Assembly: GCF_000744655.1 (NCBI RefSeq)
Contig: NZ_JQMJ01000004.1
Coordinates: forward strand, 372,001 to 436,000
Source of the DNA: Streptacidiphilus rugosus AM-16
GTDB lineage: Bacteria > Actinomycetota > Actinomycetes > Streptomycetales > Streptomycetaceae
Length of the DNA: 64,000 nucleotides
Direction: 5' to 3'
In this document: in pieces, positions 1 through 64,000 of the stretch
How the letters are laid out: each line of letters opens with the position of its first letter
Position numbering within the stretch: position 1 is the stretch's first letter
Position numbers and translations under genes: made by a program
The notes under the pieces: model-generated
What the model saw: only the letters and a program-made list of their open reading frames with translations
Database searches by the model: none
Told to the model about the DNA's origin: nothing

Positions 1-1
1 A

Positions 2-241
2 CGCGGCGGTCGCCCCGATCTCGCGGACGGACGGCTGCCTGAGGTCGCCGCACCCACCCTGCTCGTCGTCGGCGGTCGCGACCCTCTGGTGCTCGACCTC
101 AACCGCCGCGCCCAGAGCATGCTGCGCTGCGAGAACCGACTCGCGGTCGTGCCCGGCGCCACCCATCTGTTCGAGGAACCCGGCGCCCTGGAGACCGTGG
201 CGGATCTGGCCGCCGAGTGGTTCACCCGGCACCTGCGGTGA
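2..241 (+). CDS. Alpha/beta hydrolase (dienelactone hydrolase-like), C-terminal part only
   Basis: The window opens inside a reading frame that ends at 239-241; only the last 79 residues are present. They show the closing half of an alpha/beta-hydrolase fold: a strand APTLLVVGGRD carrying the likely catalytic aspartate, then a strand VVPGATHLFEEPG carrying the likely catalytic histidine, then a final helix. This ending is typical of the hydrolase module found alone or fused behind a phosphoribosyltransferase domain in actinobacterial stress islands (the Rv0571c/Rv2030c type, an established DosR-regulon family). Whether a phosphoribosyltransferase domain precedes it cannot be seen. Substrate unknown. 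Confidence 0.75.
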   Translation, partial: RGGRPDLADGRLPEVAAPTLLVVGGRDPLVLDLNRRAQSMLRCENRLAVVPGATHLFEEPGALETVADLAAEWFTRHLR

Positions 242-266
242 CCCGCCCGCCGCCGCGCCGAGGCGT

Positions 267-476
267 TCAGGTGGTGGGCGCGTTCCCGCGCCCGTCTCCG
301 GCTTCGAGCTCGCAGTCCGATCCGGGGAAGACCTCCCCGCGATGGCCGTCCTCGAACTCCACGAGATACGGCGGCCCCCCGTCCGGACCCCGTACCTCCA
401 CGATCCGCCCCAGCCGGTCGTGGTCGCCCACCCGGTGGCTGAGGAATCTCAACCTGTCTCCCACGGTGGCGTTCAT
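267..476 (-). CDS. DUF1918 domain protein
   Basis: A 69-residue protein beginning MNATVGDRLRFL and containing the pattern GRIVEVRGPDGGPPYLV followed by DGHRGEVFPGSDC, the signature of DUF1918, a small SH3-like beta-barrel family of actinobacteria with no known biochemical role. The start at 476 was chosen over longer in-frame options because a GGAGGA ribosome site lies just upstream and the family begins at this methionine. It lies 58 bp downstream of the OsmC-like gene on the same strand, so the two are probably co-transcribed. A second DUF1918 protein occurs at 41086-41316. Such proteins recur beside USP and CBS genes, which suggests a stress role by context only. Confidence 0.8.
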   Translation of the reverse strand: MNATVGDRLRFLSHRVGDHDRLGRIVEVRGPDGGPPYLVEFEDGHRGEVFPGSDCELEAGDGRGNAPTT

Positions 477-534
477 GTCTTCCTCCGTTCCGTCGGGGTC
501 GGTGCGGTGAGCTGTCCTCCCGGCCGACTGCTCG

Positions 535-1284
535 TCATCCATCCTGTTCGAGCCGTTCGGGACGCCGCGGCGGACCGCCCCGCCGACTCGTCCGATCGTC
601 AGGGCCCGGCTTGTCCGGCCGGGTCCGAGCGCGGTGGGCAAGGCGCAGCTCGATCCCGACCCTCGGCGGTTGCTGGAGGGAGTTCACGACGGTGCACCGG
701 TTGAGCACGTCGCGCACACCCTCACGGTCGCTCAGGCCCAACGGCGTGCGCAGCCTGACCGCGAGGCGGATGGCGGTCACCCGTGCCGGCCCCGTGCCAC
801 GGCTTTCGTAGTGGGCACGGACCTCGACGTGGCGTCGACTCAACCCGCGCGACTCCAGGTACTCGCCCACGCGCGCGGCCGCGCAGACGGCGGCCGAGGC
901 CGCCAGAAGCTCCGCGCCGGTGGGCGCCAGGCCGAAAGGCCCGCCTGCGGTGGTGAAGACGTGCCGCCCGTCCGCCGTCGCGCACCACGCGCTGTAGCCC
1001 GTGGCCTGCGCCTCGACGGTTCCCTGCTCGCGGCATGTGAGGGCCCGATCTCCGAACTCCGCGCGGGCGGCCTCACCCATGAGCCGGCCCGCGAGGAGGC
1101 GGGCCTGCGCCGGGGTCAGCTCCGCGCGGGCTCCCGGGAGAGGGGAGTCCGGGGGCCCGATGCCCACGACGACACGGCCGTCCGGCCGTTCCTGCTCCTT
1201 CTGACGAACGACGCTCACGTGTACCGGATCCGCGGAGGGCTCACGCGACGTGCTCGCCGCGAGCCGCGTGTCGGTTTCCTGCAT
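535..1284 (-). CDS. OsmC-like peroxiredoxin-fold protein
   Basis: A 249-residue protein. The central part has the OsmC/Ohr pattern: a glycine-rich GGPFGLAPTGAELLAAS leading into a helix with one cysteine (AAVCAAARV), and a second cysteine late in the fold (VLNRCTVVNSLQQPP). In OsmC/Ohr enzymes these two cysteines reduce organic hydroperoxides; here the second is in CTVV rather than the usual CPV, so activity is plausible but unproven. About 60 N-terminal residues and an arginine/proline-rich C-terminal tail of roughly 30 residues lie outside the fold. ATG at 1284 has GGAG eight bases upstream; a GTG at 1293 is possible. It is divergent from the DUF1876 gene at 1607, with a weak stress box between them. 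Confidence 0.7.
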   Translation of the reverse strand: MQETDTRLAASTSREPSADPVHVSVVRQKEQERPDGRVVVGIGPPDSPLPGARAELTPAQARLLAGRLMGEAARAEFGDRALTCREQGTVEAQATGYSAWCATADGRHVFTTAGGPFGLAPTGAELLAASAAVCAAARVGEYLESRGLSRRHVEVRAHYESRGTGPARVTAIRLAVRLRTPLGLSDREGVRDVLNRCTVVNSLQQPPRVGIELRLAHRARTRPDKPGPDDRTSRRGGPPRRPERLEQDG

Positions 1285-1333
1285 GGTGCTCACTCCCAGG
1301 TCCGTTCCGTCCGACGGCCCCCGCTGTCCCCAC

Positions 1334-1347
1334 GGTCCCAACCGGCC
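1334..1347. promoter_or_regulatory. Weak DosR/OsdR-like box between OsmC and DUF1876 genes
   Basis: GGTCCCAACCGGCC reads on the other strand as GGCC-GGTT-GGGACC, close to the GGRCC-N4-GGYCC pattern repeated through the window. It lies 50 bp upstream of the OsmC start and 260 bp before the DUF1876 start. The 322-bp gap otherwise holds no credible gene. Confidence 0.35.
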
Positions 1348-1606
1348 ACGGGTCGGCCCAGAGCCGTCAGGGCCCTTCACCGACCGCCGACCGGCCCCAT
1401 CACCGGACGGGGACGGGCGGTCACCGGCCGTACAGGGAGCACGGGCGACCGCCCTGGGTGCCGGCAGAACCCGCCCGCGTCCGGGCCCGGTCGGCAGGTC
1501 GGGCCGAGGGCACGCGGGTAGCGTGGAAGGCATCTGCAGGACACCGCTCCCAGCGGCCCGACCAAGGCGGCGCACCGGCGGCGACCACACGATGGGAAAC
1601 CCTGCC

Positions 1607-1888
1607 ATGACATCCCCGACCACACCCGCACCGCTCAGCGCCAAGCGCTGGAACCTCAGCCTCGACCTCTTCGAGGAGGGCGACGAGACCAAGGCCCACG
1701 CCGTGCTGGAGACCCAGGAACGCACCCTAGAGGGCCGGGGCTCGGCGCACCGCAATCCCCACGACGCCTCGATCCCGGAGATCGGCGACGAGTACGCGGC
1801 CGGCCGGGCCCTGATCGAACTCGGCAGGCAGCTCCTGCGCGCCGGGGAGACCGACGCCGCCGCGGAGTCGGACGGCCGCTTCGGCTGA
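1607..1888 (+). CDS. DUF1876 domain protein (copy 1)
   Basis: A 93-residue protein with the DUF1876 pattern: KRWNLSLDLFEEGDETKAHAVL, then a basic linker, then IPEIGDEYAAGRALIELGRQLL. The family is a small double-stranded-RNA-binding-like fold common in actinobacteria; its function is not established. ATG at 1607 is preferred because the family starts shortly before the KRW motif; an in-frame ATG at 1592 is also possible. Two paralogues lie at 17910-18176 and 43788-44078, each beside stress genes. The gene is followed 112 bp later by the PAS-GAF regulator on the same strand. Confidence 0.8.
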   Translation: MTSPTTPAPLSAKRWNLSLDLFEEGDETKAHAVLETQERTLEGRGSAHRNPHDASIPEIGDEYAAGRALIELGRQLLRAGETDAAAESDGRFG

Positions 1889-2000
1889 CCGCGGTGTCAG
1901 CCGCTGAGGTGGCCGGATCCCCGGTCCCGCGCTTGGATCGAGGTGGCGGCACCCGCCGCGCCCCCGTCGCCCCCGTCGCCCCCGCGGAGTCGTCCCCCTC

Positions 2001-4088
2001 GTGACCGATCCCGTCCCCCAGGAGTCCGGCTCTCCCGCCGAGCGCGTGGGCGAGGCGGTCCTGCACGCGCTGTTCACCCAGTCGCCGACGAGCCTGTACG
2101 TGTTCGACGGGGAGCTGCGCCTGGTGCGGGTCAACTCCGCCGCCCGGTTCTTCCGCGAGGTCGCGGACCAGGAGCTGCTCGGCCGGTCGCTGCGCCAGAT
2201 CCTGCCCGTCTTCGACGTCGCCGACGCCGGACGTCTGGAGCAGATCGCGCGGCGGGTCCTGGAGACGGGGCAACCCGTGAACGGTCTCCGGATCCGGCTG
2301 CGCGGCCGCAGCGACCCGCCGGCCGAGGTGCTGACCTCGGCGGCGCTGTTTCGCCTGCACGACGAGGACGGCGCGGTGCTGGGCGTCTGCGCCACACTCA
2401 CCGACATCACCGCGCAGGTGCGGGCCGAGGAAGGCCTGCGCCTGCTCAACGTGGCGGCCACGCGCCTCGGGTCGACGCTCGACATGTTCCGCATCGCCGC
2501 GGAGTTCTGCGACCTCGCAGTCCCGCAGTTCGCCGACTCGGTGGTCGTCGACCTGTACGACAGCGTCCTTCGCGGCCGCGCGCCCGCCGTCGACTCGGCC
2601 GAGCGTGGAGCGGCCGTGCGGCGGGCCGGACTGCTCTCGGTCACCGGGGGCCGGGCGCACGACGATCCTCCCGTCGGCGAGCTGGTCACCTACCCGGGCG
2701 ACTCGCCGCAGCACCGGGCGCTGGTCACGTGGACCACCCACCTGCTCGACGACGTCGACCCCGCCGTGTCCGGGGCGCGGTCCGTGCTCGCGGTCCCCGT
2801 TCGGGCCCGCGGGGTCGTCCTGGGCCTCGCCTGTTTCCTCCGGCGGCAGAACCCCCTGCCTTTCGACCAGGACGACCGGAGGCTGGCCGAACAGCTGACG
2901 GCCCACGCGGCCCTCTGCCTCGACAACGCCCGCCTCTACGCGCGGGAACGTTCGGCCGCCCGGGTCATGAAGGGCAGGGGCAGCCATCCGGACACGCCCG
3001 CGACGGTCGCAGTCGAGCTGGCCGGAAGCTACCGGCCGGCCGGTGACGGCGGCTCCTGGTTCGACGTGATCCCGCTCTCCAGCGCCCGGGTCGCACTCGT
3101 CGCGGGCCGCACCCCACTGGGCTCGGCCGCCGGTCCCGCGGCGATGTGCGAAGTGCGCGCGGCCGTCGAGGCGCTGTCCGACCTCGACCTGCCGCCCGAG
3201 GAGATCCTGGAACGGCTGCACGACCTGGCGGGAGGGTCGCGGCCCGACCTCGCGGACCCCGGGCGTCGCCCAGGTGACGCCGCGGGGAACGACACCGAGG
3301 CCGCGACCTGCCTCTACCTGGTCTACGACCCGGTGACCCTGACCTGCACCGCCGCGAGCGCCGGACATCCCTCCCCGGTCCTCCGGTTCCCCGACGGGAC
3401 CGTGGAGATGCTCGACGTCCCCTCCGGGCCGGCACTGGGCTGCGGGCCGCCCGGGTTCCGGGCCGTCCGGCGCACCCTGCCGGCGGCCACCACCGTGCTG
3501 ATCCACAACACCCCGCTGTCGCAGACACCCACGACGCAGGGGACCGAAGACCTGTTCGGCGAACTGCTCGGAGCATCCGACGCCTCGGGGGCCGACGACC
3601 TCCAGGCACGGTGCGACGGGCTCGCGGCCGCCCTGGCAGCCCGGCTGCCGACCCAGGACGTCCTCCTGGTGCTCGCCCGCACCCGCGTGCTCGGCGCGGA
3701 CCGCACCGCCTCATGGACGCTGCCCAACGCCCCCGAGTCCGTCTCCCGGGCACGCCGCCTCGCGACCGGCCGACTCGCCTCGTGGGGACTCGGCGGTGAA
3801 CTGGCCGAGAACACGGCCCTGGTCGTCAGCGAGCTGGTGACCAACGTCGTGCGGTACGCCGAAGGGCCCGTCCGGCTGGGACTCGTCCTGGCCGACACCC
3901 TGTTCTGCGAGGTTTCCGACGACAGCAGCACCGCCCCGCACCTGCGCCGGGCCCTGGACCAGGACGAGAACGGGCGCGGGCTCTTCATCACCGCCCAGCT
4001 GACCCAACGTTGGGGTGTGCGCAGGGACGGCCGCGGCAAGACCATCTGGACGGAGCAGCGGATCACCCCCGAGGACCGGTCCGGCTGA
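2001..4088 (+). CDS. PAS-GAF-PPM phosphatase-HATPase regulator with a degenerate phosphatase domain
   Basis: A 695-residue cytoplasmic regulator. Order: PAS fold (about 20-140), GAF (about 150-315), PPM/SpoIIE-type phosphatase fold (about 335-560), and an anti-sigma-type HATPase (about 570-690). The ATPase keeps ELVTNVVRYAE, the SDDSSTAPHLRRA motif and GRGLF, so ATP binding and partner-switching kinase activity look intact. The phosphatase does not: the metal-binding GGDW is GGSW (about 350), the usual GDVxGHG is AGRTPLGS (about 368), and the TDGL(V/I)E block is NTPLSQ (about 502). It is therefore probably a pseudophosphatase that senses through PAS/GAF and acts through the kinase domain on an anti-anti-sigma partner not in this window. 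GTG start at 2001; the ribosome site is weak and distant. Confidence 0.85.
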   Translation: MTDPVPQESGSPAERVGEAVLHALFTQSPTSLYVFDGELRLVRVNSAARFFREVADQELLGRSLRQILPVFDVADAGRLEQIARRVLETGQPVNGLRIRLRGRSDPPAEVLTSAALFRLHDEDGAVLGVCATLTDITAQVRAEEGLRLLNVAATRLGSTLDMFRIAAEFCDLAVPQFADSVVVDLYDSVLRGRAPAVDSAERGAAVRRAGLLSVTGGRAHDDPPVGELVTYPGDSPQHRALVTWTTHLLDDVDPAVSGARSVLAVPVRARGVVLGLACFLRRQNPLPFDQDDRRLAEQLTAHAALCLDNARLYARERSAARVMKGRGSHPDTPATVAVELAGSYRPAGDGGSWFDVIPLSSARVALVAGRTPLGSAAGPAAMCEVRAAVEALSDLDLPPEEILERLHDLAGGSRPDLADPGRRPGDAAGNDTEAATCLYLVYDPVTLTCTAASAGHPSPVLRFPDGTVEMLDVPSGPALGCGPPGFRAVRRTLPAATTVLIHNTPLSQTPTTQGTEDLFGELLGASDASGADDLQARCDGLAAALAARLPTQDVLLVLARTRVLGADRTASWTLPNAPESVSRARRLATGRLASWGLGGELAENTALVVSELVTNVVRYAEGPVRLGLVLADTLFCEVSDDSSTAPHLRRALDQDENGRGLFITAQLTQRWGVRRDGRGKTIWTEQRITPEDRSG

Positions 4089-4127
4089 CCTCCCCCGGGG
4101 TTCGCAGGCGCCGCCCGCCGCACGTGG

Positions 4128-5198
4128 TCAGGGCGTGCCGTCGGCGCTGTCCCGGCTCCGCCCGCGCAGGGTGACGACGAGCCAGCACGTCCACCCGATC
4201 GGCTGCAGGAGCCAGAAGCTGAGGCCGCGGTAGAGCAGGGTGGCGGCGATCGCCTGGTCGGCGGGCACTCCGTAGAGCACCAGCAGCGCCGTGAGCGAGG
4301 CCTCGGTCACGCCCAGGCTTCCCGGGGTGATCCTGAGGCTGCTGAAGAGCTGGGTCAGGGTGTAGGCGAGCAGCAGGCCGCGCCAGGGGACGTGCGCGTC
4401 CAGGGACAGCAGGCACAGGGCCAGCGCCGCCGCGTCGCCGAGCCAGTTGAGCCCGGACAGGAGGAACGGGCGCGTCCACTTCTGGGGATCGGGCTGCAGC
4501 GACGCGGCGGCGCGGACGACGTCGGCGAGGGAGGCCTCCGCCCTGGCCAGGGCGGGACGGGCGGCGCCCAGGCGCCGCCACGCGCGAGCCGTGGCGCGGC
4601 GCAGCGCGGAGGAGAGCGACAACAGGCCGATCAGCAGGGCGAACGCGGCGAAGGCGGCGGCTCCGACGAGCACCGACTCGCGCAGACCGGGGGCCGGACC
4701 GGACGGGTCGGCCAGCAGCGCACCGGCCACGAGCAGCACGCCCAGCACGGTGAGGCTGACGGCACCCGCCACGGCCAGCGACGCGGCGGCGGCGGTGAAA
4801 GCCACGCCGCGCCGCTGCAGCTGCCGCACCACCCAGCCGAGCGACAGGACGCCTCCGGCCGGCATCACCCCGGCCATCGCGTTGGCGCCTGCGGCCAGCG
4901 CGGTGACGGTCCCGAGGCGCGACCGCGCTCCCGCCGCACGGAGCAGCCACAGCTCCAGGGCGGCCAGTGAGAGGAACGAGACCGTCTCCAGCACGGCCGC
5001 CAGAACGAGCCGGTCCGTCTCGACCTGGCCCAGCAGGTGCAGTACCGCGCGCAGCTCCCGCCGGTGCGTCGCCGCCAGAAGTGTCCCGGCCAGCGCCACG
5101 CAGGCGGCGCTCGACCACCAGAGCAGTCGGCGTCGGCCGCCCGGCGCCCTCTCCGGCCGCAGCGCTGCCGCGCTCGCGTCCTCGACGGGCCCGGACAC
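4128..5198 (-). CDS. Lysylphosphatidylglycerol synthase-type transmembrane (flippase-like, UPF0104) protein
   Basis: A 356-residue integral membrane protein with about eight hydrophobic segments. It has the LPG-synthase transmembrane-region pattern: MPAGGVLSLGWVVRQL in the middle, then SSLRITPGSLGVTEASLTALL, and the closing LLYRGLSFWLLQPIGW. In MprF this domain flips lysyl-phosphatidylglycerol; stand-alone copies such as this lack the synthase domain and have no settled substrate. The ATG at 5198 follows 28 bp after the small gene at 5227-5451, so they probably share a transcript. The stop is 39 bp from that of the convergent PAS-GAF gene. Confidence 0.8.
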   Translation of the reverse strand: MSGPVEDASAAALRPERAPGGRRRLLWWSSAACVALAGTLLAATHRRELRAVLHLLGQVETDRLVLAAVLETVSFLSLAALELWLLRAAGARSRLGTVTALAAGANAMAGVMPAGGVLSLGWVVRQLQRRGVAFTAAAASLAVAGAVSLTVLGVLLVAGALLADPSGPAPGLRESVLVGAAAFAAFALLIGLLSLSSALRRATARAWRRLGAARPALARAEASLADVVRAAASLQPDPQKWTRPFLLSGLNWLGDAAALALCLLSLDAHVPWRGLLLAYTLTQLFSSLRITPGSLGVTEASLTALLVLYGVPADQAIAATLLYRGLSFWLLQPIGWTCWLVVTLRGRSRDSADGTP

Positions 5199-5226
5199 GG
5201 CCCTCGCACCCGTTCGTCCGCGCCGG

Positions 5227-5451
5227 TCAGTCCGCCGGCGGCAGTGCAGAGCGGTAGGCGGTGCGGCACGTCTCGCACCGCTGCCCCGGCAGGTCCTCCA
5301 GATCGGCGATCCGGCCGGTCTCCGCGTTCGGCGTCAGGTGGTAGCCGCACAGGCCTGCCTGCTCGTCGGCCCGGACGACGTGCCACATGTGGACGCGTCG
5401 GCCGCCGGGAACGGGCCGGTGCTCGGCCCTCAGTTCGTAGTGCTGCAGCAT
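5227..5451 (-). CDS. Small conserved hypothetical protein with two cysteine pairs
   Basis: A 74-residue soluble protein. It contains LCGYHL followed, 20 residues later, by RCETCRTAY, an arrangement that could hold a zinc ion but has only three clear cysteines plus a histidine. I do not recognise a named family. GGAGG lies four bases before the ATG at 5451, supporting the start. It sits between the 78-residue gene at 5501-5737 and the flippase-like gene with gaps of 49 and 28 bp, consistent with a three-gene transcript. Confidence 0.6.
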   Translation of the reverse strand: MLQHYELRAEHRPVPGGRRVHMWHVVRADEQAGLCGYHLTPNAETGRIADLEDLPGQRCETCRTAYRSALPPAD

Positions 5452-5500
5452 GATGCCTCCAACGCCGGCCCGCTCCCGCAGCGGCGAGCCTGGCGCGGTA

Positions 5501-5737
5501 CTAGAGCCCCTGGGCGAGCAGGATCTCGTGGGCCAGGCGCGCGGCTCGGGCGGGGCGACCGGGGTCGGGCGCCCGGTCGGGGATCTCCTCCATGCCGTCG
5601 ATGAGCGCGCGGACGGCCCGGCCGAGGGCCTGGACCCGCGCTTCCAGCAGTTCCGCGCGCTCGATGGTGCTTTCGAGGTCGCGTCCCTTCGGCCGCATGT
5701 CGGTGGACGGTGTCCCGGTCGGGGCGGGTTGGGTCAT
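5501..5737 (-). CDS. Small hypothetical protein, helical
   Basis: A 78-residue protein starting MTQPAPTGTP. After a short disordered head it has a long amphipathic stretch (STIERAELLEARVQALGRAV) that may form a coiled coil, then a proline-rich loop and a final helix. AGGAG lies seven bases before the ATG at 5737. No family recognised. It is probably the first gene of a transcript continuing through 5227-5451 and 4128-5198. The 258 bp upstream (5738-5995) hold no convincing gene. Confidence 0.55.
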   Translation of the reverse strand: MTQPAPTGTPSTDMRPKGRDLESTIERAELLEARVQALGRAVRALIDGMEEIPDRAPDPGRPARAARLAHEILLAQGL

Positions 5738-5995
5738 CGTGGACTCCTGGAGGTCGGCCGCCGGACACCCGGCGGGTGTACTCGTGCCGTCGTCGCGCCG
5801 GTCGAGCCGGTCGCGCCTCCCGCGGACGGGCGCAGTGACGCTCAGGACGCCGGGGTACGCACCCGGCGGGCGGCGCCGACCCGGCGAGGGCACACCACCA
5901 CCATCCGCCTCAGGAGCGGTCGGAGCCAGGTCCGGTCGTCGCCGTCCGTGGGGCCACCCGGCCCTGCTGCGGAGGCCGGCGTGCGGAGGGAACCC

Positions 5996-7090
5996 TCACG
6001 CCGCCCGTCCAGGTGAACGCTCGTGCAGCAATGCGCCGATCCCGTCCATCAGCGGCAGCTCCTCGCGGCGGACGGCGACGAGTTCGCCGCCCTCACCGAC
6101 GAGCGCCCGCAGCAGCGCGGCGTCCGCCGGGGCCGACCAGCACGCCGAGGCACGCAGTGGCTCCAGCTCCTCACGGGCCACGGCGAGCTGCCGGGTCACC
6201 GCGCCCACCCAGAGTCGTTCGCGGTCCAGCCGGGTCGGGGTGTCGACGATCAGCGCGGCCACCGCGGCCCGGCGCAGCGCCTGCGCCGTCGCGTCGAGCC
6301 CCTCGACGGCTGCCCCGTTCCTGGCACGTTCCTCGAGAAACCCGTCCACGTGACGCCGGTCCCCGGCGCTGAGCCGTCCCCCGACCAGGTACTCGAGCTC
6401 GCCTTCCAACAGCAACCGCCCGGGCGACGCCGGGGTCGTCACCGCGTCGATGCGCACGACGCGCTCGCGGTCGTGCTCCGGCAGCGACTCGAGCAGCACG
6501 GAGCCGGCCCATCGGTCGCCTGCCAGGACGACCACCTCGGTCCGGTTGCGCTCGGCGGTTGCCACGAGCTCGTCGGCCAGGGCCCTGGCCGCCTGACGCC
6601 ACTCCCCGGCCGGCACGTGCCGGACGTCCGGCTCCGGCGGCGCGACGCGAATATGGGGCCACCGACCGCTCTGCGTCTCGGCGATCAGCCGTGACATGCC
6701 CCCGGGTTCGTGCACGCGGCGCAGTTGGATCGCAGTGCAGGCGATGTCGGGAGCGCGCTGGAGCGCGAGCGGCATCGCGTCCGGCACGAACGCGACCGCG
6801 GCCCGGTCCTCTCCCGGCGCCTGGGACAGGGGTTCGGCCAGTGCCAGCCTGCCGTGGGCGGCGAACAGGGCCAGGCCTCTGCCGGACACGTCGGAGTCAT
6901 CCTGTGGCACGGCGTGCGCCAGTGCTCCCATGGTGGCCACGTCGGCGCCCTCGGCGACGAGTCGCTCTCGCAGGCGCTCCCACCCGGCGAAAGGTGTCCC
7001 TTGTTCGTCCCCGTCCCCGGTCGCCTCGAGGTAGGCGCTGGCGAAGGGCCCGGGACGGGCGTAGAGCGGACGGAGGAATGAGAGGTCCAC
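5996..7090 (-). CDS. Rv2629-like protein (bacterial archaeo-eukaryotic release factor family)
   Basis: A 364-residue soluble protein starting with GTG at 7090, supported by AAGGAGG six bases upstream; the opening VDLSFLRPLYARPGPFASAYL is the typical start of the Rv2629/baeRF family. The body has the eRF1-like central and C-terminal layout: a strand-rich domain, then EVVVLAGDRWAGSVLLESLP, and a final domain around VERL-type helices. Mycobacterium Rv2629 is a DosR-regulon member, and the family has been linked to ribosome-associated roles under hypoxia, but no reaction is assigned. A candidate stress box (7161-7175) lies 71 bp upstream of the start. Confidence 0.75.
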   Translation of the reverse strand: MDLSFLRPLYARPGPFASAYLEATGDGDEQGTPFAGWERLRERLVAEGADVATMGALAHAVPQDDSDVSGRGLALFAAHGRLALAEPLSQAPGEDRAAVAFVPDAMPLALQRAPDIACTAIQLRRVHEPGGMSRLIAETQSGRWPHIRVAPPEPDVRHVPAGEWRQAARALADELVATAERNRTEVVVLAGDRWAGSVLLESLPEHDRERVVRIDAVTTPASPGRLLLEGELEYLVGGRLSAGDRRHVDGFLEERARNGAAVEGLDATAQALRRAAVAALIVDTPTRLDRERLWVGAVTRQLAVAREELEPLRASACWSAPADAALLRALVGEGGELVAVRREELPLMDGIGALLHERSPGRAA

Positions 7091-7160
7091 GTCGCGCCTC
7101 CTTGTTCCGACGCGGGAACAGCCGTCTCCTCCCACGCTACGCGTCCTGTCCGCCACGGGG

Positions 7161-7175
7161 AGGGCCGTTCGGGCC
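7161..7175. promoter_or_regulatory. DosR/OsdR-like box upstream of the Rv2629-like gene
   Basis: AGGGCC-GTTC-GGGCC matches the recurrent GGRCC-GNYC-GGYCC pattern with one change in the right half. It lies 71 bp upstream of the GTG start at 7090. Confidence 0.45.
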
Positions 7176-7268
7176 GAACCCGCGCCGAGCGCGCCGCTCC
7201 GGCTCCGAGCCCCGTCACCCCGGTCGAGTGGGACCTGCCGGTCCGGGAGCCGACCGCATGGCGGGGCT

Positions 7269-7817
7269 TCAGGAGTCCTTCGCCGTCAGTTCGGAGCCCC
7301 AGGCGCGCGCCCGGTCCAGCTCCCCCGTGCGCAGGGGACCGTCGGCGCCCTCGACGACGAATCCGATCGGTTCGGCGACCACGTCATAGCCGTGGCGTCG
7401 CAGCCTGCGTGCGATGCCGTGGGCAGCGCCGCCGGAGGTGGGGAAGGCGGCGCGGGTGTCGAAGGCGGCACCGTGCGGGTGGCTGCCGGCCTTGGGCAGA
7501 CTCTGCAGCCAGCTGCGGACACCGGGCCCCTCCGCGCCGGGCTCGGGCTCCTGGACGGGCTGACCCTCGGCGATCTTCTTCCGCTCGGACTCCACGCCCA
7601 TCTTCCGCGAGAAGCCCGAACTCATGCCGTGGATGTGGGTGGGTCCGCCGACCACGAGCAGGTCCACCGGCCCGAGGCCCTCCGGGTCGGCCTCGTCCAC
7701 TCGCAGGCAGTCGATCTCCGCATCGGGGTGGGCCGCGCGCACCCCCTCGCCGATGGCCTCGGCGACCTGTCGGGTGTTGCCGAACAGGCTCTCGTAGACG
7801 ATCGCGACATGCATCAC
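7269..7817 (-). CDS. Flavodoxin family protein
   Basis: A 182-residue FMN-binding electron carrier. The N-terminus has the flavodoxin phosphate loop ([15 protein letters not shown]), then [16 protein letters not shown], which contacts the flavin ring, and later an aromatic/glycine loop with a final helix. Compared with short flavodoxins it carries an insertion near residues 70-105. The start is GTG 7817 or ATG 7814; AAGGAG fits either. The start overlaps the stop of the DUF4389 gene upstream, which implies translational coupling. Its redox partner is not evident; the hydrogenase and nitroreductase elsewhere in the island are candidates by inference only. Confidence 0.85.
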
Positions 7818-8524
7818 GGCTCATCTCCTTCGGTTGCGGTGTGCCACGTCCCGGCCGCGCCGAGCGCGGCCGGCTCACGTCCGCCCTGGTCCAGTCGGAA
7901 CGGCGGGTACTGGTCCGTCATCAGGGCCGCGTAGGCGGCGACACGCAGTGCCCAGCGGTCCAGGCCGACGACGAGGTCGAAGATGTCGCGCGGGTACTCG
8001 GCGGTGAAGGCGAGGGCGACGGCGGCGATCAGGACCAGCAGGCCGACCAGTCCGATCGAGGCCCACGAACTCTCACTGCTGCCCACCAGGATGCCGACCA
8101 CGAGGTACTGCGGGATGGCCAGCAGCCACCACTTGACCAGCACCAGACCCCGGGAGAGCCGCTCCGGGTAGTCGATGTCGAGCGTCGCCGGGTAGTCGGG
8201 CTCCTCACGCAGGCTGAAGGGCGGGTAGCGGTCCGTCGCGAGCGCCCCGTAGGTGTAGTAGGCGACCCGCCAGTTCCAGCGCAGCACACCGAGGTTGAAG
8301 TCGAACAGGGCACGCGGGTAGCGCTCGGTGAACAGGATCGCGAAGAAGGCGATCACGCTCACCACGAGGAAGGCGATCCACAGGAACGCCAACACCAGGT
8401 AGTGCGGGATCGCAAGCACCCATTTCACCAGCCACAGCCAGCGCGAGAGCGGGGCATCGAGTCTCGCCTCCACCCGCACCGGTCCTGGTGACCAGGACGG
8501 CACGGCCGTCGTCGGGGACGCCAT
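7814..8524 (-). CDS. DUF4389 membrane protein
   Basis: A 236-residue membrane protein made of two similar halves. Each half has a [17 protein letters not shown]-type segment followed by a second hydrophobic segment and the motif [21 protein letters not shown] or [20 protein letters not shown], then TDxYPPF. This duplicated pattern is the DUF4389 family; function unknown. The ATG at 8524 has GAGGAGG upstream. Its stop overlaps the flavodoxin start, so the two are made together. A loosely matching stress box with a five-base spacer lies near 8641-8660. Confidence 0.8.
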
Positions 8525-8718
8525 CGCCGCCACCTCCTCGGGCTCGTGCGGGTCGCACCGGCCGGAGCGGCCCACACCGCCAGCCTGGCTCAGTGGACGC
8601 GCGGCGTCGTGGGCCGCTGCGCCCCGTCCGAGGTGGCCGAAGGTCCCGAACAGGCCCGGGGACCGCGCAGGCGGAGGTCAGTGGTGGAGCGGGGAGCGTC
8701 CGCCCCCCGCCCCGCGGA

Positions 8719-10350
8719 TCACCGGTCCCCGGCGGGGCGGCCGGCCGCGACCGCCTCGGGACTGTCGGTGTCCCCGTGCCAGGTGGGCCAGCCGAGCAGG
8801 CGGGGGCGTTCGGTGACCCACGCTCGCGTGTCGGAGCCGATCTCGGCGTCGATCAGGCTCTCCAGGCGGGCCCGACAGCGCTCCACCAGGTCGCGGTGGG
8901 CCGGGTCGGCGGCCAGGTTGTGCATCTCGGCGGGGTCCTGCTCGCGGTCGTAGAGGACCACGTCGTTGTCGGCCAGCAGGGCCTCGGTGTCGGCGGGCCG
9001 GTTGGGGCGCAGCGGCGCGAAGTAGCGGCCGAAGGTGTAGCGGGCGTCCGAGTAGCCGCGCAGGAAGCCGCGCTTGTTCCAGTCCGGTCGCAGGTCACCG
9101 GAGGCGACCCGCGCGGGCGCGTCCGCGTCGGCGAACTCGAACCAGAACGACGCGTCCAGGGTGGTGATGGACTCGACGGCGGTGAGCACCCCGTCGCGCA
9201 CGGACCGCCCGTGCAGCACCGGCATCAGCGAGTGGCCCTTGAGGGCGGGATGGCGGGTGGCGACGGTGGCGGGGTCGACTCCGGCGATCTCCAGCAGGGT
9301 GGGGGCGAGGTCCACGGCGGAGCCGAGGGCCTGGGTGCGGGCGCCGCCGGGCACGTCGGGGTGGGCGAGGATGAAGGGAACGTGGAAGTTCTCGTCGTAG
9401 ACCAGGTTGCCCTTCTGGCGCAGTCCGTGGGATCCGGCCATCTCGCCGTGGTCGGAGGTGAAGACGACGACGGTGTTGTCCGCCTGGCCGGTCGCCTCCA
9501 GGGCGTCGAGCACGAACTCGACGCTGCGGTCGACGTCGCGCAGTGCGTTGAGGTAGAAGTTCAGGCCGTCGTACCAGTGCTCGTCGTCCGCGACCGGACC
9601 GAAGACCGTGTCGAGCATCCGGGCGTACTCCGCGACCGCGGGCGCCGCGCCGGAGAGGTCGTCGTGCAGGCTGGCGGGCAGGTCGAACTTCCAGCGGTGC
9701 CGGTAGACGGGGATGTTCGCGGCGGCGCGGGCGACGACGGCGTGGGCGAGTCCGAAGGGCAGCTGGACCTGGGAGCGGCCGCCGTAGTCGAAGCTCATGA
9801 TGTCGTGCGGGTTCACGAAGTTGACGGCCATGAACCAGGGCTGGTCCTTGGCGACCACCGGCGCCCGGTTGCGCAGCCAGCGCACCGCCTGGCCCGCGAT
9901 GACCGGGTCGATCTTGAGCCCCGCCCAGGCTCCGCCGTCGATGTCACCCCAGTCGTTGAACTCGCTGAACCCGTACGGTTCCAGGGCGTCGGTCGTGGGC
10001 CCCGGATTCTCGGAAGTCACGTACGCGTTCGACAGGTGCCACTTGCCCTGGTAGCTGGTGTAGTAGCCGGCGGACCGCAGCATCGTGCCGATCGTTCCCA
10101 GCTCGGGATCGAGCGGGCGGATGTACGGCATGTTGTCGTTGTCGTAGATCTCGGTGAGCGGCAGATGCTGCCCCGTGTAGATGACCGACCGGGCGGAACT
10201 GCACTGCGCCGAGGCGGTGTAGTAGCGCTCGAAGGTCGTACCGCGGGCCGCGATCCGCTCCCTGGCGGGCAGCGAGAAGCCCGGCGGTCGGGGAACCGAC
10301 AGGCGCTCCTCGTCGGTGACGATCATCAGGATGTTGGGGCGCTCGGTCAT
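8719..10350 (-). CDS. Sulfatase / alkaline-phosphatase superfamily hydrolase with a non-canonical active-site motif
   Basis: A 543-residue protein starting MTERPNILMIVTDEER, the standard metal-binding opening of sulfatases. Later it has SYQGKWHLSN, a metal-ligand loop VVVFTSDHGEMAGSHGLRQKG and a C-terminal region with DxxEMHNLA, all typical of the arylsulfatase family. The residue to be oxidised to formylglycine lies in QCSSARSVIYTG: CSSAR instead of the usual CxPxR, so maturation by the formylglycine enzyme is doubtful. No signal peptide, hence probably cytoplasmic. ATG at 10350 was preferred over upstream options because the fold starts there. It is divergent from the antiporter gene with 230 bp between. 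Confidence 0.8.
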   Translation of the reverse strand: MTERPNILMIVTDEERLSVPRPPGFSLPARERIAARGTTFERYYTASAQCSSARSVIYTGQHLPLTEIYDNDNMPYIRPLDPELGTIGTMLRSAGYYTSYQGKWHLSNAYVTSENPGPTTDALEPYGFSEFNDWGDIDGGAWAGLKIDPVIAGQAVRWLRNRAPVVAKDQPWFMAVNFVNPHDIMSFDYGGRSQVQLPFGLAHAVVARAAANIPVYRHRWKFDLPASLHDDLSGAAPAVAEYARMLDTVFGPVADDEHWYDGLNFYLNALRDVDRSVEFVLDALEATGQADNTVVVFTSDHGEMAGSHGLRQKGNLVYDENFHVPFILAHPDVPGGARTQALGSAVDLAPTLLEIAGVDPATVATRHPALKGHSLMPVLHGRSVRDGVLTAVESITTLDASFWFEFADADAPARVASGDLRPDWNKRGFLRGYSDARYTFGRYFAPLRPNRPADTEALLADNDVVLYDREQDPAEMHNLAADPAHRDLVERCRARLESLIDAEIGSDTRAWVTERPRLLGWPTWHGDTDSPEAVAAGRPAGDR

Positions 10351-10580
10351 GGCCTGCCCTTCGCTCGCCACGCTCGGACTGCTCGTCGTCCCCCGAAGGT
10401 AGGGCGGCTGCGGCGGACGGCCGGTCAGGACACGGCCGGGCACGGCCGGACGGGTGACCGGCCCGCCTTCGGGGGCGGCCGCTCCCGAAGGCCCACGTGT
10501 CGGTGCGGGTGAGCCGGCCGGTGATGCCGCACAGTGGCCCGGGGAGAGAGTGTTCCCGAACTGCGAAGGGGGACGACGCC

Positions 10581-11885
10581 GTGAGTGACGCCGCCTGGAC
10601 CGGGGCGGCGGTCGCCGCGGTCGCCGCCGGTTACTCCCTGGTGTCGCGACGCCTGGCCACGACGCCGGTGTCCAGCGCGATGGTGTTCGTGGGATTCGGC
10701 CTCCTGCTGGGGCCGCTCGGCTGGAACCTGGTCAGCCTGGGACACGACAGCGCGCAGCTGCGCACCCTGGTCGAGGCTGCACTGACCCTGGTGCTCTTCA
10801 CCGACTCCGCCGTGGTGCGCCCCGCTGACCTCCGCACCGAGGGCGCCCTGCCCGGACGGCTGCTCTCCGTCGGCCTGGTCCTCACCATCGGCGCGGGATG
10901 GCTGCTGGCCTGGGCCCTGTTTCCGGGGTTGACCGTCTGGGAGGCGGCCCTGGTCGGCGCAGTCCTGGCGCCCACCGACGCGGCGCTGGGCAAGAGCGCC
11001 ATCTCCGATCCGCGGGTTCCGAGCCTGGTCCGCCAGACGCTCAACGTGGAGAGCGGTCTCAACGACGGCCTGGTACTGCCCTTCTTCGTGCTCTTCCTGG
11101 CGGCAGTACCGGGCACCTCGTACGCCGACGAGGGCACGGCCGGTACCTTCTGGCGCGCTCTGCTGCTCAGCCCCGCCGTCGGGCTGGCGGTGGGTGGGAT
11201 CGGCGGCCGCCTGCTGAGGGTGTCCTTCGATCACGGCTGGGTGGCCCGGGACTGGCGGGAGATCTTCGTCCTCGCCGCGGCCGTCGGCTCCTACACGCTG
11301 GCCACGGCCACCCACGGCAGCGGCTTCATCGCCGCCTGGGTGGCGGGTTTCGCCTTCGCGGGCGTCTTCCGCCACGGCGAGGAGTCGCCCCTGGTGGTCG
11401 CCGAGACCACCGAGCTGGCCGAGTTCCTCGGCGGTGGCCTGGCCATGCTCAGCCTGCTGTTCTTCGGCGCCGTGGTGCTGGGTCCCGCGCTCCAGCACCT
11501 CAGCTGGCGCATCGTCGGCTACGCCCTGCTGAGCCTCACGGTGGTCAGGATGGTCCCGGTGGCGTTGGCCCTGGTCGGCAGCGGACTGAGGCGGCCGACC
11601 GTCGCGTACGTCGGCTGGTTCGGGCCGCGGGGCCTCGCCTCGGTCGTCTTCGGGCTGCTGCTCGCCGAGGAGCATCTGCAGGGGATGGAACAGATCGGCT
11701 GGGTGGTCGCGATCACCGTCGGTCTCAGCGTGCTGCTCCACGGCGCCTCGGCCGGAGTGCTCGCCCTGCGCTACGGGCAGTGGTACGAACGCGCGGCCGC
11801 CGAGCCGGGCCTGAGGGAGAGTTCCGCGACGCCGGTGACACCGCGTCGCCGCAGACTCGGTCCGGTCGAGCACCTCGAGAGCTGA
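10581..11885 (+). CDS. CPA1-family cation:proton antiporter (NhaP-like)
   Basis: A 434-residue inner-membrane protein with about 12 hydrophobic segments. It has the CPA1 ion-site motifs: ALVGAVLAPTDAALGKSAI (the TD unwound helix) and NVESGLNDGLVLPFFVLFL (the ND pair), and the late WFGPRGLASVVFGLLL arginine motif. It should exchange Na+ (or K+) for protons. The GTG at 10581 was chosen because GGGGG-type ribosome sequence lies eight bases upstream and the first transmembrane helix follows at once. The short soluble tail after the last helix has no known domain. It stands alone between divergent sulfatase and a secreted pullulanase. Confidence 0.88.
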   Translation: MSDAAWTGAAVAAVAAGYSLVSRRLATTPVSSAMVFVGFGLLLGPLGWNLVSLGHDSAQLRTLVEAALTLVLFTDSAVVRPADLRTEGALPGRLLSVGLVLTIGAGWLLAWALFPGLTVWEAALVGAVLAPTDAALGKSAISDPRVPSLVRQTLNVESGLNDGLVLPFFVLFLAAVPGTSYADEGTAGTFWRALLLSPAVGLAVGGIGGRLLRVSFDHGWVARDWREIFVLAAAVGSYTLATATHGSGFIAAWVAGFAFAGVFRHGEESPLVVAETTELAEFLGGGLAMLSLLFFGAVVLGPALQHLSWRIVGYALLSLTVVRMVPVALALVGSGLRRPTVAYVGWFGPRGLASVVFGLLLAEEHLQGMEQIGWVVAITVGLSVLLHGASAGVLALRYGQWYERAAAEPGLRESSATPVTPRRRRLGPVEHLES

Positions 11886-11925
11886 CCGCCGGAGCCTGGC
11901 CGGGCATGCCGCCATGGACCCTGAA

Positions 11926-11971
11926 TGAATTTGCAGCAAGATTCAGGAAGACTTTGCGAAGAGTCTTGACG
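11926..11971 (+). promoter_or_regulatory. Candidate pullulanase promoter with MalR-like repeats
   Basis: The 255-bp gap before the pullulanase gene contains an unusually AT-rich stretch with TTTGCAGCAAG and CTTTGCGAAG, spaced like the repeated TTGCA elements bound by LacI-type maltose regulators in Streptomyces. TTGACG at 11966-11971 could be a -35 element. A similar layout occurs upstream of the alpha-amylase gene. No gene is seen in this gap. Confidence 0.4.
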
Positions 11972-12140
11972 TGCCGTCTGCCAGGCGCGATCGTCTCGCC
12001 TGAGGCGCCGTGTCCCCGGGACGGCACGGCGCCCCGGGCAGGGTCAGGGCCCCCTTGCCACTCCCACCCACCCACGCGACGTCGCCGCCCGGCCGTGCCG
12101 CACGGCCGCGCCGACGCCGCGACCTGCCCTGGAGGCCCAC

Positions 12141-14723
12141 ATGAGCCGCAGACCCCTCCGGCCGAGACGGACCCGGCCCGGACATGTCCGGGTCCGGTTC
12201 CGGCGTTCCGCGACGCTGGCGGCGACCTTCGCCCTGCTCGGCGGAGGCGGGGTCGCCGCCTCCGCACCCGCCGTCGCGGCCGCGCCGACGGCGATCAGCC
12301 TGCCTGGGACCTTCGACTCGGCCATCGGGTGCTCGGGTGACTGGCTGCCCGCCTGTGCCCAGGCACAGTTGACCCTCGCCGCCGACGGCCGCTGGAAGAC
12401 CTCGCTGAACCTGCCCGCAGGAAGCTACTCCTACAAGATCGCCGTCAACGACGCCTGGACCGAGAACTACGGCGCCGGCGGGGCGCCCGGCGGTGCGAAC
12501 ATCGCCATCACCGTCCCGGCCGGTGGAGAGCGGGTCGCCTTCGTCTACGACCCCGACACCCACGTCGTGACCGACAACTCCGCCATGCCCGTCGTCACCG
12601 CTGCGGGCGACTTCCAGTCGGCGCTGGGCTGCACCGCGAACTGGGCCGCGTCCTGCGCGGGCACCACGCTGACCGACCCGAACGGCACCGGAATCTACTC
12701 GTGGTCCACCACCGCCATCCCGGCGGGCACGTGGAACACCAAAGTGACGCTCGGGCAGTCCTGGAACACCAACTACGGCGCGGGCGGGGCCGCGAACGGT
12801 GCCAACATCCCCTTCACCGTCCCGAACGGCGGGGCGACCACGACCTTCGCCTACAACGCGGCCACCCACCTGACCACCGTCGTGAGCGGGAACGGTCCGG
12901 CCGCCCCGCTGAACACCCTGGGCGCCCTGTACACACCCACGGCGACCACCTTCCGCCTCTGGTCGCCGGACAGCTCCAGCGTCTCCGTCAACGTCGGCGG
13001 CACGAGCCACCCCATGAGCCCGACCACGCTCAGCGGCTACTCGAACGTCTACCAGACCGTGGTCAGCGGCAACCTGCTGGACCAGGGCTACCAGTTCTCC
13101 GTCAACGGCGTCGCCGTGCCCGACCCCTACGCCCAGATGGTCAGCCCCGGGACCACGCAGGGAATCGTCGTCGACACCGCCGCCGTGACCCCGACCGACG
13201 GCGGCTGGGACCCCCGCCCCGCCCTGGTCGACCGCGAGGACGCGGTCGTCTACGAGCTCAGCGTCCACGACTACACGATCGACCCGAGCTCCGGCGTCGA
13301 CGCCGCGAAGCGGGGCAGGTTCCTCGGCCTGGTGCAGACGGGCACGACCTACTCCGGGGTCAGCACCGGGATCGACCACCTCAAGCAGCTGGGCGTCACC
13401 GCGGTCCAGATCATGCCTTCGTTCGACTTCGGCAGCACCGTGCCCAACTGGGGCTACGACCCGGTGGACTACAACGTGCCCGAGGAGCAGTACTCCCAGT
13501 TCACCGCGCCGGAGGACCGGATCCGCGAGTTCAAGGACATGGTCAACGCGTTCCACCGGAACGGGATCCGCGTGATCATGGACGTGGTCTACAACCACAC
13601 CCTCACCAAGAACGTCTTCGGCAACATCACCGGCAGCTACTACACGCCGACCGATCTCTCCGGCACCGGCGACTCGATCGACGACGGCAACCCGATGGTC
13701 GCCCGGATGATCCAGGACTCGCTGGAGCACTGGGTCAGGGACTACAACGTCGACGGCTTCCGCTTCGACCTCGCCGGCGTCCACTACGCCGCCGACGTGT
13801 ACTCCTGGGCGAACTATCTGGAGACCACCTACGCCGACCGCGACCTGATGCTCTACGGCGAGCCGTGGAACGGCGGGGCGAGTGACCCCAACGAGGCGCA
13901 GAAGGTGCGGTACGGCACCATGCCCACCCTGTCTCCGGTGCACTTCGGAGCCTTCAACGGCGTCTATCGCGACGCCATCCGCGGCGGCACCAACGACAAT
14001 GTCATGGCCTTCATGGGCGGTTCGGGCAACCCCTCGGCCATCGCCTTCGGCCTGACCGGTTCACCGACCGACGCCGACAGCACCGCGGCGGTGTCCAACC
14101 TGTGGACCCCGGCGTTCGCCGTCAGCCCCGAACAGACGATGAACTACGTGTCGATCCACGACAACCTCAACCTCTACGACAAGATCACATACTCCGGCGC
14201 GACCGGCGGCGCGACCGGCACCGCCGGACGCATCGACCGCCTCGCCGTCGGCACGGTCCTCGCCTCGCAGGGTGTCCCGGTGATCGCCGAAGGCGACGAG
14301 TTCCTGCGGTCGAAGGTCGTCAACGGTGACTACGCCACCGCGATGAACTCCTACAACGCCCCGGACACGGTCAACGCCGTCCACTGGGGCGACATGATCG
14401 CCAACGCGAGCGTCGTCGCCTACTACCGGGACGCCATCGCGTTGCGCAGGGCCACCGCCTCGCTGCGACTGACCAGCTGGCCGGCCGTCAAGAACCAGAT
14501 GACCACCCAGGTCAACGGCTCGGTCGTGGCCGCCATGATCAGCTCGAATCCGGCGGCCCCGACGACCTACGACACGGTGGTGGTCGCCAACCCGACCGGC
14601 AGCGCCTACCACGTCACCCTGCCCGCCGGGAACTGGACCAAGGTGCTCGACACCAACGGCGCCACCTCGGCCACGGACAACTCCTGCGACGCCCAGGCGG
14701 TGACCGTCTTCACCAGAAGCTGA
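12141..14723 (+). CDS. Secreted type I pullulanase (GH13)
   Basis: An 860-residue secreted enzyme that would hydrolyse alpha-1,6 branches of starch, glycogen or pullulan. A basic N-terminus, a hydrophobic core and AVAAAP at about 45-50 form a signal peptide. Two X25-type modules follow (about 50-150 and 155-255), each with a GCxxDW/NW-type opening and NYGAGG, then an N-terminal beta domain and the GH13 barrel. Catalytic motifs are present: DVVYNHT, GFRFDLAG (nucleophile, about 542), GEPW (acid, about 573) and SIHDN (about 671), with the type I marker NWGYDP. The ATG at 12141 has GGAGG upstream. The gene stands alone and its upstream repeats suggest maltose-type control. Confidence 0.92.
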   Translation: MSRRPLRPRRTRPGHVRVRFRRSATLAATFALLGGGGVAASAPAVAAAPTAISLPGTFDSAIGCSGDWLPACAQAQLTLAADGRWKTSLNLPAGSYSYKIAVNDAWTENYGAGGAPGGANIAITVPAGGERVAFVYDPDTHVVTDNSAMPVVTAAGDFQSALGCTANWAASCAGTTLTDPNGTGIYSWSTTAIPAGTWNTKVTLGQSWNTNYGAGGAANGANIPFTVPNGGATTTFAYNAATHLTTVVSGNGPAAPLNTLGALYTPTATTFRLWSPDSSSVSVNVGGTSHPMSPTTLSGYSNVYQTVVSGNLLDQGYQFSVNGVAVPDPYAQMVSPGTTQGIVVDTAAVTPTDGGWDPRPALVDREDAVVYELSVHDYTIDPSSGVDAAKRGRFLGLVQTGTTYSGVSTGIDHLKQLGVTAVQIMPSFDFGSTVPNWGYDPVDYNVPEEQYSQFTAPEDRIREFKDMVNAFHRNGIRVIMDVVYNHTLTKNVFGNITGSYYTPTDLSGTGDSIDDGNPMVARMIQDSLEHWVRDYNVDGFRFDLAGVHYAADVYSWANYLETTYADRDLMLYGEPWNGGASDPNEAQKVRYGTMPTLSPVHFGAFNGVYRDAIRGGTNDNVMAFMGGSGNPSAIAFGLTGSPTDADSTAAVSNLWTPAFAVSPEQTMNYVSIHDNLNLYDKITYSGATGGATGTAGRIDRLAVGTVLASQGVPVIAEGDEFLRSKVVNGDYATAMNSYNAPDTVNAVHWGDMIANASVVAYYRDAIALRRATASLRLTSWPAVKNQMTTQVNGSVVAAMISSNPAAPTTYDTVVVANPTGSAYHVTLPAGNWTKVLDTNGATSATDNSCDAQAVTVFTRS

Positions 14724-14775
14724 CCCGCCTCGACGCCCCGCGTCACCCACCGCGTCGGAACGGAGCAGGAGGGGG

Positions 14776-14793
14776 CCCGTCCCTCAGGACGGG
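14776..14793. terminator. Bidirectional hairpin between convergent genes
   Basis: CCCGTCC and GGACGGG form a perfect seven-pair stem around a CTCA loop, 53 bp after the pullulanase stop and overlapping the stop codon of the convergent gene at 14784. Confidence 0.5.
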
Positions 14794-15371
14794 TCCACCG
14801 GCAGCCACCAGCCGTCCTCCCGCTCCGCCCGAGCCCGTGGTCCTCCGGCCGGGGGACGGACCAGATCGTCGCGGCGGACCCGGGGGATCACCCGGTACCG
14901 GATCGATCCGCGCGCGCTCACCAGGGCGAGCACCCGCCACAGGCACCGTGCGTAGTGCTCGGCCCGCTCGGCCCCGTCCCACTCGTACACGCCGCGATAA
15001 CGGCCGCGTTCGTCGGCGGCGAGCCACAGCTTCGACCCGAAGCCGGGAAAGCCGACGAAGAGCGGGGTGTTGAGAAGGCTCACCCAGCGGAACAGCGTGT
15101 GGCCCCGCCCGCGAACCGCGCGCAGCCGGAAGGCGACGACGAGCGCGCAGGCGTCCGGGGCCGTCCGGTTGTCCAGCCTGGTCTCCCGGTAGACCAGGGC
15201 CGACGTGCCGTCCGCGAATCGCAGACGTTCACCGACCTGCGTCCGGGGCTGCCGGACGCGGCCGGATGCCAGCAGCCGCGCGCTCACCACGACACACCGC
15301 GCCACCGCGGGCCAGGCCTGGCGGGGCGGCAGGGGTCGGTACCCATGGACCTGGGTCGACGTCGTGGCCAT
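14784..15371 (-). CDS. Conserved hypothetical protein
   Basis: A 195-residue soluble protein. The middle has SLLNTPLFVGFPGFGSKLWLAAD, then GRYRGVYEWDGAERAEHYARCLWRVLALV and IRYRVIPRV. This looks like a dimeric ferredoxin-fold barrel of the type seen in small monooxygenase-like proteins, but that is an inference from the pattern, not a firm family call. ATG at 15371 has GGAG upstream. It is followed 21 bp downstream, in the same direction, only by the pullulanase terminator, and preceded by the CBS genes with a 21-bp gap (15372-15392), so it may be the last gene of the Hsp20-CBS transcript. Confidence 0.6.
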   Translation of the reverse strand: MATTSTQVHGYRPLPPRQAWPAVARCVVVSARLLASGRVRQPRTQVGERLRFADGTSALVYRETRLDNRTAPDACALVVAFRLRAVRGRGHTLFRWVSLLNTPLFVGFPGFGSKLWLAADERGRYRGVYEWDGAERAEHYARCLWRVLALVSARGSIRYRVIPRVRRDDLVRPPAGGPRARAEREDGWWLPVDPS

Positions 15372-15392
15372 GGTGCTCGCTCCGTCCGTGGT

Positions 15393-15854
15393 TCAGCCGC
15401 GGGCGCGGGGCGCCCAGGAGGGGCCCTCGTCCAGTGGCTGGTCCTGCAGGGCGCTCCAGGAGACGGGCCCGAGCAGGTCGGCGTAGCGCTGGAAGACATC
15501 CAGGAAGAGGTCGTCGACGGCCAGCAGGCCGACCAGACGCTCCTGGGAGAGGACCGGGAGCCGCCGCACCCCGCTGCGGCGGAAGGCGCGGTAGGCGTCG
15601 GCGAGATCGGCGTCGGCGGGGATCGTGACGACGGGCTCGGACATGATCAGCGTCACCGGGGCCCCTGGGTCGAGGCCCGGGGCGACCGCCCGCACCGCGA
15701 CGTCCCGGTCGGTGACCATCCCGAGCGGCACGCCGTCGACCGTGACCAGGACGCTGCCGACGCCGTGCGCGTGCATCGCGACGGCGGCCTGCCGGATCGG
15801 GTCCCCCGGACCCACGGTCACCGTCGGGGAGTTCATCAACTCTCTGACCAGCAT
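15393..15854 (-). CDS. CBS-domain pair protein
   Basis: A 153-residue protein made of two CBS domains (about 5-60 and 70-130), with MLVRELMNSPTVTVGPGD, GMVTDRDVAVRAV and LVGLLAVDDLF. CBS pairs bind adenylates such as AMP or ATP in the Bateman cleft and usually report energy state. The ATG at 15854 was chosen because the family starts at the VREL motif and it follows seven bases after the stop of the CBS-BON gene, so both are co-translated. It resembles mycobacterial Hrp1 (Rv2626c), a DosR-regulon CBS protein, but lacks that protein's C-terminal zinc cysteines, so this is a family-level comparison. Confidence 0.85.
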   Translation of the reverse strand: MLVRELMNSPTVTVGPGDPIRQAAVAMHAHGVGSVLVTVDGVPLGMVTDRDVAVRAVAPGLDPGAPVTLIMSEPVVTIPADADLADAYRAFRRSGVRRLPVLSQERLVGLLAVDDLFLDVFQRYADLLGPVSWSALQDQPLDEGPSWAPRARG

Positions 15855-15861
15855 GGCCCGC

Positions 15862-16542
15862 TCACCCCTCGGTCCGGATCGTGGCACGCCGGGTGTCGTC
15901 CTCCTCGAAGCCGAGACGCGAGTCGAGCCCGACCACGCCGTCCGCCCCGCGGCACAGCCGCTCCACGACGGGCACCAGGCTGCGGCGCGGGACTCGGCCG
16001 TCCAAGGTCACCACGCCGTCGACGACGTGGACCTGGACCGCGCCGGGATCCAGCGACAAGGTGCTGCGCAGCACGTCGTACTCGATCTCCTCGCGGATCG
16101 CCCGGTCGCTGCGCAGGAAGAGGCGCAGCAGGTCACGGCGGCTGACCATGCCGATCACCCGGTCCGTGTCGTCCACCACGGGCAGGCGCTTGACGCGATG
16201 CTCCTTCATGGCACGCGCAGCCTCCACCACGCTCCAGCCGGAGTGCGCCGTGAAGACGGGCGTGGACATCACGTCCTGCGCGGTGGCCGCGGCCACGCCC
16301 GGCTCGAACTCGGACGCGGGACGGGGTGCGGGGCCGCGCCCTTCGGGGTCGGCCTGCGCGGCCTCCTTGCGCAGCAGGTCCGCCTCGGAGACCAGCCCGA
16401 TCAGGCGGCCGGAGCCGTCCAGCACCGGCACGGCGCTGATCTCCTGCTCGGCCAGGATGACGGCGATCTCCTTGAACGGCGTGTCGGCCTGAACGCTCGT
16501 CACGTCACGGGTCATCAGGTCATCGACGAAGCGGTGTCTCAT
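15862..16542 (-). CDS. CBS-BON protein (copy 1)
   Basis: A 226-residue protein. Two CBS domains (about 8-65 and 90-150) with VSEADLLRKEA and VSRRDLLRLFLRSD are followed by a BON domain (about 155-215) with VHVVDGVVTLDGRV. CBS pairs bind nucleotides; BON modules are thought to bind surfaces or phospholipids. ATG at 16542 has GAAGGAG upstream; GTG 16545 is an alternative. Three other CBS-BON proteins of the same length lie at 40437, 45291 and 53322, all in the island. It sits between the Hsp20 gene (39-bp gap) and the CBS gene (seven-base gap) in one apparent transcript. Confidence 0.88.
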   Translation of the reverse strand: MRHRFVDDLMTRDVTSVQADTPFKEIAVILAEQEISAVPVLDGSGRLIGLVSEADLLRKEAAQADPEGRGPAPRPASEFEPGVAAATAQDVMSTPVFTAHSGWSVVEAARAMKEHRVKRLPVVDDTDRVIGMVSRRDLLRLFLRSDRAIREEIEYDVLRSTLSLDPGAVQVHVVDGVVTLDGRVPRRSLVPVVERLCRGADGVVGLDSRLGFEEDDTRRATIRTEG

Positions 16543-16581
16543 CACGCTCTCCTTCCCGAACCGGGTTGCCCGGCAGTCGGA

Positions 16582-17007
16582 TCAGCCGCCCTTGGAGACC
16601 TTCACGCGGTGCGGCTCGGACGCGGTGGCGACCGGCATGGGCGCCTTCACCGTGAGCACGCCCTTGTCGTAGGTGGCGCTGATGTCCTTCTCGCTCACCC
16701 CGGCCGGCAGGCGCACGCTGCGGGTGAAGGAGCCGTAGCGGAACTCCGACCGCTGCTTGTCCTTCGTCTCCTCGGTGCGCTCGGCGTGCACCATGAGGAC
16801 ACCGTCGTCGACGGTGATCTCGATGTCCCTGTCCGGGTCGATGCCGGGCAGCTCGGCCTTGACCGTGTAGACGCCTTCCTCCTCGCACTCCTCGACGCGG
16901 ATCATGTGCTCGCCGTCGTTCAGGCGCAGGTCGAGGGGGAAGTCCTCGAACCAGTCGGAGAAGGGCGGCCACCAGCGCGGGCGGCGTTCCAGTTGACGTG
17001 AGGCCAT
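16582..17007 (-). CDS. Hsp20 / alpha-crystallin small heat-shock protein
   Basis: A 141-residue chaperone. The N-terminal tail has the aromatic run RWWPPFSDWFEDFP, then the alpha-crystallin domain (about 40-130) with YTVKAELPGIDPDRDIEITV, FRYGSFTRSVRLPAGV and the strand YDKGVLTVKAPMP. Such proteins hold unfolding proteins in a refoldable state without ATP. The match in context is to HspX/Acr, the best known DosR-regulon protein. ATG at 17007 fits an AGGAG eight bases upstream; GTG 17016 is less well placed. The best stress palindrome of the window (17118-17137) lies 111 bp upstream. First gene of a likely four-gene transcript with two CBS genes. Confidence 0.93.
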   Translation of the reverse strand: MASRQLERRPRWWPPFSDWFEDFPLDLRLNDGEHMIRVEECEEEGVYTVKAELPGIDPDRDIEITVDDGVLMVHAERTEETKDKQRSEFRYGSFTRSVRLPAGVSEKDISATYDKGVLTVKAPMPVATASEPHRVKVSKGG

Positions 17008-17117
17008 CTCGACCACTCCTCGGCTTCCTCACCGACCCTGGACCGGGGCCGGTATGTCCGTTGTGTCCAGCCTCGGAGGGAGACGCCGCAGCCGCACCGG
17101 CCGGGCGGGCCATACCG

Positions 17118-17137
17118 CTGGGGCCGTTGGTCCCCAG
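17118..17137. promoter_or_regulatory. DosR/OsdR-like box upstream of hsp20
   Basis: CTGGGGCC-GTTG-GTCCCCAG is the longest match to the recurrent palindrome: GGGCC-GTTG-GTCCC with flanks that also pair. It lies 111 bp upstream of the Hsp20 start and 150 bp upstream of the divergent small gene at 17287. Confidence 0.6.
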
Positions 17138-17286
17138 CTCGCGGCGGCGCGGGATCCGACGTGGAGGTAGAGGCGGAAGGGCCGACCGGCCCGGGGGCAG
17201 GGCCGGGAGGTCCTCGTCGGGCGGGCCGGGCGCGTTGCAGGCTGGAACCCTGGGACCGGGGGACCGACGGACGGAGGTGCACCGCG

Positions 17287-17466
17287 ATGAACGCCAAGTA
17301 CCGACGTCTGGCCGCGCGCCGGAAGGCGCACCGCCACGGCAGCCCGAGCAGGGACCCGGAGCTGCTGGCGCTGCTCCGTGCGGCGGCCGCGGTGGCCCGG
17401 CCGCGCCCCGAGCCCGACCCGCTCCTGCGCCGCCCCGGCGGCACCCTGCCGGGAAGACCGCGGTGA
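17287..17466 (+). CDS. Small basic hypothetical protein
   Basis: A 59-residue, arginine-rich protein (MNAKYRRLAARRKAHRHG). GGAGGTG lies seven bases before the ATG at 17287. No domain recognised. Divergent from hsp20 and sharing its upstream palindrome; followed 48 bp later by another small gene on the same strand. Confidence 0.5.
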   Translation: MNAKYRRLAARRKAHRHGSPSRDPELLALLRAAAAVARPRPEPDPLLRRPGGTLPGRPR

Positions 17467-17514
17467 GCGGGATGTCCTGCCCGAAATTCTTCTCCTCCCA
17501 GGGAGGTGGCGACC

Positions 17515-17775
17515 ATGACGCAGATAGTGATCCCCGCGGTGTGGCTGCTCGACGGGAATCTCCTGGTCTCGGCGGACACGCTCTCCCGGCTGGTACGCCA
17601 GGTGGCGGCGGAGGTCGCCGACTGGGTCGCCGAAGGCGCCGATCCGGCGACGGTGGAGGCCTTCGACCGCATGCTGCAGAGCCTGGCCGACCGGATCGAC
17701 GTGGACTGCATCGCCCTGATGTCGACGACGACCGCCCGGGCCGCCGTCGGCACGCTCGATCCGGACGAGGATTGA
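17515..17775 (+). CDS. Small conserved hypothetical protein
   Basis: An 86-residue acidic, probably all-helical protein: TQIVIPAVWLLDGNLLVSADTLSRLVRQV, then a helix-rich half with VEAFDRMLQSLADRIDVDCIALM. The ATG at 17515 has GGAGGTGG upstream; a GTG nine bases earlier is less likely. No family recognised with confidence. Its place between Hsp20 and DUF1876/S2P genes suggests a stress role, by context only. Confidence 0.6.
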   Translation: MTQIVIPAVWLLDGNLLVSADTLSRLVRQVAAEVADWVAEGADPATVEAFDRMLQSLADRIDVDCIALMSTTTARAAVGTLDPDED

Positions 17776-17909
17776 GCCGGCGTACGGACGAGCACCGTCG
17801 AAGCGCGGTGGACGACGTCCACGGCTCAGTCACGCTCCACACGTCGTCGTGGGACGTCGTCGTGGGACGTCGCCGCGGGACGTCGCCGCGGACCCGCAGC
17901 CACGAGAAC

Positions 17910-18176
17910 TCAGGCGGGCACCTGGCCGGCCGGCCCCGCCATGTGGGCGAAGTCGTGGGAGGCCATGTCGTGGATCCGCTGGGCGAGATCCTCCAGCGCC
18001 CGGCTCACGGCCAGTTCGTCACCGATCTCCGCCACCGGCCGGTCGACGGGGTTACGGCGTGCCACTCCCCGGCCCACTGCGGCCATCCGTCCGTCGTCCG
18101 TCATCACGGCCCGGGCCACGGTACGGTCCGGCCCCTCGTCGATGAACACCGTCACGTTCCATTCCTTGGCGCTCAC
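17910..18176 (-). CDS. DUF1876 domain protein (copy 2)
   Basis: An 88-residue protein starting with GTG at 18176 (VSAKEWNVTVFIDEG). It shows the DUF1876 pattern, with ARRNPVDRPVAEIGDELAVSRALEDLAQRI as the signature half. The upstream ribosome site is weak. It is divergent from the site-2 protease gene; the 214-bp gap between them contains two stress palindromes. The 134 bp between its stop and the gene at 17515-17775 hold short GGGACGTCG repeats (about 17850-17886), a possible terminator or repeat. Confidence 0.75.
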   Translation of the reverse strand: MSAKEWNVTVFIDEGPDRTVARAVMTDDGRMAAVGRGVARRNPVDRPVAEIGDELAVSRALEDLAQRIHDMASHDFAHMAGPAGQVPA

Positions 18177-18266
18177 GAGATCACCCGCTTCCGGTCGCTC
18201 CGGCGCTTGCCGACGGCCCGAAGCGGCCGTCACCTCCACTGCGCCACATGCGGCGCCCCCGCGTCC

Positions 18267-18281
18267 AGGGCCGTTCGGGTG
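18267..18281. promoter_or_regulatory. DosR/OsdR-like box 1 between DUF1876 and S2P genes
   Basis: AGGGCC-GTTC-GGGTG: good left half, weak right half of the recurrent palindrome. It lies 91 bp upstream of the DUF1876 start and 110 bp upstream of the S2P start. Confidence 0.4.
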
Positions 18282-18286
18282 CTCCA

Positions 18287-18301
18287 GGGGCCGGTCGGCC
18301 C
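18287..18301. promoter_or_regulatory. DosR/OsdR-like box 2 between DUF1876 and S2P genes
   Basis: GGGGCC-GGTC-GGCCC: both halves match. Its centre is 20 bp, about two helical turns, from box 1, a spacing compatible with paired binding. Confidence 0.55.
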
Positions 18302-18390
18302 AGCAGCGTGGGCGGATCAGCCCTGCTGCCCCGGCCGTTCGACGCGGACCGTTGGAGACAGGACCACCCCTCGCCGACGACGGGACAACC

Positions 18391-19578
18391 ATGACCGACC
18401 GCACGGACCGCGACCGGGGCCGCGAACAGCAGGCACGGGGGCAGGGGCCCTTCGGCTCGGCACCGCCCCTCGGAACGATCTTCGGCATCCCGCTGCGTCT
18501 GCACTGGAGCGCCCCGCTGCTGGCGCTCCTGCTCGGGCTGAGCCTCGGCGCGGGCACCCTCCCGCACTGGGTCCCCGGCCGCTCGCAGGCCACCTACACC
18601 CTGGCGGGGACGATCGGCGCGCTGCTGCTCGTGGCGAGCCTGGTGCTGCACGAGGGCGCGCACGCGGTCGTGACGCGCCGGGCCGGGGTCAAGGTCGAGG
18701 ACATGACGGTCTGGGCCCTCGGCGGCGTGACCCGGATGGATCGCGCGGACCGGCCCCGGGCCGCTCTGGCGATCGCCGCCGCGGGACCGCTCACCAGCCT
18801 GCTGCTCGGCGGGATCGGCCTCGGCGCGGCCTTCTGGCTGCTGCACGGCCCGCACTGGACGGTCGCGGGCGACGTGCTGCTCTGGTACGGCTGGGCCAAC
18901 CTGCTGCTGGCCGCGTTCAACCTGATTCCCGCCGCGCCGCTGGACGGCGGCCGGGTGCTCCAGGCCGCGCTGTGGTGGCGCACCGGCGACCGGGCTCGCG
19001 CCGAACAGGCCTCGGGGCGCAGCGGGCAGGTCTTCGGTGCGCTGATGATCGGCTTCGGTGCCCTGGTCCTGCTGCGCGGCGGGGCGGGCGGCCTCTGGCT
19101 GATGCTGATCGGTTTCTTCGTCCTCACCACCGCGCAGGCGGAGGCACGCCAGTCGGCCACCCAGGCGATGCTGCACGGAGTCCGGCTCGCCCAGCTCATG
19201 TCCGCGCCCGTGGCGACCGCTCCGGACTGGCTGACGGTCGAGCGCTTCGTCGAGGAGGTCGCCGGCGCCAGCCGGCACACCCATCTGCCCGTCCTCGACC
19301 TGCAGGGCCGGCCCTCCGGCATCGTCTCGCTGCGCCGCCTGGGCCAGGTCCCGCCCGCCTCACGTGCTCTCACGCGGATCTCCGAGGTGGCGCTGCCGAT
19401 CGGACAGGTCCCGCTGGCGGCGCCCGACGACGAGTTGACCGAGGTCATGGAACGGATGACGCCAGGAGCCCCACTGCGTGTCCTGGTGCTGGAGGGCCAG
19501 GAACTGGTCGGCATCGTCACCGCTCACGACGTGTCCCGCTTCCTCCAGCAGCGGCTGGCACTGGGTGGCCCACGGTGA
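18391..19578 (+). CDS. Site-2 protease (M50) with C-terminal CBS domains, Rip3-like
   Basis: A 395-residue intramembrane zinc metalloprotease. About six membrane segments; the zinc motif HEGAH lies at 87-91 in the second to third segment and the third ligand aspartate in NLIPAAPLDGGR at about 177. Two CBS domains fill 265-395 (HLPVLDLQGRPSGIVSLRRL; ELVGIVTAHDVSRFL). The arrangement equals mycobacterial Rip3 (Rv2625c, DosR regulon), which cuts membrane proteins; targets here are unknown and CBS domains suggest adenylate control. ATG at 18391 has only a weak ribosome site. Its stop lies 10 bp from the convergent deacetylase stop, with a hairpin between. Confidence 0.88.
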   Translation: MTDRTDRDRGREQQARGQGPFGSAPPLGTIFGIPLRLHWSAPLLALLLGLSLGAGTLPHWVPGRSQATYTLAGTIGALLLVASLVLHEGAHAVVTRRAGVKVEDMTVWALGGVTRMDRADRPRAALAIAAAGPLTSLLLGGIGLGAAFWLLHGPHWTVAGDVLLWYGWANLLLAAFNLIPAAPLDGGRVLQAALWWRTGDRARAEQASGRSGQVFGALMIGFGALVLLRGGAGGLWLMLIGFFVLTTAQAEARQSATQAMLHGVRLAQLMSAPVATAPDWLTVERFVEEVAGASRHTHLPVLDLQGRPSGIVSLRRLGQVPPASRALTRISEVALPIGQVPLAAPDDELTEVMERMTPGAPLRVLVLEGQELVGIVTAHDVSRFLQQRLALGGPR

Positions 19579-19583
19579 CCTTG

Positions 19584-19605
19584 ACGGTCAGAAGTAGCTG
19601 ACCGT
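19584..19605. terminator. Bidirectional hairpin between S2P and deacetylase genes
   Basis: ACGGTCAG and CTGACCGT form a perfect eight-pair stem around AAGTAG. It overlaps the last codons of the deacetylase gene, so it could end transcription from either side. Confidence 0.55.
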
Positions 19606-20811
19606 GACGGCTCCGGTGGCGGAGTTCCACACCAGCGCCCCGTGCTGGAAGTCGCTGCCGCGGCCCCCGGTGACGCTGTGCTCGTCGCTGGTGGGCAGGC
19701 CGAGCCGGCTCGCGGTACCGCCGAGAGAGAGGTACGTGCCCAGGATCGCGCCGTTCACCTCGTGCGCGCCGGTCGCGCCGGACCAGTAGATGTTGGCGCC
19801 CTGGAACTGGGACGCCCGGCCGCCGGTCACGGCCGTCTCGTCGCTGCGCGGGTAGCCGACGAAGCCGTTCACGCTGCCCAGCGAGACGAACTTGCCCAGG
19901 ATGGCTCCGTTGACCTCGTGCGCGCCGGTGGCCCAGGAGTAGTAGACCCGGCCGCCGGCGAACCACTGGATCGCCGACCCGGTGACGGTGCCCGGCATCT
20001 CGACGGTCCGGGCCGGGCCGAGCAGGGAGCGCTGCGCGCCGAGGGCGGCGTACTTGCTGCCGATCGCGCCGTGGGTGACCGTCAGGTAGGGGTTGGTGAA
20101 GCCGTATCCCAAGCTCTTCAGGGTGGAGATCACCTGCGGCAGCGCGGCCGGGTCGGTCGATCCCTCCCCGGGGTGCATCACGATGATCGCGCCGGGCCGC
20201 ACGTACTGACGGACCCGGCTGAGGATGGTCGCGGTCGAGGCGCCGTTGTAGCCGGTGGTGTCGAAGGTCCAGTCGAAGCTGATGTAGTAGCCGTCGAGCG
20301 CGAGGTCGCGGTTGACGCCGGGGTCGGCGTAGCCGTCCCGGTACGGGGCGCGGAACCAGCCGTTCGAGGAGTAGCCGAGCTTGTTGTAGGCGGCCTCGGC
20401 CCGGTTCAGCTCCGACCAGCGCTGGGCCTGCGTCAGCTTGCTGAAGTACGGATGGTCGTAGCTGTGGTTCACCAGCTTGCTGCCCGCCGCCATGATCGTC
20501 CGGGTCGAGGCGGGGTAACGCTCGACGAAGCGGCCGGTGAGCGAGAACGCGGCGGTGATGCCGTTCGCCTTCAGGGTGTTGAGCACACTCGCAACGCCGG
20601 CGTCGCTCCAGTCGGCGTCGAAACTGAGCGTCACCACCTTGGCGGTGTCGTAGCCGTGCTCCAGCACGGTCGCCCGGTAGGGCGCCGTGTCCGCGGCATG
20701 GGCCGGGGATGCGAGCAGCACGCTCGTGGCGGTGGCGGCGAGGGCCAGCAGGGCGGCTTGGGCCGCCCGCGTCCGAGTCCCGGTCCTCCGGGTTCGTGTC
20801 GGTGCGGACAT
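19588..20811 (-). CDS. Secreted polysaccharide deacetylase with LGFP-like repeats
   Basis: A 407-residue exported protein. A signal peptide (about 1-40) ends at SPAHAAD. The NodB deacetylase domain (about 45-230) shows the catalytic VTLSFDADWSD (DAD instead of the usual DDG), metal-binding NHSYDHP, WFRAPYRDG and the late IIVMHPGEGST. The C-terminal half (about 235-407) has three or four LGFP-type repeats with GAHEVNGAILGKF and FVGYPRSDET/RLGLPTSDEH, which bind cell wall in actinobacteria. It should remove acetyl groups from peptidoglycan or chitin-like polymers. ATG at 20811 has GGAGG upstream. Two stress palindromes lie about 100-140 bp upstream. Confidence 0.9.
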   Translation of the reverse strand: MSAPTRTRRTGTRTRAAQAALLALAATATSVLLASPAHAADTAPYRATVLEHGYDTAKVVTLSFDADWSDAGVASVLNTLKANGITAAFSLTGRFVERYPASTRTIMAAGSKLVNHSYDHPYFSKLTQAQRWSELNRAEAAYNKLGYSSNGWFRAPYRDGYADPGVNRDLALDGYYISFDWTFDTTGYNGASTATILSRVRQYVRPGAIIVMHPGEGSTDPAALPQVISTLKSLGYGFTNPYLTVTHGAIGSKYAALGAQRSLLGPARTVEMPGTVTGSAIQWFAGGRVYYSWATGAHEVNGAILGKFVSLGSVNGFVGYPRSDETAVTGGRASQFQGANIYWSGATGAHEVNGAILGTYLSLGGTASRLGLPTSDEHSVTGGRGSDFQHGALVWNSATGAVTVSYF

Positions 20812-20910
20812 CGCTCTCGCCTCCTCCACGGCGGCAGGTCCCCGCCGCCTCCTGGCATCCACGGTCGGGTGCGGTATGCGACGGTGCCAGGTCCTCTGGT
20901 CCCCCCGCGG

Positions 20911-20927
20911 TGGACCGGTCGGCCCTT
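20911..20927. promoter_or_regulatory. DosR/OsdR-like box 1, deacetylase/SHOCT divergent promoter
   Basis: TGGACC-GGTC-GGCCCTT matches both half-sites of the recurrent palindrome, 100 bp upstream of the deacetylase start. Confidence 0.55.
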
Positions 20928-20933
20928 GTTGCC

Positions 20934-20950
20934 GGGACCGCTCGGACCCA
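20934..20950. promoter_or_regulatory. DosR/OsdR-like box 2, deacetylase/SHOCT divergent promoter
   Basis: GGGACC-GCTC-GGACCCA, 23 bp on from box 1 and 86 bp upstream of the SHOCT gene. The paired arrangement repeats that seen at 18267-18301. Confidence 0.55.
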
Positions 20951-21035
20951 GGCAGCGGCGCGGGATCGGAGGAGCCTGGAAGCAGCGCGGCGCACCGTCG
21001 TGACCGCGCACGGGTGCGGGAGGTGAGCGGCCGTG

Positions 21036-21311
21036 ATGTGGTACGACCACGGAATGACGGGCTACGGCTGGGTGCTGATGGCCTTCGGGACGGTGGTCTT
21101 CTGGGCCCTCCTGATCGGAGCCGTCGTGCTGCTGGTCCGCGCCCTGGGACGGCGCGGTGAGCCGGGTGACACGAAGCGGCCCCGGGTCGAGGCGTCGGCG
21201 GCCGAGGGCGTTCTCGCGGAGCGGTTCGCCCGCGGTGAGATCGACGAGGCCGAGTACCGGCAGCGGCTCGCCGTGCTGCGGGGTGCGTCTCCCTCCACCA
21301 CGCGCGACTGA
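21036..21311 (+). CDS. SHOCT-domain small membrane protein
   Basis: A 91-residue protein: short N-terminus, one membrane helix (WVLMAFGTVVFWALLIGAVV), a basic linker and a C-terminal SHOCT motif LAERFARGEIDEAEYRQRLAVL. SHOCT motifs are small oligomerisation modules often placed at the end of membrane proteins. ATG 21036 or GTG 21033 both fit GAGGTGA. Divergent from the deacetylase, sharing its boxes; followed 18 bp later by the SRPBCC-type gene. Confidence 0.8.
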   Translation: MWYDHGMTGYGWVLMAFGTVVFWALLIGAVVLLVRALGRRGEPGDTKRPRVEASAAEGVLAERFARGEIDEAEYRQRLAVLRGASPSTTRD

Positions 21312-21329
21312 GCGGGCGAGGAGACCGAG

Positions 21330-21977
21330 ATGAGGAAACAAGCGCTGGTCGGGATCGGCGCGGCCACGGCGGCCGCCCTGGCGGTGGGTTATCCGGTGCT
21401 GTGGCGCCCTCGCTGCCTCACCTGGGGCGCGAGCGTGCTGGAGGTGTGCCGGGAGATGCCGGGCGACGCACTCCTTCCGACCGCCCCGCTGGTGACGACC
21501 CGGGCCGTCACCGTCGACGCCCCGCCGTCGGCGATCTGGCCGTGGCTGCTGCAGATGGGGCCGGGGCGCGGTGGCGCCTACACCTACGACTGGATCGAGA
21601 ACCTGATGGGCCTGGACATGCACAGCGCCGATCGGATCATCCCGGAGTTCCAGGAACTGAAGCCGGGCGACACCATGCCGCTGGGCGCGAACGGGCCGGT
21701 GATGGAGGTGGCCGAGCTCGACCCCGAGAAGGCGCTGGTGTTCTTCTCGCAGGACGGGGCGTGGGTGTGGTCCTTCGGTCTCCACCCCCAGGGCGACGCC
21801 ACCCGCCTGATCAGCCGCAACCGGATCCAGCCGCCCGACCCTTCACCGCTGTACCGCCTGTTCTCGTTGTACGTGATGGAGCCCGGAAGCCTGGTGATGG
21901 AACGCAGGATGCTGCTGGGCGTCAAGAGCCGGGCCGAGAGCCTGCAGCGCTCCCAAGCCCGGGCCGACGGCGACTGA
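21330..21977 (+). CDS. SRPBCC-fold (START-like) membrane-anchored protein
   Basis: A 215-residue protein. The N-terminal 22 residues are hydrophobic and may anchor it. The body resembles the SRPBCC/polyketide-cyclase-like fold: TVDAPPSAIWPWLLQMGPGRGGAYTYDWIENLMGLDMHSADRI is a well-known opening of a conserved actinobacterial family, cut here into the segments APPSAIWPWLLQ and GGAYTYDWIEN. Ligand unknown. ATG at 21330 has GAGGAG nearby. Probably co-transcribed with the SHOCT gene. Confidence 0.7.
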   Translation: MRKQALVGIGAATAAALAVGYPVLWRPRCLTWGASVLEVCREMPGDALLPTAPLVTTRAVTVDAPPSAIWPWLLQMGPGRGGAYTYDWIENLMGLDMHSADRIIPEFQELKPGDTMPLGANGPVMEVAELDPEKALVFFSQDGAWVWSFGLHPQGDATRLISRNRIQPPDPSPLYRLFSLYVMEPGSLVMERRMLLGVKSRAESLQRSQARADGD

Positions 21978-22114
21978 CCCACGCGTCCCGCGGCGCGGTC
22001 GAGGTGACCCGTTCGGCCTACCCCGATTGCGGCGCCGGTGACCGCCCGGCAGCTTGCCACGTGGGAGGGACGCCGCCGCGGCCCCTCGACACGGAGGCGA
22101 GGACGGGCGTGACC

Positions 22115-23425
22115 ATGCTGTCGGACGATCTGCGAACCCTGGGCCGTGAGGCGTACGTCTACCTCTACCCGCTGGTGACGATGGACGTGACCCGCCGCCA
22201 GTCCATCGCTGTGCCGGCCGGCGTCAAGCCCGGCTACGGCCCGCCTAACCGGTTCCATCACCTGCGCGCCTTCCCGGCGGCGGACTTCCGGGCCGTCGTG
22301 CGGCCCAACTTCGACACCCTCTACTCCAACGCCTGGCTCGACCTCACCGCAGGCCCGGTGGAGCTGCACGTCGCCGACACCGCGGACCGCTACTACATGC
22401 TCCCGCTCATGGACATGTGGACCGACGTGTTCGCCACCGTCGGGCAGCGCACCACCGGCACCGGCGACCAGACCTACCTGGTCGCCGGCCCCGGACAGCG
22501 CGCGGAGGCTCCGGCCGGGGCGACCGTGGTGCACGCGCCCACCCCCTACGTGTGGGTCATCGGGCGGACCCAGACCAACGGCCCGGCGGACTACGACGCG
22601 GTGCACAAGGTCCAGGACGGCTACACGCTGACCGCCCGGGTGCCGGCCGACCACACGCCCGACCCCGACACGGACGTGACGACGGACGCCCTCACCCTGG
22701 TCAACAGCATGAGCGCGGTGGAGTTCCTCACCCACGCCGCGCGGGCCCTGGCCGTGAACCCGCCGCACCCGTCCGACTTCTCCTTGCTCGCGCGCATCGC
22801 GCACCTGGGCGTCGTCCCCGGCCGGGAGTTCGACCCGGGGCGCTTCGACACCGCCGCCCTCACCCGGATCGAGGCAGGTGCCGGCGCTGCCAGGGACGCG
22901 ATCCTCGGCTCCATGGCGACCTTCGGCACCCCGGCCAACGGCTGGCGGACGTCCACGGAGACCATGGGCGTGTACGGCAACGACTACTTCAAGCGCGCCG
23001 TGGTCGCCGCCGCGGGCCTCGGCGCCAACCCGCCCGAGGACGCGGTCTACCCCGTTCTGGCCACCGACGCCGACGGCGCGCCCGTGGTCGGCGAGAACGA
23101 CTACGTCCTGCACTTCGACGCGGACGCGCTGCCGCCGGCCGGCGCCTTCTGGTCCGTCACCATGTACGACGGCGAGGGTTTCCAGGCCGCCAACGCGATC
23201 GACCGCTTCGCCCTCGGCGACCGCGATCCCCTCGCCTACAACGCCGACGGCTCGCTCGACATCCTGATCTCCCACCGCGACCCCGGCGCGGACCGGCGGG
23301 CCAACTGGCTGCCGGCGCCACTCGGCCCGCTGGGGATCACCATGCGGCTGTACGCGCCCGGCCCCGAAGCGCTCGACGGACGCTGGAGCCCGCCGCCCGT
23401 CCGCAGGACCGCGCCGGCTCGCTGA
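22115..23425 (+). CDS. DUF1254/DUF1214 domain protein
   Basis: A 436-residue soluble protein. The N-terminal half has the DUF1254 pattern (EAYVYLYPLVTMDVTRR, NFDTLYSNAWLDLTAGPV, YYMLPLMDMWTDVFATVG), the C-terminal half the DUF1214 pattern (GAFWSVTMYDGEGF, LDILISHRDPG and NWLPAP). The pair is widespread; no reaction is established. ATG at 22115 was chosen; a GTG at 22109 with a better-spaced GAGGA is an alternative. It lies 137 bp after the SRPBCC gene and ends 13 bp before the convergent P-type ATPase stop. Confidence 0.85.
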   Translation: MLSDDLRTLGREAYVYLYPLVTMDVTRRQSIAVPAGVKPGYGPPNRFHHLRAFPAADFRAVVRPNFDTLYSNAWLDLTAGPVELHVADTADRYYMLPLMDMWTDVFATVGQRTTGTGDQTYLVAGPGQRAEAPAGATVVHAPTPYVWVIGRTQTNGPADYDAVHKVQDGYTLTARVPADHTPDPDTDVTTDALTLVNSMSAVEFLTHAARALAVNPPHPSDFSLLARIAHLGVVPGREFDPGRFDTAALTRIEAGAGAARDAILGSMATFGTPANGWRTSTETMGVYGNDYFKRAVVAAAGLGANPPEDAVYPVLATDADGAPVVGENDYVLHFDADALPPAGAFWSVTMYDGEGFQAANAIDRFALGDRDPLAYNADGSLDILISHRDPGADRRANWLPAPLGPLGITMRLYAPGPEALDGRWSPPPVRRTAPAR

Positions 23426-23438
23426 AAGGGCGCCCCGG

Positions 23439-26366
<2,928 letters not shown>

Positions 26367-26461
26367 ACGAGTTCTCGCATGTTCGGAACCTTCATCGGGC
26401 GCTCCCCTCCGGCAGACGTCTCGAACCTGCTTCGAGCGTCCTCCTCGCAGGAGGTCGGCCA

Positions 26462-26479
26462 CAGGGCCGTTCAGCCCCG
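26462..26479. promoter_or_regulatory. DosR/OsdR-like box upstream of the P-type ATPase
   Basis: CAGGGCC-GTTC-AGCCCCG. The 16-base core CAGGGCCGTTCAGCCC is repeated exactly at 34119-34134 upstream of the USP pair, strong evidence of a shared site. It lies 96 bp upstream of the ATPase start. The rest of the 276-bp gap holds nothing recognisable. Confidence 0.6.
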
Positions 26480-26642
26480 CCGAGCGGCCCTGATCGCTTC
26501 CCCGGCCCGCCGAACCGACAGGGCCCGCGGTAGGGCACAGCCAGGAAACCGGGCGGCGCCGGGTGGTGCGGTGAGCCTGCGTGCGCTCCCCCGGCAGCGG
26601 GAACGTGCGTTGCGCGCTCGCGCACGTCTCGTTCATGCCGTT

Positions 26643-26840
26643 GTGACGACCTCGGAGCCAGTGCCCCCGCTGCCGTCCGGCCCGTACCGGCCGGAACCGA
26701 CGCCGGTGTTCCACCAGCTCGCGGCGGAGTGGGCCGCCGCGGGCCGGATGGTGCCCGGTCGACGTGATCGGGAATGGGACCGGCTGGTGAGCAGCCGTGG
26801 CGGGCGGCGGCGTGTGCTGCCGCCGCCTCGCGCAGCCTGA
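26643..26840 (+). CDS. Small hypothetical protein
   Basis: A 65-residue frame starting with GTG at 26643: after a proline-rich head it has [32 protein letters not shown], a pattern I associate with a small conserved Streptomyces family (a short helix, then VPGRxDxEW). No good ribosome site is seen; an in-frame GTG at 26571 is another possible start. It stands alone between the P-type ATPase and HdeD genes, whose orientations are both opposite. Confidence 0.45.
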
Positions 26841-26853
26841 GGCGGCGGGCGTG

Positions 26854-27453
26854 TCAGGCTGATCTGGCGTGTCTCGTCCCCATGCGCACGACGATCGCGA
26901 GCACGGCGTCGACCACCCCGATCAGGATGAGCCAGACGCCCAGAAGCCGGGTGAGCACGACGGCGCTGTCCACCGGCGAGGCCAGCACGACCACGCCCGC
27001 CGCCACCCCGAGCGCGCCCAGGGCCAGGACCCAGCCCCGGTGACGGATCGGGCGGTCGATGGCCACATAGACGGTCACGATGCCCGCGACCAGCCAGTAG
27101 AGCCCGACCACGATCGTGATCAGGCCCACCGTCTGCATCTGGTGCCGGAGCACCAGGACGCCCGCCAGCATGGCGAGCAACGCCACCAGCACCTGCAGGG
27201 TGCGGCTGCTCTCCGAAGGGTCGTGACGGCCGAAGGCGCGCACGAAGCGGACGACCCCGGTCAGCAGCAGTTGCAAGCCGATCACGACGGCGACGACCCG
27301 AACCGTCACGTGGGGCCAGCTCACCAGAATGATCCCCGCGACGAGGGTGAGCACTCCGCTGATGAGCCACCACACCCAGGACGAGCCGACGTCGCCGAGC
27401 ACGTCACCGGGATCCCTGGCCGGGCCGGGCACGGGGGTTGTCGAGGAAGCCAT
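26854..27453 (-). CDS. HdeD-family membrane protein
   Basis: A 199-residue membrane protein with six hydrophobic segments in three similar pairs, the HdeD pattern: [22 protein letters not shown], then [31 protein letters not shown], and a last pair ending [15 protein letters not shown]. HdeD proteins accompany acid- or general-stress genes; molecular role unknown. ATG at 27453 was chosen because the first helix follows and the upstream extension is low-complexity. A candidate stress box lies 167 bp upstream. Confidence 0.85.
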
Positions 27454-27619
27454 GGGAACCTGCCCGGGAGTCTCAGCCGCCGGGCAACGCGGCCGCGGCG
27501 GCGGTGAGCTCGGCGCCGGCGGCACGGCACCCTGCCCAGCAGGGGTCCGAGGCGTTCCCCGTGCGCGCCGAGTCCTGCCTCCAACGTAACCCGCCGCCCC
27601 GGCCACCGCCCCTCGTCCC

Positions 27620-27637
27620 CAGGGCCGCGCGGTCCCG
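27620..27637. promoter_or_regulatory. DosR/OsdR-like box upstream of hdeD
   Basis: CAGGGCC-GCGC-GGTCCCG fits the GGRCC-N4-GGYCC pattern. It is 167 bp from the hdeD start, further than most boxes here. Confidence 0.4.
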
Positions 27638-27776
27638 TGCGGTCAAGTCCCAGTTTGAAACGATCAGCTACTCCCGTGCGCGGCCGATCGAGCGAAGTGC
27701 CCGGCCGAAGCCAGGGGGACACCCTCGTGCCGGCCCCGCCCCGGTCCGGCTCCAGCCCCGGACGCAGGTGACTCCT

Positions 27777-27795
27777 CCCCCGGGTGAAGCGGGGG
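27777..27795. repeat. Right-end hairpin of the TnpB element
   Basis: Six-pair stem CCCCCG/CGGGGG around GGTGAAG, immediately after the tnpB stop. In this element group the region overlapping the tnpB end also encodes the guide (omega) RNA; the same is likely here but was not tested. Confidence 0.5.
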
Positions 27796-27803
27796 GCTTC
27801 TCG

Positions 27804-29021
27804 CTAACCCTTCCGGGCGTCGCGACGGACCAGCCCGGCCCGTAGAACGTTGGTGGCTCCCACTGTGTCGGCGTGCGCGGTGTGGCCGCAGGACCGGCAG
27901 TGGAACCTCTCCTGTGTGGGCCGGTTCTCCTTGGCGGTGTGCCCGCATGCGGGGCACCGCCGGGAGGTGTTGCGGGGGTCCACGGCGATCACTTCCCGAC
28001 CGGCGCTTTCAGCCTTGGCGCGCAGGATCGTCAGGAACACCCCCCAACCGGCATCGTTGATCGACTTGTTCAGTCCGGCTTTGGCCGCCGCCCCGTTGCG
28101 CGGGAAGGTGCCCGGCTGGACGGGCTTGGGCGCGGGGGCCTTGACCATGTTGCGGATCTTGAGATCCTCGTGCGCGATGAAGTCGTGCTCGCGAACCAGG
28201 GTGAGGGCGGTCTTGTGGGCGTGGTCCAGACGCTGACGCCGGACCTTGCGGTGCAGGTCGGCAATGCGCTGAACGGCTCGCTGGTGGTTGCCGGTGCGCT
28301 TGTCCCGGCGGACACGAGGGAACCGGGCCAGGGCCCGCTGTGCTGCTTGGAGCTTCGCGGCGGCCTTGCGGGCGTGGCGCGGGTTGGGCACGAACTCGCC
28401 GCCCGAGTCGGCGAGGAAGTTGGCTATACCCATGTCGATGCCGACCACGGCCCCGGTCGCGGGCAGCGGTTCGGGCCGCGACTGCTCGGGGGTCAGCACG
28501 ACGAACCACTTGCGGCCCTCGCGCTTGACGGAGACCGTTTTGACCTTGCCGACCACGGCCCGGTGCTGGTTGACCTTGACGTGCCCGATGCCCTGGAGCC
28601 GGACGCGGGTGACGGGGTCGTGCGGGGTGGAGTCCCAGCGGCAGCCGTCGCCGTCCTTGGGGAAGTCCACCGTGTCGAACCAGTTCACGCCCCGGAAGCG
28701 CGGGTAGCCGGGCGTCTCACCGGACTTGACCCGGCGGAAGAACGCCGCGAACGCCTTGTCCAACCGGCGAAGCGTCGCCTGCTGCGAGGAGAACGACCAC
28801 CGGCCCTGCCGCTCCGGGTCGAACGCCCGGATCTCCTTGAGCTGCGCCGACTGCATCCCGTACTTGACGCTCGTCTTCGATGCGTGCTGGTAGGCGTCGC
28901 GCCGCTCCTGAAGGGCCCCGTTATAGAGAGAGCAGTGGTCACGCAGCATCTCGGCAAGCGCTTGCGTCTGGCCCACGGTGGGCCGCATGAGGAACTTGTA
29001 CGCACGGATCACCCGGCCCAC
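27804..29021 (-). CDS. tnpB: TnpB-family RNA-guided nuclease / OrfB transposase
   Basis: A 405-residue protein of the IS605 OrfB family. The N-terminal OrfB_IS605 part has the basic opening RAYKFLMRPTVGQTQALAEML. The RuvC nuclease is complete: first aspartate in VGIDMGIANF (about 192), glutamate in AHEDLKI (about 282), last aspartate in HADTVGATNV (about 384). Between them is the zinc finger CPACG...CRSCG (about 357-378). TnpB proteins cut DNA guided by an RNA from the element's end and help retain the element. Full length and uninterrupted, so potentially active. ATG at 29021 lies in a lower-GC stretch that differs from the neighbours, consistent with transfer. Confidence 0.92.
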   Translation of the reverse strand: MGRVIRAYKFLMRPTVGQTQALAEMLRDHCSLYNGALQERRDAYQHASKTSVKYGMQSAQLKEIRAFDPERQGRWSFSSQQATLRRLDKAFAAFFRRVKSGETPGYPRFRGVNWFDTVDFPKDGDGCRWDSTPHDPVTRVRLQGIGHVKVNQHRAVVGKVKTVSVKREGRKWFVVLTPEQSRPEPLPATGAVVGIDMGIANFLADSGGEFVPNPRHARKAAAKLQAAQRALARFPRVRRDKRTGNHQRAVQRIADLHRKVRRQRLDHAHKTALTLVREHDFIAHEDLKIRNMVKAPAPKPVQPGTFPRNGAAAKAGLNKSINDAGWGVFLTILRAKAESAGREVIAVDPRNTSRRCPACGHTAKENRPTQERFHCRSCGHTAHADTVGATNVLRAGLVRRDARKG

Positions 29022-29206
29022 CCCCCTGCAAGGTCGACAACCAGGATCATACTACAGAACGTGAGCAACCATCACAGACAGTGGCGCAAGCATCTCCGCC
29101 GCTTCGCGGCTCCGCGCCAAGGATGCATTCCCTCCCCGACTGAAGCCGGGGATACCCTCCAAGATCATGGATGGAACGCGCACCCTCGGGCTATGACAGA
29201 TATGAC

Positions 29207-29800
29207 ATGTATCGTGGAGGCGTGACGACCAGGGAAGAGATCTACCGCCACTTGCGCGACTACGCCGCGCACCTGACACCCCCGCCGCCCTTCTCGGATC
29301 GCTTCGAGATCAGCGGCAACAGCATCGTCATGATGATGAGCCCTGCGGGCCGCCACGAGCGTGCCGCCTGGATGCTGGCCCACCAGCTCCAGCCCCAGCT
29401 CCCCGAGGGCATCGTCGCCCACACCGGCGGAGACGTGGAGGACGTTTCCCTGGGCATCTTGCGACGGCCCGATCTGGTCGTCCTGCCTTTCGCGGCCATG
29501 GACACCGACGACGCGTTTCCCGCGGACGCGGTCGAGCTCGCCGTGGAGATCGTCTCTCCGTCGAATCCGGAGAACGACTACCAGGACAAGATGCGGGACT
29601 ATCCGGCCATGGGCATCCCTCACTACCTGATCATCGATCCGCGAAACGGGTCCGCCCATCACCACTGGAGCGTCATCGCCAAGGAAGGCCACCCCAGTTA
29701 CGACAACCACGTCGCCTACCTCTTCGGAGACAGGATCCCCGTCGGCGACTGGACCATCGACACTGCGGGGCTCCCCCGCTACGGAGAAGCGGGCGCATGA
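29207..29800 (+). CDS. Uma2-family (DUF820) putative endonuclease
   Basis: A 197-residue protein with the Uma2/DUF820 restriction-endonuclease-like fold: GILRRPDLVVLP and LAVEIVSPSNPENDYQDKMRDYPAMGIPHYLIID carry the usual D...ExxSP...K active-site pattern (split here: RPDLVVLP, VEIVSPSNPENDYQDKM). These proteins are very numerous in Streptomyces; their targets are unknown. ATG 29207 is used; ATG 29171 and GTG 29222 (with GGAGG almost touching) are alternatives. The start is just outside the TnpB element. Its last codon overlaps the start of the XRE gene (ATGA), so the two are made together. Confidence 0.8.
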   Translation: MYRGGVTTREEIYRHLRDYAAHLTPPPPFSDRFEISGNSIVMMMSPAGRHERAAWMLAHQLQPQLPEGIVAHTGGDVEDVSLGILRRPDLVVLPFAAMDTDDAFPADAVELAVEIVSPSNPENDYQDKMRDYPAMGIPHYLIIDPRNGSAHHHWSVIAKEGHPSYDNHVAYLFGDRIPVGDWTIDTAGLPRYGEAGA

Positions 29801-29994
29801 CCGCAGGTGAACTGATCCGGCACCGCCGCGAAGAACTGGGCTGGTCCCAGGCACGGCTCGCGCAGGCCGCAGGCACCGGCCAGGCCCTGATCTCGCGCAT
29901 CGAGCAAGGGCGGGTCAACCCCACGGTGGAGATGCTGACTCGGCTCGCCGAGGCCATGGGTGCACAGATCAACCTCACCCTTTCCCCCCGCTGA
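29797..29994 (+). CDS. XRE-family helix-turn-helix protein
   Basis: A 65-residue protein that is only a Cro/CI-type helix-turn-helix: LIRHRREELGWSQARLAQAAG, then TGQALISRIEQGRVNPTVEML and LTRLAEAMGAQINLTLSPR. It probably represses its own promoter. The start overlaps the Uma2 stop by four bases. The pairing of a nuclease-fold protein with a tiny repressor recalls toxin-antitoxin or addiction modules, though repressor-second order and no antitoxin domain leave this open. Confidence 0.85.
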   Translation: MTAGELIRHRREELGWSQARLAQAAGTGQALISRIEQGRVNPTVEMLTRLAEAMGAQINLTLSPR

Positions 29995-30121
29995 CCGACG
30001 CCTGGTCGTCCGAAACCCGTCTCGTCTCGTCCTGCGGGCGCGGGAAGGGCCCTCCGGCTGCCGGGGCGGAAGTCGGGGTCCGCCCCGGGCCGGAAGGCCC
30101 TGGCTCATGGCCGGTCGCGGG

Positions 30122-31936
30122 CTACCAGGTGTCGTTCAGGCTGCCACTGCCGGATCCGCCGGTGGTGAAGGAGTGGTTGTTGCCCGGCTCCCAGACGATC
30201 GAGCCGTCGGGGTTCTTGATGATGTACTTGTACTCGACGTAGGTGTTCGCGGGCAGGGTGACGGTGCCGCGCCAGACCGGGTAGCCCGAGGACGAGAGCG
30301 GGATCGCCTGGCCGGTGTTCCAGCTGCCGAGCGCGGGAATCGAGCCGACCAGGTAGACGTTCTGGCCGAAGGTGGTCGTCTCGTTGACGCCGAAGCTCTC
30401 GCCGACGGTGCCGGACGCCGCGTTGGGGAGGTAGAGCGCGACCGCGTCCATGGCCGGGACGGTGACGGTGGCCGTCCCGTTCGTCGCGACCGTGACCGTC
30501 GAGCCGGAGCAGGCGCCGGTCGAGGGGGTCAGGTTGCCGTGGATGACGTCGCAGTAGGCGCCGGCAGGCAGGCCCGTCTCGACGGTGATCGTCTTGGCGG
30601 CGGACTCGTTGTTGATCGCGATCCAGCCGCGGTCGCCCCGGCTGAAGGCGATCAGGTTGGAGCCGTCGTCGTACCAGTTGGCGACCGACTGCCCGGCGGT
30701 GGCGTTGTGCCAGCCGACCATGTTGGCCACGCCCTGGTTGCGGTCGGTGCAGAACCAGCCGCTGGAGCAGTTGGTGGCGTTGACGAAGCCGTTGGCGTCG
30801 GCGGGCGGCGAGTCGTCGCTGTTGGTCCAGGTGAAGCTCGCGTAGACCTGCGGCACGTCGTAGCCCCAGGCCAGTTCGAACAGGTTGGCCAGGATGTAGT
30901 TCGCGCCGGACTTGTAGTTCAGGGTGCTGCCGTTGCGCTCGGTGTCGTGGTTGGTGACCATCGAGGTGGAGGCCGACGCCGGCTCCAGCCCCCAACTCTG
31001 GCCGAAGGTCTTCAGGTTGGCGATGTTTCCGGTGAACTGCGCCTTGAGGTCCTGGGCGTAGGTGAACTCGATGACGCTTCCGTTGGACTCGAAGGCGGCC
31101 GGGGCGAGGTTGCCCGAGCTGCCGGGGATGACCTCCTGGTAGACGTAGGGCCGGGCGCCGGTCCAGGTGGTGTTGTGCACCTGGGCCAAAATCGCGGCCA
31201 TGTCGGCCTGGTTGATGTGCTTGGCCGCGTCCGTCCGGAAGCCGTCCACGCCGGCGGCGACCAGGGTGTTGAGGTAGCCGGCCTCGGCCGCCCGGACGTG
31301 CGTGGTCTCGGTGTAGAGGTCCTCCAGGTTGGACAGGTCGCACTCCTGCACCTGGGTCTGGCTGTTCCAGTCCTGGATGGACATGTCCGCGTTGGGGCAG
31401 TTCGCGGGCGAGGTGTGGAAGTCGGCGCTGGTGTAGCCGGGCTGCGAGTAGCTGAAGGCGGCCGAGTTGAAGGTGTCACCGCCGTAGGAGTCGGTGCTGG
31501 TGTTGTTGTTGCCCGCCATGTGGTTGAGCACGGCGTCGGCGTAGACCTTGACGCCCGCGTTGTGGCAGCTGGTGACCATGGCGGCGAACTGCGCGGCGTT
31601 GCCCATGCGGCTGTTGAGGTCGTAGCCGATCGGCTGGTAGACCTCCCACCAGGGGTGGGCGCCGGAGAGCCGGATGGAGTCCTGCGGCGGGGCCACCTCG
31701 ACGGCGCCGTAGCCCTTGGGACCGAGCACGTTCGTGCACTCGCTCGCGACGGAGGTCCAGTTCCACTCGAACAGGTTGGCGATGACGTCACCGCCGTCGG
31801 GCGCGGCGGCCGCGTGGGCAGGCGCGGCCTCCAGGCTCAGCGGTAGGAGGGCGCCGGTCAGCAGGGCGCCGACGGTGGCCCATCGGGCCGCGGAGCTGCG
31901 CTTCGACGTACCGCGTCTCGACTCATTGCGCTTCAT
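30122..31936 (-). CDS. Secreted alpha-amylase (GH13) with CBM20
   Basis: A 604-residue exported enzyme hydrolysing alpha-1,4 links of starch or glycogen. Signal peptide at about 1-40 ending PAHAAAAPDG. The catalytic barrel (about 45-400) has DAVLNHMAG, GFRTDAAKHI (nucleophile, about 234), YQEVI (acid, about 267) and VTNHDTERNG. A C-terminal all-beta domain follows, then a CBM20 starch-binding domain (about 505-604) with LVGSIPALGSWNTGQAIPLS and VEYKYIIKNPDGSIVWEPG. ATG at 31936 has GGAGA eight bases upstream. Likely maltose-regulated: AT-rich repeats and a TTGACG (32129-32134 on the other strand) lie about 195 bp upstream. Confidence 0.95.
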   Translation of the reverse strand: MKRNESRRGTSKRSSAARWATVGALLTGALLPLSLEAAPAHAAAAPDGGDVIANLFEWNWTSVASECTNVLGPKGYGAVEVAPPQDSIRLSGAHPWWEVYQPIGYDLNSRMGNAAQFAAMVTSCHNAGVKVYADAVLNHMAGNNNTSTDSYGGDTFNSAAFSYSQPGYTSADFHTSPANCPNADMSIQDWNSQTQVQECDLSNLEDLYTETTHVRAAEAGYLNTLVAAGVDGFRTDAAKHINQADMAAILAQVHNTTWTGARPYVYQEVIPGSSGNLAPAAFESNGSVIEFTYAQDLKAQFTGNIANLKTFGQSWGLEPASASTSMVTNHDTERNGSTLNYKSGANYILANLFELAWGYDVPQVYASFTWTNSDDSPPADANGFVNATNCSSGWFCTDRNQGVANMVGWHNATAGQSVANWYDDGSNLIAFSRGDRGWIAINNESAAKTITVETGLPAGAYCDVIHGNLTPSTGACSGSTVTVATNGTATVTVPAMDAVALYLPNAASGTVGESFGVNETTTFGQNVYLVGSIPALGSWNTGQAIPLSSSGYPVWRGTVTLPANTYVEYKYIIKNPDGSIVWEPGNNHSFTTGGSGSGSLNDTW

Positions 31937-32319
31937 GGTGGTTGTCTCCTGGTGCGCGCGGCCCGGCCGCGGACGGCCAGGTCCGGGCGGCGCGCGGGGA
32001 GCGCGTGCGTCGTCGCACCGGAGCGGGCCGGAGGCCGCGGTGGAGCCAAGGGTGGGGGTGCGACGCCCGGCCACTCCCGCTGTGGCCGCCCCGCCGCGAA
32101 CCAGACCTTCTCGCGCTCGAAGTGACCGCGTCAATGCTTTCTGAAAAATCTTACGGAAACATTCGGGACACATCGATCAGCCCCCTCCATGCTTCGCCGC
32201 ACCCGGAGGACACATGGGCCTGTATGTACGGTTCCCCCGCGCTTCGCGCCGCCATCCCGCCAGGAGTGACTGCTGCAACTTGCAGCATGACCTTGCAAAA
32301 GCTGCTCGCACGAGCGGCC
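31937..32319. promoter_or_regulatory. Amylase upstream region with MalR-like repeats
   Basis: A 383-bp gene-free gap. A candidate -35 (TTGACG on the minus strand) lies at 32129-32134, followed by an AT-rich stretch with imperfect repeats TTTCTGAAA and TTACGGAAA (32138-32165). A second site at 32279-32298 has direct repeats CTTGCAG and CTTGCAA spaced 13 bp, as bound by MalR-type repressors; it is about 340 bp from the amylase start and just past the USP stop at 32320. Confidence 0.45.
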
Positions 32320-33171
32320 TCACCAGTGCGGCACCAACGCGACCGGGCAGACCGCCCGCCGGAGCGTCTCCACGACGAGCGGACCGGGAACGGAGGGGGC
32401 CGAACGGCGGCGGCGACGTCCGAGGACGAGCAGCGAGGCCTTCTCGGTCGCTGACGGCAGCGTCCGGGCGGGATCTCCCCCGACCTCCTCGCTCACGGCC
32501 TCGACACCGGGATGGAAGGCGTGGACTGCGGCGAGTTCGGTGCTGAGGACCCGCCCTTCGGCCTGCCGCGGATCCACGGGGGTGCGCCCAGGACGCGTCA
32601 CGGCGGCCAGGCCCTCGGGCGCGCGCCACACGTGCAGGGCGTGCAGGCGGGCCCCGAGGCGGCCGGCCTGCTCGAAGCCGTAGGTCAGAACCGGCCCGCA
32701 GTCGCCGTCGAGGTCGACGCCCACGACCACCTCGCGGTCCGCCGGAGCCTCGGCCGCGCCGGGCGGGACGAGCAGCACCGGGCTCTCCGCGTGCGAGGCG
32801 ACCGTGAGGGCGACCGAGCCGAGCACCCTGGCCGCCGGGCCGAGCCCCTGCGTGCCGACGACCAGCGTCCCCGCACGGTCCGCCGCCCGGCACAGGGCCT
32901 GCGCCACGTCGCCCTCCTCGACCGAGGTCTCGACCCGCAGGCCGGGCTGCGTCCGCCGCAACTCCTCGGCGACACGCGCCATCGCTTCGCGCGTGCTCAG
33001 TTCGAGGTCGTTCAGCCGAGGGCGCAGCAGCACCGGTCCCTGGTCGGCCGTCGGCCGCACGTACAGCAACCGGACGGCGTCGCCGGCCCTGGCCGCGTAC
33101 CTGGCGGCCCAGCGGGCGGCCGCCGCAGCGGTCTCCGAGCCGTCCCAGGCGACGGTCAGCGGCAGCGTCAT
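32320..33171 (-). CDS. Universal stress protein, two USP domains (USP-1)
   Basis: A 283-residue soluble protein of two tandem USP domains (about 3-145 and 152-283). Each keeps an ATP-binding loop of the G-x2-G-x9-G(S) kind: VVGTQGLGPAARVLGSVA in the first; the second has LVLGRRRRRSAPSVPGPLVV, a looser version. The family binds ATP and helps survival in non-growing cells; mechanism not settled. ATG at 33171 shares a base with the stop of the next USP gene (TGATG), so they are co-translated. Five other tandem USPs occur in the window. Confidence 0.9.
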   Translation of the reverse strand: MTLPLTVAWDGSETAAAAARWAARYAARAGDAVRLLYVRPTADQGPVLLRPRLNDLELSTREAMARVAEELRRTQPGLRVETSVEEGDVAQALCRAADRAGTLVVGTQGLGPAARVLGSVALTVASHAESPVLLVPPGAAEAPADREVVVGVDLDGDCGPVLTYGFEQAGRLGARLHALHVWRAPEGLAAVTRPGRTPVDPRQAEGRVLSTELAAVHAFHPGVEAVSEEVGGDPARTLPSATEKASLLVLGRRRRRSAPSVPGPLVVETLRRAVCPVALVPHW

Positions 33172-34052
33172 CACGGCCTCCCCGTGTACTGCGGCGGGAC
33201 CACCACGAGCGGACCGTGGGCGTGGTGGAGCAGCGATCGGGTCGTGGAGCCCAGGAGGGCGTCGTGCCAGCCGCTGCGACCGTGACTGCCGACCACCAGA
33301 CAGCGCGCGTGCTCGGCGGCCCGCACCAGCACGTGCGCCGGATGGCCGGTGAGCACCTGTGGTTCCGCCTCGACGTGCGGGTACTTGTCGTTCCAACCGG
33401 CCAGAGCCTCGGCCAGGTCCAGCCTGGCCTCCTCCTGGACCGCCGGGCGGGCGGCGTCGTGCGGGCGACGCACCTCGACCGCCGTCAGGCGGGCACCCGT
33501 GAGCGCCGCCTCCTCGTAGGCGTACGCGACCGCGGCCTCGGACGCGGCCGAGCCGTCCACACCGACCACGACGGTTCCGCCGTGCTCCGGCTGCGGTTCC
33601 TCCGGCTTCGGCACCAGCGCGACCGGACAGGCGACCTGTCCCAGCAGACCGGCTCCCCGACTGCGGACGAAGGCCGCCTCGACGTCCCCGAGCAGGCGCG
33701 TGCCGACGACGACCTGGGACGCGTCCGCGGAGAGCCGTTGCAGGACCTCGGTGGGCCTGCCCTCGGCCACGCCCACGCTCACCTCGAGGTCGGGATGCAG
33801 TTGCAGCGCCTCCGCGCGTGCGGTGTCCACGAGCGCCTGCCCTGTGGCCCTGAAGTGGGAAGCCCACAGGTGGCCGGCGCTGCCCGGGGCCGTCTCGGGA
33901 GAGATGGCGGACGGCCACTCCTGGGCGTGCACGATCAGGAGTGGCAGCCCCCGCGCCGCCGCCTCGTCGGCCGCCCAGCGCACCGCCCACGGGGCGGCCG
34001 TGGACCTGGACACACCGACCAGGACCGGTTGCCTTCCCCTGGGAACGTTCAT
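33171..34052 (-). CDS. Universal stress protein, two USP domains (USP-2)
   Basis: A 293-residue tandem USP. The first domain opens PVLVGVSRSTAAPWAVRWAADEA and its phosphate loop VVVGTRLLGDVEAAFVRSRGAGLL departs from the canonical pattern; the second opens VVVGVDGSAASEAAVAYAYEEA and has VVGSHGRSGWHDALLGSTTRSLL, a canonical ATP loop. So ATP binding may be restricted to the C-terminal half. ATG at 34052 has AAGGGAG upstream. It starts a two-gene transcript with USP-1 and is preceded, 67 bp upstream, by a stress box identical in core to the one before the P-type ATPase. Confidence 0.9.
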   Translation of the reverse strand: MNVPRGRQPVLVGVSRSTAAPWAVRWAADEAAARGLPLLIVHAQEWPSAISPETAPGSAGHLWASHFRATGQALVDTARAEALQLHPDLEVSVGVAEGRPTEVLQRLSADASQVVVGTRLLGDVEAAFVRSRGAGLLGQVACPVALVPKPEEPQPEHGGTVVVGVDGSAASEAAVAYAYEEAALTGARLTAVEVRRPHDAARPAVQEEARLDLAEALAGWNDKYPHVEAEPQVLTGHPAHVLVRAAEHARCLVVGSHGRSGWHDALLGSTTRSLLHHAHGPLVVVPPQYTGRP

Positions 34053-34118
34053 CGCGGACTCCCTTCGCACGGGCCCGGTCGGCCCTCTTCGAGAGTGCCG
34101 TCGGGCGGCCGGCCGCCC

Positions 34119-34135
34119 CAGGGCCGTTCAGCCCG
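34119..34135. promoter_or_regulatory. DosR/OsdR-like box upstream of USP-2
   Basis: CAGGGCC-GTTC-AGCCCG; the 16-base core equals that at 26462. It is 67 bp upstream of the USP-2 start and 56 bp upstream of the divergent phosphoglucomutase gene. Confidence 0.6.
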
Positions 34136-34190
34136 CCGACCGGCCCTGCTCGGAGCCGCGTGCGCAGGCGTCAGGTGCTGTACTGGGCTT

Positions 34191-34916
34191 GTGAGCGCGA
34201 TCGACAGCCTCCACGGCGCCGTCTTCGACACCGACGGTGTGCTCACCGAGACCGCGACCCTGCACGCGATGGCCTGGAAGGCGGCCTTCGACGATCTGCT
34301 GCGCGCGCTGCCGGACAGCGTTCCGGCCGCGGCGCGTGCGCCGTTCGACCTGGCGACCGACTATCCGCGCCACGTCGACGGCCGCTCCCGCGAGGACGGT
34401 GTGCGGGCCTTTCTCGCCTCCCGGGGGCTGGGCGACCTCGACCCGTCGAGGATCGGACGTCTGGCCCTCCGGAAGGACAGGATCTACCTGGCGCTGCTCC
34501 GTCACCTGGGCGTGGCGCCGTCGCCCGGCGCGGTGGACCTGCTCAGCGCGCTTCACGGGCTCGGCGTGCCCACGGCGGCGGTGTCGGCGAGCCGCCACTG
34601 CGCGCAGGTGCTGGCCGCCGCCGGCTTGGCCGAACGGTTCGACGCCCTCGTGGACGGCCTGGAAGCGGCCAGACTCGGCCTGGCGGGAAAGCCCGATCCG
34701 GCGCTCTTCGTCGAGGCGGCGCGGCGGCTCGGCACGGCGCCCGCCCGGACGATGGTGGTCGAGGACGCCCTGGTGGGCGTCGAGGCCGCCCGCCGGGGCG
34801 GCTTCTCCCCCGTGGTCGGCGTGGACCGGGGCGCGGGCGCGGGCGAGCTGCTGGCCAACGGCGCGGACCTCGTGGTGGACGGCCTGACCGAACTGCCGAC
34901 GCTGCTGGGGCTCTGA
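34191..34916 (+). CDS. HAD-family beta-phosphoglucomutase
   Basis: A 241-residue HAD-superfamily enzyme. It has the phosphomutase nucleophile motif GAVFDTDGVLTETATLHAMAW, a helical cap, VSASRHCAQVLAAAGL (motif II region), the motif III lysine in GLAGKPDPALFVEAARRLG, and VEDALVGVEAARRGG (motif IV). The sequence pattern and the neighbouring GH65 phosphorylase argue for beta-glucose-1-phosphate to glucose-6-phosphate conversion, as in the Rv3400/Rv3401 pair of mycobacteria. GTG at 34191; weak ribosome site. Its stop touches the convergent dehydrogenase stop with no gap. Confidence 0.85.
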   Translation: MSAIDSLHGAVFDTDGVLTETATLHAMAWKAAFDDLLRALPDSVPAAARAPFDLATDYPRHVDGRSREDGVRAFLASRGLGDLDPSRIGRLALRKDRIYLALLRHLGVAPSPGAVDLLSALHGLGVPTAAVSASRHCAQVLAAAGLAERFDALVDGLEAARLGLAGKPDPALFVEAARRLGTAPARTMVVEDALVGVEAARRGGFSPVVGVDRGAGAGELLANGADLVVDGLTELPTLLGL

Positions 34917-35960
34917 TCACGTCGCTCCGGGCCGTCCGCGGAGATCCAGTACGGCCACCCCGGTGACCCGGTCGGCGGCCAGGTCCGCGAGAGCCCGGTC
35001 CGCGTCGCCGAACGCGTAGGCGACCGTACGCACCCGCAGCGGCAGACCGGCCACCTCGGCGAGGTAGGCGCGGCCGTCGGCCCGGGTGTTGGCGGTGACG
35101 CTGCGCAGGGTCCGCTCCTGGAACAGGTGCGCGGCGTAGTTCAGGGCCGGGATGTCGCTGAGGTGGATCCCGGCCACGGCCAGCGTCCCGCCGCGGTCGA
35201 GCGCGGCGAGCGCCACCGGCACTAGGTCGCCGACCGGCGCGAAGAGGATCGCCGCGTCCAGCGGCTCGGGCGGGGCGTCGTAGGCCCCGCCCGCGGAGGC
35301 CGCACCGAGTTCGAGGGCGAGCCACCGGGCCTCCTCGGCGCGGGTGAGCACGTGGACGGTCGCCCCCCTGGCGATCGCCAGCTGGGCGGTGAGGTGGGCG
35401 GAGGCGCCGAAGCCGTAGATGCCGAGCCGCCCGCCGCGCGGCAGCTCCGCGCGCTCCAGGGCCCGGTAGCCGATGATGCCCGCGCACAGCAGCGGCGCGA
35501 GTTCGGCCTCGTCGCGCCCGTCGGACGGCAGTGCGTAGACGTAGCGCGCATCGGCGATCAGGAGCCGGGCGAAGCCGCCGTCGCGGTCCCAGCCGGTGTA
35601 GCGCGACTCGGGGCAGAGGTTCTCCCGGCCCGCCCGGCAGTAGCGGCAGACGCCGCAGGTCCGTGCGAGCCAGGCGGCACCGACCCGGTCGCCGGGCCCG
35701 AAGCCGGGCGTGTCCGGCCCGGTGGCGATCACCCGGCCCACCGCCTCGTGGCCGGGTGTGCGTCCGGGCGCGCGGGGGGCGAGGTCGCCCTCGGCGAGGT
35801 GCAGGTCGGTGCGGCAGACGCCGCACACGTCGACCTCGACGAGCAGTTCCCCCGGGCCCGGATCCGGCACGGCCTTCCGGACCAGCCGTAGGGGTCGCGT
35901 GTCCATGGGGCCTGGACTCTCGACGACCCAGGCCTCCGTCTCCCGCCCGTGCCCGGTCAT
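34917..35960 (-). CDS. Zinc-dependent alcohol dehydrogenase (AdhA-like)
   Basis: A 347-residue medium-chain dehydrogenase. The catalytic zinc ligands are in [15 protein letters not shown] and [10 protein letters not shown], the structural zinc in [18 protein letters not shown], and the NAD(P) fold in [19 protein letters not shown], which has GFGASA rather than GxGxxG. The pattern is that of the actinobacterial AdhA group acting on primary alcohols. ATG at 35960 has a poor ribosome site. It lies between the beta-PGM and GH65 genes on the opposite strand, splitting what would be a metabolic pair. Confidence 0.85.
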
Positions 35961-36110
35961 GGCATCACCCGTTCCGCCGCCTGCTCTCCCCCTTCGACGG
36001 TCCCTCCGCCGCCGCAGCGCCGCAAGCGCGAGGCACGACCCGGCACCGAGGTGCGGACGACCCGGTCGGCGGGGACCATGAGGGGATCCGCGGCAGCACC
36101 TGGAGCCACC

Positions 36111-38507
36111 GTGAACGGCGACGCCTGGACCCTCAGGCACGAGGGACTCGACCCGGCCCGCGAGGGGCTGCTGGAGGCGTTGTGCGCCGTGGGCAACGGG
36201 TACTTCGTCACCCGCGCCGCCGCCCCCGAGGCCACGGCCGACGGGGTGCACTACCCGGGCACCTACCTCGCGGGCTGCTACCACCGCGCGACCTCGTCCG
36301 TGCAGGGGCGCACCGTCGTCAACGAGGATCTGGTCAACGGGCCGAACTGGCTGCCGCTGTCCTTCCGGGCGGCCGGGGAGGAGGGCCCGTGGTTCGGCGA
36401 ACCCGGATTCCCCGCTCTGGACCAGCGACTCGAACTCGACCTCCGGCACGCCGTGCTCACCCGCAGACGTCGGTGCCGGGACGGTGCCGGGCGCACCACG
36501 GACGTCGTCCAACGGGTCTTCGCCCACATGGGCCGGCCGCATCTGGGCGTGCTGGTCACCCAGCTGACCCCGGTCGACTGGACGGGGATGCTGGAGGTCC
36601 GCTCCGGTCTGGAGGGCCGGGTGGCGAACGACGGCGTGGCGCGCTACCGGGGTCTGAACAGCCGCCATCTGATCCCCGCCGGGCAGGGGGTCGAGGGCGA
36701 CGTCGGCTGGCTCCAGGCGAGGACGGAGGACTCCGGGCTGCGCGTCGGGCTGGCCGCCCGGATCCGCTTCCGTGCCGGCGACGCCGCGTTCTGCGGTCTC
36801 CGGAACGGTCTGCCCGACGTGGAGGGGCGAATCGACCAGTCGTTCACCGTGGCGGTGCGTCAGGGACACACGCTGACCGTGGAGAAGACCGCCGCCCTGT
36901 TCACCTCGAGGGACGGACTGGCCGCCGAACCCGCCGCCAGCGCACGGGACCTGGTCGCCGCGGCCGAGGACGTGCCGGACCTGGAACGGCAGCACCGGCT
37001 GCGCTGGCAGGAGCTGTGGCGCCGTTGCCGGGTCGGCGCGGACTTCGACGGCGCCGGCACGGTCCACCTCTACGCCCTGCACCTGCTGCAGACCTTCTCG
37101 CCCAACTCGGTCGACCTGGACGTCGGCATCCCGGCGCGGGGCCTGCACGGCGAGGCGTACCGCGGCCACGTCTTCTGGGACGAGCTGTTCATCCTTCCCT
37201 ACTTCAACCGGCACCTGCCCGAACTCAGCCGTGCGGTGCTGCGCTACCGCCACCGCCGCCTGGACCGGGCCCGACGCGACGCCACCGCGACGGGGCGGCG
37301 CGGGGCGATGTTCCCCTGGCAGAGCGGCAGCGACGGCGGCGAGGAGACCCAGGAGCTGCACCTCAACCCGCGCTCCGGCCGCTGGCTGCCGGACCACAGC
37401 AGGCTGCAGCGCCACGTCGGCTCCGCCGTCGCCTACAACGTCTGGCAGTACCACCAGGCCACCGGCGACACGGAGTTCCTCGCCGATGCGGGTGCCGAGC
37501 TGATCCTGGAGGTGGCCCGGTTCTGGGCGGACTCGGCGGAGTTCGACGAGAGGATCGACCGGTACCGGATCCGCGGTGTGGTGGGCCCGGACGAGTACCA
37601 CGACGGCTACCCGTGGAGCTCACGACCGGGCCTGGACGACAACGCCTACACCAACGTCATGGCGTCCTGGACGCTGCACACCGCCCGCCGGGTGCTCAGG
37701 GAGCTGCCGTCCTACCGACGTGGAGAGCTCCTGGCAGCCCTGGGGGTGGAGCCCGCCGAGCTCGCGCGCTGGGACGAGCTCTCCCACCGGCTCCATGTGC
37801 CCTTCCACGACGGGGTGATCAGCCAGTTCGACGGCTACGAGCGGCTGGAGGAACTGGACTGGTCCGCCCTGCGCGCCCGCCACGGCGACATCCGCCGGCT
37901 GGACCGCCTGCTGGAGGCCGAGGGGGACACCGTCAACCGCTACCGCGCCTCGAAGCAGGCGGACGTGCTGATGCTCTGGTACCTGTTCCCTCCCGACGAG
38001 GTGCGGCGCATGCTCTCCCGGCTCGGCTGCGCGGCCGATCCGGACCTGATGGAACGCACGGTCGACTACTACCTCGCCCGCACGTCCCACGGCTCGACGC
38101 TCAGCGCCGTCGTCCACGCCTGGGTGCTGGCGCGCCGCGACCGGCCGGCCTCGTGGCGGTTCTTCCGGGAGGCCGTCGCCGGCGACGTCCACGACATCCA
38201 GGGCGGCACCACCGCCGAGGGCGTCCACCTGGGCGCGATGGCGGGCGTGGTCGACCTGCTGGAGCGCTGCTACTCCGGCCTGTCCTTGCAGGGCGGGACG
38301 CTCGTCCTTGACCCGGCGCTGCCACCGCAGCTGGGACGGCTGGACCTGAACCTGCGCTACCGCGGGCACGGCGACGTCCGGGTCCGCCTGGCCCACCGCC
38401 ACGCCACCGTCACCCTGCCGGCCGGCACGGCCCCACCGATCCAGGTGGTGCTCCGCGGCAGCCCGACGACACTGCGGGCGGGCGAAAGCCACCGCGTCGA
38501 CTGGTGA
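36111..38507 (+). CDS. GH65 family disaccharide phosphorylase/hydrolase
   Basis: A 798-residue cytoplasmic enzyme of glycoside hydrolase family 65 (maltose, trehalose or kojibiose phosphorylases and related hydrolases). The N-terminal beta-sandwich (about 1-270) precedes the (alpha/alpha)6 barrel with [29 protein letters not shown], the catalytic acid in [14 protein letters not shown] (about 493) and [17 protein letters not shown], and the C-terminal jelly roll. With the nearby beta-PGM it would yield beta-glucose-1-phosphate from maltose or trehalose; specificity cannot be told from sequence. GTG at 36111 has GGAG six bases upstream; ATG 36078 is less well supported. Confidence 0.9.
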
Positions 38508-38526
38508 CTCCGCACCGCCCGCCCGT

Positions 38527-39387
38527 TCAGCCGAGCGGAACCACCGCCACCGGGCAGCGGGCGTGCTCGACCAGTGCCTGGCTGACCGAGCCGAGACGGC
38601 CGATCGGACCCGTCGGTCGTCCGCCCCGGCCGACGACGAGCAGGCTGGCGTCCGCGGACAGGGCGACGAGTTGCTTGGCGGCCCCGGACTTGACGGGGTC
38701 GGGGCGGACCTCGACCGCGGGGAACTCCTCGCGCCAACCCGACAGCACCTCGGCGAGCAGCCGCCGCTCCTCGTCCTCGACGTGGCCCTCCTCGTAGACC
38801 GGCGGGGCCGCCTTCCCGATGCGCAGCAGCGGGTAACGCCAGGCGTGCACGACACGCAGCGGCAGCTTCCTGCGCTCGGCGGCCGTGAAGGCGAACCGCA
38901 GCACCGGCTCGTCCGGCTCCCGGGCGTCGACGCCGGCGACGACCTCCCCTGCCGTGCGCCCGGCGGTGTCGTCGGTCGCGTGCACCACCACGACCGGGCA
39001 CCGCGCCGTCGCGGCCGTGTGCAGGCTCGTGGAGCCCGCCAGCAGGCCGGGGAATCCGCCGGAGCCGCGGGCTCCGATCACGAGCAACCCGGCCGTCTCG
39101 GCCTCCTCGGCCAGAACCGCGCGCGGAGTGCCGTCAAGCACCTCGGCGGACACCGTCAGCGCCGGTCGCCGCCCGCGCACGGTCCGGGCGAGTTCGTCGA
39201 GCGACTGCCGCGCCTGGTCGCGGACCGTGTGCAGGGCCTCGGCGTGCGCGTGCCGCATGTCCGCCTCCCCGCAGCCGTGGACGAGCCTCAGCTCCGCGCC
39301 GCGCAGTTCCGCCTCCGACTCGGCCCAGGCGACGACGGGCCCGTCGTCCGGAGGCAGGTCGGTTCCGATGACGACCGGACCAGACAT
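38527..39387 (-). CDS. Universal stress protein, two USP domains (USP-3)
   Basis: A 286-residue tandem USP. The first domain begins PVVIGTDLPPDDGPVVAWAESEA, with the loop LVIGARGSGGFPGLLAGSTS (canonical G-x2-G-x9-GS), the second ends with LVVGRGGRPTGPIGRLGSVSQALVEHARCPVAVV. Probable ATP binding in both. ATG at 39387 has GGGAGA seven bases upstream. It is the last gene of the six-gene minus-strand run beginning at 42918 (12 bp after the nitroreductase). The stop is 20 bp from the convergent GH65 stop. Confidence 0.9.
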   Translation of the reverse strand: MSGPVVIGTDLPPDDGPVVAWAESEAELRGAELRLVHGCGEADMRHAHAEALHTVRDQARQSLDELARTVRGRRPALTVSAEVLDGTPRAVLAEEAETAGLLVIGARGSGGFPGLLAGSTSLHTAATARCPVVVVHATDDTAGRTAGEVVAGVDAREPDEPVLRFAFTAAERRKLPLRVVHAWRYPLLRIGKAAPPVYEEGHVEDEERRLLAEVLSGWREEFPAVEVRPDPVKSGAAKQLVALSADASLLVVGRGGRPTGPIGRLGSVSQALVEHARCPVAVVPLG

Positions 39388-39399
39388 GGTGATCTCCCA

Positions 39400-40401
39400 T
39401 CAGGCGATGTGCAGGATGTCCGCGACGGGGCGACGCGGGGAGGCGGCGCCCGGCGGGCCGTAGCCGAGGCGCAGGATGATCTGAACATAGCCCGGTCCGG
39501 ACTCCGGATCGCGCAGCTGCCACCGGGTGTCGGGCCATTCGACGGCCTGGTGCAGCACGGAGCCGCGCAGTCCGTGGACGGTTGCGAGCAGCCAGACGCG
39601 TTCCAGCGCCATACCCGTGCGCACCCAGGCGCTGTGGTCGTCGTGGGCCGTCGTGAAGGTCACCAGTTGCGGCAGCGGCTCGAACCGGGCCGGGGCCGGC
39701 ACGGCGGTGGGCGGATGGCCGGTGAAGCTCCGCACGGGAACGCGAGCATCGCGGTCCATGGGGCCCAGCGCGGAGGCCGGGATCCCGTCGGTGGCAGGGG
39801 CCTCCAGCCTCACCCAGCTGCGCAGTTCGGCCTCGCGCAGCACGTCGGCAGCGGTGCGGCGCTCCGCGTCCGCGGTCAGGGCCAGGACCCGCCGGGTCTC
39901 GGCCTCCTCGAGCATCGCGAGGACGACGCCCTCCTGGTCGGCGGCGGCCATGAGCTCGCCGACCAGGCTCTCCGGCACGTCACGGTTGGTGAACGGCCTC
40001 CGGCTGCTGTGCCGCTCGGCGACGGCCGGGTACAGCTCGGAGTCACGCTCGGGCTCCGCGTCCGGAGGGCGCCCCGCGAAGGACAGGTGGGCGACCAGAT
40101 CGGGTCGCTCGGGGTCGGGGAGCAGCCGCAGGCGGGTCTGCAGGCCGAGGAAGGCGGCGGCCACCCGCAGGTTGAGCACCGCGGCACCGAGGGAGACGTG
40201 CAGCGCGCGTCCGGTCGGGTCGGTCACGGGCACGGCGCGCGACCCGTCCGCGTGGACGAGCAGCCCGCGACGGTCGGCGGTGGCCTCGAAGCGCCATGGC
40301 TGACTGTTGTGCAGTGAGGGGGCCGCGCCCCCGGCCGCGGCCAGGAAGGCGAACCGGTCCGGGGTGAGGGCCGGGTCGGTGGTGTGGGCGTTGTCGGTCA
40401 T
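39400..40401 (-). CDS. Acg-type nitroreductase family protein
   Basis: A 333-residue protein of the nitroreductase-like fold. It shows AAAGGAAPSLHNSQPWRFEA (the FMN-binding opening of this subgroup), RHSSRRPFTNRDVPESL and GMALERVWLLATVHGLRGSVLHQAVEWPDTR. This two-domain subgroup includes mycobacterial Acg (Rv2032) and Rv3131, both DosR-regulon; Acg binds FMN but lacks demonstrated nitroreductase activity. ATG at 40401 has GAGGAGG eight bases upstream. It sits between CBS-BON and USP-3 in the six-gene run. Confidence 0.88.
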   Translation of the reverse strand: MTDNAHTTDPALTPDRFAFLAAAGGAAPSLHNSQPWRFEATADRRGLLVHADGSRAVPVTDPTGRALHVSLGAAVLNLRVAAAFLGLQTRLRLLPDPERPDLVAHLSFAGRPPDAEPERDSELYPAVAERHSSRRPFTNRDVPESLVGELMAAADQEGVVLAMLEEAETRRVLALTADAERRTAADVLREAELRSWVRLEAPATDGIPASALGPMDRDARVPVRSFTGHPPTAVPAPARFEPLPQLVTFTTAHDDHSAWVRTGMALERVWLLATVHGLRGSVLHQAVEWPDTRWQLRDPESGPGYVQIILRLGYGPPGAASPRRPVADILHIA

Positions 40402-40436
40402 GGCGGCCGCCTCCTCTTCGGGCGTCTCCCCCTGGG

Positions 40437-41102
40437 TCAACGGTTGACGAGTGTCTGGCCGGTGACGTCCCACTGGACGTCGACCACGCCCTCCACCGCC
40501 CGCGCGAGCCGCGCGGCGACGGGAACCAGGGTCGTGTCGGCGAGGCGCCCGGTGAGCATCACCACGCCGTCCTCGACGTGGACCACCACACCGCTCGCGT
40601 CCTCGCCGAAGAGGTAGGCGACGACCTCGCGGCGGACCTCCTCGGCGATCTCCTCGTCCGGCCGCAGGAAGACGGTGAGCAGGTCGGCGCGGCTGACGAT
40701 GCCGGCCAGCATGCCCCACTCGTCCACCACCGGCAGGCGCTTGACGTGGTGACGGGCCAGCTGCCTGGCCGCCTGCGCGAGCGTCGCGTCGGCGCGCACC
40801 GTCACCGCGGGCGCGGTCATCAACTCGGCCGCGGTGAGGGCCCCGGCCTTGGCCATGTCCCCCAGTCGGCGCAGTTGTTCGGGTCGGCTCGGGTCCGCGT
40901 CCCGGAACTCCTCCTTCGGCAGCAGGTCCGCCTCGGAGACCACGCCGACGACGCGGCCCTCCCCCGCGGTCACCGGCACCGCGCTGACCTTCCACTGGGC
41001 CATCAGGGCGACGATGTCCTTGAAGGGCGCCTCCTGGCCGACGGAGACGACCGTCTCCGTCATCACGTCGCTGACGATGTGCGGACTACCGCTGCCGTAC
41101 AT
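40437..41102 (-). CDS. CBS-BON protein (copy 2)
   Basis: A 221-residue protein: two CBS domains (VSEADLLPKEEF and HHVKRLPVVDEWGMLAGIVSRADLLTVFL) then a BON domain (VVVHVEDGVVMLTGRLADTTLVP). ATG at 41102 has GGGAGG upstream. Its start overlaps the end of the DUF1918 gene by 17 bases, indicating co-translation. Same architecture as the copies at 15862, 45291 and 53322. Confidence 0.88.
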   Translation of the reverse strand: MYGSGSPHIVSDVMTETVVSVGQEAPFKDIVALMAQWKVSAVPVTAGEGRVVGVVSEADLLPKEEFRDADPSRPEQLRRLGDMAKAGALTAAELMTAPAVTVRADATLAQAARQLARHHVKRLPVVDEWGMLAGIVSRADLLTVFLRPDEEIAEEVRREVVAYLFGEDASGVVVHVEDGVVMLTGRLADTTLVPVAARLARAVEGVVDVQWDVTGQTLVNR

Positions 41103-41316
41103 GACTGCCGCCTCCCTTGTCCTGCGGATGGACGAAATGGACCACGTGTGCGTCGGGACCGGGGAAGAACACCGAGGTCCGGCCGTTGTCCGACCAGCGG
41201 ACGTCGAACGGCGGGCTGCCGTCGACGTGATGCAGCCCGACGACCTCGCCGTCCCTGCGGACGACTCCGGGACGCGTTCCGTCCACGACGATCTGATCTC
41301 CCAGTGCTGCGCGCAT
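41086..41316 (-). CDS. DUF1918 domain protein (copy 2)
   Basis: A 76-residue protein starting MRAALGDQIVVDG, with REGEV-type turn (RRDGEVVGLHHVDGSPPFDVRW) and SVFFPGPDAHVVHF, the DUF1918 signature. It is more divergent than the copy at 267-476 and has a short charged tail that runs into the next gene. AGAGGAG precedes the ATG at 41316. It lies 12 bp after the HTH/oxidase-fold gene. Confidence 0.8.
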   Translation of the reverse strand: MRAALGDQIVVDGTRPGVVRRDGEVVGLHHVDGSPPFDVRWSDNGRTSVFFPGPDAHVVHFVHPQDKGGGSHVRQR

Positions 41317-41328
41317 CGGGGGCTCCTC

Positions 41329-42042
41329 TCACGGTTCGCTGGTGGTGGGGCGTCCGGCCGCGAGGCGCAGCTCGCGTCCGGTGATCCGGACGGGGTGGAT
41401 GCGCACGAGGAGGTCCCGTGGCCCTTCGGCCCAGGGCTGGGGCTCCTTCTCGTCGGCGCCGGGGCGGTCGACGTCCCGTCGGTCCTCCTCGGCGACACCG
41501 GTGACGAGCACGCTCCAGCCCTCGGCCATGACGTCGTCGAGGTGGTCGACCTCCAGCACGACGCGTCGCCCCACGGCCTCGGCCAGCGCGCCGACCGTCT
41601 CGCTGCGGAAGAGCACGACCCCGTCGGTCACCCGGTAGTTGACCGGTCGGACGATCAGGGCGCCGCCCATCTGGAACACGACACGGCCGATGCCGCGTCG
41701 GCCGAGTCTGCCGTGGCACTCCTCCTCCGTCAGGTCGACCATGCGCGTGCGTCGGTCGGGGCCGGCTCGGCCGGGTGCCACGTCCCGGTCACCACCGAGC
41801 AGTTCCACCCGTGAAGTCTCCAACGCGGCGGCCAGGCGGGTCAGCTCGCCCGGGCTCAGTTCGGCCGGGCGGGTCTCGATCCAGTCGACGAATCCGGGGG
41901 TCATGGCGGCACGCCGGGCGAGCTCGTCGATCCCGAGGCCGAGTTCGCGCCTGCGTCGGGCGACTCGTCGGCCGAGGTCGCCGGGGTTGCGGCGTGCGCC
42001 TCCCCGCGGTCGGGGGGCAGGAGTCCCGGATGCTGCGAACAT
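41329..42042 (-). CDS. HTH plus pyridoxamine-5'-phosphate-oxidase-fold protein
   Basis: A 237-residue protein. An XRE-type helix-turn-helix at about 20-80 (GRRVARRRRELGLGIDELARRAAMTPGFVDWIE, in pieces LGLGIDELARRA and TPGFVDWIE), a linker, then a split-barrel flavin-binding domain (about 100-225): HGRLGRRGIGRVVFQMGGALIVRPVNY, GVVLFRSE, VVLEVDHLDD and WSVLVTGVAEE. The barrel resembles F420/FMN-dependent Rv-type oxidoreductases; the fused HTH suggests a flavin- or redox-responsive regulator, by inference. ATG at 42042 has GAAGGA upstream. Second gene of the six-gene run, 21 bp after USP-4. Confidence 0.82.
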   Translation of the reverse strand: MFAASGTPAPRPRGGARRNPGDLGRRVARRRRELGLGIDELARRAAMTPGFVDWIETRPAELSPGELTRLAAALETSRVELLGGDRDVAPGRAGPDRRTRMVDLTEEECHGRLGRRGIGRVVFQMGGALIVRPVNYRVTDGVVLFRSETVGALAEAVGRRVVLEVDHLDDVMAEGWSVLVTGVAEEDRRDVDRPGADEKEPQPWAEGPRDLLVRIHPVRITGRELRLAAGRPTTSEP

Positions 42043-42063
42043 GATCGCTTCCTTCCCCGGTCG

Positions 42064-42918
42064 TCACCAGTGCGGGACGACCGCGACGGGGCAACGCGCG
42101 TGATGGAGGGCCGCGTGCGCGACGGGCCCGAGGGCGGAGACGGGGCGGTGCCTGCGGCGCCCGACGACCAGGAGTGAGGCCTTCTCGGCCTCCTCGACCA
42201 GGACCGTCGCCGGATCCCCGGACAGCTCCGCGGTCGTCACGTCCACGTCGGGGAAGCCGTGGTGAGCGGCTGTCACCGCCTCGTGGAGTGCGCGGGCCTG
42301 GTGGTTCTCGAGCTCTCTGCGTTCGGCTTCGCCGGGTTGCGCCGGACCCGCACCCCAGAGCAGCGGCGGCTGCCAGGCGTGCACGGCCCTCAGCACGACT
42401 CCGTGCTCCTGCGCGCTACGGAGTGCGAACTCAAGGACGGGCCGGCAGTCCCAGGCGGGGTCGACTCCGACCACGACCCGGTAACCGGGTCCCGCCGCGG
42501 CGGCGCGCCCCGGCACGAGGACGACGGGCCGCTCGGCGCGAGCGGCCACCGACTGGGCGACCGAACCCAGCATCAGTGCGCCGAAGCCGCCGCTCCCGCG
42601 CGTCCCGAGCACCAGCGTCCCGGACTCGTCGGCGGCGCGCAGCAGGGTCAGGTCCACCGGCCCGGCCGTCGGCTCGATCTCGACGTGCAGCCCGGGATGG
42701 GTCCGGCGCAGGTCGGCGGCGAGCCGGGTCATCGCGTGGAGGGCCTCCACCTCGGCCTCCTCGACACGTTCGTCCCCCGGACGGATCCACAGTCCGGTCG
42801 GCCGTACGTGGATCAGCCGCACGGGCCGGCGGGTCGCGGCGGCCTCCCGCCCGGCCCAGTCCGCCGCGCCGACGCTCGCGTCGGAGCCGTCGACCCCGAC
42901 GATCAGTGGTGTGGTCAT
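42064..42918 (-). CDS. Universal stress protein, two USP domains (USP-4)
   Basis: A 284-residue tandem USP beginning PLIVGVDGSDASVGAADWAGREA. First-domain loop LVLGTRGSGGFGALMLGSVAQSV is canonical for ATP; the second, LVVGRRRHRPVSALGPVAHAALHHARC, is not. ATG at 42918 has AAGGAA upstream. First gene of a likely operon USP-4, HTH/flavin-fold, DUF1918, CBS-BON, nitroreductase, USP-3. The 428-bp region upstream contains two stress boxes. Confidence 0.9.
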   Translation of the reverse strand: MTTPLIVGVDGSDASVGAADWAGREAAATRRPVRLIHVRPTGLWIRPGDERVEEAEVEALHAMTRLAADLRRTHPGLHVEIEPTAGPVDLTLLRAADESGTLVLGTRGSGGFGALMLGSVAQSVAARAERPVVLVPGRAAAAGPGYRVVVGVDPAWDCRPVLEFALRSAQEHGVVLRAVHAWQPPLLWGAGPAQPGEAERRELENHQARALHEAVTAAHHGFPDVDVTTAELSGDPATVLVEEAEKASLLVVGRRRHRPVSALGPVAHAALHHARCPVAVVPHW

Positions 42919-43035
42919 CGCGACGTTCCTTCCGATCGGCCCGCCTGACGCGGGTCCCGTCCGGGGCCTTGGCATCGGGGCGGTTCGGACGGGTGGCTCC
43001 CTTCTCAGGGTTCGCTGCCGCCCCACCCAGGGGAC

Positions 43036-43052
43036 AGGGCCGACCGGTCCCC
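43036..43052. promoter_or_regulatory. DosR/OsdR-like box 1 upstream of the USP-4 operon
   Basis: AGGGCC-GACC-GGTCCCC matches both halves of the recurrent palindrome; 118 bp upstream of USP-4. Confidence 0.55.
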
Positions 43053-43114
43053 ACTCCGGTCCCCTGCGAGCCTGGGGCACAGGTCGGGGCTGGGCCTCTC
43101 GGTCCCTTGCGACC

Positions 43115-43129
43115 GGCCCGAAGGGCCCT
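43115..43129. promoter_or_regulatory. DosR/OsdR-like box 2 upstream of the USP-4 operon
   Basis: Read on the minus strand, AGGGCC-CTTC-GGGCC; 197 bp upstream of USP-4 and 218 bp before the small plus-strand gene. Confidence 0.45.
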
Positions 43130-43346
43130 GGCCCGAAGCCACCGGGCCGGCGCCGGCCACGACCTTCCGGCCGGGGCGGGTACTGCCCGGGCTACCGAAG
43201 GACCCATCCGCGCGACTGCCGCGTAGGGTCCTGCGGCGTCGGGGAGAGGACCCCCTCGACCCTGTGCCTCCTCTCGCTCCGCTCGGCATCGTGGGACAGG
43301 CAAGGGTTTCCTTCCCACGGGAACTCCGCTCCGGAAGGTGAGAGCG

Positions 43347-43556
43347 ATGTCACGCACGACGGCGTTCCAGCAGGGTGATCTGGTCCGGATCTACCGGGAC
43401 AGCGCACTGGCCGCAATGGAGACGGCAACCGTGGTACGGATGCACGCTGACGGCGGCGTGCGGCTGCGCTTCCACACCGACGGCCACGAGGCCACCTGCC
43501 GGCACGGCCTGATCGAGCCGGCCGACACGTCCCACGCGCCCCACTACCTCGCCTGA
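43347..43556 (+). CDS. Small hypothetical protein, possible beta-barrel
   Basis: A 69-residue protein, MSRTTAFQQGDLVRIYRDS, with strands TATVVRMHADGGVRLRF and ATCRHGLIEP. The length and QGDLVRI start recall DUF1918-like SH3 barrels but the diagnostic motif is missing, so no family is claimed. GGAAGGTGAG precedes the ATG at 43347. Confidence 0.6.
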   Translation: MSRTTAFQQGDLVRIYRDSALAAMETATVVRMHADGGVRLRFHTDGHEATCRHGLIEPADTSHAPHYLA

Positions 43557-43580
43557 CACCGCGCCGAGGAGCCGAGAGCC

Positions 43581-43676
43581 ATGAAGCGGATCACCGTCGC
43601 CAAGCGACCGTCCGGACTTCCGCGGCCTGCCCCGCTGGACCTGCGGACCCCGTCCGGGCGTCCGCTGCCCTACTGA
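43581..43676 (+). CDS. Possible 31-residue peptide
   Basis: ATG at 43581 with GAGGAG nine bases upstream opens a 31-codon frame, MKRITVAKRPSGLPRPAPLD..., basic and proline-rich, 24 bp after the previous gene. Only the ribosome site and position support it. Confidence 0.3.
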   Translation: MKRITVAKRPSGLPRPAPLDLRTPSGRPLPY

Positions 43677-43787
43677 TCGAAGCCGCCGACTGCGGCACGA
43701 CTGCCCGAAGACGTCCGCCGGGTGCCCCGCGCGCTGTCGCGCGCGGCACCCGGCGGTAGCGGGCCGTCCCCGTCATGGGGGAACGCG

Positions 43788-44078
43788 TCATGAGGGAACG
43801 TCGACACCGTTGCCCGCGGAGTCGGTGTTGCCTGCCCTCAGCAACTGGTATCCGAGGTCGAGCAGGGCGCGTCCGGCGGCGAACTCGTCGCCGATCTCGG
43901 GCACCGGGCGGTCCACCGGATCGCGCATCGAGGCCGCGCTTGCCTGGAGACGGTTGTCGCCGGTGTCCAGCACGGCGTGCACCCGGGTGACGTCACCCTC
44001 CTCGAAGAGGTCGAGCCGGACGGTCCAGGTCCTGGTGTGGTAGTCGTCCGACGCGGGTCTGCGCGGTTCGGTGTTCAT
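43788..44078 (-). CDS. DUF1876 domain protein (copy 3)
   Basis: A 96-residue protein with RTWTVRLDLFEEGDVTRVHAVLD and DRPVPEIGDEFAAGRALLDLGYQLL. Very like copy 1 at 1607. AAGGAGGA precedes the ATG at 44078. It follows the USP-5 gene by 33 bp in the same direction, a two-gene transcript. Confidence 0.82.
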   Translation of the reverse strand: MNTEPRRPASDDYHTRTWTVRLDLFEEGDVTRVHAVLDTGDNRLQASAASMRDPVDRPVPEIGDEFAAGRALLDLGYQLLRAGNTDSAGNGVDVPS

Positions 44079-44111
44079 CGATCTTCCTCCTTCGGTGTTT
44101 CCGGTGCCGGG

Positions 44112-45014
44112 TCAGTCGGGGACGACGCAGACCGGGCAGGTGGCGTGATGCAGCACGCCGAGGGCGACGGAGCCGAGCGCCAGCCCGGGGTAACCGCCGC
44201 TGCCCCGGGCCCCGACGAGGAGCAGGGACGCGCTTCGGCTGCGAGCGACCTCCAGCAGCGCGCGGACCGGATGGTCCTCGCGCACCCAGGCGGTGACCGC
44301 GACCTCGGGGAAGCGCTGTCCGGCGCCCGCGAGAGCCTCCGAGACCACCAGCTCGTGCGAGACCTGCTCGGGGCGGAACCGGCGCCGCTGTTCCTCGACC
44401 GGGACCGAGAGGCCGCCGGGCATCCGGCGCCAGGTGTGCACGACGATCAGCGGGAGGCCGTGCAGGTCCGCCTCCTCCAGTGCCTGCCGCAGGACGGCCT
44501 GACCGTGGGAGGAGCCGTCGACGCCGACGACCACCGGGCCGGGCGCCGTGTGTGCGGCCGTCTCCGCGGGCGACGGGACCACGACCACCGGACAGGCTGC
44601 CTGGCCGGCCAGTGCGGTACCGGTGGAGCCCACCACGAGCTCGCCGAGGGCGCCGGTCCCCCTCGTGGCGAGGACGAGCATCCGGGCGTCGCGGGCCGCG
44701 TCGAGCAGGACCTCGATCGGGGTACCCTCGCGCACCTCGCCGGTGACGGCGATGCCCGGCTCGCGTGCCCCGGTGTCGGCGACCTCGCGGCTCATCGCCT
44801 CGCGGGCCACCTGGCGCAGATGGTCCTCACCGAGTTCGGTCGCGGAGTCGTAGAAGGGGAGCAAGGGCGGCGGGTACTCGTAGGCGTGGACGAGCTCGAC
44901 CGCCTCCTTGCGGCGCATCGCCTCGTCCAGCGCCCAGGTCGTGGCGTGACGGCTCTCCAGGGTTCCGTCGACGCCGACCACGATGCGGGCCCGGCCACCG
45001 TCTGCGAACGACAT
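44112..45014 (-). CDS. Universal stress protein, two USP domains (USP-5)
   Basis: A 300-residue tandem USP. First domain IVVGVDGTLESRHATTWALDEA with loop LVLATRGTGALGELVVGSTGTAL; second with LLLVGARGSGGYPGLALGSVALGVLHHATCPVCVV. Both ATP loops look canonical. ATG at 45014 has AAGGAGG upstream. Divergent from the CBS-BON/hydrogenase operon; the 276-bp gap carries two stress boxes. Confidence 0.9.
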   Translation of the reverse strand: MSFADGGRARIVVGVDGTLESRHATTWALDEAMRRKEAVELVHAYEYPPPLLPFYDSATELGEDHLRQVAREAMSREVADTGAREPGIAVTGEVREGTPIEVLLDAARDARMLVLATRGTGALGELVVGSTGTALAGQAACPVVVVPSPAETAAHTAPGPVVVGVDGSSHGQAVLRQALEEADLHGLPLIVVHTWRRMPGGLSVPVEEQRRRFRPEQVSHELVVSEALAGAGQRFPEVAVTAWVREDHPVRALLEVARSRSASLLLVGARGSGGYPGLALGSVALGVLHHATCPVCVVPD

Positions 45015-45167
45015 GGCTGCCTCCTTCGTCGGGCGGCTGAGGCGAAGTCGCCTCGGCTCCAGTGCGCCACGTCGTCGGCTGCGCGGGAAGGGCCGCCCGG
45101 CCTCACCCCGAAGGCCGGGCGGCCTGACCCGTGAACCACGCCCGACGAGGCCTCCCCGGCCCTGCTT

Positions 45168-45185
45168 CAGGGACCGTTCGGCCCC
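45168..45185. promoter_or_regulatory. DosR/OsdR-like box 1 between USP-5 and the hydrogenase operon
   Basis: CAGGGACC-GTTC-GGCCCC, an excellent match with the GGGAC half found in mycobacterial sites. It is 154 bp from USP-5 and 106 bp from the CBS-BON start. Confidence 0.6.
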
Positions 45186-45220
45186 TCGCCCCGCCTCCCG
45201 CGCGGGCGGAGGGTGGAGGA

Positions 45221-45238
45221 AGGGACCCGGTAGGGCCC
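45221..45238. promoter_or_regulatory. DosR/OsdR-like box 2 upstream of the CBS-BON/hydrogenase operon
   Basis: AGGGACC-CGGTA-GGGCCC has a five-base spacer instead of four; 53 bp upstream of the CBS-BON start. Confidence 0.45.
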
Positions 45239-45290
45239 GGCCGACGCGCGTTCGAGCACCGGGCGCGACCCGTAGCGAAGGAGCACCGCC

Positions 45291-46004
45291 ATGCAGCACC
45301 GCACCGTCCGTGACGTGATGAGCCACCAGGTGACGACCGTCCGCCGCGACACCCCGTTCAAGGCCGTGGCCGAGCTGCTGGCCGAGCACGACATCAGCGC
45401 CGTGCCGGTGGTCGACGACACCGGCCGCGTCCTCGGCGTCGTCTCCGAGGCCGACCTGCTGCGCAAGGAGTCCGGACAGCGCGACCCCGACGGCCACACC
45501 CCCTCCGTGTGGCTGAGCCCGAGCAACCGCAAGCGGGCCCGCGCCGAGAACGCGGACGGACTGATGTCCCGCACCGTCTTCACGGCCCGCCCGGAGTGGT
45601 CCGTGGTCGAGGCGGCCAGGATGATGGACCGCCACCATGTGAAGCGCCTGCCCGTCGTCGACGAGACCGACCACCTGGTCGGCATCGTCAGCCGCAGCGA
45701 CCTGCTGCGCGTCTTCCTGCGCAACGACCGGGCCATCCGCGGCGAGATCGTCTCCGAGGTGCTGCAGCACATCATGATGATCGATCCGGCCGCGATCCAG
45801 GTCCAGGTCGAGGACGGCGTCGTGCGGATGCGCGGACAGCTGGAGCGCAGGAGCATGATTCCGATCGTGGAGCGGCTGTGCCGGTCCGTCGACGGCGTGG
45901 TCGCCCTGCATGCGAACCTCACCTTCGCCTTCGACGACACCCACACCGATCTCGAGCCCCCCGTGGTCCGCGGTGTCATGCAGCCGCAGCGGCACCATGG
46001 CTGA
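45291..46004 (+). CDS. CBS-BON protein (copy 3), first gene of the hydrogenase operon
   Basis: A 237-residue protein: CBS pair (TVRDVMSHQVTTVRRDTPFKAV, VSEADLLRKESG; HHVKRLPVVDETDHLVGIVSRSDLLRVFL) then BON (IQVQVEDGVVRMRGQLERRSMIP). Close in sequence to copy 1. AAGGAG lies seven bases before ATG 45291. It ends 26 bp before the hydrogenase beta subunit gene with no visible terminator, so it probably heads that operon and may signal adenylate state there (inference). Confidence 0.88.
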   Translation: MQHRTVRDVMSHQVTTVRRDTPFKAVAELLAEHDISAVPVVDDTGRVLGVVSEADLLRKESGQRDPDGHTPSVWLSPSNRKRARAENADGLMSRTVFTARPEWSVVEAARMMDRHHVKRLPVVDETDHLVGIVSRSDLLRVFLRNDRAIRGEIVSEVLQHIMMIDPAAIQVQVEDGVVRMRGQLERRSMIPIVERLCRSVDGVVALHANLTFAFDDTHTDLEPPVVRGVMQPQRHHG

Positions 46005-46030
46005 TCCGCTCGTGCAGGAAGGCCGGCACC

Positions 46031-47197
46031 ATGGAACCGCAGAGCCCGACCGTCACCGCCGGGCAGCCGCGTGAACTGGCCCAGGACGACCTCCAGGCGC
46101 TCTTCGACGCGCTGACCGCGCGCGGCTGGACGGTGGTCGGGCCGACCGAACGCGACGGCGCCGTGGTCCTGGCCGAGCTCACCCGCGCGGACCAACTCCC
46201 TCACGGAGTGGGCGTCCGCCTCGCCCCGGGCGGCTACCGGCTCCGACAGCGCGAGGACCGTGCGGCGTTCGCCCACTCGGCGGGTCCGCAGTCCTGGAAG
46301 AACTTCCTGCACCCCGAGCGGGCCCGGCTCTGGCAGGCGGACCGGGACGAGGAGGGCGGGGTGACCTTCACGCCCGACACCGAGGAGACCGCGCCGGCTC
46401 CCCGCTACGCGCTGCTCGGGGTGCACCCCTGCGACCTGGCGGCCATCTCCCGGCTGGACCGGGTGCTGACGGGGGGCGCCTTCCGCGACCCGGTCTACGG
46501 CCCGCGGCGGGACGCGGCCTTCGTCATCGCCGTGGCCTGCACCGATCCTGGCGAGCTGTGCTTCTGCGCCTCCGTCGGCACGGGCCCCGGCCTGCGCGAG
46601 GACGCGCCCTGCGACCTGGCGGTCCACGAGATCGCGGACCGGGACGGCGTGCGGCTGATGATCTCGGCGCACAGCGGCCGCGGAGCCGAGCTGCTCTCCG
46701 ACCCGCGGCTGCCCTTGCGCGAACCCCATCCGGAGCTGCCTGAGCTGGCCAGGCGTCGGACCGAGGACGCCGCGCAGCGCATGGGCCGTGAGCTGGAGAC
46801 GGAGGGCCTGCGCGACGTCCTCGCGGGAACCCTCGACTCGTCGGTCTGGGACGAGGTCGCCTCCCGCTGTCTGACCTGCGGGAACTGCACGATGGTGTGC
46901 CCCACCTGCTTCTGCACCACCACCGAGGACACCACCGACCTGACGGGCGAGCACGCGGAGCGGTGGCGTCGTTGGGACTCCTGTTTCGACCTCGACTTCT
47001 CCTACGTCCACGGGGGTTCGGTCCGGACCTCCGGCAGGAGCCGCTACCGCCAGTGGCTCACTCACAAGCTCGGTACCTGGCACGACCAGTTCGGCAGCAG
47101 CGGCTGCGTCGGCTGTGGCCGGTGCATCGTCTGGTGTCCGGTCGGCATCGACCTGACGGTCGAGGCCGCCCGCCTGCGCGAGGAGGCCGGACCATGA
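46031..47197 (+). CDS. hydB: Group 3b [NiFe] hydrogenase/sulfhydrogenase beta subunit (4Fe-4S)
   Basis: A 388-residue cytoplasmic electron-transfer subunit. The N-terminal part has the HydB pattern ([38 protein letters not shown]). Two ferredoxin-like clusters lie near the end: [15 protein letters not shown] (about 281-295) and [14 protein letters not shown] (about 359-372). It carries electrons between the small subunit and the flavin subunit. ATG at 46031 has AGGAAGG upstream. Its stop overlaps the gamma-subunit start (ATGA). Confidence 0.93.
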
Positions 47198-48081
47198 CCA
47201 GCGCCGCCACCGTGCCCGGTCGCGCCGCCGACCCGGCGACCCCGCTCCCCTACCTGGTGCGCCACCGGCTCCGCGAGACCGACGACACCGTGACCCTCGA
47301 ACTGGTCCCGCTGGACGAGGCGCTGCCGCGCTTCCGGCCCGGACAGTTCTCCATGCTCTACGCCTTCGGCGTCGGCGAGATCCCGGTCTCGGTGAGCGGC
47401 ATCGCGCCGGACGACGCGCTCGCCCACACGATCCGCGCCGTCGGCAAGGTCAGCGAGGCCTTGTGCCGGCTGCGGCCGGGCGAGGTGGTCGGCGTGTGCG
47501 GGCCGTTCGGCAACGACTGGGCGCTCGGAGTCGGGCCTTCCGAGGACGACGACCGCGTGACGGCCCTCGGCACCGACCCGGGCGAGGACCTGGTCGTGCT
47601 GGGCGGCGGTCTGGGGCTGTCCCCGCTGCGCCCCGTGGTCCGGCTGGCTTTGTCCCGGCCCGGCGCCTACGGCCGCCTGACCGTGCTGGTCGGTGCCCGC
47701 AGCCCCCGCGAGCTCGTGCACCGCGCCGATCTGACGCAGTGGTGCGCCCTCGGCGACGTGAGGGTCACCGTCGATCACCCCGAAGCCGGCTGGTCAGGCC
47801 CCGTCGGGCAGGTCACCGATCAACTGCGGCACGCCGTTTTCCGCCCCGAACGGACCACCGCTTTCGTCTGCGGCCCCGAACCGATGATGCGGGCGAGCGC
47901 GGAGGCGCTGATGCGGCGCGGCGTCCCCCCCGAACGCATCCGCCTCTCCCTGGAGCGCAACATGCGCTGCGCCACCGCCTGGTGCGGCCACTGCCAACTC
48001 GGCCGGGTCCTTGTCTGCCGCGACGGACCGGTCTTCACCTGGCGGCAGGCCGCCGACCTGCTGGCGGTCCACGAACTGTGA
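47194..48081 (+). CDS. hydG: Hydrogenase gamma subunit (FAD/NAD(P)-binding oxidoreductase)
   Basis: A 295-residue ferredoxin-reductase-like protein. FAD site in [23 protein letters not shown], nucleotide site in [26 protein letters not shown], and a C-terminal 2Fe-2S set of cysteines in [25 protein letters not shown]. It should pass electrons to or from NAD(P). Start ATG 47194 overlaps the hydB stop. Confidence 0.93.
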
Positions 48082-48098
48082 AAGGAGATCCAGCCGCC

Positions 48099-48896
48099 GT
48101 GTCCACTCCGCGCCCCAGACTCGCCGTCTGGAAGTTCTCCTCCTGCGACGGCTGCCAGCTGACCCTGCTCGACTGCGAGGAGGACCTGCTCCCGCTGGCC
48201 GACCGGGTCGATGTGGCGTACTTCCTGGAGGCCTCACGGGCCGCCGGTCCCGGCCCCTACGACCTGTCCCTGGTCGAGGGATCGATCGCCGCACAGGCCG
48301 ACGTCGAACGGATCCATGAGATCCGCGCGCAGTCCAGGGCGCTGGTGACCATCGGCGCCTGTGCGACCGCGGGCGGCATCCAGGCGCTGCGCAACGGACG
48401 CGACCTCGACGAGCTGCTTTCGACCGTCTACGCCGATCCCGCGTACATCGACACCCTGGCGACCTCCACGCCGATCGCCGCGCACGTCCCCGTCGACTTC
48501 GAGCTGCGCGGCTGTCCCATCGACAAACGGCAGTTGCTGGAGGTGGTCTCCGCCTTCCTGGCCGGTCGCAAGCCCGACATCCCTGACCACAGCGTGTGCT
48601 TCGAGTGCAAGCGGCGTGGCGTCACCTGCGTGACCGTCGCCCACGGCACGCCGTGTCTCGGCCCGGTCACCCAGGCCGGCTGCGGCGCCCTCTGCCCGGC
48701 GTTCGCACGCGGCTGCTTCGGCTGCTTCGGGCCCAGCGCAAGTCCGAACACCCGCGCGCTGCTGCCGCTGTTGCACGCCGACGGCCTGCCCGAGCACGAC
48801 GTGGTCCGGCTCTACCGCACCTTCAACGCCGAGGCCCCCGCCTTCCGCGACGCCGCCGGGGACGCCCTGAGTCCGGATGAGGAAGACCGCCGATGA
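48099..48896 (+). CDS. hydD: [NiFe] hydrogenase small (delta) subunit
   Basis: A 265-residue subunit. The proximal 4Fe-4S cluster ligands begin in [16 protein letters not shown] (residues about 13-25), with further ligands in [11 protein letters not shown] and [11 protein letters not shown]; more cysteines follow in [11 protein letters not shown] and [18 protein letters not shown]. No twin-arginine signal, so it is cytoplasmic as in group 3b. GTG at 48099 has AAAGGAG 11 bases upstream. Stop overlaps the large-subunit start (ATGA). Confidence 0.93.
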
Positions 48897-50209
48897 CCCA
48901 CCGCAGCCATCGTCTGCTCAGCGTCCGCTCGCTCGCCCGCGTCGAGGGCGAGGGGGCGATGCACATCCGGGTACGCGACGGCGAGGTGGAGAGCGTGAAG
49001 CTCAGCATCTACGAGCCGCCGCGGTTCTTCGAGGCGCTGCTGCGCGGCCGCCGCTACGACGAGCCGGTGGACATCACCGCGCGGATCTGCGGTATCTGTC
49101 CGGTCGCCTACCAGATGACGGCCTGTCAGGCCGTGGAGGACGCCTGCGGCGTGACCGTCGACGGTCAGCTCGCCGCACTGCGCCGGCTGCTCTACTGCGG
49201 CGAGTGGATCGAGTCCCACACCCTGCACATCTACCTGTTGCACGCCCCTGACTTCCTGGGACTGCCCGACGCGCTCTCGCTCGCCCGCACCGACCGGGCA
49301 CTGGTCGAACGCGGGTTGCGACTCAAGCAGGCGGGCAACCAGATCATGGAGGTTCTCGGCGGGCGCGCCGTCCACCCGGTCAACGTGCGGCTGGGCGGGT
49401 TCCACCGTCTGCCCGAGGCCGCTGAACTGGACCGGCTCGCCCGGCTGTTGCGCACCGCTCGCCGCGACGCGGAGGAAACAGTGGCCTGGACGGCCACCCT
49501 GGACTTCCCCGACCTGCACGTCCGGCACGCGCTGCTGGCGCTTCGGGCCGCCGACTCCTACCCGCTCGACGGCGGCGTCCCGACCCTGCACGGCGCCCTT
49601 CCCGACGCCCCGGCGCTGACCTCGTTCCCGGTCGGGGAGTTCGAGCGGCACGTGGTCGAGGCTCAGGTGCCGCATTCGACCGCGCTGCAGGCGAGCGCGG
49701 ACGGCCTGCGCCACCTGACCGGCCCCCTGGCCCGATGGCGCACCGCCGCCGACCGGTTGCCGGTCGAGCTCAGGGACCTCGGCGCCGCGGCGGGCCTGGG
49801 CGAGGTGTGCGACAACCCGTTCCGCAGCATCGTGATCCGGGCGATCGAGGTGCTGTGGGCGGTGCGCGAGGCGCAGCGACTGCTGGAAGCCTACGAGCCG
49901 CCGCCCCGGCCGGCCGTACCCGTCCCGCCCCGCGCGGGGGTCGGCCACGCCGCCACCGAGGCGCCACGCGGGCTGCTCTACCACCGCTACGAGCTGGCGG
50001 CCGACGGCACGGTCGTCACGGCGGACATCGTTCCGCCGACCGCACAGAACCAGGCGGCGATCGAGGCGGACCTGCGCGAATTCGTGCAGCAGCGCCTCCA
50101 CCTGGACGACGCGGAGCTCACCCGGCAGTGCGAACAGGCGATCCGCAACTACGATCCGTGCATCTCCTGCGCCACGCACTTCCTCGACCTGACCGTGGAG
50201 AGAGGGTGA
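48893..50209 (+). CDS. hydA: [NiFe] hydrogenase large (alpha) subunit
   Basis: A 438-residue catalytic subunit. L1 motif RICGICPV (about 64-71) and L2 motif [13 protein letters not shown] (about 421-433) supply the four nickel-binding cysteines. Family features RLARVEGEG-type opening ([15 protein letters not shown]) and [10 protein letters not shown] are present. A short tail follows the L2 histidine (FLDLTVERG), which fits a processing site for the adjacent protease. Group 3b enzymes couple NAD(P)H to H2; in M. smegmatis the related Hyd3 is DosR-induced in hypoxia. Confidence 0.94.
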
Positions 50210-50216
50210 CCCGGCC

Positions 50217-50693
50217 GTGAGCGGCACCGTCGTGATCACAATCGGCAACGAGTACCGTCAGGACGACGGCGCAGGTCTCGCCGTGCTGCGGCTGCTCGAC
50301 GCGCGGGACCTGCCCGCCGACCGCCTGGCGCACACGGACGGGGAGGCCACCCGGCTGCTCGGCCTGTGGCAGGGGCGGGATCTGGCGGTGGTCGTCGACA
50401 CGGTCCACGCCCATCCGGGCGAACCGGGCCGGATCCACCGACTGGACCTGGCCGGGGCCTCACTCGTCCAGGGCGGTGCGAACACCCACGGGCTGGGCCT
50501 GGGTGAGGCCGTGGAGCTCAGCAGGGTGCTCGACCTGCTGCCGGAGCGCCTGGTCGTGGTCGGCATCGAGGGCGAGCACTTCGACTGGGGCGAGGGACTG
50601 TCCCCCGCTGTGGCCGCGGCAGTTCCGAGAGCGGCCGAACTGGTCCGCGAAGTCTGCCGCACGCGGGCGCGAGGGGACCGAGCCGCGCGCTGA
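50217..50693 (+). CDS. Hydrogenase maturation protease
   Basis: A 158-residue HycI/HyaD-type endopeptidase: GNEYRQDDGAGLAVL (usual GNxxRGDDGxG; here Q replaces G), later VVVDTVHAHPGEPG and VVGIEGEHFDWGEGLSP. It removes the C-terminal tail of the large subunit after nickel is inserted. GTG at 50217 lies seven bases after hydA's stop. No hypABCDEF accessory genes are seen in the window. Confidence 0.88.
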   Translation: MSGTVVITIGNEYRQDDGAGLAVLRLLDARDLPADRLAHTDGEATRLLGLWQGRDLAVVVDTVHAHPGEPGRIHRLDLAGASLVQGGANTHGLGLGEAVELSRVLDLLPERLVVVGIEGEHFDWGEGLSPAVAAAVPRAAELVREVCRTRARGDRAAR

Positions 50694-50736
50694 AGCTCCG
50701 AGGCGCCTCTGTGGGGACTCTCAAGGGCCTCTGAAA

Positions 50737-50764
50737 GACATATATGTCATTGACATGCCCATGT
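50737..50764. promoter_or_regulatory. Tandem palindromes upstream of doxX
   Basis: Two adjacent AT-leaning palindromes, GACATATATGTC (50737-50748) and ACATG-CC-CATGT (50753-50764), in a GC-rich genome. Likely operator for the gene at 50900. The regulator is not identified. Confidence 0.45.
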
Positions 50765-50828
50765 GCATCTCGCCAGTCTCAACATGACACCCCGTCACGG
50801 GGAGTCAGAGACGTCTCCCCTTGGGGCG

Positions 50829-50852
50829 CCGCACCAGCTCCTGCTGGTGCGG
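50829..50852 (+). terminator. Hairpin after the hydrogenase operon or in the doxX leader
   Basis: CCGCACCAGC and GCTGGTGCGG pair perfectly (10 bp) around TCCT. It lies 136 bp after the maturation-protease stop and 48 bp before the doxX start, so it may end the operon or attenuate doxX. A smaller hairpin CCCCG-TCA-CGGGG lies at 50790-50802. Confidence 0.5.
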
Positions 50853-50899
50853 TCGCTTTCCGGCTCCCCGCACCCCCGTTCCGGAGAGGACCCAGACCC

Positions 50900-51502
50900 A
50901 TGTCCGCCTTCACGACCGCGACAAGACGACGCTCCGGCCTCCACGGATCCGCCGGCCCGTACGGCTTACGCACGCTTCACCGGGCCGCCGCCCTGCGTAT
51001 CGGCTTCGGCCTGCTGTGGGCGATCGACGCGTCCTTCAAGTGGCAGCCCGGCTTCATCGACGGCCGGACGCTCGACGACGAGCTCGGCCAGGGCAGCACC
51101 GTCCACACGCCGGTGATCCACCAGTGGATCGAGGTCTGGCACTCCGTCGCCTCGGCTTCGCCCGGCGCCTTCGCCGTCGGCACGGCCGTCGTCGAGACCT
51201 GCATCGCCGCCGCCCTGATCCTCGGCCTGTTCAGCAATGCGGTCTTCATCGGCAGCGCCGTGTACGCCCTCGGGATCTGGTCCAGCGCCGAGGCCTTCGG
51301 GCTGCCCTGGGACACACCCGGCATCACCGACGTGGGCCCGGCGGTGGCCTACGTCTTCGCCTCGCTCGCGCTGTTCCAGGCGGCGGCCGGGGCGACCTGG
51401 AGTCTGGACGCGGTCATCCGGCCGAAACTCGGCCCCCGCCTGGGCCGCCTCACCGGCGCATCGCCCGAGCAGCCGGCCGCGGAGCCGTTGGCAGCCGCCT
51501 GA
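50900..51502 (+). CDS. DoxX-family membrane protein (copy 1)
   Basis: A 200-residue membrane protein with about four helices. It has ALRIGFGLLWAIDASFKWQPGFIDG, a VIHQWIEVWHSVASASP loop, then VVETCIAAALILGLF and YVFASLALFQAA. DoxX-like proteins are linked to sulfur/thiol chemistry and oxidative stress; reaction unsettled. ATG at 50900 has GGAGAGGA upstream. Paralogous in type to 52652-53260. Confidence 0.78.
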   Translation: MSAFTTATRRRSGLHGSAGPYGLRTLHRAAALRIGFGLLWAIDASFKWQPGFIDGRTLDDELGQGSTVHTPVIHQWIEVWHSVASASPGAFAVGTAVVETCIAAALILGLFSNAVFIGSAVYALGIWSSAEAFGLPWDTPGITDVGPAVAYVFASLALFQAAAGATWSLDAVIRPKLGPRLGRLTGASPEQPAAEPLAAA

Positions 51503-51507
51503 ACACC

Positions 51508-51553
51508 GCGACGCCGCGGGCCCGATGCCTCGGCATCGGGCCCGCGGCGTCGC
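51508..51553. terminator. Very strong bidirectional terminator hairpin
   Basis: Two perfect 22-base arms (51508-51529 and 51532-51553) separated by TC form an exceptionally stable hairpin between the convergent doxX and dehydrogenase genes. Confidence 0.85.
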
Positions 51554-51561
51554 GCCGGACG

Positions 51562-52605
51562 TCAGGCCCGGAAGAGGGCGACCTTCAGCGCGGCGGTGCT
51601 CTCGGCGTCGCCGAAGACGTCGTACGCCTCCTGCATCTCGTCGAGGCCGAAGCGGTGCGTCACCAGGCCCTGGGTGTCCAGGCGTCCGGCCGCCAGCATC
51701 TCCAGCAGCATCGGGGTGGTGCGGGTGTCGACCAGCCCGGTGGTGATGGTGACGTTCTTGATCCAGAGGTCCTCCAGGTGCAGCACGGCCGGCCGGCCGT
51801 GCACGCCGACGTTGGCGACGTGACCGCCCGGGCGCACCACCGCGGCGCACAGTTCGAAGGTCTCAGGGACGCCGACGGCCTCGATCGCGACGTCCACGCC
51901 GAGCCCGTCGCCGCTCAGTCCCCTGATCTTCTCGGGGGTGGCCTCGGCGGCGCTCAGAGTGATGTCCGCGCCGAGCCGCTTGGCGGCGTCGCGGCGGCCG
52001 GCGTCCGGGTCGACGACGACGATCCGGCCGGGGCTGTAGAGCCTGGCGGTCATGACGGCCGCGAGCCCGATGGGTCCGGCTCCCACCACGGCGACCGTGT
52101 CGCCGGGCTTGACCCGGCCGTTGCGCACGCCCACCTCGAAGGAGGTCGGCAGGATGTCGGCGAGCAGCAGGGCGCTCTCGTCGGTGACCGAGTCCGGGAG
52201 CTTGTGCAGGGAGTTGTCCGCGAACGGCGTGCGCACGAACTCGGCCTGGGTGCCGTCGATCAGGTGGCCGAGGATCCAACCGCCTCCGCCGGTGCACTGC
52301 CCGTAGGCGCCGACGCGGCAGTACCCGCAGCGCCCGCAGGAGGAGATGCAGGAGACCAGGACCCGGTCGCCGACGGCGATGGTGCGCACGCCGTCGCCGA
52401 CGGCGACGACGGTGCCCACGGCCTCGTGGCCGAGGGTGCGACCGGCCTCGACCTCGGGGACGTCGCCCTTGAGGATGTGCAGGTCGGTGCCGCAGATGGT
52501 GACGGCGTCGACCCGGACGACGGCGTCCTCGGGCTCGTGGATCACGGCGTGCGGGACCTCGCCCCACACCCGGCGGCCGGGACCGTGGTAGGTCAGTGCT
52601 TTCAT
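51562..52605 (-). CDS. Zinc-dependent alcohol dehydrogenase
   Basis: A 347-residue medium-chain dehydrogenase: catalytic zinc ligands in TICGTDLHILKGDVP and TLGHEAVGTV, structural zinc site CISSCGRCGYCRVGAYGQC, and NAD(P) fold VAVVGAGPIGLAAVMTA. It resembles the alcohol/threonine dehydrogenase group; substrate unknown. ATG at 52605 has AAGGG upstream. It follows the DoxX gene at 52652 by 46 bp on the same strand. Confidence 0.9.
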   Translation of the reverse strand: MKALTYHGPGRRVWGEVPHAVIHEPEDAVVRVDAVTICGTDLHILKGDVPEVEAGRTLGHEAVGTVVAVGDGVRTIAVGDRVLVSCISSCGRCGYCRVGAYGQCTGGGGWILGHLIDGTQAEFVRTPFADNSLHKLPDSVTDESALLLADILPTSFEVGVRNGRVKPGDTVAVVGAGPIGLAAVMTARLYSPGRIVVVDPDAGRRDAAKRLGADITLSAAEATPEKIRGLSGDGLGVDVAIEAVGVPETFELCAAVVRPGGHVANVGVHGRPAVLHLEDLWIKNVTITTGLVDTRTTPMLLEMLAAGRLDTQGLVTHRFGLDEMQEAYDVFGDAESTAALKVALFRA

Positions 52606-52651
52606 GTCCGATCACCCTTCGGTGCGTGTGCGGTAGGGGTGTGGTGGAGGG

Positions 52652-53260
52652 TCAGCGCAGCCAGGCGTGGTCGCGGACGACGGGGAGCGAGGACCACAGG
52701 CGGCCCAGGCCGAGGCGCGAGCCCGTGGCGACGGCGGCGACCGCGATCAGGGCGGCGGCGTAGACGACGTGGTAGTCGGCGAACGGGTTGGTCGACATGC
52801 TCGGCGCCCCGGAGGCGAGGTGTCGCGCGGGCGGGAACTCCGCCAGCCACATCAGGGCGAGCAGCACACTCCCTGCCGCGGCCGAGAGCCGCAGCGCCAC
52901 ACCGCTGATGACGGCGAGTCCGATGCCGAGCAGGCCGAGCATGAACAGCCAGTCGGCCCAGCCCTGGCCGGCCCAACTGTGGAAGGTGGACTGGAGCGGA
53001 CCGACGGCGACGCTGCCGAGGAAGCCCTTGGCCGGCGAACCGCCGTGGATCCAGGCCTTGGCCGACGGGGTGGCGTAGCCCAGTCCGAAGGTCTTGTCGA
53101 GGAACGCCCACAGGAAGACGAAGCCGACGAGCACCCGGAGCGCGGCCAGGGCGTAGTCGGCGGCGAACAGCGTCGTGGTCCCGGCCGCCTCGTCCGCGCG
53201 CTGCTTGCGCGCGAGCGCCGGGAGACGGAAGCCGTGGGATGCGTGGGAGTGGGTGGACAT
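52652..53260 (-). CDS. DoxX-family membrane protein (copy 2)
   Basis: A 202-residue membrane protein: YALAALRVLVGFVFLWAFLDKTFGLGYATPSAKAW, then WADWLFMLGLLGIGLAVISGVALRLSAAAGSVLLALMWLAEFPP, DYHVVYAAALIAVAAVA (cut here to short pieces such as FLWAFLDKTFGLG, WLFMLGLLGIGLA, VLLALMWLAEF). The DoxX pattern is clear; role inferred as redox/sulfur stress. ATG at 53260 has AAGGGA upstream. Followed by the dehydrogenase. Confidence 0.8.
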   Translation of the reverse strand: MSTHSHASHGFRLPALARKQRADEAAGTTTLFAADYALAALRVLVGFVFLWAFLDKTFGLGYATPSAKAWIHGGSPAKGFLGSVAVGPLQSTFHSWAGQGWADWLFMLGLLGIGLAVISGVALRLSAAAGSVLLALMWLAEFPPARHLASGAPSMSTNPFADYHVVYAAALIAVAAVATGSRLGLGRLWSSLPVVRDHAWLR

Positions 53261-53321
53261 GATCGGTGGTCCCTTCTCGATGATCGCAGATGACGCAGGA
53301 CAGGTGCGGTGCAGGTGCGGT

Positions 53322-54020
53322 TCAGTACAGGGGCCCGAGCGGGAGCGGGGCGGCCGGCGGACGCGGCGCCGAGTCGAGGGCGAAGGCCACGTCCACCACC
53401 CCGTCCACGCCGCGCACGGTGCGGGCGATCAGCGGAATGCGGGACGAGTCGGCGAGCGTGCCGCCGATCGCGGCGATGCCCTCGGTGACCGTCACGGTCA
53501 GCCGGGCGGCCTCGGCCGCGTGCAGTTCACGGGCCAGCGCCGCCCGGACGTCCTCGGCGAGCGCCGCGTCGTCGCGCAGGAACACCTTGAGCAGGTCGCC
53601 CCGGCTGACGATGCCGCGCAACCGTCCGCCCGCGTCGACCACGGGCAGGCGCTTGATGCCGCGCCGGCCGAGAAGCCGGGCGGCAGCGGCCAGGGTCTCG
53701 TCCGCCCCGACGGTGACCGCCGGTGCGGACATGAGGTCCTCGGCGACCAGCGCGGTGACCTTGCCGGCCTCGTCCGGTCGCAGCAGCGCCCGCCGCAGTC
53801 CGAGGCGCCGGTCGTGCTGGGCCTCCTTCGGCAGCAGATCCGCCTCCGACACCACACCCAGCACCCGACGGCGGCTGTCGAGGACCGGCAGCGCGCTGAC
53901 GCGGTGCTCGCTCATCAGCCGTACCAACTCCTTGAAGGGTGTCTCCCGCAGCACGCTCACGACGGGGTGGGACATGACGTCCCGCACGCAGCGCGACGGT
54001 GTGTCGTGGATCGCGGACAT
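53322..54020 (-). CDS. CBS-BON protein (copy 4)
   Basis: A 232-residue protein: CBS pair (CVRDVMSHPVVSVLRETPFKEL, VSEADLLPKEAQ; RGIKRLPVVDAGGRLRGIVSRGDLLKVFL) then BON (LTVTVTEGIAAIGGTLADSSRIP). Divergent from ppdK with 169 bp between and a perfect stress palindrome in the gap. Confidence 0.88.
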   Translation of the reverse strand: MSAIHDTPSRCVRDVMSHPVVSVLRETPFKELVRLMSEHRVSALPVLDSRRRVLGVVSEADLLPKEAQHDRRLGLRRALLRPDEAGKVTALVAEDLMSAPAVTVGADETLAAAARLLGRRGIKRLPVVDAGGRLRGIVSRGDLLKVFLRDDAALAEDVRAALARELHAAEAARLTVTVTEGIAAIGGTLADSSRIPLIARTVRGVDGVVDVAFALDSAPRPPAAPLPLGPLY

Positions 54021-54112
54021 CGCCGGACCTCCCTCGGGTCACGGTCCTCCTGGTTGCTTCCAGCGTTCTCCGGCGCGGGAGCGGGGTCTTGAGCCGGTAC
54101 GCCCCTGCGGCC

Positions 54113-54127
54113 GGGGCCGATCGGCCC
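54113..54127. promoter_or_regulatory. Perfect DosR/OsdR-like palindrome between CBS-BON and ppdK
   Basis: GGGGCC-GATC-GGCCC: the 14 bases GGGCCGATCGGCCC (54114-54127) are a perfect palindrome. It lies 63 bp upstream of ppdK and 93 bp upstream of the CBS-BON start. Confidence 0.6.
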
Positions 54128-54189
54128 TTCGCTCCGGCCGTGGGGGCGCGGAGAGTTCGGGAGAGGACCGAGGCGGAAGAGGGGCGACC

Positions 54190-56877
54190 ATGAAGCGTTA
54201 CGTGTACGACTTCGCGGACGGGAGGGCCGAGGAGGCCGACCTGCTGGGCGGCAAGGGCGCCGGGCTGGCGGAGATGACCCTGCTGGGCCTCCCGGTGCCG
54301 CCAGGCTTCACGGTCACCACCGAGGCCTGCCGGTTCTTCCTCCTGGAAGGACACGAGCCGGAGGGGCTGGAGGCGGAGATCGACGCCAGGCTCGAGGCGC
54401 TCGAGGCGGCGGTCGGCCGCCGCTTCGGCGACCCCGACGAGCCGTTGCTGCTCTCGGTCCGCTCGGGTGCCCGCTTCTCCATGCCGGGGATGATGGACAC
54501 GATCCTCGATCTCGGCCTCAACGACGCCACGGTGACCGGCTTCGCCAAGGCCCTGGGCCACGAGCGCGCCGCCTGGGACTGCTACCGCCGCCTGGTGCAG
54601 ATGTTCGGCGCCACCGTGCTCGGCGTGCCGGACCGGCTCTTCGACGACGCCGTCACCGCCCGGCGCGAGCGGCGCGGGGCGGCGAGCGACGTCGAGCTCA
54701 CCGTGGAGGACCTGCGCGAGCTGACCGCCACCTTCCGCCGGGTGCTGCGCGACCAGGCCGGGCGGGACTTCCCGCAGGACCCCCGCGAGCAACTGCGGCT
54801 GGCCGTGCGCGCAGTGTTCCGCTCCTGGCAGGGGGAGCGCGCCCGCGTCTACCGGCGTCGCGAGGGCATCCCCGAGGACCTCGGCACGGCCGTCAACGTG
54901 CAGGCCATGGTCTTCGGCAACCTGGGCCCCGACTCCGGGACCGGCGTCGCCTTCACCCGCGATCCCGCGACCGGACGTCCGGGCGTCTACGGCGACTACC
55001 TGGCCGAGGCGCAGGGCGAGGACGTGGTGGCCGGCATCCGCAACACCGTGCCGCTGCACCGGCTGGCGGAGCTCTCACCCGACTGCCATCGGGAGCTGCT
55101 GGCACATCTGCGCACCCTGGAGGAGCACTACCGGGACCTGTGCGACGTCGAGTTCACCATCGAGCGCGGCCGACTGTGGATCCTGCAGACGCGTATCGGC
55201 AAGCGCAGCGCGGAGGCCGCCTTCCGGATCGCCGCGCAGCTCGCCGTCGAACGGACGATCACCATGGACGAGGCCCTGCTGCGGGTGACCGGCGCGCAGC
55301 TGTCCCGGCTGATGGTGCCCGGCTTCACCGGCACCGCCGACCACGTGCCGCTGGCGACCGGTCTGGCCGCCTCCCCCGGCGCGGCGGCGGGCGCGGCGGT
55401 GTTCACCTCCGCCGAGGCGGTCCGGCGTGCGGCGGCGGGTGAGCGCGTGGTGCTGGTCCGGCCGGAGACCTCACCCGACGACCTGCCCGGGATGCTGGCC
55501 GCCCAGGCCGTGCTGACCAGCCGGGGCGGGCGCACCAGCCACGCCGCCGTCGTGGCGCGTGGCCTCGGCAGGGTCTGCGTGTGCGGCGCGGAGTCCCTGC
55601 GCGTGGAGGCGGACGCGGGCCGCTTCACCACCGCCGACGGCACCGTGGTCGCCGCCGGGGATCTGATCTCGGTCGACGGCACCCTCGGCGCGGTCTACCT
55701 CGGCGCCCTGCCGCTGACCGACTCCCCCGTCAGCGCCTACCTGCTCGGCGGGCAGCCCGACAGCGCCGACGGTGACACGGTCGACCTGCTGGGCGCGGTC
55801 GGCATGCTGCTGCAGCACGCGGACCGGTGCGCGCGCATGCGGGTCCTGGCCAACGCGGACACGGCGGCGGACGCCGCCGCGGCGCGGACGCTCGGCGCGC
55901 GCGGCGTCGGGTTGTGCCGCACCGAGCACATGTTCCTGGGGACGCGCAGAAAGCTGGTCGAGGAGATGGTGCTGGCGGACTCCGACCCGGCCCGCGAAGC
56001 CGCGCTGGCCCGTCTCCTCCCGCTGCAACGGGCCGACTTCGAGGCGGTCCTGGCCGCCATGGACGGGCTTCCGGTGACCGTGCGCCTGCTGGATCCGCCG
56101 TTGCACGAGTTCCTCGCGGACCGGACCGCGCTGGCCGTCTCGGTCGCCGCGGACCGCGCGGCCGGACGGCCGGTGAGTGCCGAGCGCGAGCGGCTGCTGG
56201 CCGCGGTGGAGCGGATGCACGAGGAGAACCCGATGCTCGGTCTGCGCGGCGTGCGGCTCGGTCTGCTGGTCCCCGGTCTGGTCGCCATGCAGGTGCGGGC
56301 GCTGGCCGAGGCCCTCGTGGCACGTCGGCTCGCGGGCGGGGACCCGCGGGCGGAGCTGATGGTCCCGCTGGTCGACACGGTCGAGGAGCTGCGCCAGGTC
56401 CGGGCCGAGGTGGAGAGGGTCCTGGCCGAGGTGGGCGCCGAGAGCGGCGTCGCGGTGGAGCTGCCGCTCGGCACGATGATCGAACTGCCGCGGGCGGCAC
56501 TCACCGCCGGGCGGATCGCGACCGAGGCCGAGTTCTTCTCCTTCGGCACCAACGACCTGACCCAGACCACCTGGGGTCTGTCGCGTGACGACGCCGAGGC
56601 CGCGTTCCTCTCCGCCTACCTGGACCGCGGCATCCTGCGCGACTCCCCCTTCGAGACGCTGGACACCGCGGGCGTGGGCCGCCTGGTGGAGCTGGCGGTC
56701 CGCGAAGGCCGCGCCGCCCGACCGCACCTGGCCACCGGCGTGTGCGGGGAGCACGGCGGCGACCCCGCCTCGATCGGCTTCTTCCACCGGACCGGCCTCG
56801 ACTACGTCTCCTGTTCACCGCGCCGGGTGCCCGTGGCCCGTCTGGAGGCGGGCCGGGCCGCGTTGTCGCCGCAATGA
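54190..56877 (+). CDS. ppdK: Pyruvate, phosphate dikinase
   Basis: An 895-residue enzyme interconverting pyruvate + ATP + Pi and PEP + AMP + PPi. Domains: ATP-grasp (about 1-340; LLGGKGAGLAEMTLLGLPVPPGFT, LLLSVRSGARFSMPGMMDTILDLG), swivelling phosphohistidine domain with the catalytic histidine in SRGGRTSHAAVVARGLG (about 450), and PEP-binding barrel (about 515-895; RTEHMFLG, SFGTNDLTQTTWG, GVCGEHGGDPASI). Complete. ATG at 54190 with an upstream GGAAGAGGGG. It could regenerate PEP or, in reverse, make ATP from PEP under hypoxia. Confidence 0.95.
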   Translation: MKRYVYDFADGRAEEADLLGGKGAGLAEMTLLGLPVPPGFTVTTEACRFFLLEGHEPEGLEAEIDARLEALEAAVGRRFGDPDEPLLLSVRSGARFSMPGMMDTILDLGLNDATVTGFAKALGHERAAWDCYRRLVQMFGATVLGVPDRLFDDAVTARRERRGAASDVELTVEDLRELTATFRRVLRDQAGRDFPQDPREQLRLAVRAVFRSWQGERARVYRRREGIPEDLGTAVNVQAMVFGNLGPDSGTGVAFTRDPATGRPGVYGDYLAEAQGEDVVAGIRNTVPLHRLAELSPDCHRELLAHLRTLEEHYRDLCDVEFTIERGRLWILQTRIGKRSAEAAFRIAAQLAVERTITMDEALLRVTGAQLSRLMVPGFTGTADHVPLATGLAASPGAAAGAAVFTSAEAVRRAAAGERVVLVRPETSPDDLPGMLAAQAVLTSRGGRTSHAAVVARGLGRVCVCGAESLRVEADAGRFTTADGTVVAAGDLISVDGTLGAVYLGALPLTDSPVSAYLLGGQPDSADGDTVDLLGAVGMLLQHADRCARMRVLANADTAADAAAARTLGARGVGLCRTEHMFLGTRRKLVEEMVLADSDPAREAALARLLPLQRADFEAVLAAMDGLPVTVRLLDPPLHEFLADRTALAVSVAADRAAGRPVSAERERLLAAVERMHEENPMLGLRGVRLGLLVPGLVAMQVRALAEALVARRLAGGDPRAELMVPLVDTVEELRQVRAEVERVLAEVGAESGVAVELPLGTMIELPRAALTAGRIATEAEFFSFGTNDLTQTTWGLSRDDAEAAFLSAYLDRGILRDSPFETLDTAGVGRLVELAVREGRAARPHLATGVCGEHGGDPASIGFFHRTGLDYVSCSPRRVPVARLEAGRAALSPQ

Positions 56878-56886
56878 GCGGACGGG

Positions 56887-58635
56887 TCAGACCTCCGTCG
56901 GCAGCGGCACCCGCCAGACCAGACGGGTGCCGTTGCCGGGCGAGGAGTCGGTCTCCAACGTGCCGCCGTGCTTGGCGGCCCGCTCCGCGAGGTTCACCAG
57001 CCCGCTGCGCCGACCGCCCTCGGGCAGGCCGACGCCGTTGTCGGCGACCGACAGCACCACCTCGGGGGCGGCGCCCCCGGTGACCTTCGCCGAGACCTCG
57101 ACGGCCTTGGCCGCCGCGTGCCGCGACGCGTTGCTCAGCGCCTCCTCCGCGGCGGCCAGCACGTCGTCGGCGATCTCAGCCGGGACGTCGGTGTCCAGCA
57201 GACCCTCCAGACGCAGCGCCGGCGTGAAACCGAAGGTGGGGACGAACCGGGAGACGACGTCCACGAGCCGCGCCCGCAGTCCGGCGGACTCCTGGGCGGA
57301 ACCGCGGGAGCGGAGTCCGAAGATGGACGTCCGGATGATCTTCACGGTCTCGTCCAGGTCCTCCACCGCCCGCCCGACCCGGTCGGCCGCCTGCGGGTGG
57401 CTGATGAAGCGCTGCGCGCTCTGCAGCGTCATACCGGTGGCGAAGATCCTCTGGATGGCGAGGTCGTGCAGGTCCCTGGCGATCCGGTCGTGGTCCTCCA
57501 GCAGGGCGAGCTGCTCGGCGTCGCTGCGGCGCGCGGCCAGCTCGAGTGCCAGGGCCGCCTGGTCGGCGAAGGACTTCAACGGCGTGACGTCGACCGCAGA
57601 GAACGGGTACAGCCCGGCGCGGCGGGCCAGCATCAGCACTCCGCGCGGACCGTCGGGGCCGGAGCCCATCGGCACGGCCACCGCGGGGCCAAGACCTTGC
57701 CAACGCGGAGGCCCGGCCGTCACCCGCGGGTCGTTGGCGATGTCGTTGCTGGTCATCGGCGTCTGCGCGGAGAAGGCCGAGCCCATGAAGGAACCCTCGA
57801 GCGGAAGCAGCAGGCCGCGGTGCGCCTCCGCGTCGACGCCCTCCGCGAGCTGGACCGCCAGACCCATGCCCTGGGCGCTGGGCAGAGCGAGTGCGATGAC
57901 GCCGAGATCGGCCTCGAGGATCTCCAGCGAGGCCTGGACCAGCTCGGCCAGGACGTCCTGCTGGGAGGCGCCGGAAAGCAGCCGACTGGTGATCTCACCG
58001 CTGGCGACCAGCCAGCGCTCGCGCAGCCTGGCGTCGCGGTAGAGACGCGCGTTGTCGATGGCCACCCCTGCGGCGACGGCGAGCGTCTGGAGCACCGACT
58101 CGTCCTCGGCGTCGAACTGGCCGCCACCGCGCTTCTCGGTCAGGTAGAGGTTGCCGAAGACCACCCCGCGCACCCGGATCGGCACGCCCACGAAGCTGTG
58201 CATCGGCGGGTGGTGGGCCGGGAAGCCGATGGACGCGGCGTGGTCGGCGATGTCGCGCAGACGCAGCGGCTCCGGGTGCCGGATCAGCTCGCCGAGGATG
58301 CCGTGGCCGGTCGGGAACGGGCCGATCGCCTCGATCTGCTCGTGTGTGAGGCCCGTGGTGAGGAACTTGGCGAGCATGCCGTCCTCGCCGATCACCCCGA
58401 GGGCGGCGTACCGGGCGTCGACCAGGCTCGCCGCGGACTCGACGATCTGCTGCAGCGCCTGGTCGAGGTCGAGTTCCCGGCCGACCGTGAGCACGGCTTC
58501 CAGCAGTGAGTGCACCCGGTCGCGGGTGCCGCGTGCGGCGTCCAGCCGGGTCTGCAGTTCACCCAGGAGCTGGTCCAGGCGCAGGTCAGGGAGCCCCAGG
58601 GCTTCCTTCCCCGCCGACGACGGTTCCTCGGGCAC
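56887..58635 (-). CDS. GAF-GAF sensor histidine kinase (DosS/DevS/OsdK type)
   Basis: A 582-residue cytoplasmic kinase. Two GAF domains (about 60-200, 215-370) with FPAHHPPMHSFVGVPIRVRG and FGNLYLTEKRGG, then a HisKA_3 dimerisation helix with the phospho-histidine in DRIARDLHDLAIQRIFATGM (about residue 389), and an HATPase with ALSNASRHAAA, SVADNGVGLPEG and GNGTRLVW. In DosS/DosT the first GAF carries haem for O2/NO/CO sensing; His141, 142 or 146 here are candidates by position, not proven. No LuxR-type response regulator is adjacent or elsewhere in the window, and no stress box was seen upstream. Confidence 0.92.
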   Translation of the reverse strand: MPEEPSSAGKEALGLPDLRLDQLLGELQTRLDAARGTRDRVHSLLEAVLTVGRELDLDQALQQIVESAASLVDARYAALGVIGEDGMLAKFLTTGLTHEQIEAIGPFPTGHGILGELIRHPEPLRLRDIADHAASIGFPAHHPPMHSFVGVPIRVRGVVFGNLYLTEKRGGGQFDAEDESVLQTLAVAAGVAIDNARLYRDARLRERWLVASGEITSRLLSGASQQDVLAELVQASLEILEADLGVIALALPSAQGMGLAVQLAEGVDAEAHRGLLLPLEGSFMGSAFSAQTPMTSNDIANDPRVTAGPPRWQGLGPAVAVPMGSGPDGPRGVLMLARRAGLYPFSAVDVTPLKSFADQAALALELAARRSDAEQLALLEDHDRIARDLHDLAIQRIFATGMTLQSAQRFISHPQAADRVGRAVEDLDETVKIIRTSIFGLRSRGSAQESAGLRARLVDVVSRFVPTFGFTPALRLEGLLDTDVPAEIADDVLAAAEEALSNASRHAAAKAVEVSAKVTGGAAPEVVLSVADNGVGLPEGGRRSGLVNLAERAAKHGGTLETDSSPGNGTRLVWRVPLPTEV

Positions 58636-58795
58636 CGGCCCTCCACCCCACCTGATCTGTCCGACTTCCCCCGGTCAAGGCCACGTTACCGACCTCGCGC
58701 CCCCGGCGCGAGCAGCCGTCACCCGGTGAGGACGCCGGCGTTCGCCCGTTCCGGACGAGGCCGTTCCCGCCCCGGCGTCCTCCGCGCCTGCGAGC

Positions 58796-59005
58796 TCACG
58801 CGACTTCGGCCTCCGCGGCTGCGACGTTCTCCTTGACGGCGAAGAAGCTGTCCGGGGCGACGGAGATCGAGGCGATCCCGGCGCGTACCAGGAACCGGGC
58901 GAAATCCGGGTCGTCGCCCGGGAGCCGGACCTCGTGCCCGAGCCGCCGAAGGCGCTCCCTGTGCTCCTCGCTGGGCTTGTCGAGGAAGCATCCCTGGGTT
59001 TGCAT
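58796..59005 (-). CDS. Short PEP-synthase C-terminus-like protein
   Basis: A 69-residue frame starting MQTQGCFLDKPSEEHRERLRRLGHEV. Its second half, DDPDFARFLVRAGIASISVAPDSFFAVKENVAAAEAE, is the closing part of the PEP-utilising/PEP-synthase barrel (GIDSISxxPD-type). The rest of that enzyme is absent. It starts two bases after the USP-6 stop, so it may be a conserved small protein co-translated with USP-6 or a relic of a lost PEP synthase. No clear ribosome site. Confidence 0.6.
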   Translation of the reverse strand: MQTQGCFLDKPSEEHRERLRRLGHEVRLPGDDPDFARFLVRAGIASISVAPDSFFAVKENVAAAEAEVA

Positions 59006-59007
59006 CG

Positions 59008-59868
59008 TCAGTTCGGCACCACGGCGACCGGAAGGTCCGACAGGTGCAGGACACGATGGGGCACCCGACCCAGCGGGAGGCCGTACCTGAGGTGCCGGCG
59101 GTGGCGACCGAGCACCACGAGGCCGGCGCCTCTCGCCGCCTCGACCACGGCGGCTTCCGTTGTGGCGAACTCGACCCGGGTGTCGACCACGACGGACGCG
59201 TGACGCCGGTGGACGACATCCACCAGGGACTGCAACTCCCTGCTCTCGTCGGCCTCGATCTCGGCCACCGCCTCGGGGCTGGCGACGACGTACGGGTTGG
59301 ACAGTGACCACGTGCGCACCGCGATCAGTGGCGCACGACGCCGCTCCGCCTCGGCGAACGCGAAGACGAGCGGCTCTGTCACCTCGCGGGCGACGCCGAC
59401 GACCACGGGCGCTTCGGCAGCCGAAGGCGCCGGAGTCTCCGGCACGACCACGACAGGAACCGGGGCGTGCGCCACGACTCGTTGGCTCACCGAGCCCAGC
59501 AGCATGGTCAGGAAGGCGTTCCGGCCCCGTCTGCCGACGACGAGGAGCCCCGCCCCCTGGGACAGCCCGATGAGCCCGGGAGCCGGTGCCTGGGCCAGCG
59601 TGACCGTGCCGATGTCCAGGTCCGGGTACCGTGAGCGCAACTCGGCCGTGGTCTCGTCGAGGAATGCCACCGTGGCCTGTCGGGCGGGATCGTTCACGTC
59701 CTCCTCGAAGTCCTCAGGGAGCTCGTGCTCCAGCTGGTTCCAGGAACAGGCGACCCGCAACGGCACACCGCGCAGGCTCGCCTCGGCCGCGGCCCACTCC
59801 AGAGCCGCGCGGGCCCCGGCGGACCGGTCCACTCCTGCGACGACGGATCCCGACGGCGCGGTGCTCAT
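59008..59868 (-). CDS. Universal stress protein, two USP domains (USP-6)
   Basis: A 286-residue tandem USP: first domain SVVAGVDRSAGARAALEWAAAEA, loop LLVVGRRGRNAFLTMLLGSVSQRVVAHAPVPVVVV (canonical); second domain VVVGVAREVTEPLVFAFAEAE with LVVLGRHRRHLRYGLPLGRVPHRVL. GGGAGG precedes the ATG at 59868. Its stop is two bases before the PEP-synthase-like start. No stress box upstream. Confidence 0.9.
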   Translation of the reverse strand: MSTAPSGSVVAGVDRSAGARAALEWAAAEASLRGVPLRVACSWNQLEHELPEDFEEDVNDPARQATVAFLDETTAELRSRYPDLDIGTVTLAQAPAPGLIGLSQGAGLLVVGRRGRNAFLTMLLGSVSQRVVAHAPVPVVVVPETPAPSAAEAPVVVGVAREVTEPLVFAFAEAERRRAPLIAVRTWSLSNPYVVASPEAVAEIEADESRELQSLVDVVHRRHASVVVDTRVEFATTEAAVVEAARGAGLVVLGRHRRHLRYGLPLGRVPHRVLHLSDLPVAVVPN

Positions 59869-59959
59869 CGCTGCCTCCCACGTCCCGATGGCTCTGCTTC
59901 CTGCCTCGGCCCGCCGCGTGCCGACCGCCCGGAGCCCGGCCGGCCGACGCGCCCGGCTC

Positions 59960-60214
59960 TCAGCGCCGTCGGCGCGCCATGCTCCGCATGTGGGCGAGCA
60001 CGCCGATCAGGCAACCCGCCAACAGCATGATCAGCAGGACCAGCCACATCGGGGCGTTCACTGTGGTGATCCCCCACAGGTGGATCTTGACCGTGTTCCT
60101 GTTGATCAGGATGAACCACACCGCCAGGACCGTCACGACCGCGAGAACGATCCTGCCGGCGGTGACCCTCACTCCGCCGATCCGGCGCTCCGTGGCGCCT
60201 TTGTTCGTGGTCAT
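59960..60214 (-). CDS. LapA/DUF1049-like small membrane protein
   Basis: An 84-residue protein with two membrane helices: GRIVLAVVTVLAVWFILINRNTVKIHLWGITTVNAPMWLVLLIMLLAGCLIGVL gives IVLAVVTVLAVWFI and MWLVLLIMLLAGCL, and NxxxVxIHLWG between. This is the DUF1049/LapA pattern (lipopolysaccharide-assembly-like in name only). GGAGG almost touches the ATG at 60214. Confidence 0.75.
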   Translation of the reverse strand: MTTNKGATERRIGGVRVTAGRIVLAVVTVLAVWFILINRNTVKIHLWGITTVNAPMWLVLLIMLLAGCLIGVLAHMRSMARRRR

Positions 60215-60276
60215 TCCTCCAGTCTGGAACGGCTTGTCGGCCTCCGCCCGGCGAGGAGAACCGGGCGAAGGCCGTT

Positions 60277-60291
60277 GAAAGCGCTCTCGGG
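60277..60291. promoter_or_regulatory. LacI-type operator-like palindrome
   Basis: TGAAAGCGCTCTCGG is a near-match to the LacI-family consensus TGAAAGCGCTTTCA. It lies 63 bp upstream of the LapA-like gene and 15 bp beyond the GH81 stop. A related TGAGAGCGCTC occurs at 63964-63974 upstream of GH81. Confidence 0.4.
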
Positions 60292-60305
60292 CACCGGGCA
60301 GCCGG

Positions 60306-63300
60306 TCAGGCGTGCGGGAGGGTGACGAGGGCCTGGTTGCCGGTGGCGAGGGTGGTGGGGGCGTTGCCGACGGCGTTCCAGATCTGGATCCGCACGGTGC
60401 CGTTGACCAGGTCGCACAGGCTGCCGGAGGAGGATTCCAGCCCGGCGTTCTGGGTGTAGTGCTCGTACCCGGCCACCGGATCGGTGGCGAAGTAGTGGTA
60501 CGTCTCCACCCGGTTCCAGGTACCGCTGCCGGTGCAGTCGTAGGAGACCCGCACCTGCACCCCGTCACCCACCGCCGTCCCCGCGTCCACAGGCAGGTCG
60601 AATGCCGTGCTGCCACCGCCGTAGGCGAGGTTCACCCCCGTGGCGGTGTACGTCAGCGCGCGGGTCGGCGTGCCGTCGAAAGTCCCACCACCCGCCGAGG
60701 CGATCGTGACCGTCGTACCGCCCGAAGCCGCCGCACCCGACACACTCCCGTCAGCCTGCAGGAACAACGTCGGCGACGACGACCCCGACGATGGGGAGGA
60801 CGACGGGCTCGCAGACGCGGCGGATCCGGCGTAGGGGAGGGTGACGAGGGCCTGGTTGCCGGTGGCGAGGGTGGTGGGGGCGTTGCCGACGGCGTTCCAG
60901 ATCTGGATCCGCACGGTGCCGTTGACCAGGTCGCACAGGCTGCCGGAGGAGGATTCCAGTCCGGCGTTCTGGGTGTAGTGCTCGTACCCGGCCACCGGAT
61001 CGGTGGCGAAGTAGTGGTACGTCTCCACCCGGTTCCAGGTACCGCTGCCGGTGCAGTCGTAGGAGACCCGCACCTGCACCCCGTCACCCACCGCCGTCCC
61101 CGCGTCCACCGGCAGGTCGAATGCCGTGCTGCCACCGCTGTAGGCGAGGTTCACCCCCGTGGCGGTGTACGTCAGCGCGCGGGTCGGCGTGCCGTCGAAC
61201 GTCCCACCACCCGCCGAGGCGATCGTGACCGTCGAACCGCCCGAAGCCGCCACACCCGACACACTCCCGTCAGCCTGCAGGAACAACGTCGGCGACGACG
61301 ACCCCGACGATGGGGAGGACGACGGGCTCGCAGACGCGGAAGCGGTCGGGCTGGGAGAGGGGCTGCCGCTCGGGCTCGCCGACGGGGAGGGGGAGCCGGA
61401 GCCGCCGCCGGAGGGCAGAGTGCCACCCGACGCGGTGCCACCGCTCCAGTTCCGCGCACCGGTGGCCACGGTCCGGCCGGCCGGGACGTTCACGACGGTG
61501 CCGTCGCTGAAGGTGACGGTGATCGGGTTGCCGCTGATGTTGGAGGCGACGTGGGTGAGTGCTCCGTTGTTCGTGAAGACTGCGGCGAGGGGGTAGTTGG
61601 CGGTGACGGCGGTGTCGACGTGGCCGAGCGAGGCGAGGTTGTCGATCCAGTGGAAGGTGTGCGCCTTGCTCTCGCCCTCCTCCGAGGTGAAGCCGGAGTT
61701 GGCGCGGAAGTCGGCGAGGGCCTGGGGGCCGTTGCCGAGGGCGAGGAACTCGTACCAGATGTCGGTCCAGATGGTGGGTTGGGTCTTGCCGCTGTTGGTG
61801 AGCATGTCCTGGTAGTCGGCGAGGACGAAGGCCGGGTCGTCGCCGAGGTAGAGGTGTCCACCGGTGACCGGGAGCAGGTTGATGCCCTGGATCTGTTCGG
61901 GGGCACTGGAGAACCAGGTGGAGTAGGCAGCGCCGTCGCCCCAGACCATGCCGACCTCGTGGTGGGGAAAGCTGCTGGGGAAGACCTGGTGCCCGGTGTC
62001 GAACCAGTAGTCCTGGATGGCGGCTGACTGGGTGGTGTACATGTAGATGCCGGCGTCGCGGACGGCGGTGTCGCCGGTGGCCTCGCCCCACTGGATGAGG
62101 GCGTTGTCGAAGTTCATGCCCTCGGAGGAGGACTCCTGGTTGTTGCCGGCGGCGAAGGAGCCGTGGCCGGAGGCCCAGTCGTGGCCGTCGTAGATGTCGA
62201 AGTCCCGCAGGTAGGGGAAGCGGGTGTCGGTGCGGTCGTAGTTGTCGGCGTCGCGGATCAGCATGTCGACCATGCCGCCGTACTGGGAGGGCGAGGCCCA
62301 GCTGGGGTCGAACTTGGCGAGGGTGGCGGCGGCCGCGACGAAGTAGCCGTAGTGGAAGTGGTGGTCGTTCAGTTCCTGGTCGGATCCGTAGGAGGCCGGG
62401 TAGCCGATCAGGGTGCCCCAGTTCTTGTCGTAGGAGAACAGGTGCGCGGTCTTGCCGGTGGAGGCGGTGAACCAGTCGGTGAGCTTGGACTTGATCGCGG
62501 ACAGGGCGGCGTCACGGACGGTGGTGTTGCCCAACTCGTCGGAGATCTCCGCGAGACGGGCGGCACGGCCCAGTCCCTTGCCGGTCCAGTAGGTGTCGTC
62601 GCTCTGCTGGTTCGTGGGGTTGGCCAGTTCGGCGTCGAGGTAGTTCTGCTCGGTGCTCGCGTCCGTGCCGGTGCTGTCGGCGACCGCCGGGAGCTCCGGG
62701 AGCACGCCGTGGAAGACCATGCTCGTGGTGAACGAGTCGATGCCGGTGAGGACCTTCATCGCGCCGCGCGCCGAGATGTAGCTCTGGGCCAGGGGCGCGG
62801 GTGTGCCCGGGGCGAGGTTCTGCCACTGGTGCGGCAGGAGTGCGGCCACGGTGCCGGTGCCGGCGCCCTCCTCCGGAGTGGTGGTCAGGGTGTAGGTGGT
62901 GGTGACGGTGCTGGCGTCGGGGTCGTAGCTGTAGGACACGCGGGTGCCGGTGACCGCATCGTAGGCGTACTGGCCATAGGTTGCGGCCAGGGCTGCGCGG
63001 TCGCTCGCGGTGGTGCTCGGTGTGGTCGGCAGGACGGCGACGTTGAAGTAGCCCTTGCCGGCCAGGTCGGAGGTCAGGACGGCGCCGTTGACGGTCCAGG
63101 TCGCGCCGGTCGGCGCCCAGGCGGCGTAGTCGTGGCCGTTGACCGTGTATCCGATCATGGAGCCGTTGTCGGCCCAGGTGGTCAGGGCGGCTCCGTTGGA
63201 TGCGGCGATCTGCGCGTTGCCGCCGGTGACCTTGAAGTAGGCGAAGGGCAGACCCTCACCGATGGTGGCGCGCAGGCTGCGGGAGCCGTCGGTGAAGTAC

Positions 63301-63836
63301 GGGCTGACGGTCCAGTCGGACCAGTCGTCGACCTTGACGTCAGGGCAGTTCAGCCCCACCACGCCGGCCACGAAGTCCTCGTTGTAGGGGAAGTGGTACT
63401 CCCCGGGGCCCGTGGAGGTTCCTGAGATCGTCGGCGTGGTGGTGTAGGAGAAGCCGAGGCCGCCGGCGCTCGCGTGGAAGTCCAGCGGATGGGCGACCAT
63501 GGGTTCGCCGTAGGCGCAGTTGGTGCGCTTCCACAGGATGGAGGTCCACCAGTCGTTGGTGGGCACGGCCCCCGACGGGGCGTCGGCGGTGACCCACTCG
63601 CGCGGGTCGGTGGAGATGTTGCCGCAGCCCGAGGGCAGCGGACCGACGGCGGCGGTCGTGTAGCTGCCGGCTCCGACCGTGTCCGCCGAAGCGGCGTGCG
63701 AGGTGAGCAGCGCCAGGCACGCGGCGAGTACGGACATGATCACGCACACCGCGATCGATCTGCGGCGCAGGCGGCGCGCGGGCCGCGCGCCGCCGAGGAG
63801 GCGCCGAGGGGGCGGCGCGGGGGTTGCCGGATCCAT
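60306..63836 (-). CDS. Secreted GH81 endo-beta-1,3-glucanase with duplicated C-terminal modules
   Basis: A 1176-residue exported enzyme. Signal peptide about 1-52 (IAVCVIMSVLAACLALLTSHAASA, ending SHAASADTVG). GH81 catalytic region about 60-830, with DHHFHYGYFVAA (about 489), the catalytic NQESSSEGMNF (about 567) and VGMVWGDGAAYSTWF. A Ser/Pro-rich linker follows, then two nearly identical CBM56-like beta-glucan-binding modules (about 835-1003, 1008-1176) joined by the same linker. It should degrade fungal or plant beta-1,3-glucan. ATG at 63836 has GGGAGAG upstream. Probably controlled by a LacI-type site (63964-63974). Confidence 0.92.
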   Translation of the reverse strand: MDPATPAPPPRRLLGGARPARRLRRRSIAVCVIMSVLAACLALLTSHAASADTVGAGSYTTAAVGPLPSGCGNISTDPREWVTADAPSGAVPTNDWWTSILWKRTNCAYGEPMVAHPLDFHASAGGLGFSYTTTPTISGTSTGPGEYHFPYNEDFVAGVVGLNCPDVKVDDWSDWTVSPYFTDGSRSLRATIGEGLPFAYFKVTGGNAQIAASNGAALTTWADNGSMIGYTVNGHDYAAWAPTGATWTVNGAVLTSDLAGKGYFNVAVLPTTPSTTASDRAALAATYGQYAYDAVTGTRVSYSYDPDASTVTTTYTLTTTPEEGAGTGTVAALLPHQWQNLAPGTPAPLAQSYISARGAMKVLTGIDSFTTSMVFHGVLPELPAVADSTGTDASTEQNYLDAELANPTNQQSDDTYWTGKGLGRAARLAEISDELGNTTVRDAALSAIKSKLTDWFTASTGKTAHLFSYDKNWGTLIGYPASYGSDQELNDHHFHYGYFVAAAATLAKFDPSWASPSQYGGMVDMLIRDADNYDRTDTRFPYLRDFDIYDGHDWASGHGSFAAGNNQESSSEGMNFDNALIQWGEATGDTAVRDAGIYMYTTQSAAIQDYWFDTGHQVFPSSFPHHEVGMVWGDGAAYSTWFSSAPEQIQGINLLPVTGGHLYLGDDPAFVLADYQDMLTNSGKTQPTIWTDIWYEFLALGNGPQALADFRANSGFTSEEGESKAHTFHWIDNLASLGHVDTAVTANYPLAAVFTNNGALTHVASNISGNPITVTFSDGTVVNVPAGRTVATGARNWSGGTASGGTLPSGGGSGSPSPSASPSGSPSPSPTASASASPSSSPSSGSSSPTLFLQADGSVSGVAASGGSTVTIASAGGGTFDGTPTRALTYTATGVNLAYSGGSTAFDLPVDAGTAVGDGVQVRVSYDCTGSGTWNRVETYHYFATDPVAGYEHYTQNAGLESSSGSLCDLVNGTVRIQIWNAVGNAPTTLATGNQALVTLPYAGSAASASPSSSPSSGSSSPTLFLQADGSVSGAAASGGTTVTIASAGGGTFDGTPTRALTYTATGVNLAYGGGSTAFDLPVDAGTAVGDGVQVRVSYDCTGSGTWNRVETYHYFATDPVAGYEHYTQNAGLESSSGSLCDLVNGTVRIQIWNAVGNAPTTLATGNQALVTLPHA
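60316..60820 (-). repeat. Direct repeat copy A in GH81
   Basis: 505 bp, about 98 % identical by eye to 60835-61339 (offset 519 bp), coding for the last module and its linker. About seven base differences were counted. Confidence 0.85.
60835..61339 (-). repeat. Direct repeat copy B in GH81
   Basis: Second copy of the 505-bp repeat; encodes the first module of the pair. The few differences (for example GSVSGVAAS against GSVSGAAAS) show a recent duplication or gene conversion. Confidence 0.85.
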
Positions 63837-63963
63837 GTGTTCTCTCCCTGGTCGGCCGCTGCGGGCGCGGCGATCGTGGTGGGTGGTGGTACAGGGAGCC
63901 GGGGCACGCCCCCTCGCGCACAACCGCTGTCCTACGGCTGCGCGACGAGTCGGGGCGCATCCC

Positions 63964-63974
63964 TGAGAGCGCTC
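63964..63974. promoter_or_regulatory. LacI-type operator-like site upstream of GH81
   Basis: TGAGAGCGCTC, one half close to the LacI-family palindrome. It lies 128 bp upstream of the GH81 start at the edge of the window. Confidence 0.35.
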
Positions 63975-64000
63975 GGCCCGGGAGCGGGCGGCGGGGAGAT

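What the first reader, a model, noticed from the sequence alone, without database searches (positions are those of the whole stretch)
1334..54127. A recurrent GGRCC-GNYC-GGYCC palindrome marks a candidate dormancy regulon
The sequence shows at least twelve closely matching palindromes before stress genes: 7161, 17118, 18267, 18287, 20911, 20934, 26462, 27620, 34119, 43036, 43115, 45168 and 54113. The last is a perfect 14-bp palindrome and two sites (26462, 34119) share an exact 16-base core. All have two GG(G/A)CC half-sites around four bases. The mycobacterial DosR box GGGAC-TWWA-GTCCC has the same 5-4-5 layout. The sites are absent before the kinase, GH81, amylase and pullulanase genes. I infer that an OsdR/DosR-type regulator controls hsp20, CBS, USP, S2P, ATPase, PPDK and hydrogenase genes together.
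Basis: partly seen in the sequence, partly recalled or inferred. Interest (0 to 1): 0.9.

Follow-up and report, generated by a model that had tools for sequence, protein, structure and literature searches.

The report
OsdR/DosR dormancy-regulon promoter boxes
A repeated 16-base palindrome in front of stress and low-oxygen genes in this Streptomyces-like bacterium matches the known binding site of the dormancy regulator OsdR/DosR, and its spacing to the likely promoters follows a simple rule.

Summary
The palindrome is real and far above chance. It matches the published OsdR box of Streptomyces (AGGGCCGATCGGCCCT). A matrix built only from 26 published S. coelicolor sites finds 15 hits in the window (12 outside called genes), against 8 (3) in 400 kb of sampled background. 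Three are weak: 20934 fits as a secondary box, 18267 is ambiguous, 27620 is unsupported. Two strong sites (17178, 34071) were missed. The boxes form an island of about 145 kb; the window is its left part. An OsdR/DevR orthologue with its own boxes lies 66 kb past the window end; a DevS/DosT-like kinase lies inside the window. New detail: a -10-like hexamer starts 22/23 bp after the box (14 of 38 cases), or 44/45 bp after it (10 of 38), then usually with a weak second box in between. Loci of other genomes show the same. This fits DevR-type activation from a site overlapping -35, alone or with a tandem partner. A group-3b-like [NiFe]-hydrogenase operon carries the box here and in 7 of 12 relatives that have it (one more ambiguous), as in Mycobacterium smegmatis. 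Binding and expression are untested. New member of a known kind.

The parts
7161..7176 (-). OsdR box (14.7) before the baeRF/Rv2629-like gene 5996-7090(-); -10-like TAGCGT 21 bp after box (about 7134-7139)
   Evidence: gene (Rv2629 model below its cut-off)
17120..17135 (-). OsdR box (13.6) before hsp20 16582-17016(-); -10-like GAGGCT 45 bp after box
   Evidence: gene
18287..18302 (+). OsdR box (15.0) between Rv2632c-like 17910-18176(-) and M50+CBS protease 18391-19578(+)
   Evidence: gene
18309..18324 (+). tandem secondary box (10.7) 22 bp after 18287; -10-like GACCGT 44 bp after the first box (about 18347-18352)
20911..20926 (+). OsdR box (13.0) between polysaccharide deacetylase/LGFP gene 19588-20811(-; -10-like at 24 bp) and SHOCT gene 21033-21311(+)
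   Evidence: gene
20934..20949 (+). weak secondary box (4.5) 23 bp after 20911; -10-like GAGCCT 45 bp after the first box (about 20972-20977)
26463..26478 (-). OsdR box (16.0) before P-type cation ATPase 23439-26366(-); -10-like GACGCT 22 bp after box
   Evidence: gene
34071..34086 (-).
34120..34135 (-). OsdR box (14.5) before USP genes 32320-34052(-); -10-like CACTCT 22 bp after box
   Evidence: gene
43036..43051 (-). OsdR box (14.7) before USP 42064-42918(-); -10-like AACCCT 23 bp after box
   Evidence: gene
43114..43129 (.). weaker box (11.4), 78 bp from 43036
45170..45185 (+). OsdR box (14.1) before the CBS-BON + [NiFe]-hydrogenase genes; -10-like GAGGGT 23 bp after box (about 45209-45214)
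45291..50693 (+). CBS-BON gene, hydrogenase beta, gamma, delta (small), alpha (large) subunits and HycI-type maturation protease
54113..54128 (.). best box of the window (20.4), shared by CBS-BON 53322-54020(-; -10-like at 45 bp) and PPDK 54190-56877(+; -10-like GAGAGT at 22 bp, about 54151-54156)
56887..58635 (-). DevS/DosT/OsdK-like histidine kinase (GAF-GAF-HisKA_3-HATPase); no box within 400 bp upstream

Best explanation
The palindromes are binding sites for the OsdR/DevR (DosR) response regulator in the promoters of a dormancy/hypoxia regulon of a Streptacidiphilus-like actinomycete. Inferred mechanism: heme-GAF kinases (one in the window) sense low O2, NO or CO and phosphorylate the OsdR orthologue at C4:502495-503235; OsdR~P binds the 16-bp box and recruits RNA polymerase. 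The sequence suggests two promoter layouts. (a) A strong box whose centre lies about 30 bp upstream of the -10 hexamer, that is near -42, overlapping -35. (b) A strong box two helical turns further upstream (near -64), usually with a degenerate box near -42, filled by cooperative binding. Shown here: box identity, clustering, promoter position, spacing, homology of regulator and kinase, partial conservation. Inferred: phosphorylation, binding, direction of regulation, signal, and that the hexamers are real -10 elements.
For: Independent matrix and clustering; whole-genome pattern. OsdR orthologue; kinase with the DevS/DosT GAF domain. 64 of 79 osdR homologues with enough upstream sequence have a box >=12 within 450 bp. 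NANNNT at 22/23 bp in 14 of 38 island directions (1000 shuffles: mean 1.1, max 5) and at 44/45 in 10 of 38 (mean 1.1, max 5). Other genomes: 75 and 42 of 215 (200 shuffles: means 7.6 and 6.9, max 16 and 15), 33/34 only 4 (mean 7.3). Second box (score >0) at +21..23 in 27 of 39 of the 44/45 class against 5 of 75 of the 22/23 class. By eye the 54113 and 45170 boxes are the longest unbroken conserved blocks of their intergenic alignments. Hydrogenase box in own genome and 7 of 12 relatives with the gene, one more ambiguous; amylase control 0 of 30 loci. In S. lividans, PPDK, CBS, USP, nitroreductase genes of the OsdR island rise together with osdR (PMC6302529, passages and part of its Table 2).
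Against: No binding, expression or start-site data for this organism. PPDK box in only 2 of 7 homologues of >=68% identity (own, G011) and 1 of 23 others. ATPase box in 3 of 9 homologues of >=60% and 3 of 19 others. 4 of 12 relatives with the hydrogenase lack a promoter box. 13 of 38 box-gene directions show no -10 at either spacing. The NANNNT motif was chosen after looking at the sequences; stricter motifs tried first gave only small peaks. 3 of 9 island promoters of the 44/45 class show no second box above the random 95th percentile, and 12 of 39 in other genomes. The kinase gene has no box.
Confidence: 0.92

Rival explanations
1. The palindromes are generic GC-rich hairpins (terminators or composition artefacts) of a 73% GC genome.
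For: G+C 72.7%; the consensus is not over-represented genome-wide against its backward control; the hit at 30086 lies just past the 3' end of the amylase gene and may be of this kind.
Against: 0 of 500 permuted palindromic matrices reach the island count and the reversed matrix gives 0 non-coding hits >=12; many sites stand at a fixed spacing to a -10-like hexamer, which pooled permuted palindromes do not (4 of 86 at 22/23, 2 of 86 at 44/45); conservation between species.
Confidence: 0.03
2. The boxes are read mainly by another NarL-family regulator (for example the 65% identical paralogue at C3:342186), or by both.
For: The paralogue exists; one relative, S. neutrinimicus, has two close osdR homologues (L042, L043).
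Against: The C4 gene sits inside the box island with two boxes upstream, and boxes stand before 64 of 79 homologues.
Confidence: 0.15
3. OsdR acts mainly as a repressor at some of these promoters (box blocking -35).
For: A box overlapping -35 is compatible with steric block (general knowledge).
Against: In S. coelicolor several usp genes and nar2 near osdR are down in the osdR mutant (PMC5069765, section 12); DevR target promoters have the proximal site overlapping -35 and are activated (PMC3029386, passages).
Confidence: 0.07

Closest known systems
OsdKR regulon of Streptomyces coelicolor (PMC5069765)
   Same: Same box, same kind of island (USP, PPDK, nitroreductase, PNP-oxidase genes around osdR), box before osdR and PPDK, DevS-like kinase.
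   Different: Here osdR and the kinase gene are about 72 kb apart, not in one operon. The island includes a [NiFe]-hydrogenase operon; the word hydrogenase does not occur in that paper's main text, nor do 'spacing' or 'transcription start'.
DevR/DosR regulon of Mycobacterium tuberculosis
   Same: Gene kinds (ctpF-like ATPase, hspX-like hsp20, Rv2629-like, Acg/Rv3131-type nitroreductase, USPs, CBS proteins; list in PMC4082495, passages); proximal site overlapping -35, closely packed cooperative sites (PMC3029386, passages).
   Different: GC-richer half-sites (GGGCC against GGGAC as the finding quotes the DosR box); a hydrogenase operon and PPDK do not appear in the list seen.
DosR-linked Hyd3/Hyh hydrogenase of Mycobacterium smegmatis
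   Same: Genes listed as beta-gamma-delta-alpha (msmeg_3931-3928) next to a DosR-like cluster, induced at low oxygen (PMC2799521, passages); named as dos-regulated (PMC8125079, PMC5430705, passages; that Hyd3 and Hyh are one enzyme is recalled).
   Different: Here preceded by a CBS-BON gene; regulation only predicted.

Membership tests
OsdR/DevR regulon | Sites match the published OsdR matrix | tested here: met
   10 of 13 listed sites >=11.4 with a matrix from 26 published sites
OsdR/DevR regulon | Sites enriched in promoters and clustered around osdR | tested here: met
OsdR/DevR regulon | OsdR/DevR orthologue in the genome, with its own box | tested here: met
OsdR/DevR regulon | DNA-contact residues Lys179, Lys182, Asn183 and phosphoacceptor Asp54 kept | tested here: met
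   KTVKN and the VLD aspartate align to DevR 3c3w; residue roles from PMC4082495 and PMC3029386 passages; the mapping of residue numbers onto the alignment is mine
OsdR/DevR regulon | Regulator binds the boxes; genes respond to hypoxia | not testable with these tools
   needs EMSA and RNA-seq
DevS/DosT/OsdK kinases | GAF-GAF-HisKA_3-HATPase with DevS/DosT-type heme GAF | tested here: met
   the histidine aligned in DevS is kept, its role as heme ligand is recalled; heme binding itself not tested
S. coelicolor osdR-osdK arrangement | Regulator and kinase in one operon | tested here: not met
   about 72 kb apart here; a kinase of 84-86% identity lies within about 1.4 kb of osdR in L040, L042, L045
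Group 3b-type [NiFe]-hydrogenase | Closest to cytosolic sulfhydrogenase-type enzymes, four subunits in order | tested here: inconclusive
   closest solved: cytosolic NiFe-hydrogenase and sulfhydrogenase 1 alpha, E 1e-68; NCBIfam sulfhydrogenase models lead for beta, delta and alpha but all stay below their cut-offs; no group tree built

The most novel reading that the evidence does not exclude
Streptomycete OsdR promoters follow a two-state code set by helical phase: a strong box near -42, or a strong box near -64 with a degenerate box near -42. The second class would need cooperative filling and so respond at higher OsdR~P. A fermentative H2 module (hydrogenase, PPDK, and further along the island phosphoketolase and a CoA ligase) is wired into it, the hydrogenase link being kept in two families of the order.
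Probability: 0.55. Interest if true: 0.5.

Novelty: new member of a known kind. Interest (0 to 1): 0.4.

Why it matters
It turns an eye-found palindrome into a tested regulon prediction and gives a simple position rule (22/23 or 44/45 bp to the -10) that may let OsdR targets and their start sites be predicted in other streptomycetes. It also suggests that some streptomycete hypoxia regulons, like that of M. smegmatis, include a hydrogenase, so that these aerobes may make or use H2 when oxygen runs out.

Tried and rejected
Chance palindromes in GC-rich DNA: rejected by permuted and reversed matrices. Strict -10 motifs TANNNT and NANNNTGG gave only small peaks (3 of 38 at 22, 6 of 38 at 45); NANNNT was then used and checked on other promoters. 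Permuted palindromes in the other genomes gave 86 rows at a lower threshold (11), 4 at 22/23 and 2 at 44/45. Whole-genome search with 2 mismatches: its list was incomplete (C4:816389 and C4:2304264, one mismatch each and found, were not listed), so I did not count from it; its totals, 688 per strand against 837 for the control, again show no genome-wide excess. 27620 lies between a DUF308 gene and the 3' end of an IS605-type TnpB gene (27804-29012) and scores 3.9; I take it as chance or part of that element. Hits inside called genes (23870, 38596, 63342) were set aside as likely chance. One search held a wrongly given third sequence and was replaced. One search misplaced two loci at contig ends (L161, L191); one search rescored them. 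Paper searches: the listings (34 and 35 capped at 20 of 36 and 20 of 28 papers) showed me no paper on a [NiFe]-hydrogenase under OsdR in streptomycetes; PMC6302529, which holds both words, uses 'hydrogenase' only for NADH hydrogenase. One search found 0 papers with Streptacidiphilus, DevR and dormancy together.
Full report
Observation. The listed sequences are present. To avoid circularity I built a symmetric 16-column matrix from 26 sites printed in Table 1 of the S. coelicolor OsdR paper (PMC5069765: abstract, sections 7 and 12, and passages seen), whose consensus is AGGGCCGATCGGCCCT. In this window 10 of the 13 listed sites score 11.4 to 20.4 and 3 score below 6 (18267, 20934, 27620); 17178 (17.0) and 34071 (14.8) had been missed.

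Chance. At >=12 bits the window has 15 hits (12 outside called genes), C4:436-536k 18 (16), C4:272-372k 2 (1), C4:536-596k 2 (1), and 20 background stretches of 20 kb 8 (3). With 500 column-permuted palindromic matrices none reached the island's 28 non-coding hits (mean 0.7), and the reversed matrix gave 0. The exact pattern GGRCCGNYCGGYCC stands at 57 places in the 9.0-Mb genome, counted by hand from the 78 rows, 18 of them in 145 kb. The whole-genome total is below the backward control, so clustering and promoter position carry the signal, not abundance. The matrix was run on 724 kb of this genome, not on all of it. Genes were called with my own G+C-frame script, so starts may be off.

Island and regulator. 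The boxes run from about C4:379k to 523k; the window (C4:372001-436000) is the left part. A NarL-type response regulator at C4:502495-503235 has DevR 3c3w as best solved match (E 3e-79) and keeps the KTVKN segment and the receiver Asp and Lys in the alignment. It has boxes at 502323 and 502367. The 80 kept homologues, 71-90% identical, are from Streptacidiphilus, Kitasatospora, Streptomyces, Peterkaempfera and one Actinomadura (480 candidates, capped at 80); 64 of the 79 with enough upstream sequence carry a box >=12 within 450 bp. The window's kinase matches the GAF domain 2vzw (E 1e-48; labelled only 'probable histidine kinase', DosT is my recollection) and DevS GAF and kinase domains. Kinases of 84-86% identity lie close to osdR in L040, L042 and L045; here the two are about 72 kb apart, so they appear to have been separated. 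Other box-bearing genes of the island include a flavohaemoglobin-like gene, a beta-CASP protein, phosphoketolase, a CoA-ligase/ATP-grasp protein, and more CBS and USP genes.

Targets in the window. Boxes lie before an Rv2629-like gene (NCBIfam model below its cut-off, 138 against 320 bits), hsp20, an M50+CBS protease, a SHOCT gene and a polysaccharide deacetylase, a P-type ATPase, USP genes, CBS-BON plus hydrogenase genes, and CBS-BON / PPDK. Rv2629, ctpF (Rv1997), hspX (Rv2031c), Rv2032, Rv2623, Rv2625c, Rv2626c and Rv3131 are in the DosR list of PMC4082495 (passages).

Promoter architecture. For 38 box-to-gene directions in the 324-kb region (score >=12, gene start within 250 bp; boxes inside called genes dropped, except 500493, kept because it stands before a USP gene) a NANNNT hexamer starts 22 or 23 bp after the box in 14 (1000 shuffles: mean 1.1, max 5) and 44 or 45 bp after in 10 (mean 1.1, max 5); 13 of 38 have none within one base of either spacing. 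The motif was suggested by the osdR promoters of other genomes (58 occurrences at 22/23 downstream of 80 boxes >=14). In 215 further directions from those loci, the osdR promoters themselves excluded (score >=13), the counts are 75 (200 shuffles: mean 7.6, max 16) and 42 (mean 6.9, max 15), and at 33/34 only 4 (mean 7.3); these loci come from related genomes, so rows are not fully independent. In the 44/45 class 27 of 39 have a second, weak box at +21 to +23; in the 22/23 class 5 of 75. In the island 6 of 9 of the 44/45 class exceed the random 95th percentile there. So the place near -42 is usually box-like, strong or weak, and 20934 is rescued as a secondary box. DevR target promoters of M. 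tuberculosis are described as having closely packed sites, the proximal one overlapping -35, with cooperative filling (PMC3029386, passages). The OsdR paper's main text lacks 'spacing' and 'transcription start', and shows 'cooperative' only in its references.

Conservation. Between this genome and G011 the 54113 box is an unbroken conserved block, followed by a conserved block at the -10 place; the hydrogenase box and a GTGGA block at its -10 place are kept in G011 and G002. The hydrogenase beta gene occurs in 13 of 41 genomes, own included. Of the 12 others, 7 have a box >=12 in front of the genes (G002, G011, G012, G014, G028, G034, G038), G015 has one 143 bp before what looks like the first gene of the operon but also 101 bp before a divergent gene, and G019, G020, G023, G039 have none there (longer flanks were fetched for 11 of the 12, G038 lies at a contig end). 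Against my reading: PPDK has the box in 2 of 7 homologues of >=68% identity and 1 of 23 others (30 of 55 matches scored); the ATPase in 3 of 9 homologues of >=60% and 3 of 19 others (28 of 33 matches scored). Control amylase: 0 of 30 loci at >=10 bits.

Other support. In S. lividans, genes of the OsdR island (PPDK, CBS-type, USP, nitroreductase, nitrate reductase) are co-expressed with osdR in a protein-producing strain (PMC6302529, passages and part of Table 2); no [NiFe]-hydrogenase is among the rows I saw.

Verdict. An OsdR/DevR regulon island in a Streptacidiphilus-like genome: a new member of a known kind. The added value is the spacing rule and the hydrogenase link, for which M. smegmatis Hyd3/Hyh is the precedent (PMC2799521, PMC8125079, PMC5430705, passages).

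Noticed in passing
   Followed up: partly
L009:11583-18862 (C4:507583-514862): Phosphoketolase, nitroreductase-like, acetyltransferase/CoA-ligase (ATP-grasp) and USP genes, with strong boxes before the first and third: a possible fermentative module of the same island.
   Followed up: partly
G000 C3:342186-342836, C3:542828-544585, C1:406215-407318: An OsdR paralogue (65%), a second DevS-like kinase (42%) and a DevS-like GAF protein apparently lacking the kinase part (64%) elsewhere in the genome.
   Followed up: partly
1607-1888, 17910-18176, 43788-44078: Three Rv2632c-like small proteins (PF08962) in one window.
   Followed up: no
15862-16545, 40437-41102, 45291-46004, 53322-54020: Four CBS-CBS-BON proteins in one window, two of them directly behind OsdR boxes.
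   Followed up: no
2001-4088: PAS-GAF-SpoIIE phosphatase with a histidine-kinase-like ATPase domain near the left edge of the island.
   Followed up: no

Follow-up and report, generated by a model that had tools for sequence, protein, structure and literature searches.

What a SpoIIE-type phosphatase domain does once its metal-binding aspartates are gone is the question raised by a complete gene at 2001..4088 (+) of the 64,000-nucleotide stretch of the Streptacidiphilus rugosus AM-16 genome analysed here (the window). The gene starts with GTG, encodes a protein of 695 aa and has intact orthologs in 13 other genomes. The protein contains a PAS_4 sensor domain (aa 25–141; 2073..2423, +; Pfam E 2e-18) followed by a GAF-type sensor domain (aa 142–315; 2424..2945, +), which was placed from the Pfam GAF match at 257–307 and the structural model. 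A long helix or linker leads from GAF to PPM (aa 290–330; 2868..2990, +; modelled helix 290–325) and carries RVMKGRGSHP in place of the LQRSLLP element of active relatives. The SpoIIE/PPM-fold domain (aa 331–561; 2991..3683, +), predicted to be catalytically dead, was delimited from Pfam SpoIIE (380–561; PF07228 70 bits with a cutoff of 25), the alignment and the model, and includes the switch helices alpha1/alpha2 (aa 377–409; 3129..3227, +), which are conserved at the level of active enzymes. The C-terminal part is an RsbW-like HATPase_c_2 domain (aa 575–688; 3723..4064, +; PF13581 at 575–683, 53 bits), and its motifs beside the PPM core are intact (N-box E611/N615, G1 D640, G2 G658-R659-G660-L661 and K680), as the original prediction had stated.

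The four aspartate positions of the PPM centre were scored by aligning the window protein with 150 relatives. The replaced motifs GGSWFD, VAGRTPLGSA and HNTPLSQ, quoted earlier for this gene, were found in register with GGDWFD, VGDVxGHGx and YTDGLxE. In SpoIIE, the side-chain metal ligands are D628, D746 and D795, together with the carbonyl of G629 (PMC5468089), and these aspartates were matched by motif to R370, T504 and Q552 of the window protein. Thus, Asp 1 is lost by the change of GGD to GGS352 (3054..3056, +), Asp 2 (D628 equivalent) by GDV to GR370T (3108..3110, +), Asp 3 (D746 equivalent) by TDG to NT504P (3510..3512, +) and Asp 4 (D795 equivalent), the first D of DDxxLLL, by the change to Q552D (3654..3656, +). 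The fourth site had been missed by the original prediction, and the loss (4/4) is more complete than it had claimed. A mere shift of the ligands to other positions was ruled out by the alignment of the flanks, since WFD, AGHP and D553 remain in register, and the neighbouring aligned positions showed no acidic residue that might compensate. An AlphaFold model of the monomer, built from an alignment of 31 rows (mean pLDDT 80.8, pTM 0.54), predicted a PPM secondary structure that is intact and includes the two switch helices (378–393 and 399–412). The stretches 322–330, 412–432, 506–510 and 647–657 are of low confidence in this model, and its relative placement of the domains is unreliable. Catalytic death of this PPM domain is a prediction well supported by these sequence comparisons.

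The loss of metal ligands is, by the alignment, not peculiar to the window protein and is found in an orthogroup of 14 members and in several neighbouring clades. A search of 395 genomes of the family returned 13 relatives at 540 bits or more, followed by a gap to matches of 506 bits or less at no more than 48% identity. The 13 orthologs are 50–59% identical to the window protein by the search tool (48–57% by tblastn), form one clan with it in the tree (SH-aLRT 99) and together with it span five genus groups of the family; a search of 395 genomes sampled from the class gave, at E 1e-137 or better, no hits beyond the family. Asp 1, Asp 3 and Asp 4 are missing in 14 of 14 members, Asp 2 is kept in 10 of the 13 orthologs, and the window protein, in which Asp 2 is gone as well, is the most eroded of the group. 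The dead phosphatase has apparently been kept by evolution, because almost all of its losses recur in relatives from 13 other species. The pseudophosphatase core beside an intact HATPase, as originally proposed, is thus borne out across the orthogroup. The accompanying label of sensor-kinase would be right only in the sense of an RsbW/SpoIIAB-type serine kinase/anti-sigma module, as the Pfam scan found no HisKA/DHp phosphoacceptor domain in the protein.

The nearest neighbours in the tree show intermediate four-Asp states, namely DDND (L153), DDTD (L151), DDSD (L155), DDTH (L061) and xDxD (L062–L064). These states form a ladder from DDND through DDTD/DDSD and DDTH to xDxx of the orthogroup and SRTQ of the window protein, along which the D746 equivalent seems to have been lost first and the D628 equivalent last. 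Parsimony on a quick tree required 2 changes between the kept and lost states. Further partly degenerate clades lie nearby (L045/L166/L082, L054/L122/L070/L120, L069/L112 and L072/L089/L097), and degeneration of the PPM aspartates, read from the aligned residues, is more widespread in these bacteria than this orthogroup. The finding of DDDD in 95 of the 151 aligned rows is no census of its frequency, because the rows were sampled with a bias towards relatives of a degenerate query protein.

The S. rugosus genome (about 9.0 Mb in 4 contigs) contains 47 SpoIIE matches and 27 STAS_2 matches. The SpoIIE match of the window protein scored 73 bits against 115–190 for most of the others. Scoring of the 35 distinct complete SpoIIE domains in which all four sites could be read, with L197 counted once as a repeat of L028, gave DDDD for 33, DSDD for one and SRTQ for the window protein alone. 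The DSDD domain, which has lost one aspartate, is L190 (G000:C3 608273-608851). Two more SpoIIE domains, L194 and L195 (G000:C4 ~6565583-6566285 and 1379510-1380054), are split between reading frames, which may reflect a frameshift, a sequencing error or a real disruption.

Regional conservation was expressed as the ratio of identity in the orthogroup to that in active proteins at matched HATPase divergence. This ratio was lowered in the motif-2 loop (0.27), motif 8 (0.72) and the linker (0.75), and was unchanged in the switch helices (0.97), the PPM core (0.96) and the N-box (1.0), G1 (1.1) and G2 (1.02) of the HATPase. Only the metal loops, phosphate motif and linker show relaxation. Furthermore, 13 PPM positions carry residues that the orthogroup conserves and that active proteins do not share, and six of these (E384, A387, A391, S393, R405 and H407) fall in the switch-helix region at 372–410, an enrichment with a hypergeometric p of about 0.01 for a region that was chosen after viewing the list. 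By these comparisons, the window protein appears to be a PPM pseudophosphatase, having the fold without the metal ligands and being kept under selection.

The loss of ligands together with the retention of the switch helices and the HATPase fits a relay in which the sensor acts on the kinase through the linking helix and the switch helices. We consider it fairly probable that the PPM domain between the PAS-GAF sensor and the RsbW-type HATPase, which looks functional, is folded though catalytically dead, and that it relays signals from the one to the other. Signals sensed by PAS and GAF would pass down the GAF-PPM helix to the switch helices which, no longer placing a metal, would alter the dimer or domain arrangement and thereby gate the HATPase. 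The HATPase would then phosphorylate a STAS anti-anti-sigma factor and/or hold a SigB-type sigma factor. In SpoIIE and RsbU, the active site receives signals through the switch helices (PMC5468089), which also contact the docking loops (PMC11418112); the switch helices of the window protein would transmit to the HATPase instead. The absence of phosphatase activity, the relay, the kinase activity and its partner are what we infer for this protein; the coupling may differ or be weaker, since the LQRSLLP element before the PPM domain is lost.

On this relay reading, a two-way kinase/phosphatase is predicted to have become a kinase that works in one direction only, while dephosphorylation would fall to other phosphatases acting in trans, and the altered partner-switch balance suggested by the original prediction is plausible. 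Such phosphatases would be plentiful, judging from the 45 RsbW, 17 RsbV and 44 RsbU/P homologs reported for S. coelicolor (PMC8346170). Two orthologs adjoin an intact stand-alone PAS-SpoIIE phosphatase gene (L171_g11 and L177_g9), which lies upstream on the same strand in G214 and divergently in G218. Homologs of this phosphatase are present in 13 of the 14 orthogroup genomes, and genes of this type being so numerous, the two adjacencies are suggestive only.

The retained PPM fold and core would also suit a substrate trap or decoy, in which the dead domain binds phosphorylated STAS proteins and shields them from active phosphatases; PHLPP2 has been proposed to keep substrate binding after the loss of catalysis (PMC12002173). 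We regard this as unlikely, because the docking loops described for SpoIIE and RsbU (PMC11418112) are among the most variable parts of the orthogroup (identity of 0.27 in the switch loop and 0.32 in alpha3/4), although they are variable in active enzymes too, and because motif 8 and the motif-2 loop by the phosphate site are unconserved.

The identity of whole domains within the orthogroup was 0.53 for PPM, 0.54 for PAS, 0.58 for GAF and 0.70 for HATPase, so that PPM and PAS are conserved least; active pairs with a comparable HATPase identity, by contrast, gave a higher value for PPM (0.61) than for GAF (0.46). Such values would be expected if the PPM domain had become inert ballast, serving dimerisation or spacing with no signal passing through it and leaving the protein as a sensor-HATPase only. 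This is quite improbable, given that constraint on the switch helices and core remains as strong as in active enzymes and that dN/dS is well below 1. The PPM dN/dS was 0.34, 0.38, 0.24 and 0.35 in four close ortholog pairs and about 0.13–0.25 in six active or near-active pairs, so that the domain evolves somewhat faster in the orthogroup than in active relatives.

A reduced or altered phosphatase, using other ligands or a single metal, could draw on D355, H456 and D553, which remain in the window protein, and on the motif-2 aspartate present in most orthologs, and single-metal binding is known from TAB1 and PHLPP2 (PMC12002173). These two proteins are, however, themselves described as inactive, and with all four aspartates gone and no compensation seen at adjacent aligned positions, retained activity of this kind is very unlikely. 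A decaying pseudogene, as might be read from the lost catalytic residues and from the window protein being the most eroded of its group, was rejected as scarcely credible in view of intact ORFs of about 670–720 aa in 14 genomes, the PPM dN/dS of 0.24–0.38 in four ortholog pairs and the fully conserved HATPase.

Known systems resemble the window protein in part. It shares its domain order, PPM fold, switch helices and HATPase motifs with active PAS-GAF-SpoIIE-HATPase proteins from Streptomyces and its relatives, such as the same-genome paralog L008/L051; those proteins keep DDDD, GDVxGHG, TDG and LQRSLLP, all of which are replaced in the window protein. Rv1364c of Mycobacterium tuberculosis (PAS-RsbU-RsbW-RsbV) combines an active phosphatase with a STAS domain at its C-terminus. 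Its RsbU-RsbW structure (3KE6) is the best structural match in the PDB, and Rv1364c is the best match also in sequence over PPM plus HATPase; unlike it, the window protein has a GAF domain and lacks the STAS domain and the metal ligands. Bacillus RsbU, RsbP and SpoIIE likewise have the PPM fold with allosteric switch helices, but are catalytically active and, unlike the window protein, are polypeptides separate from their kinase. PPM pseudophosphatases are known in eukaryotes, where TAB1, PHLPP2 and fungal Cyr1 (PMC12002173) similarly show a PPM fold that has outlasted the loss of its ligands, in unrelated architectures that, unlike the window protein, have no joined GHKL kinase. In the open-licence literature searched, no bacterial PPM/SpoIIE pseudophosphatase was described.

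According to one proposal (PMC5468089), the PPM switch can persist as a regulatory module after catalysis has been lost, and the graded series of losses offers a natural test of that idea. Tentatively, and with somewhat less confidence than in the relay itself, we propose that a lineage of Streptomycetaceae lost the PPM ligands stepwise and kept the domain as a purely allosteric relay gating a fused RsbW-type kinase, which would make it a bacterial example of the intermediate pseudoenzyme stage proposed for PPM evolution. Proteins with a SpoIIE domain are usually assumed from the name to be phosphatases, and one whole clade of them is probably not; genomes of this kind encode dozens of SpoIIE-domain proteins, and their sigma-factor networks may therefore have been drawn with wrong connections.

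Next to the gene, the window contains no recognisable STAS, anti-sigma or sigma gene, and the ortholog flanks inspected showed no shared neighbours or conserved partner gene. The gene is located at the margin of an OsdR/DevR-like dormancy island. The window from 267 to 63743 mostly resembles an OsdR/DevR-type dormancy or redox island, for which a described system (PMC5069765) served as comparison, and encodes Rv2632c-like, DUF1918, OsmC, baeRF, Usp, CBS/BON and Hsp20 proteins, an NiFe hydrogenase, PPDK and a GAF histidine kinase. OsdR-like boxes gave 12 matches at 13/16 or better in the window, 10 of them in intergenic DNA, which makes up 15% of it; the best were at 54113 (15/16) and 17178 (14/16). 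The simple count of GGGNCNNNNGNCCC was no higher than chance, and neither was the count of GGGACNNNNGTCCC. The best match upstream of the gene was 10/16, equal to the background median of 10, and none of the 13 orthologs had an upstream box above 12/16. OsdR control of the gene was rejected on this basis, the boxes being present in the island but not upstream of the gene or its orthologs.

The GAF histidine kinase gene of the window lies at 56887-58635. The two closest orthologs (G229 and G055) have a similar GAF histidine kinase gene and a CBS gene within about 9 kb, a proximity that may be a coincidence. A 405-aa ORF at window 27804-29021 (-) resembles, by eye, a transposon TnpB/OrfB protein.
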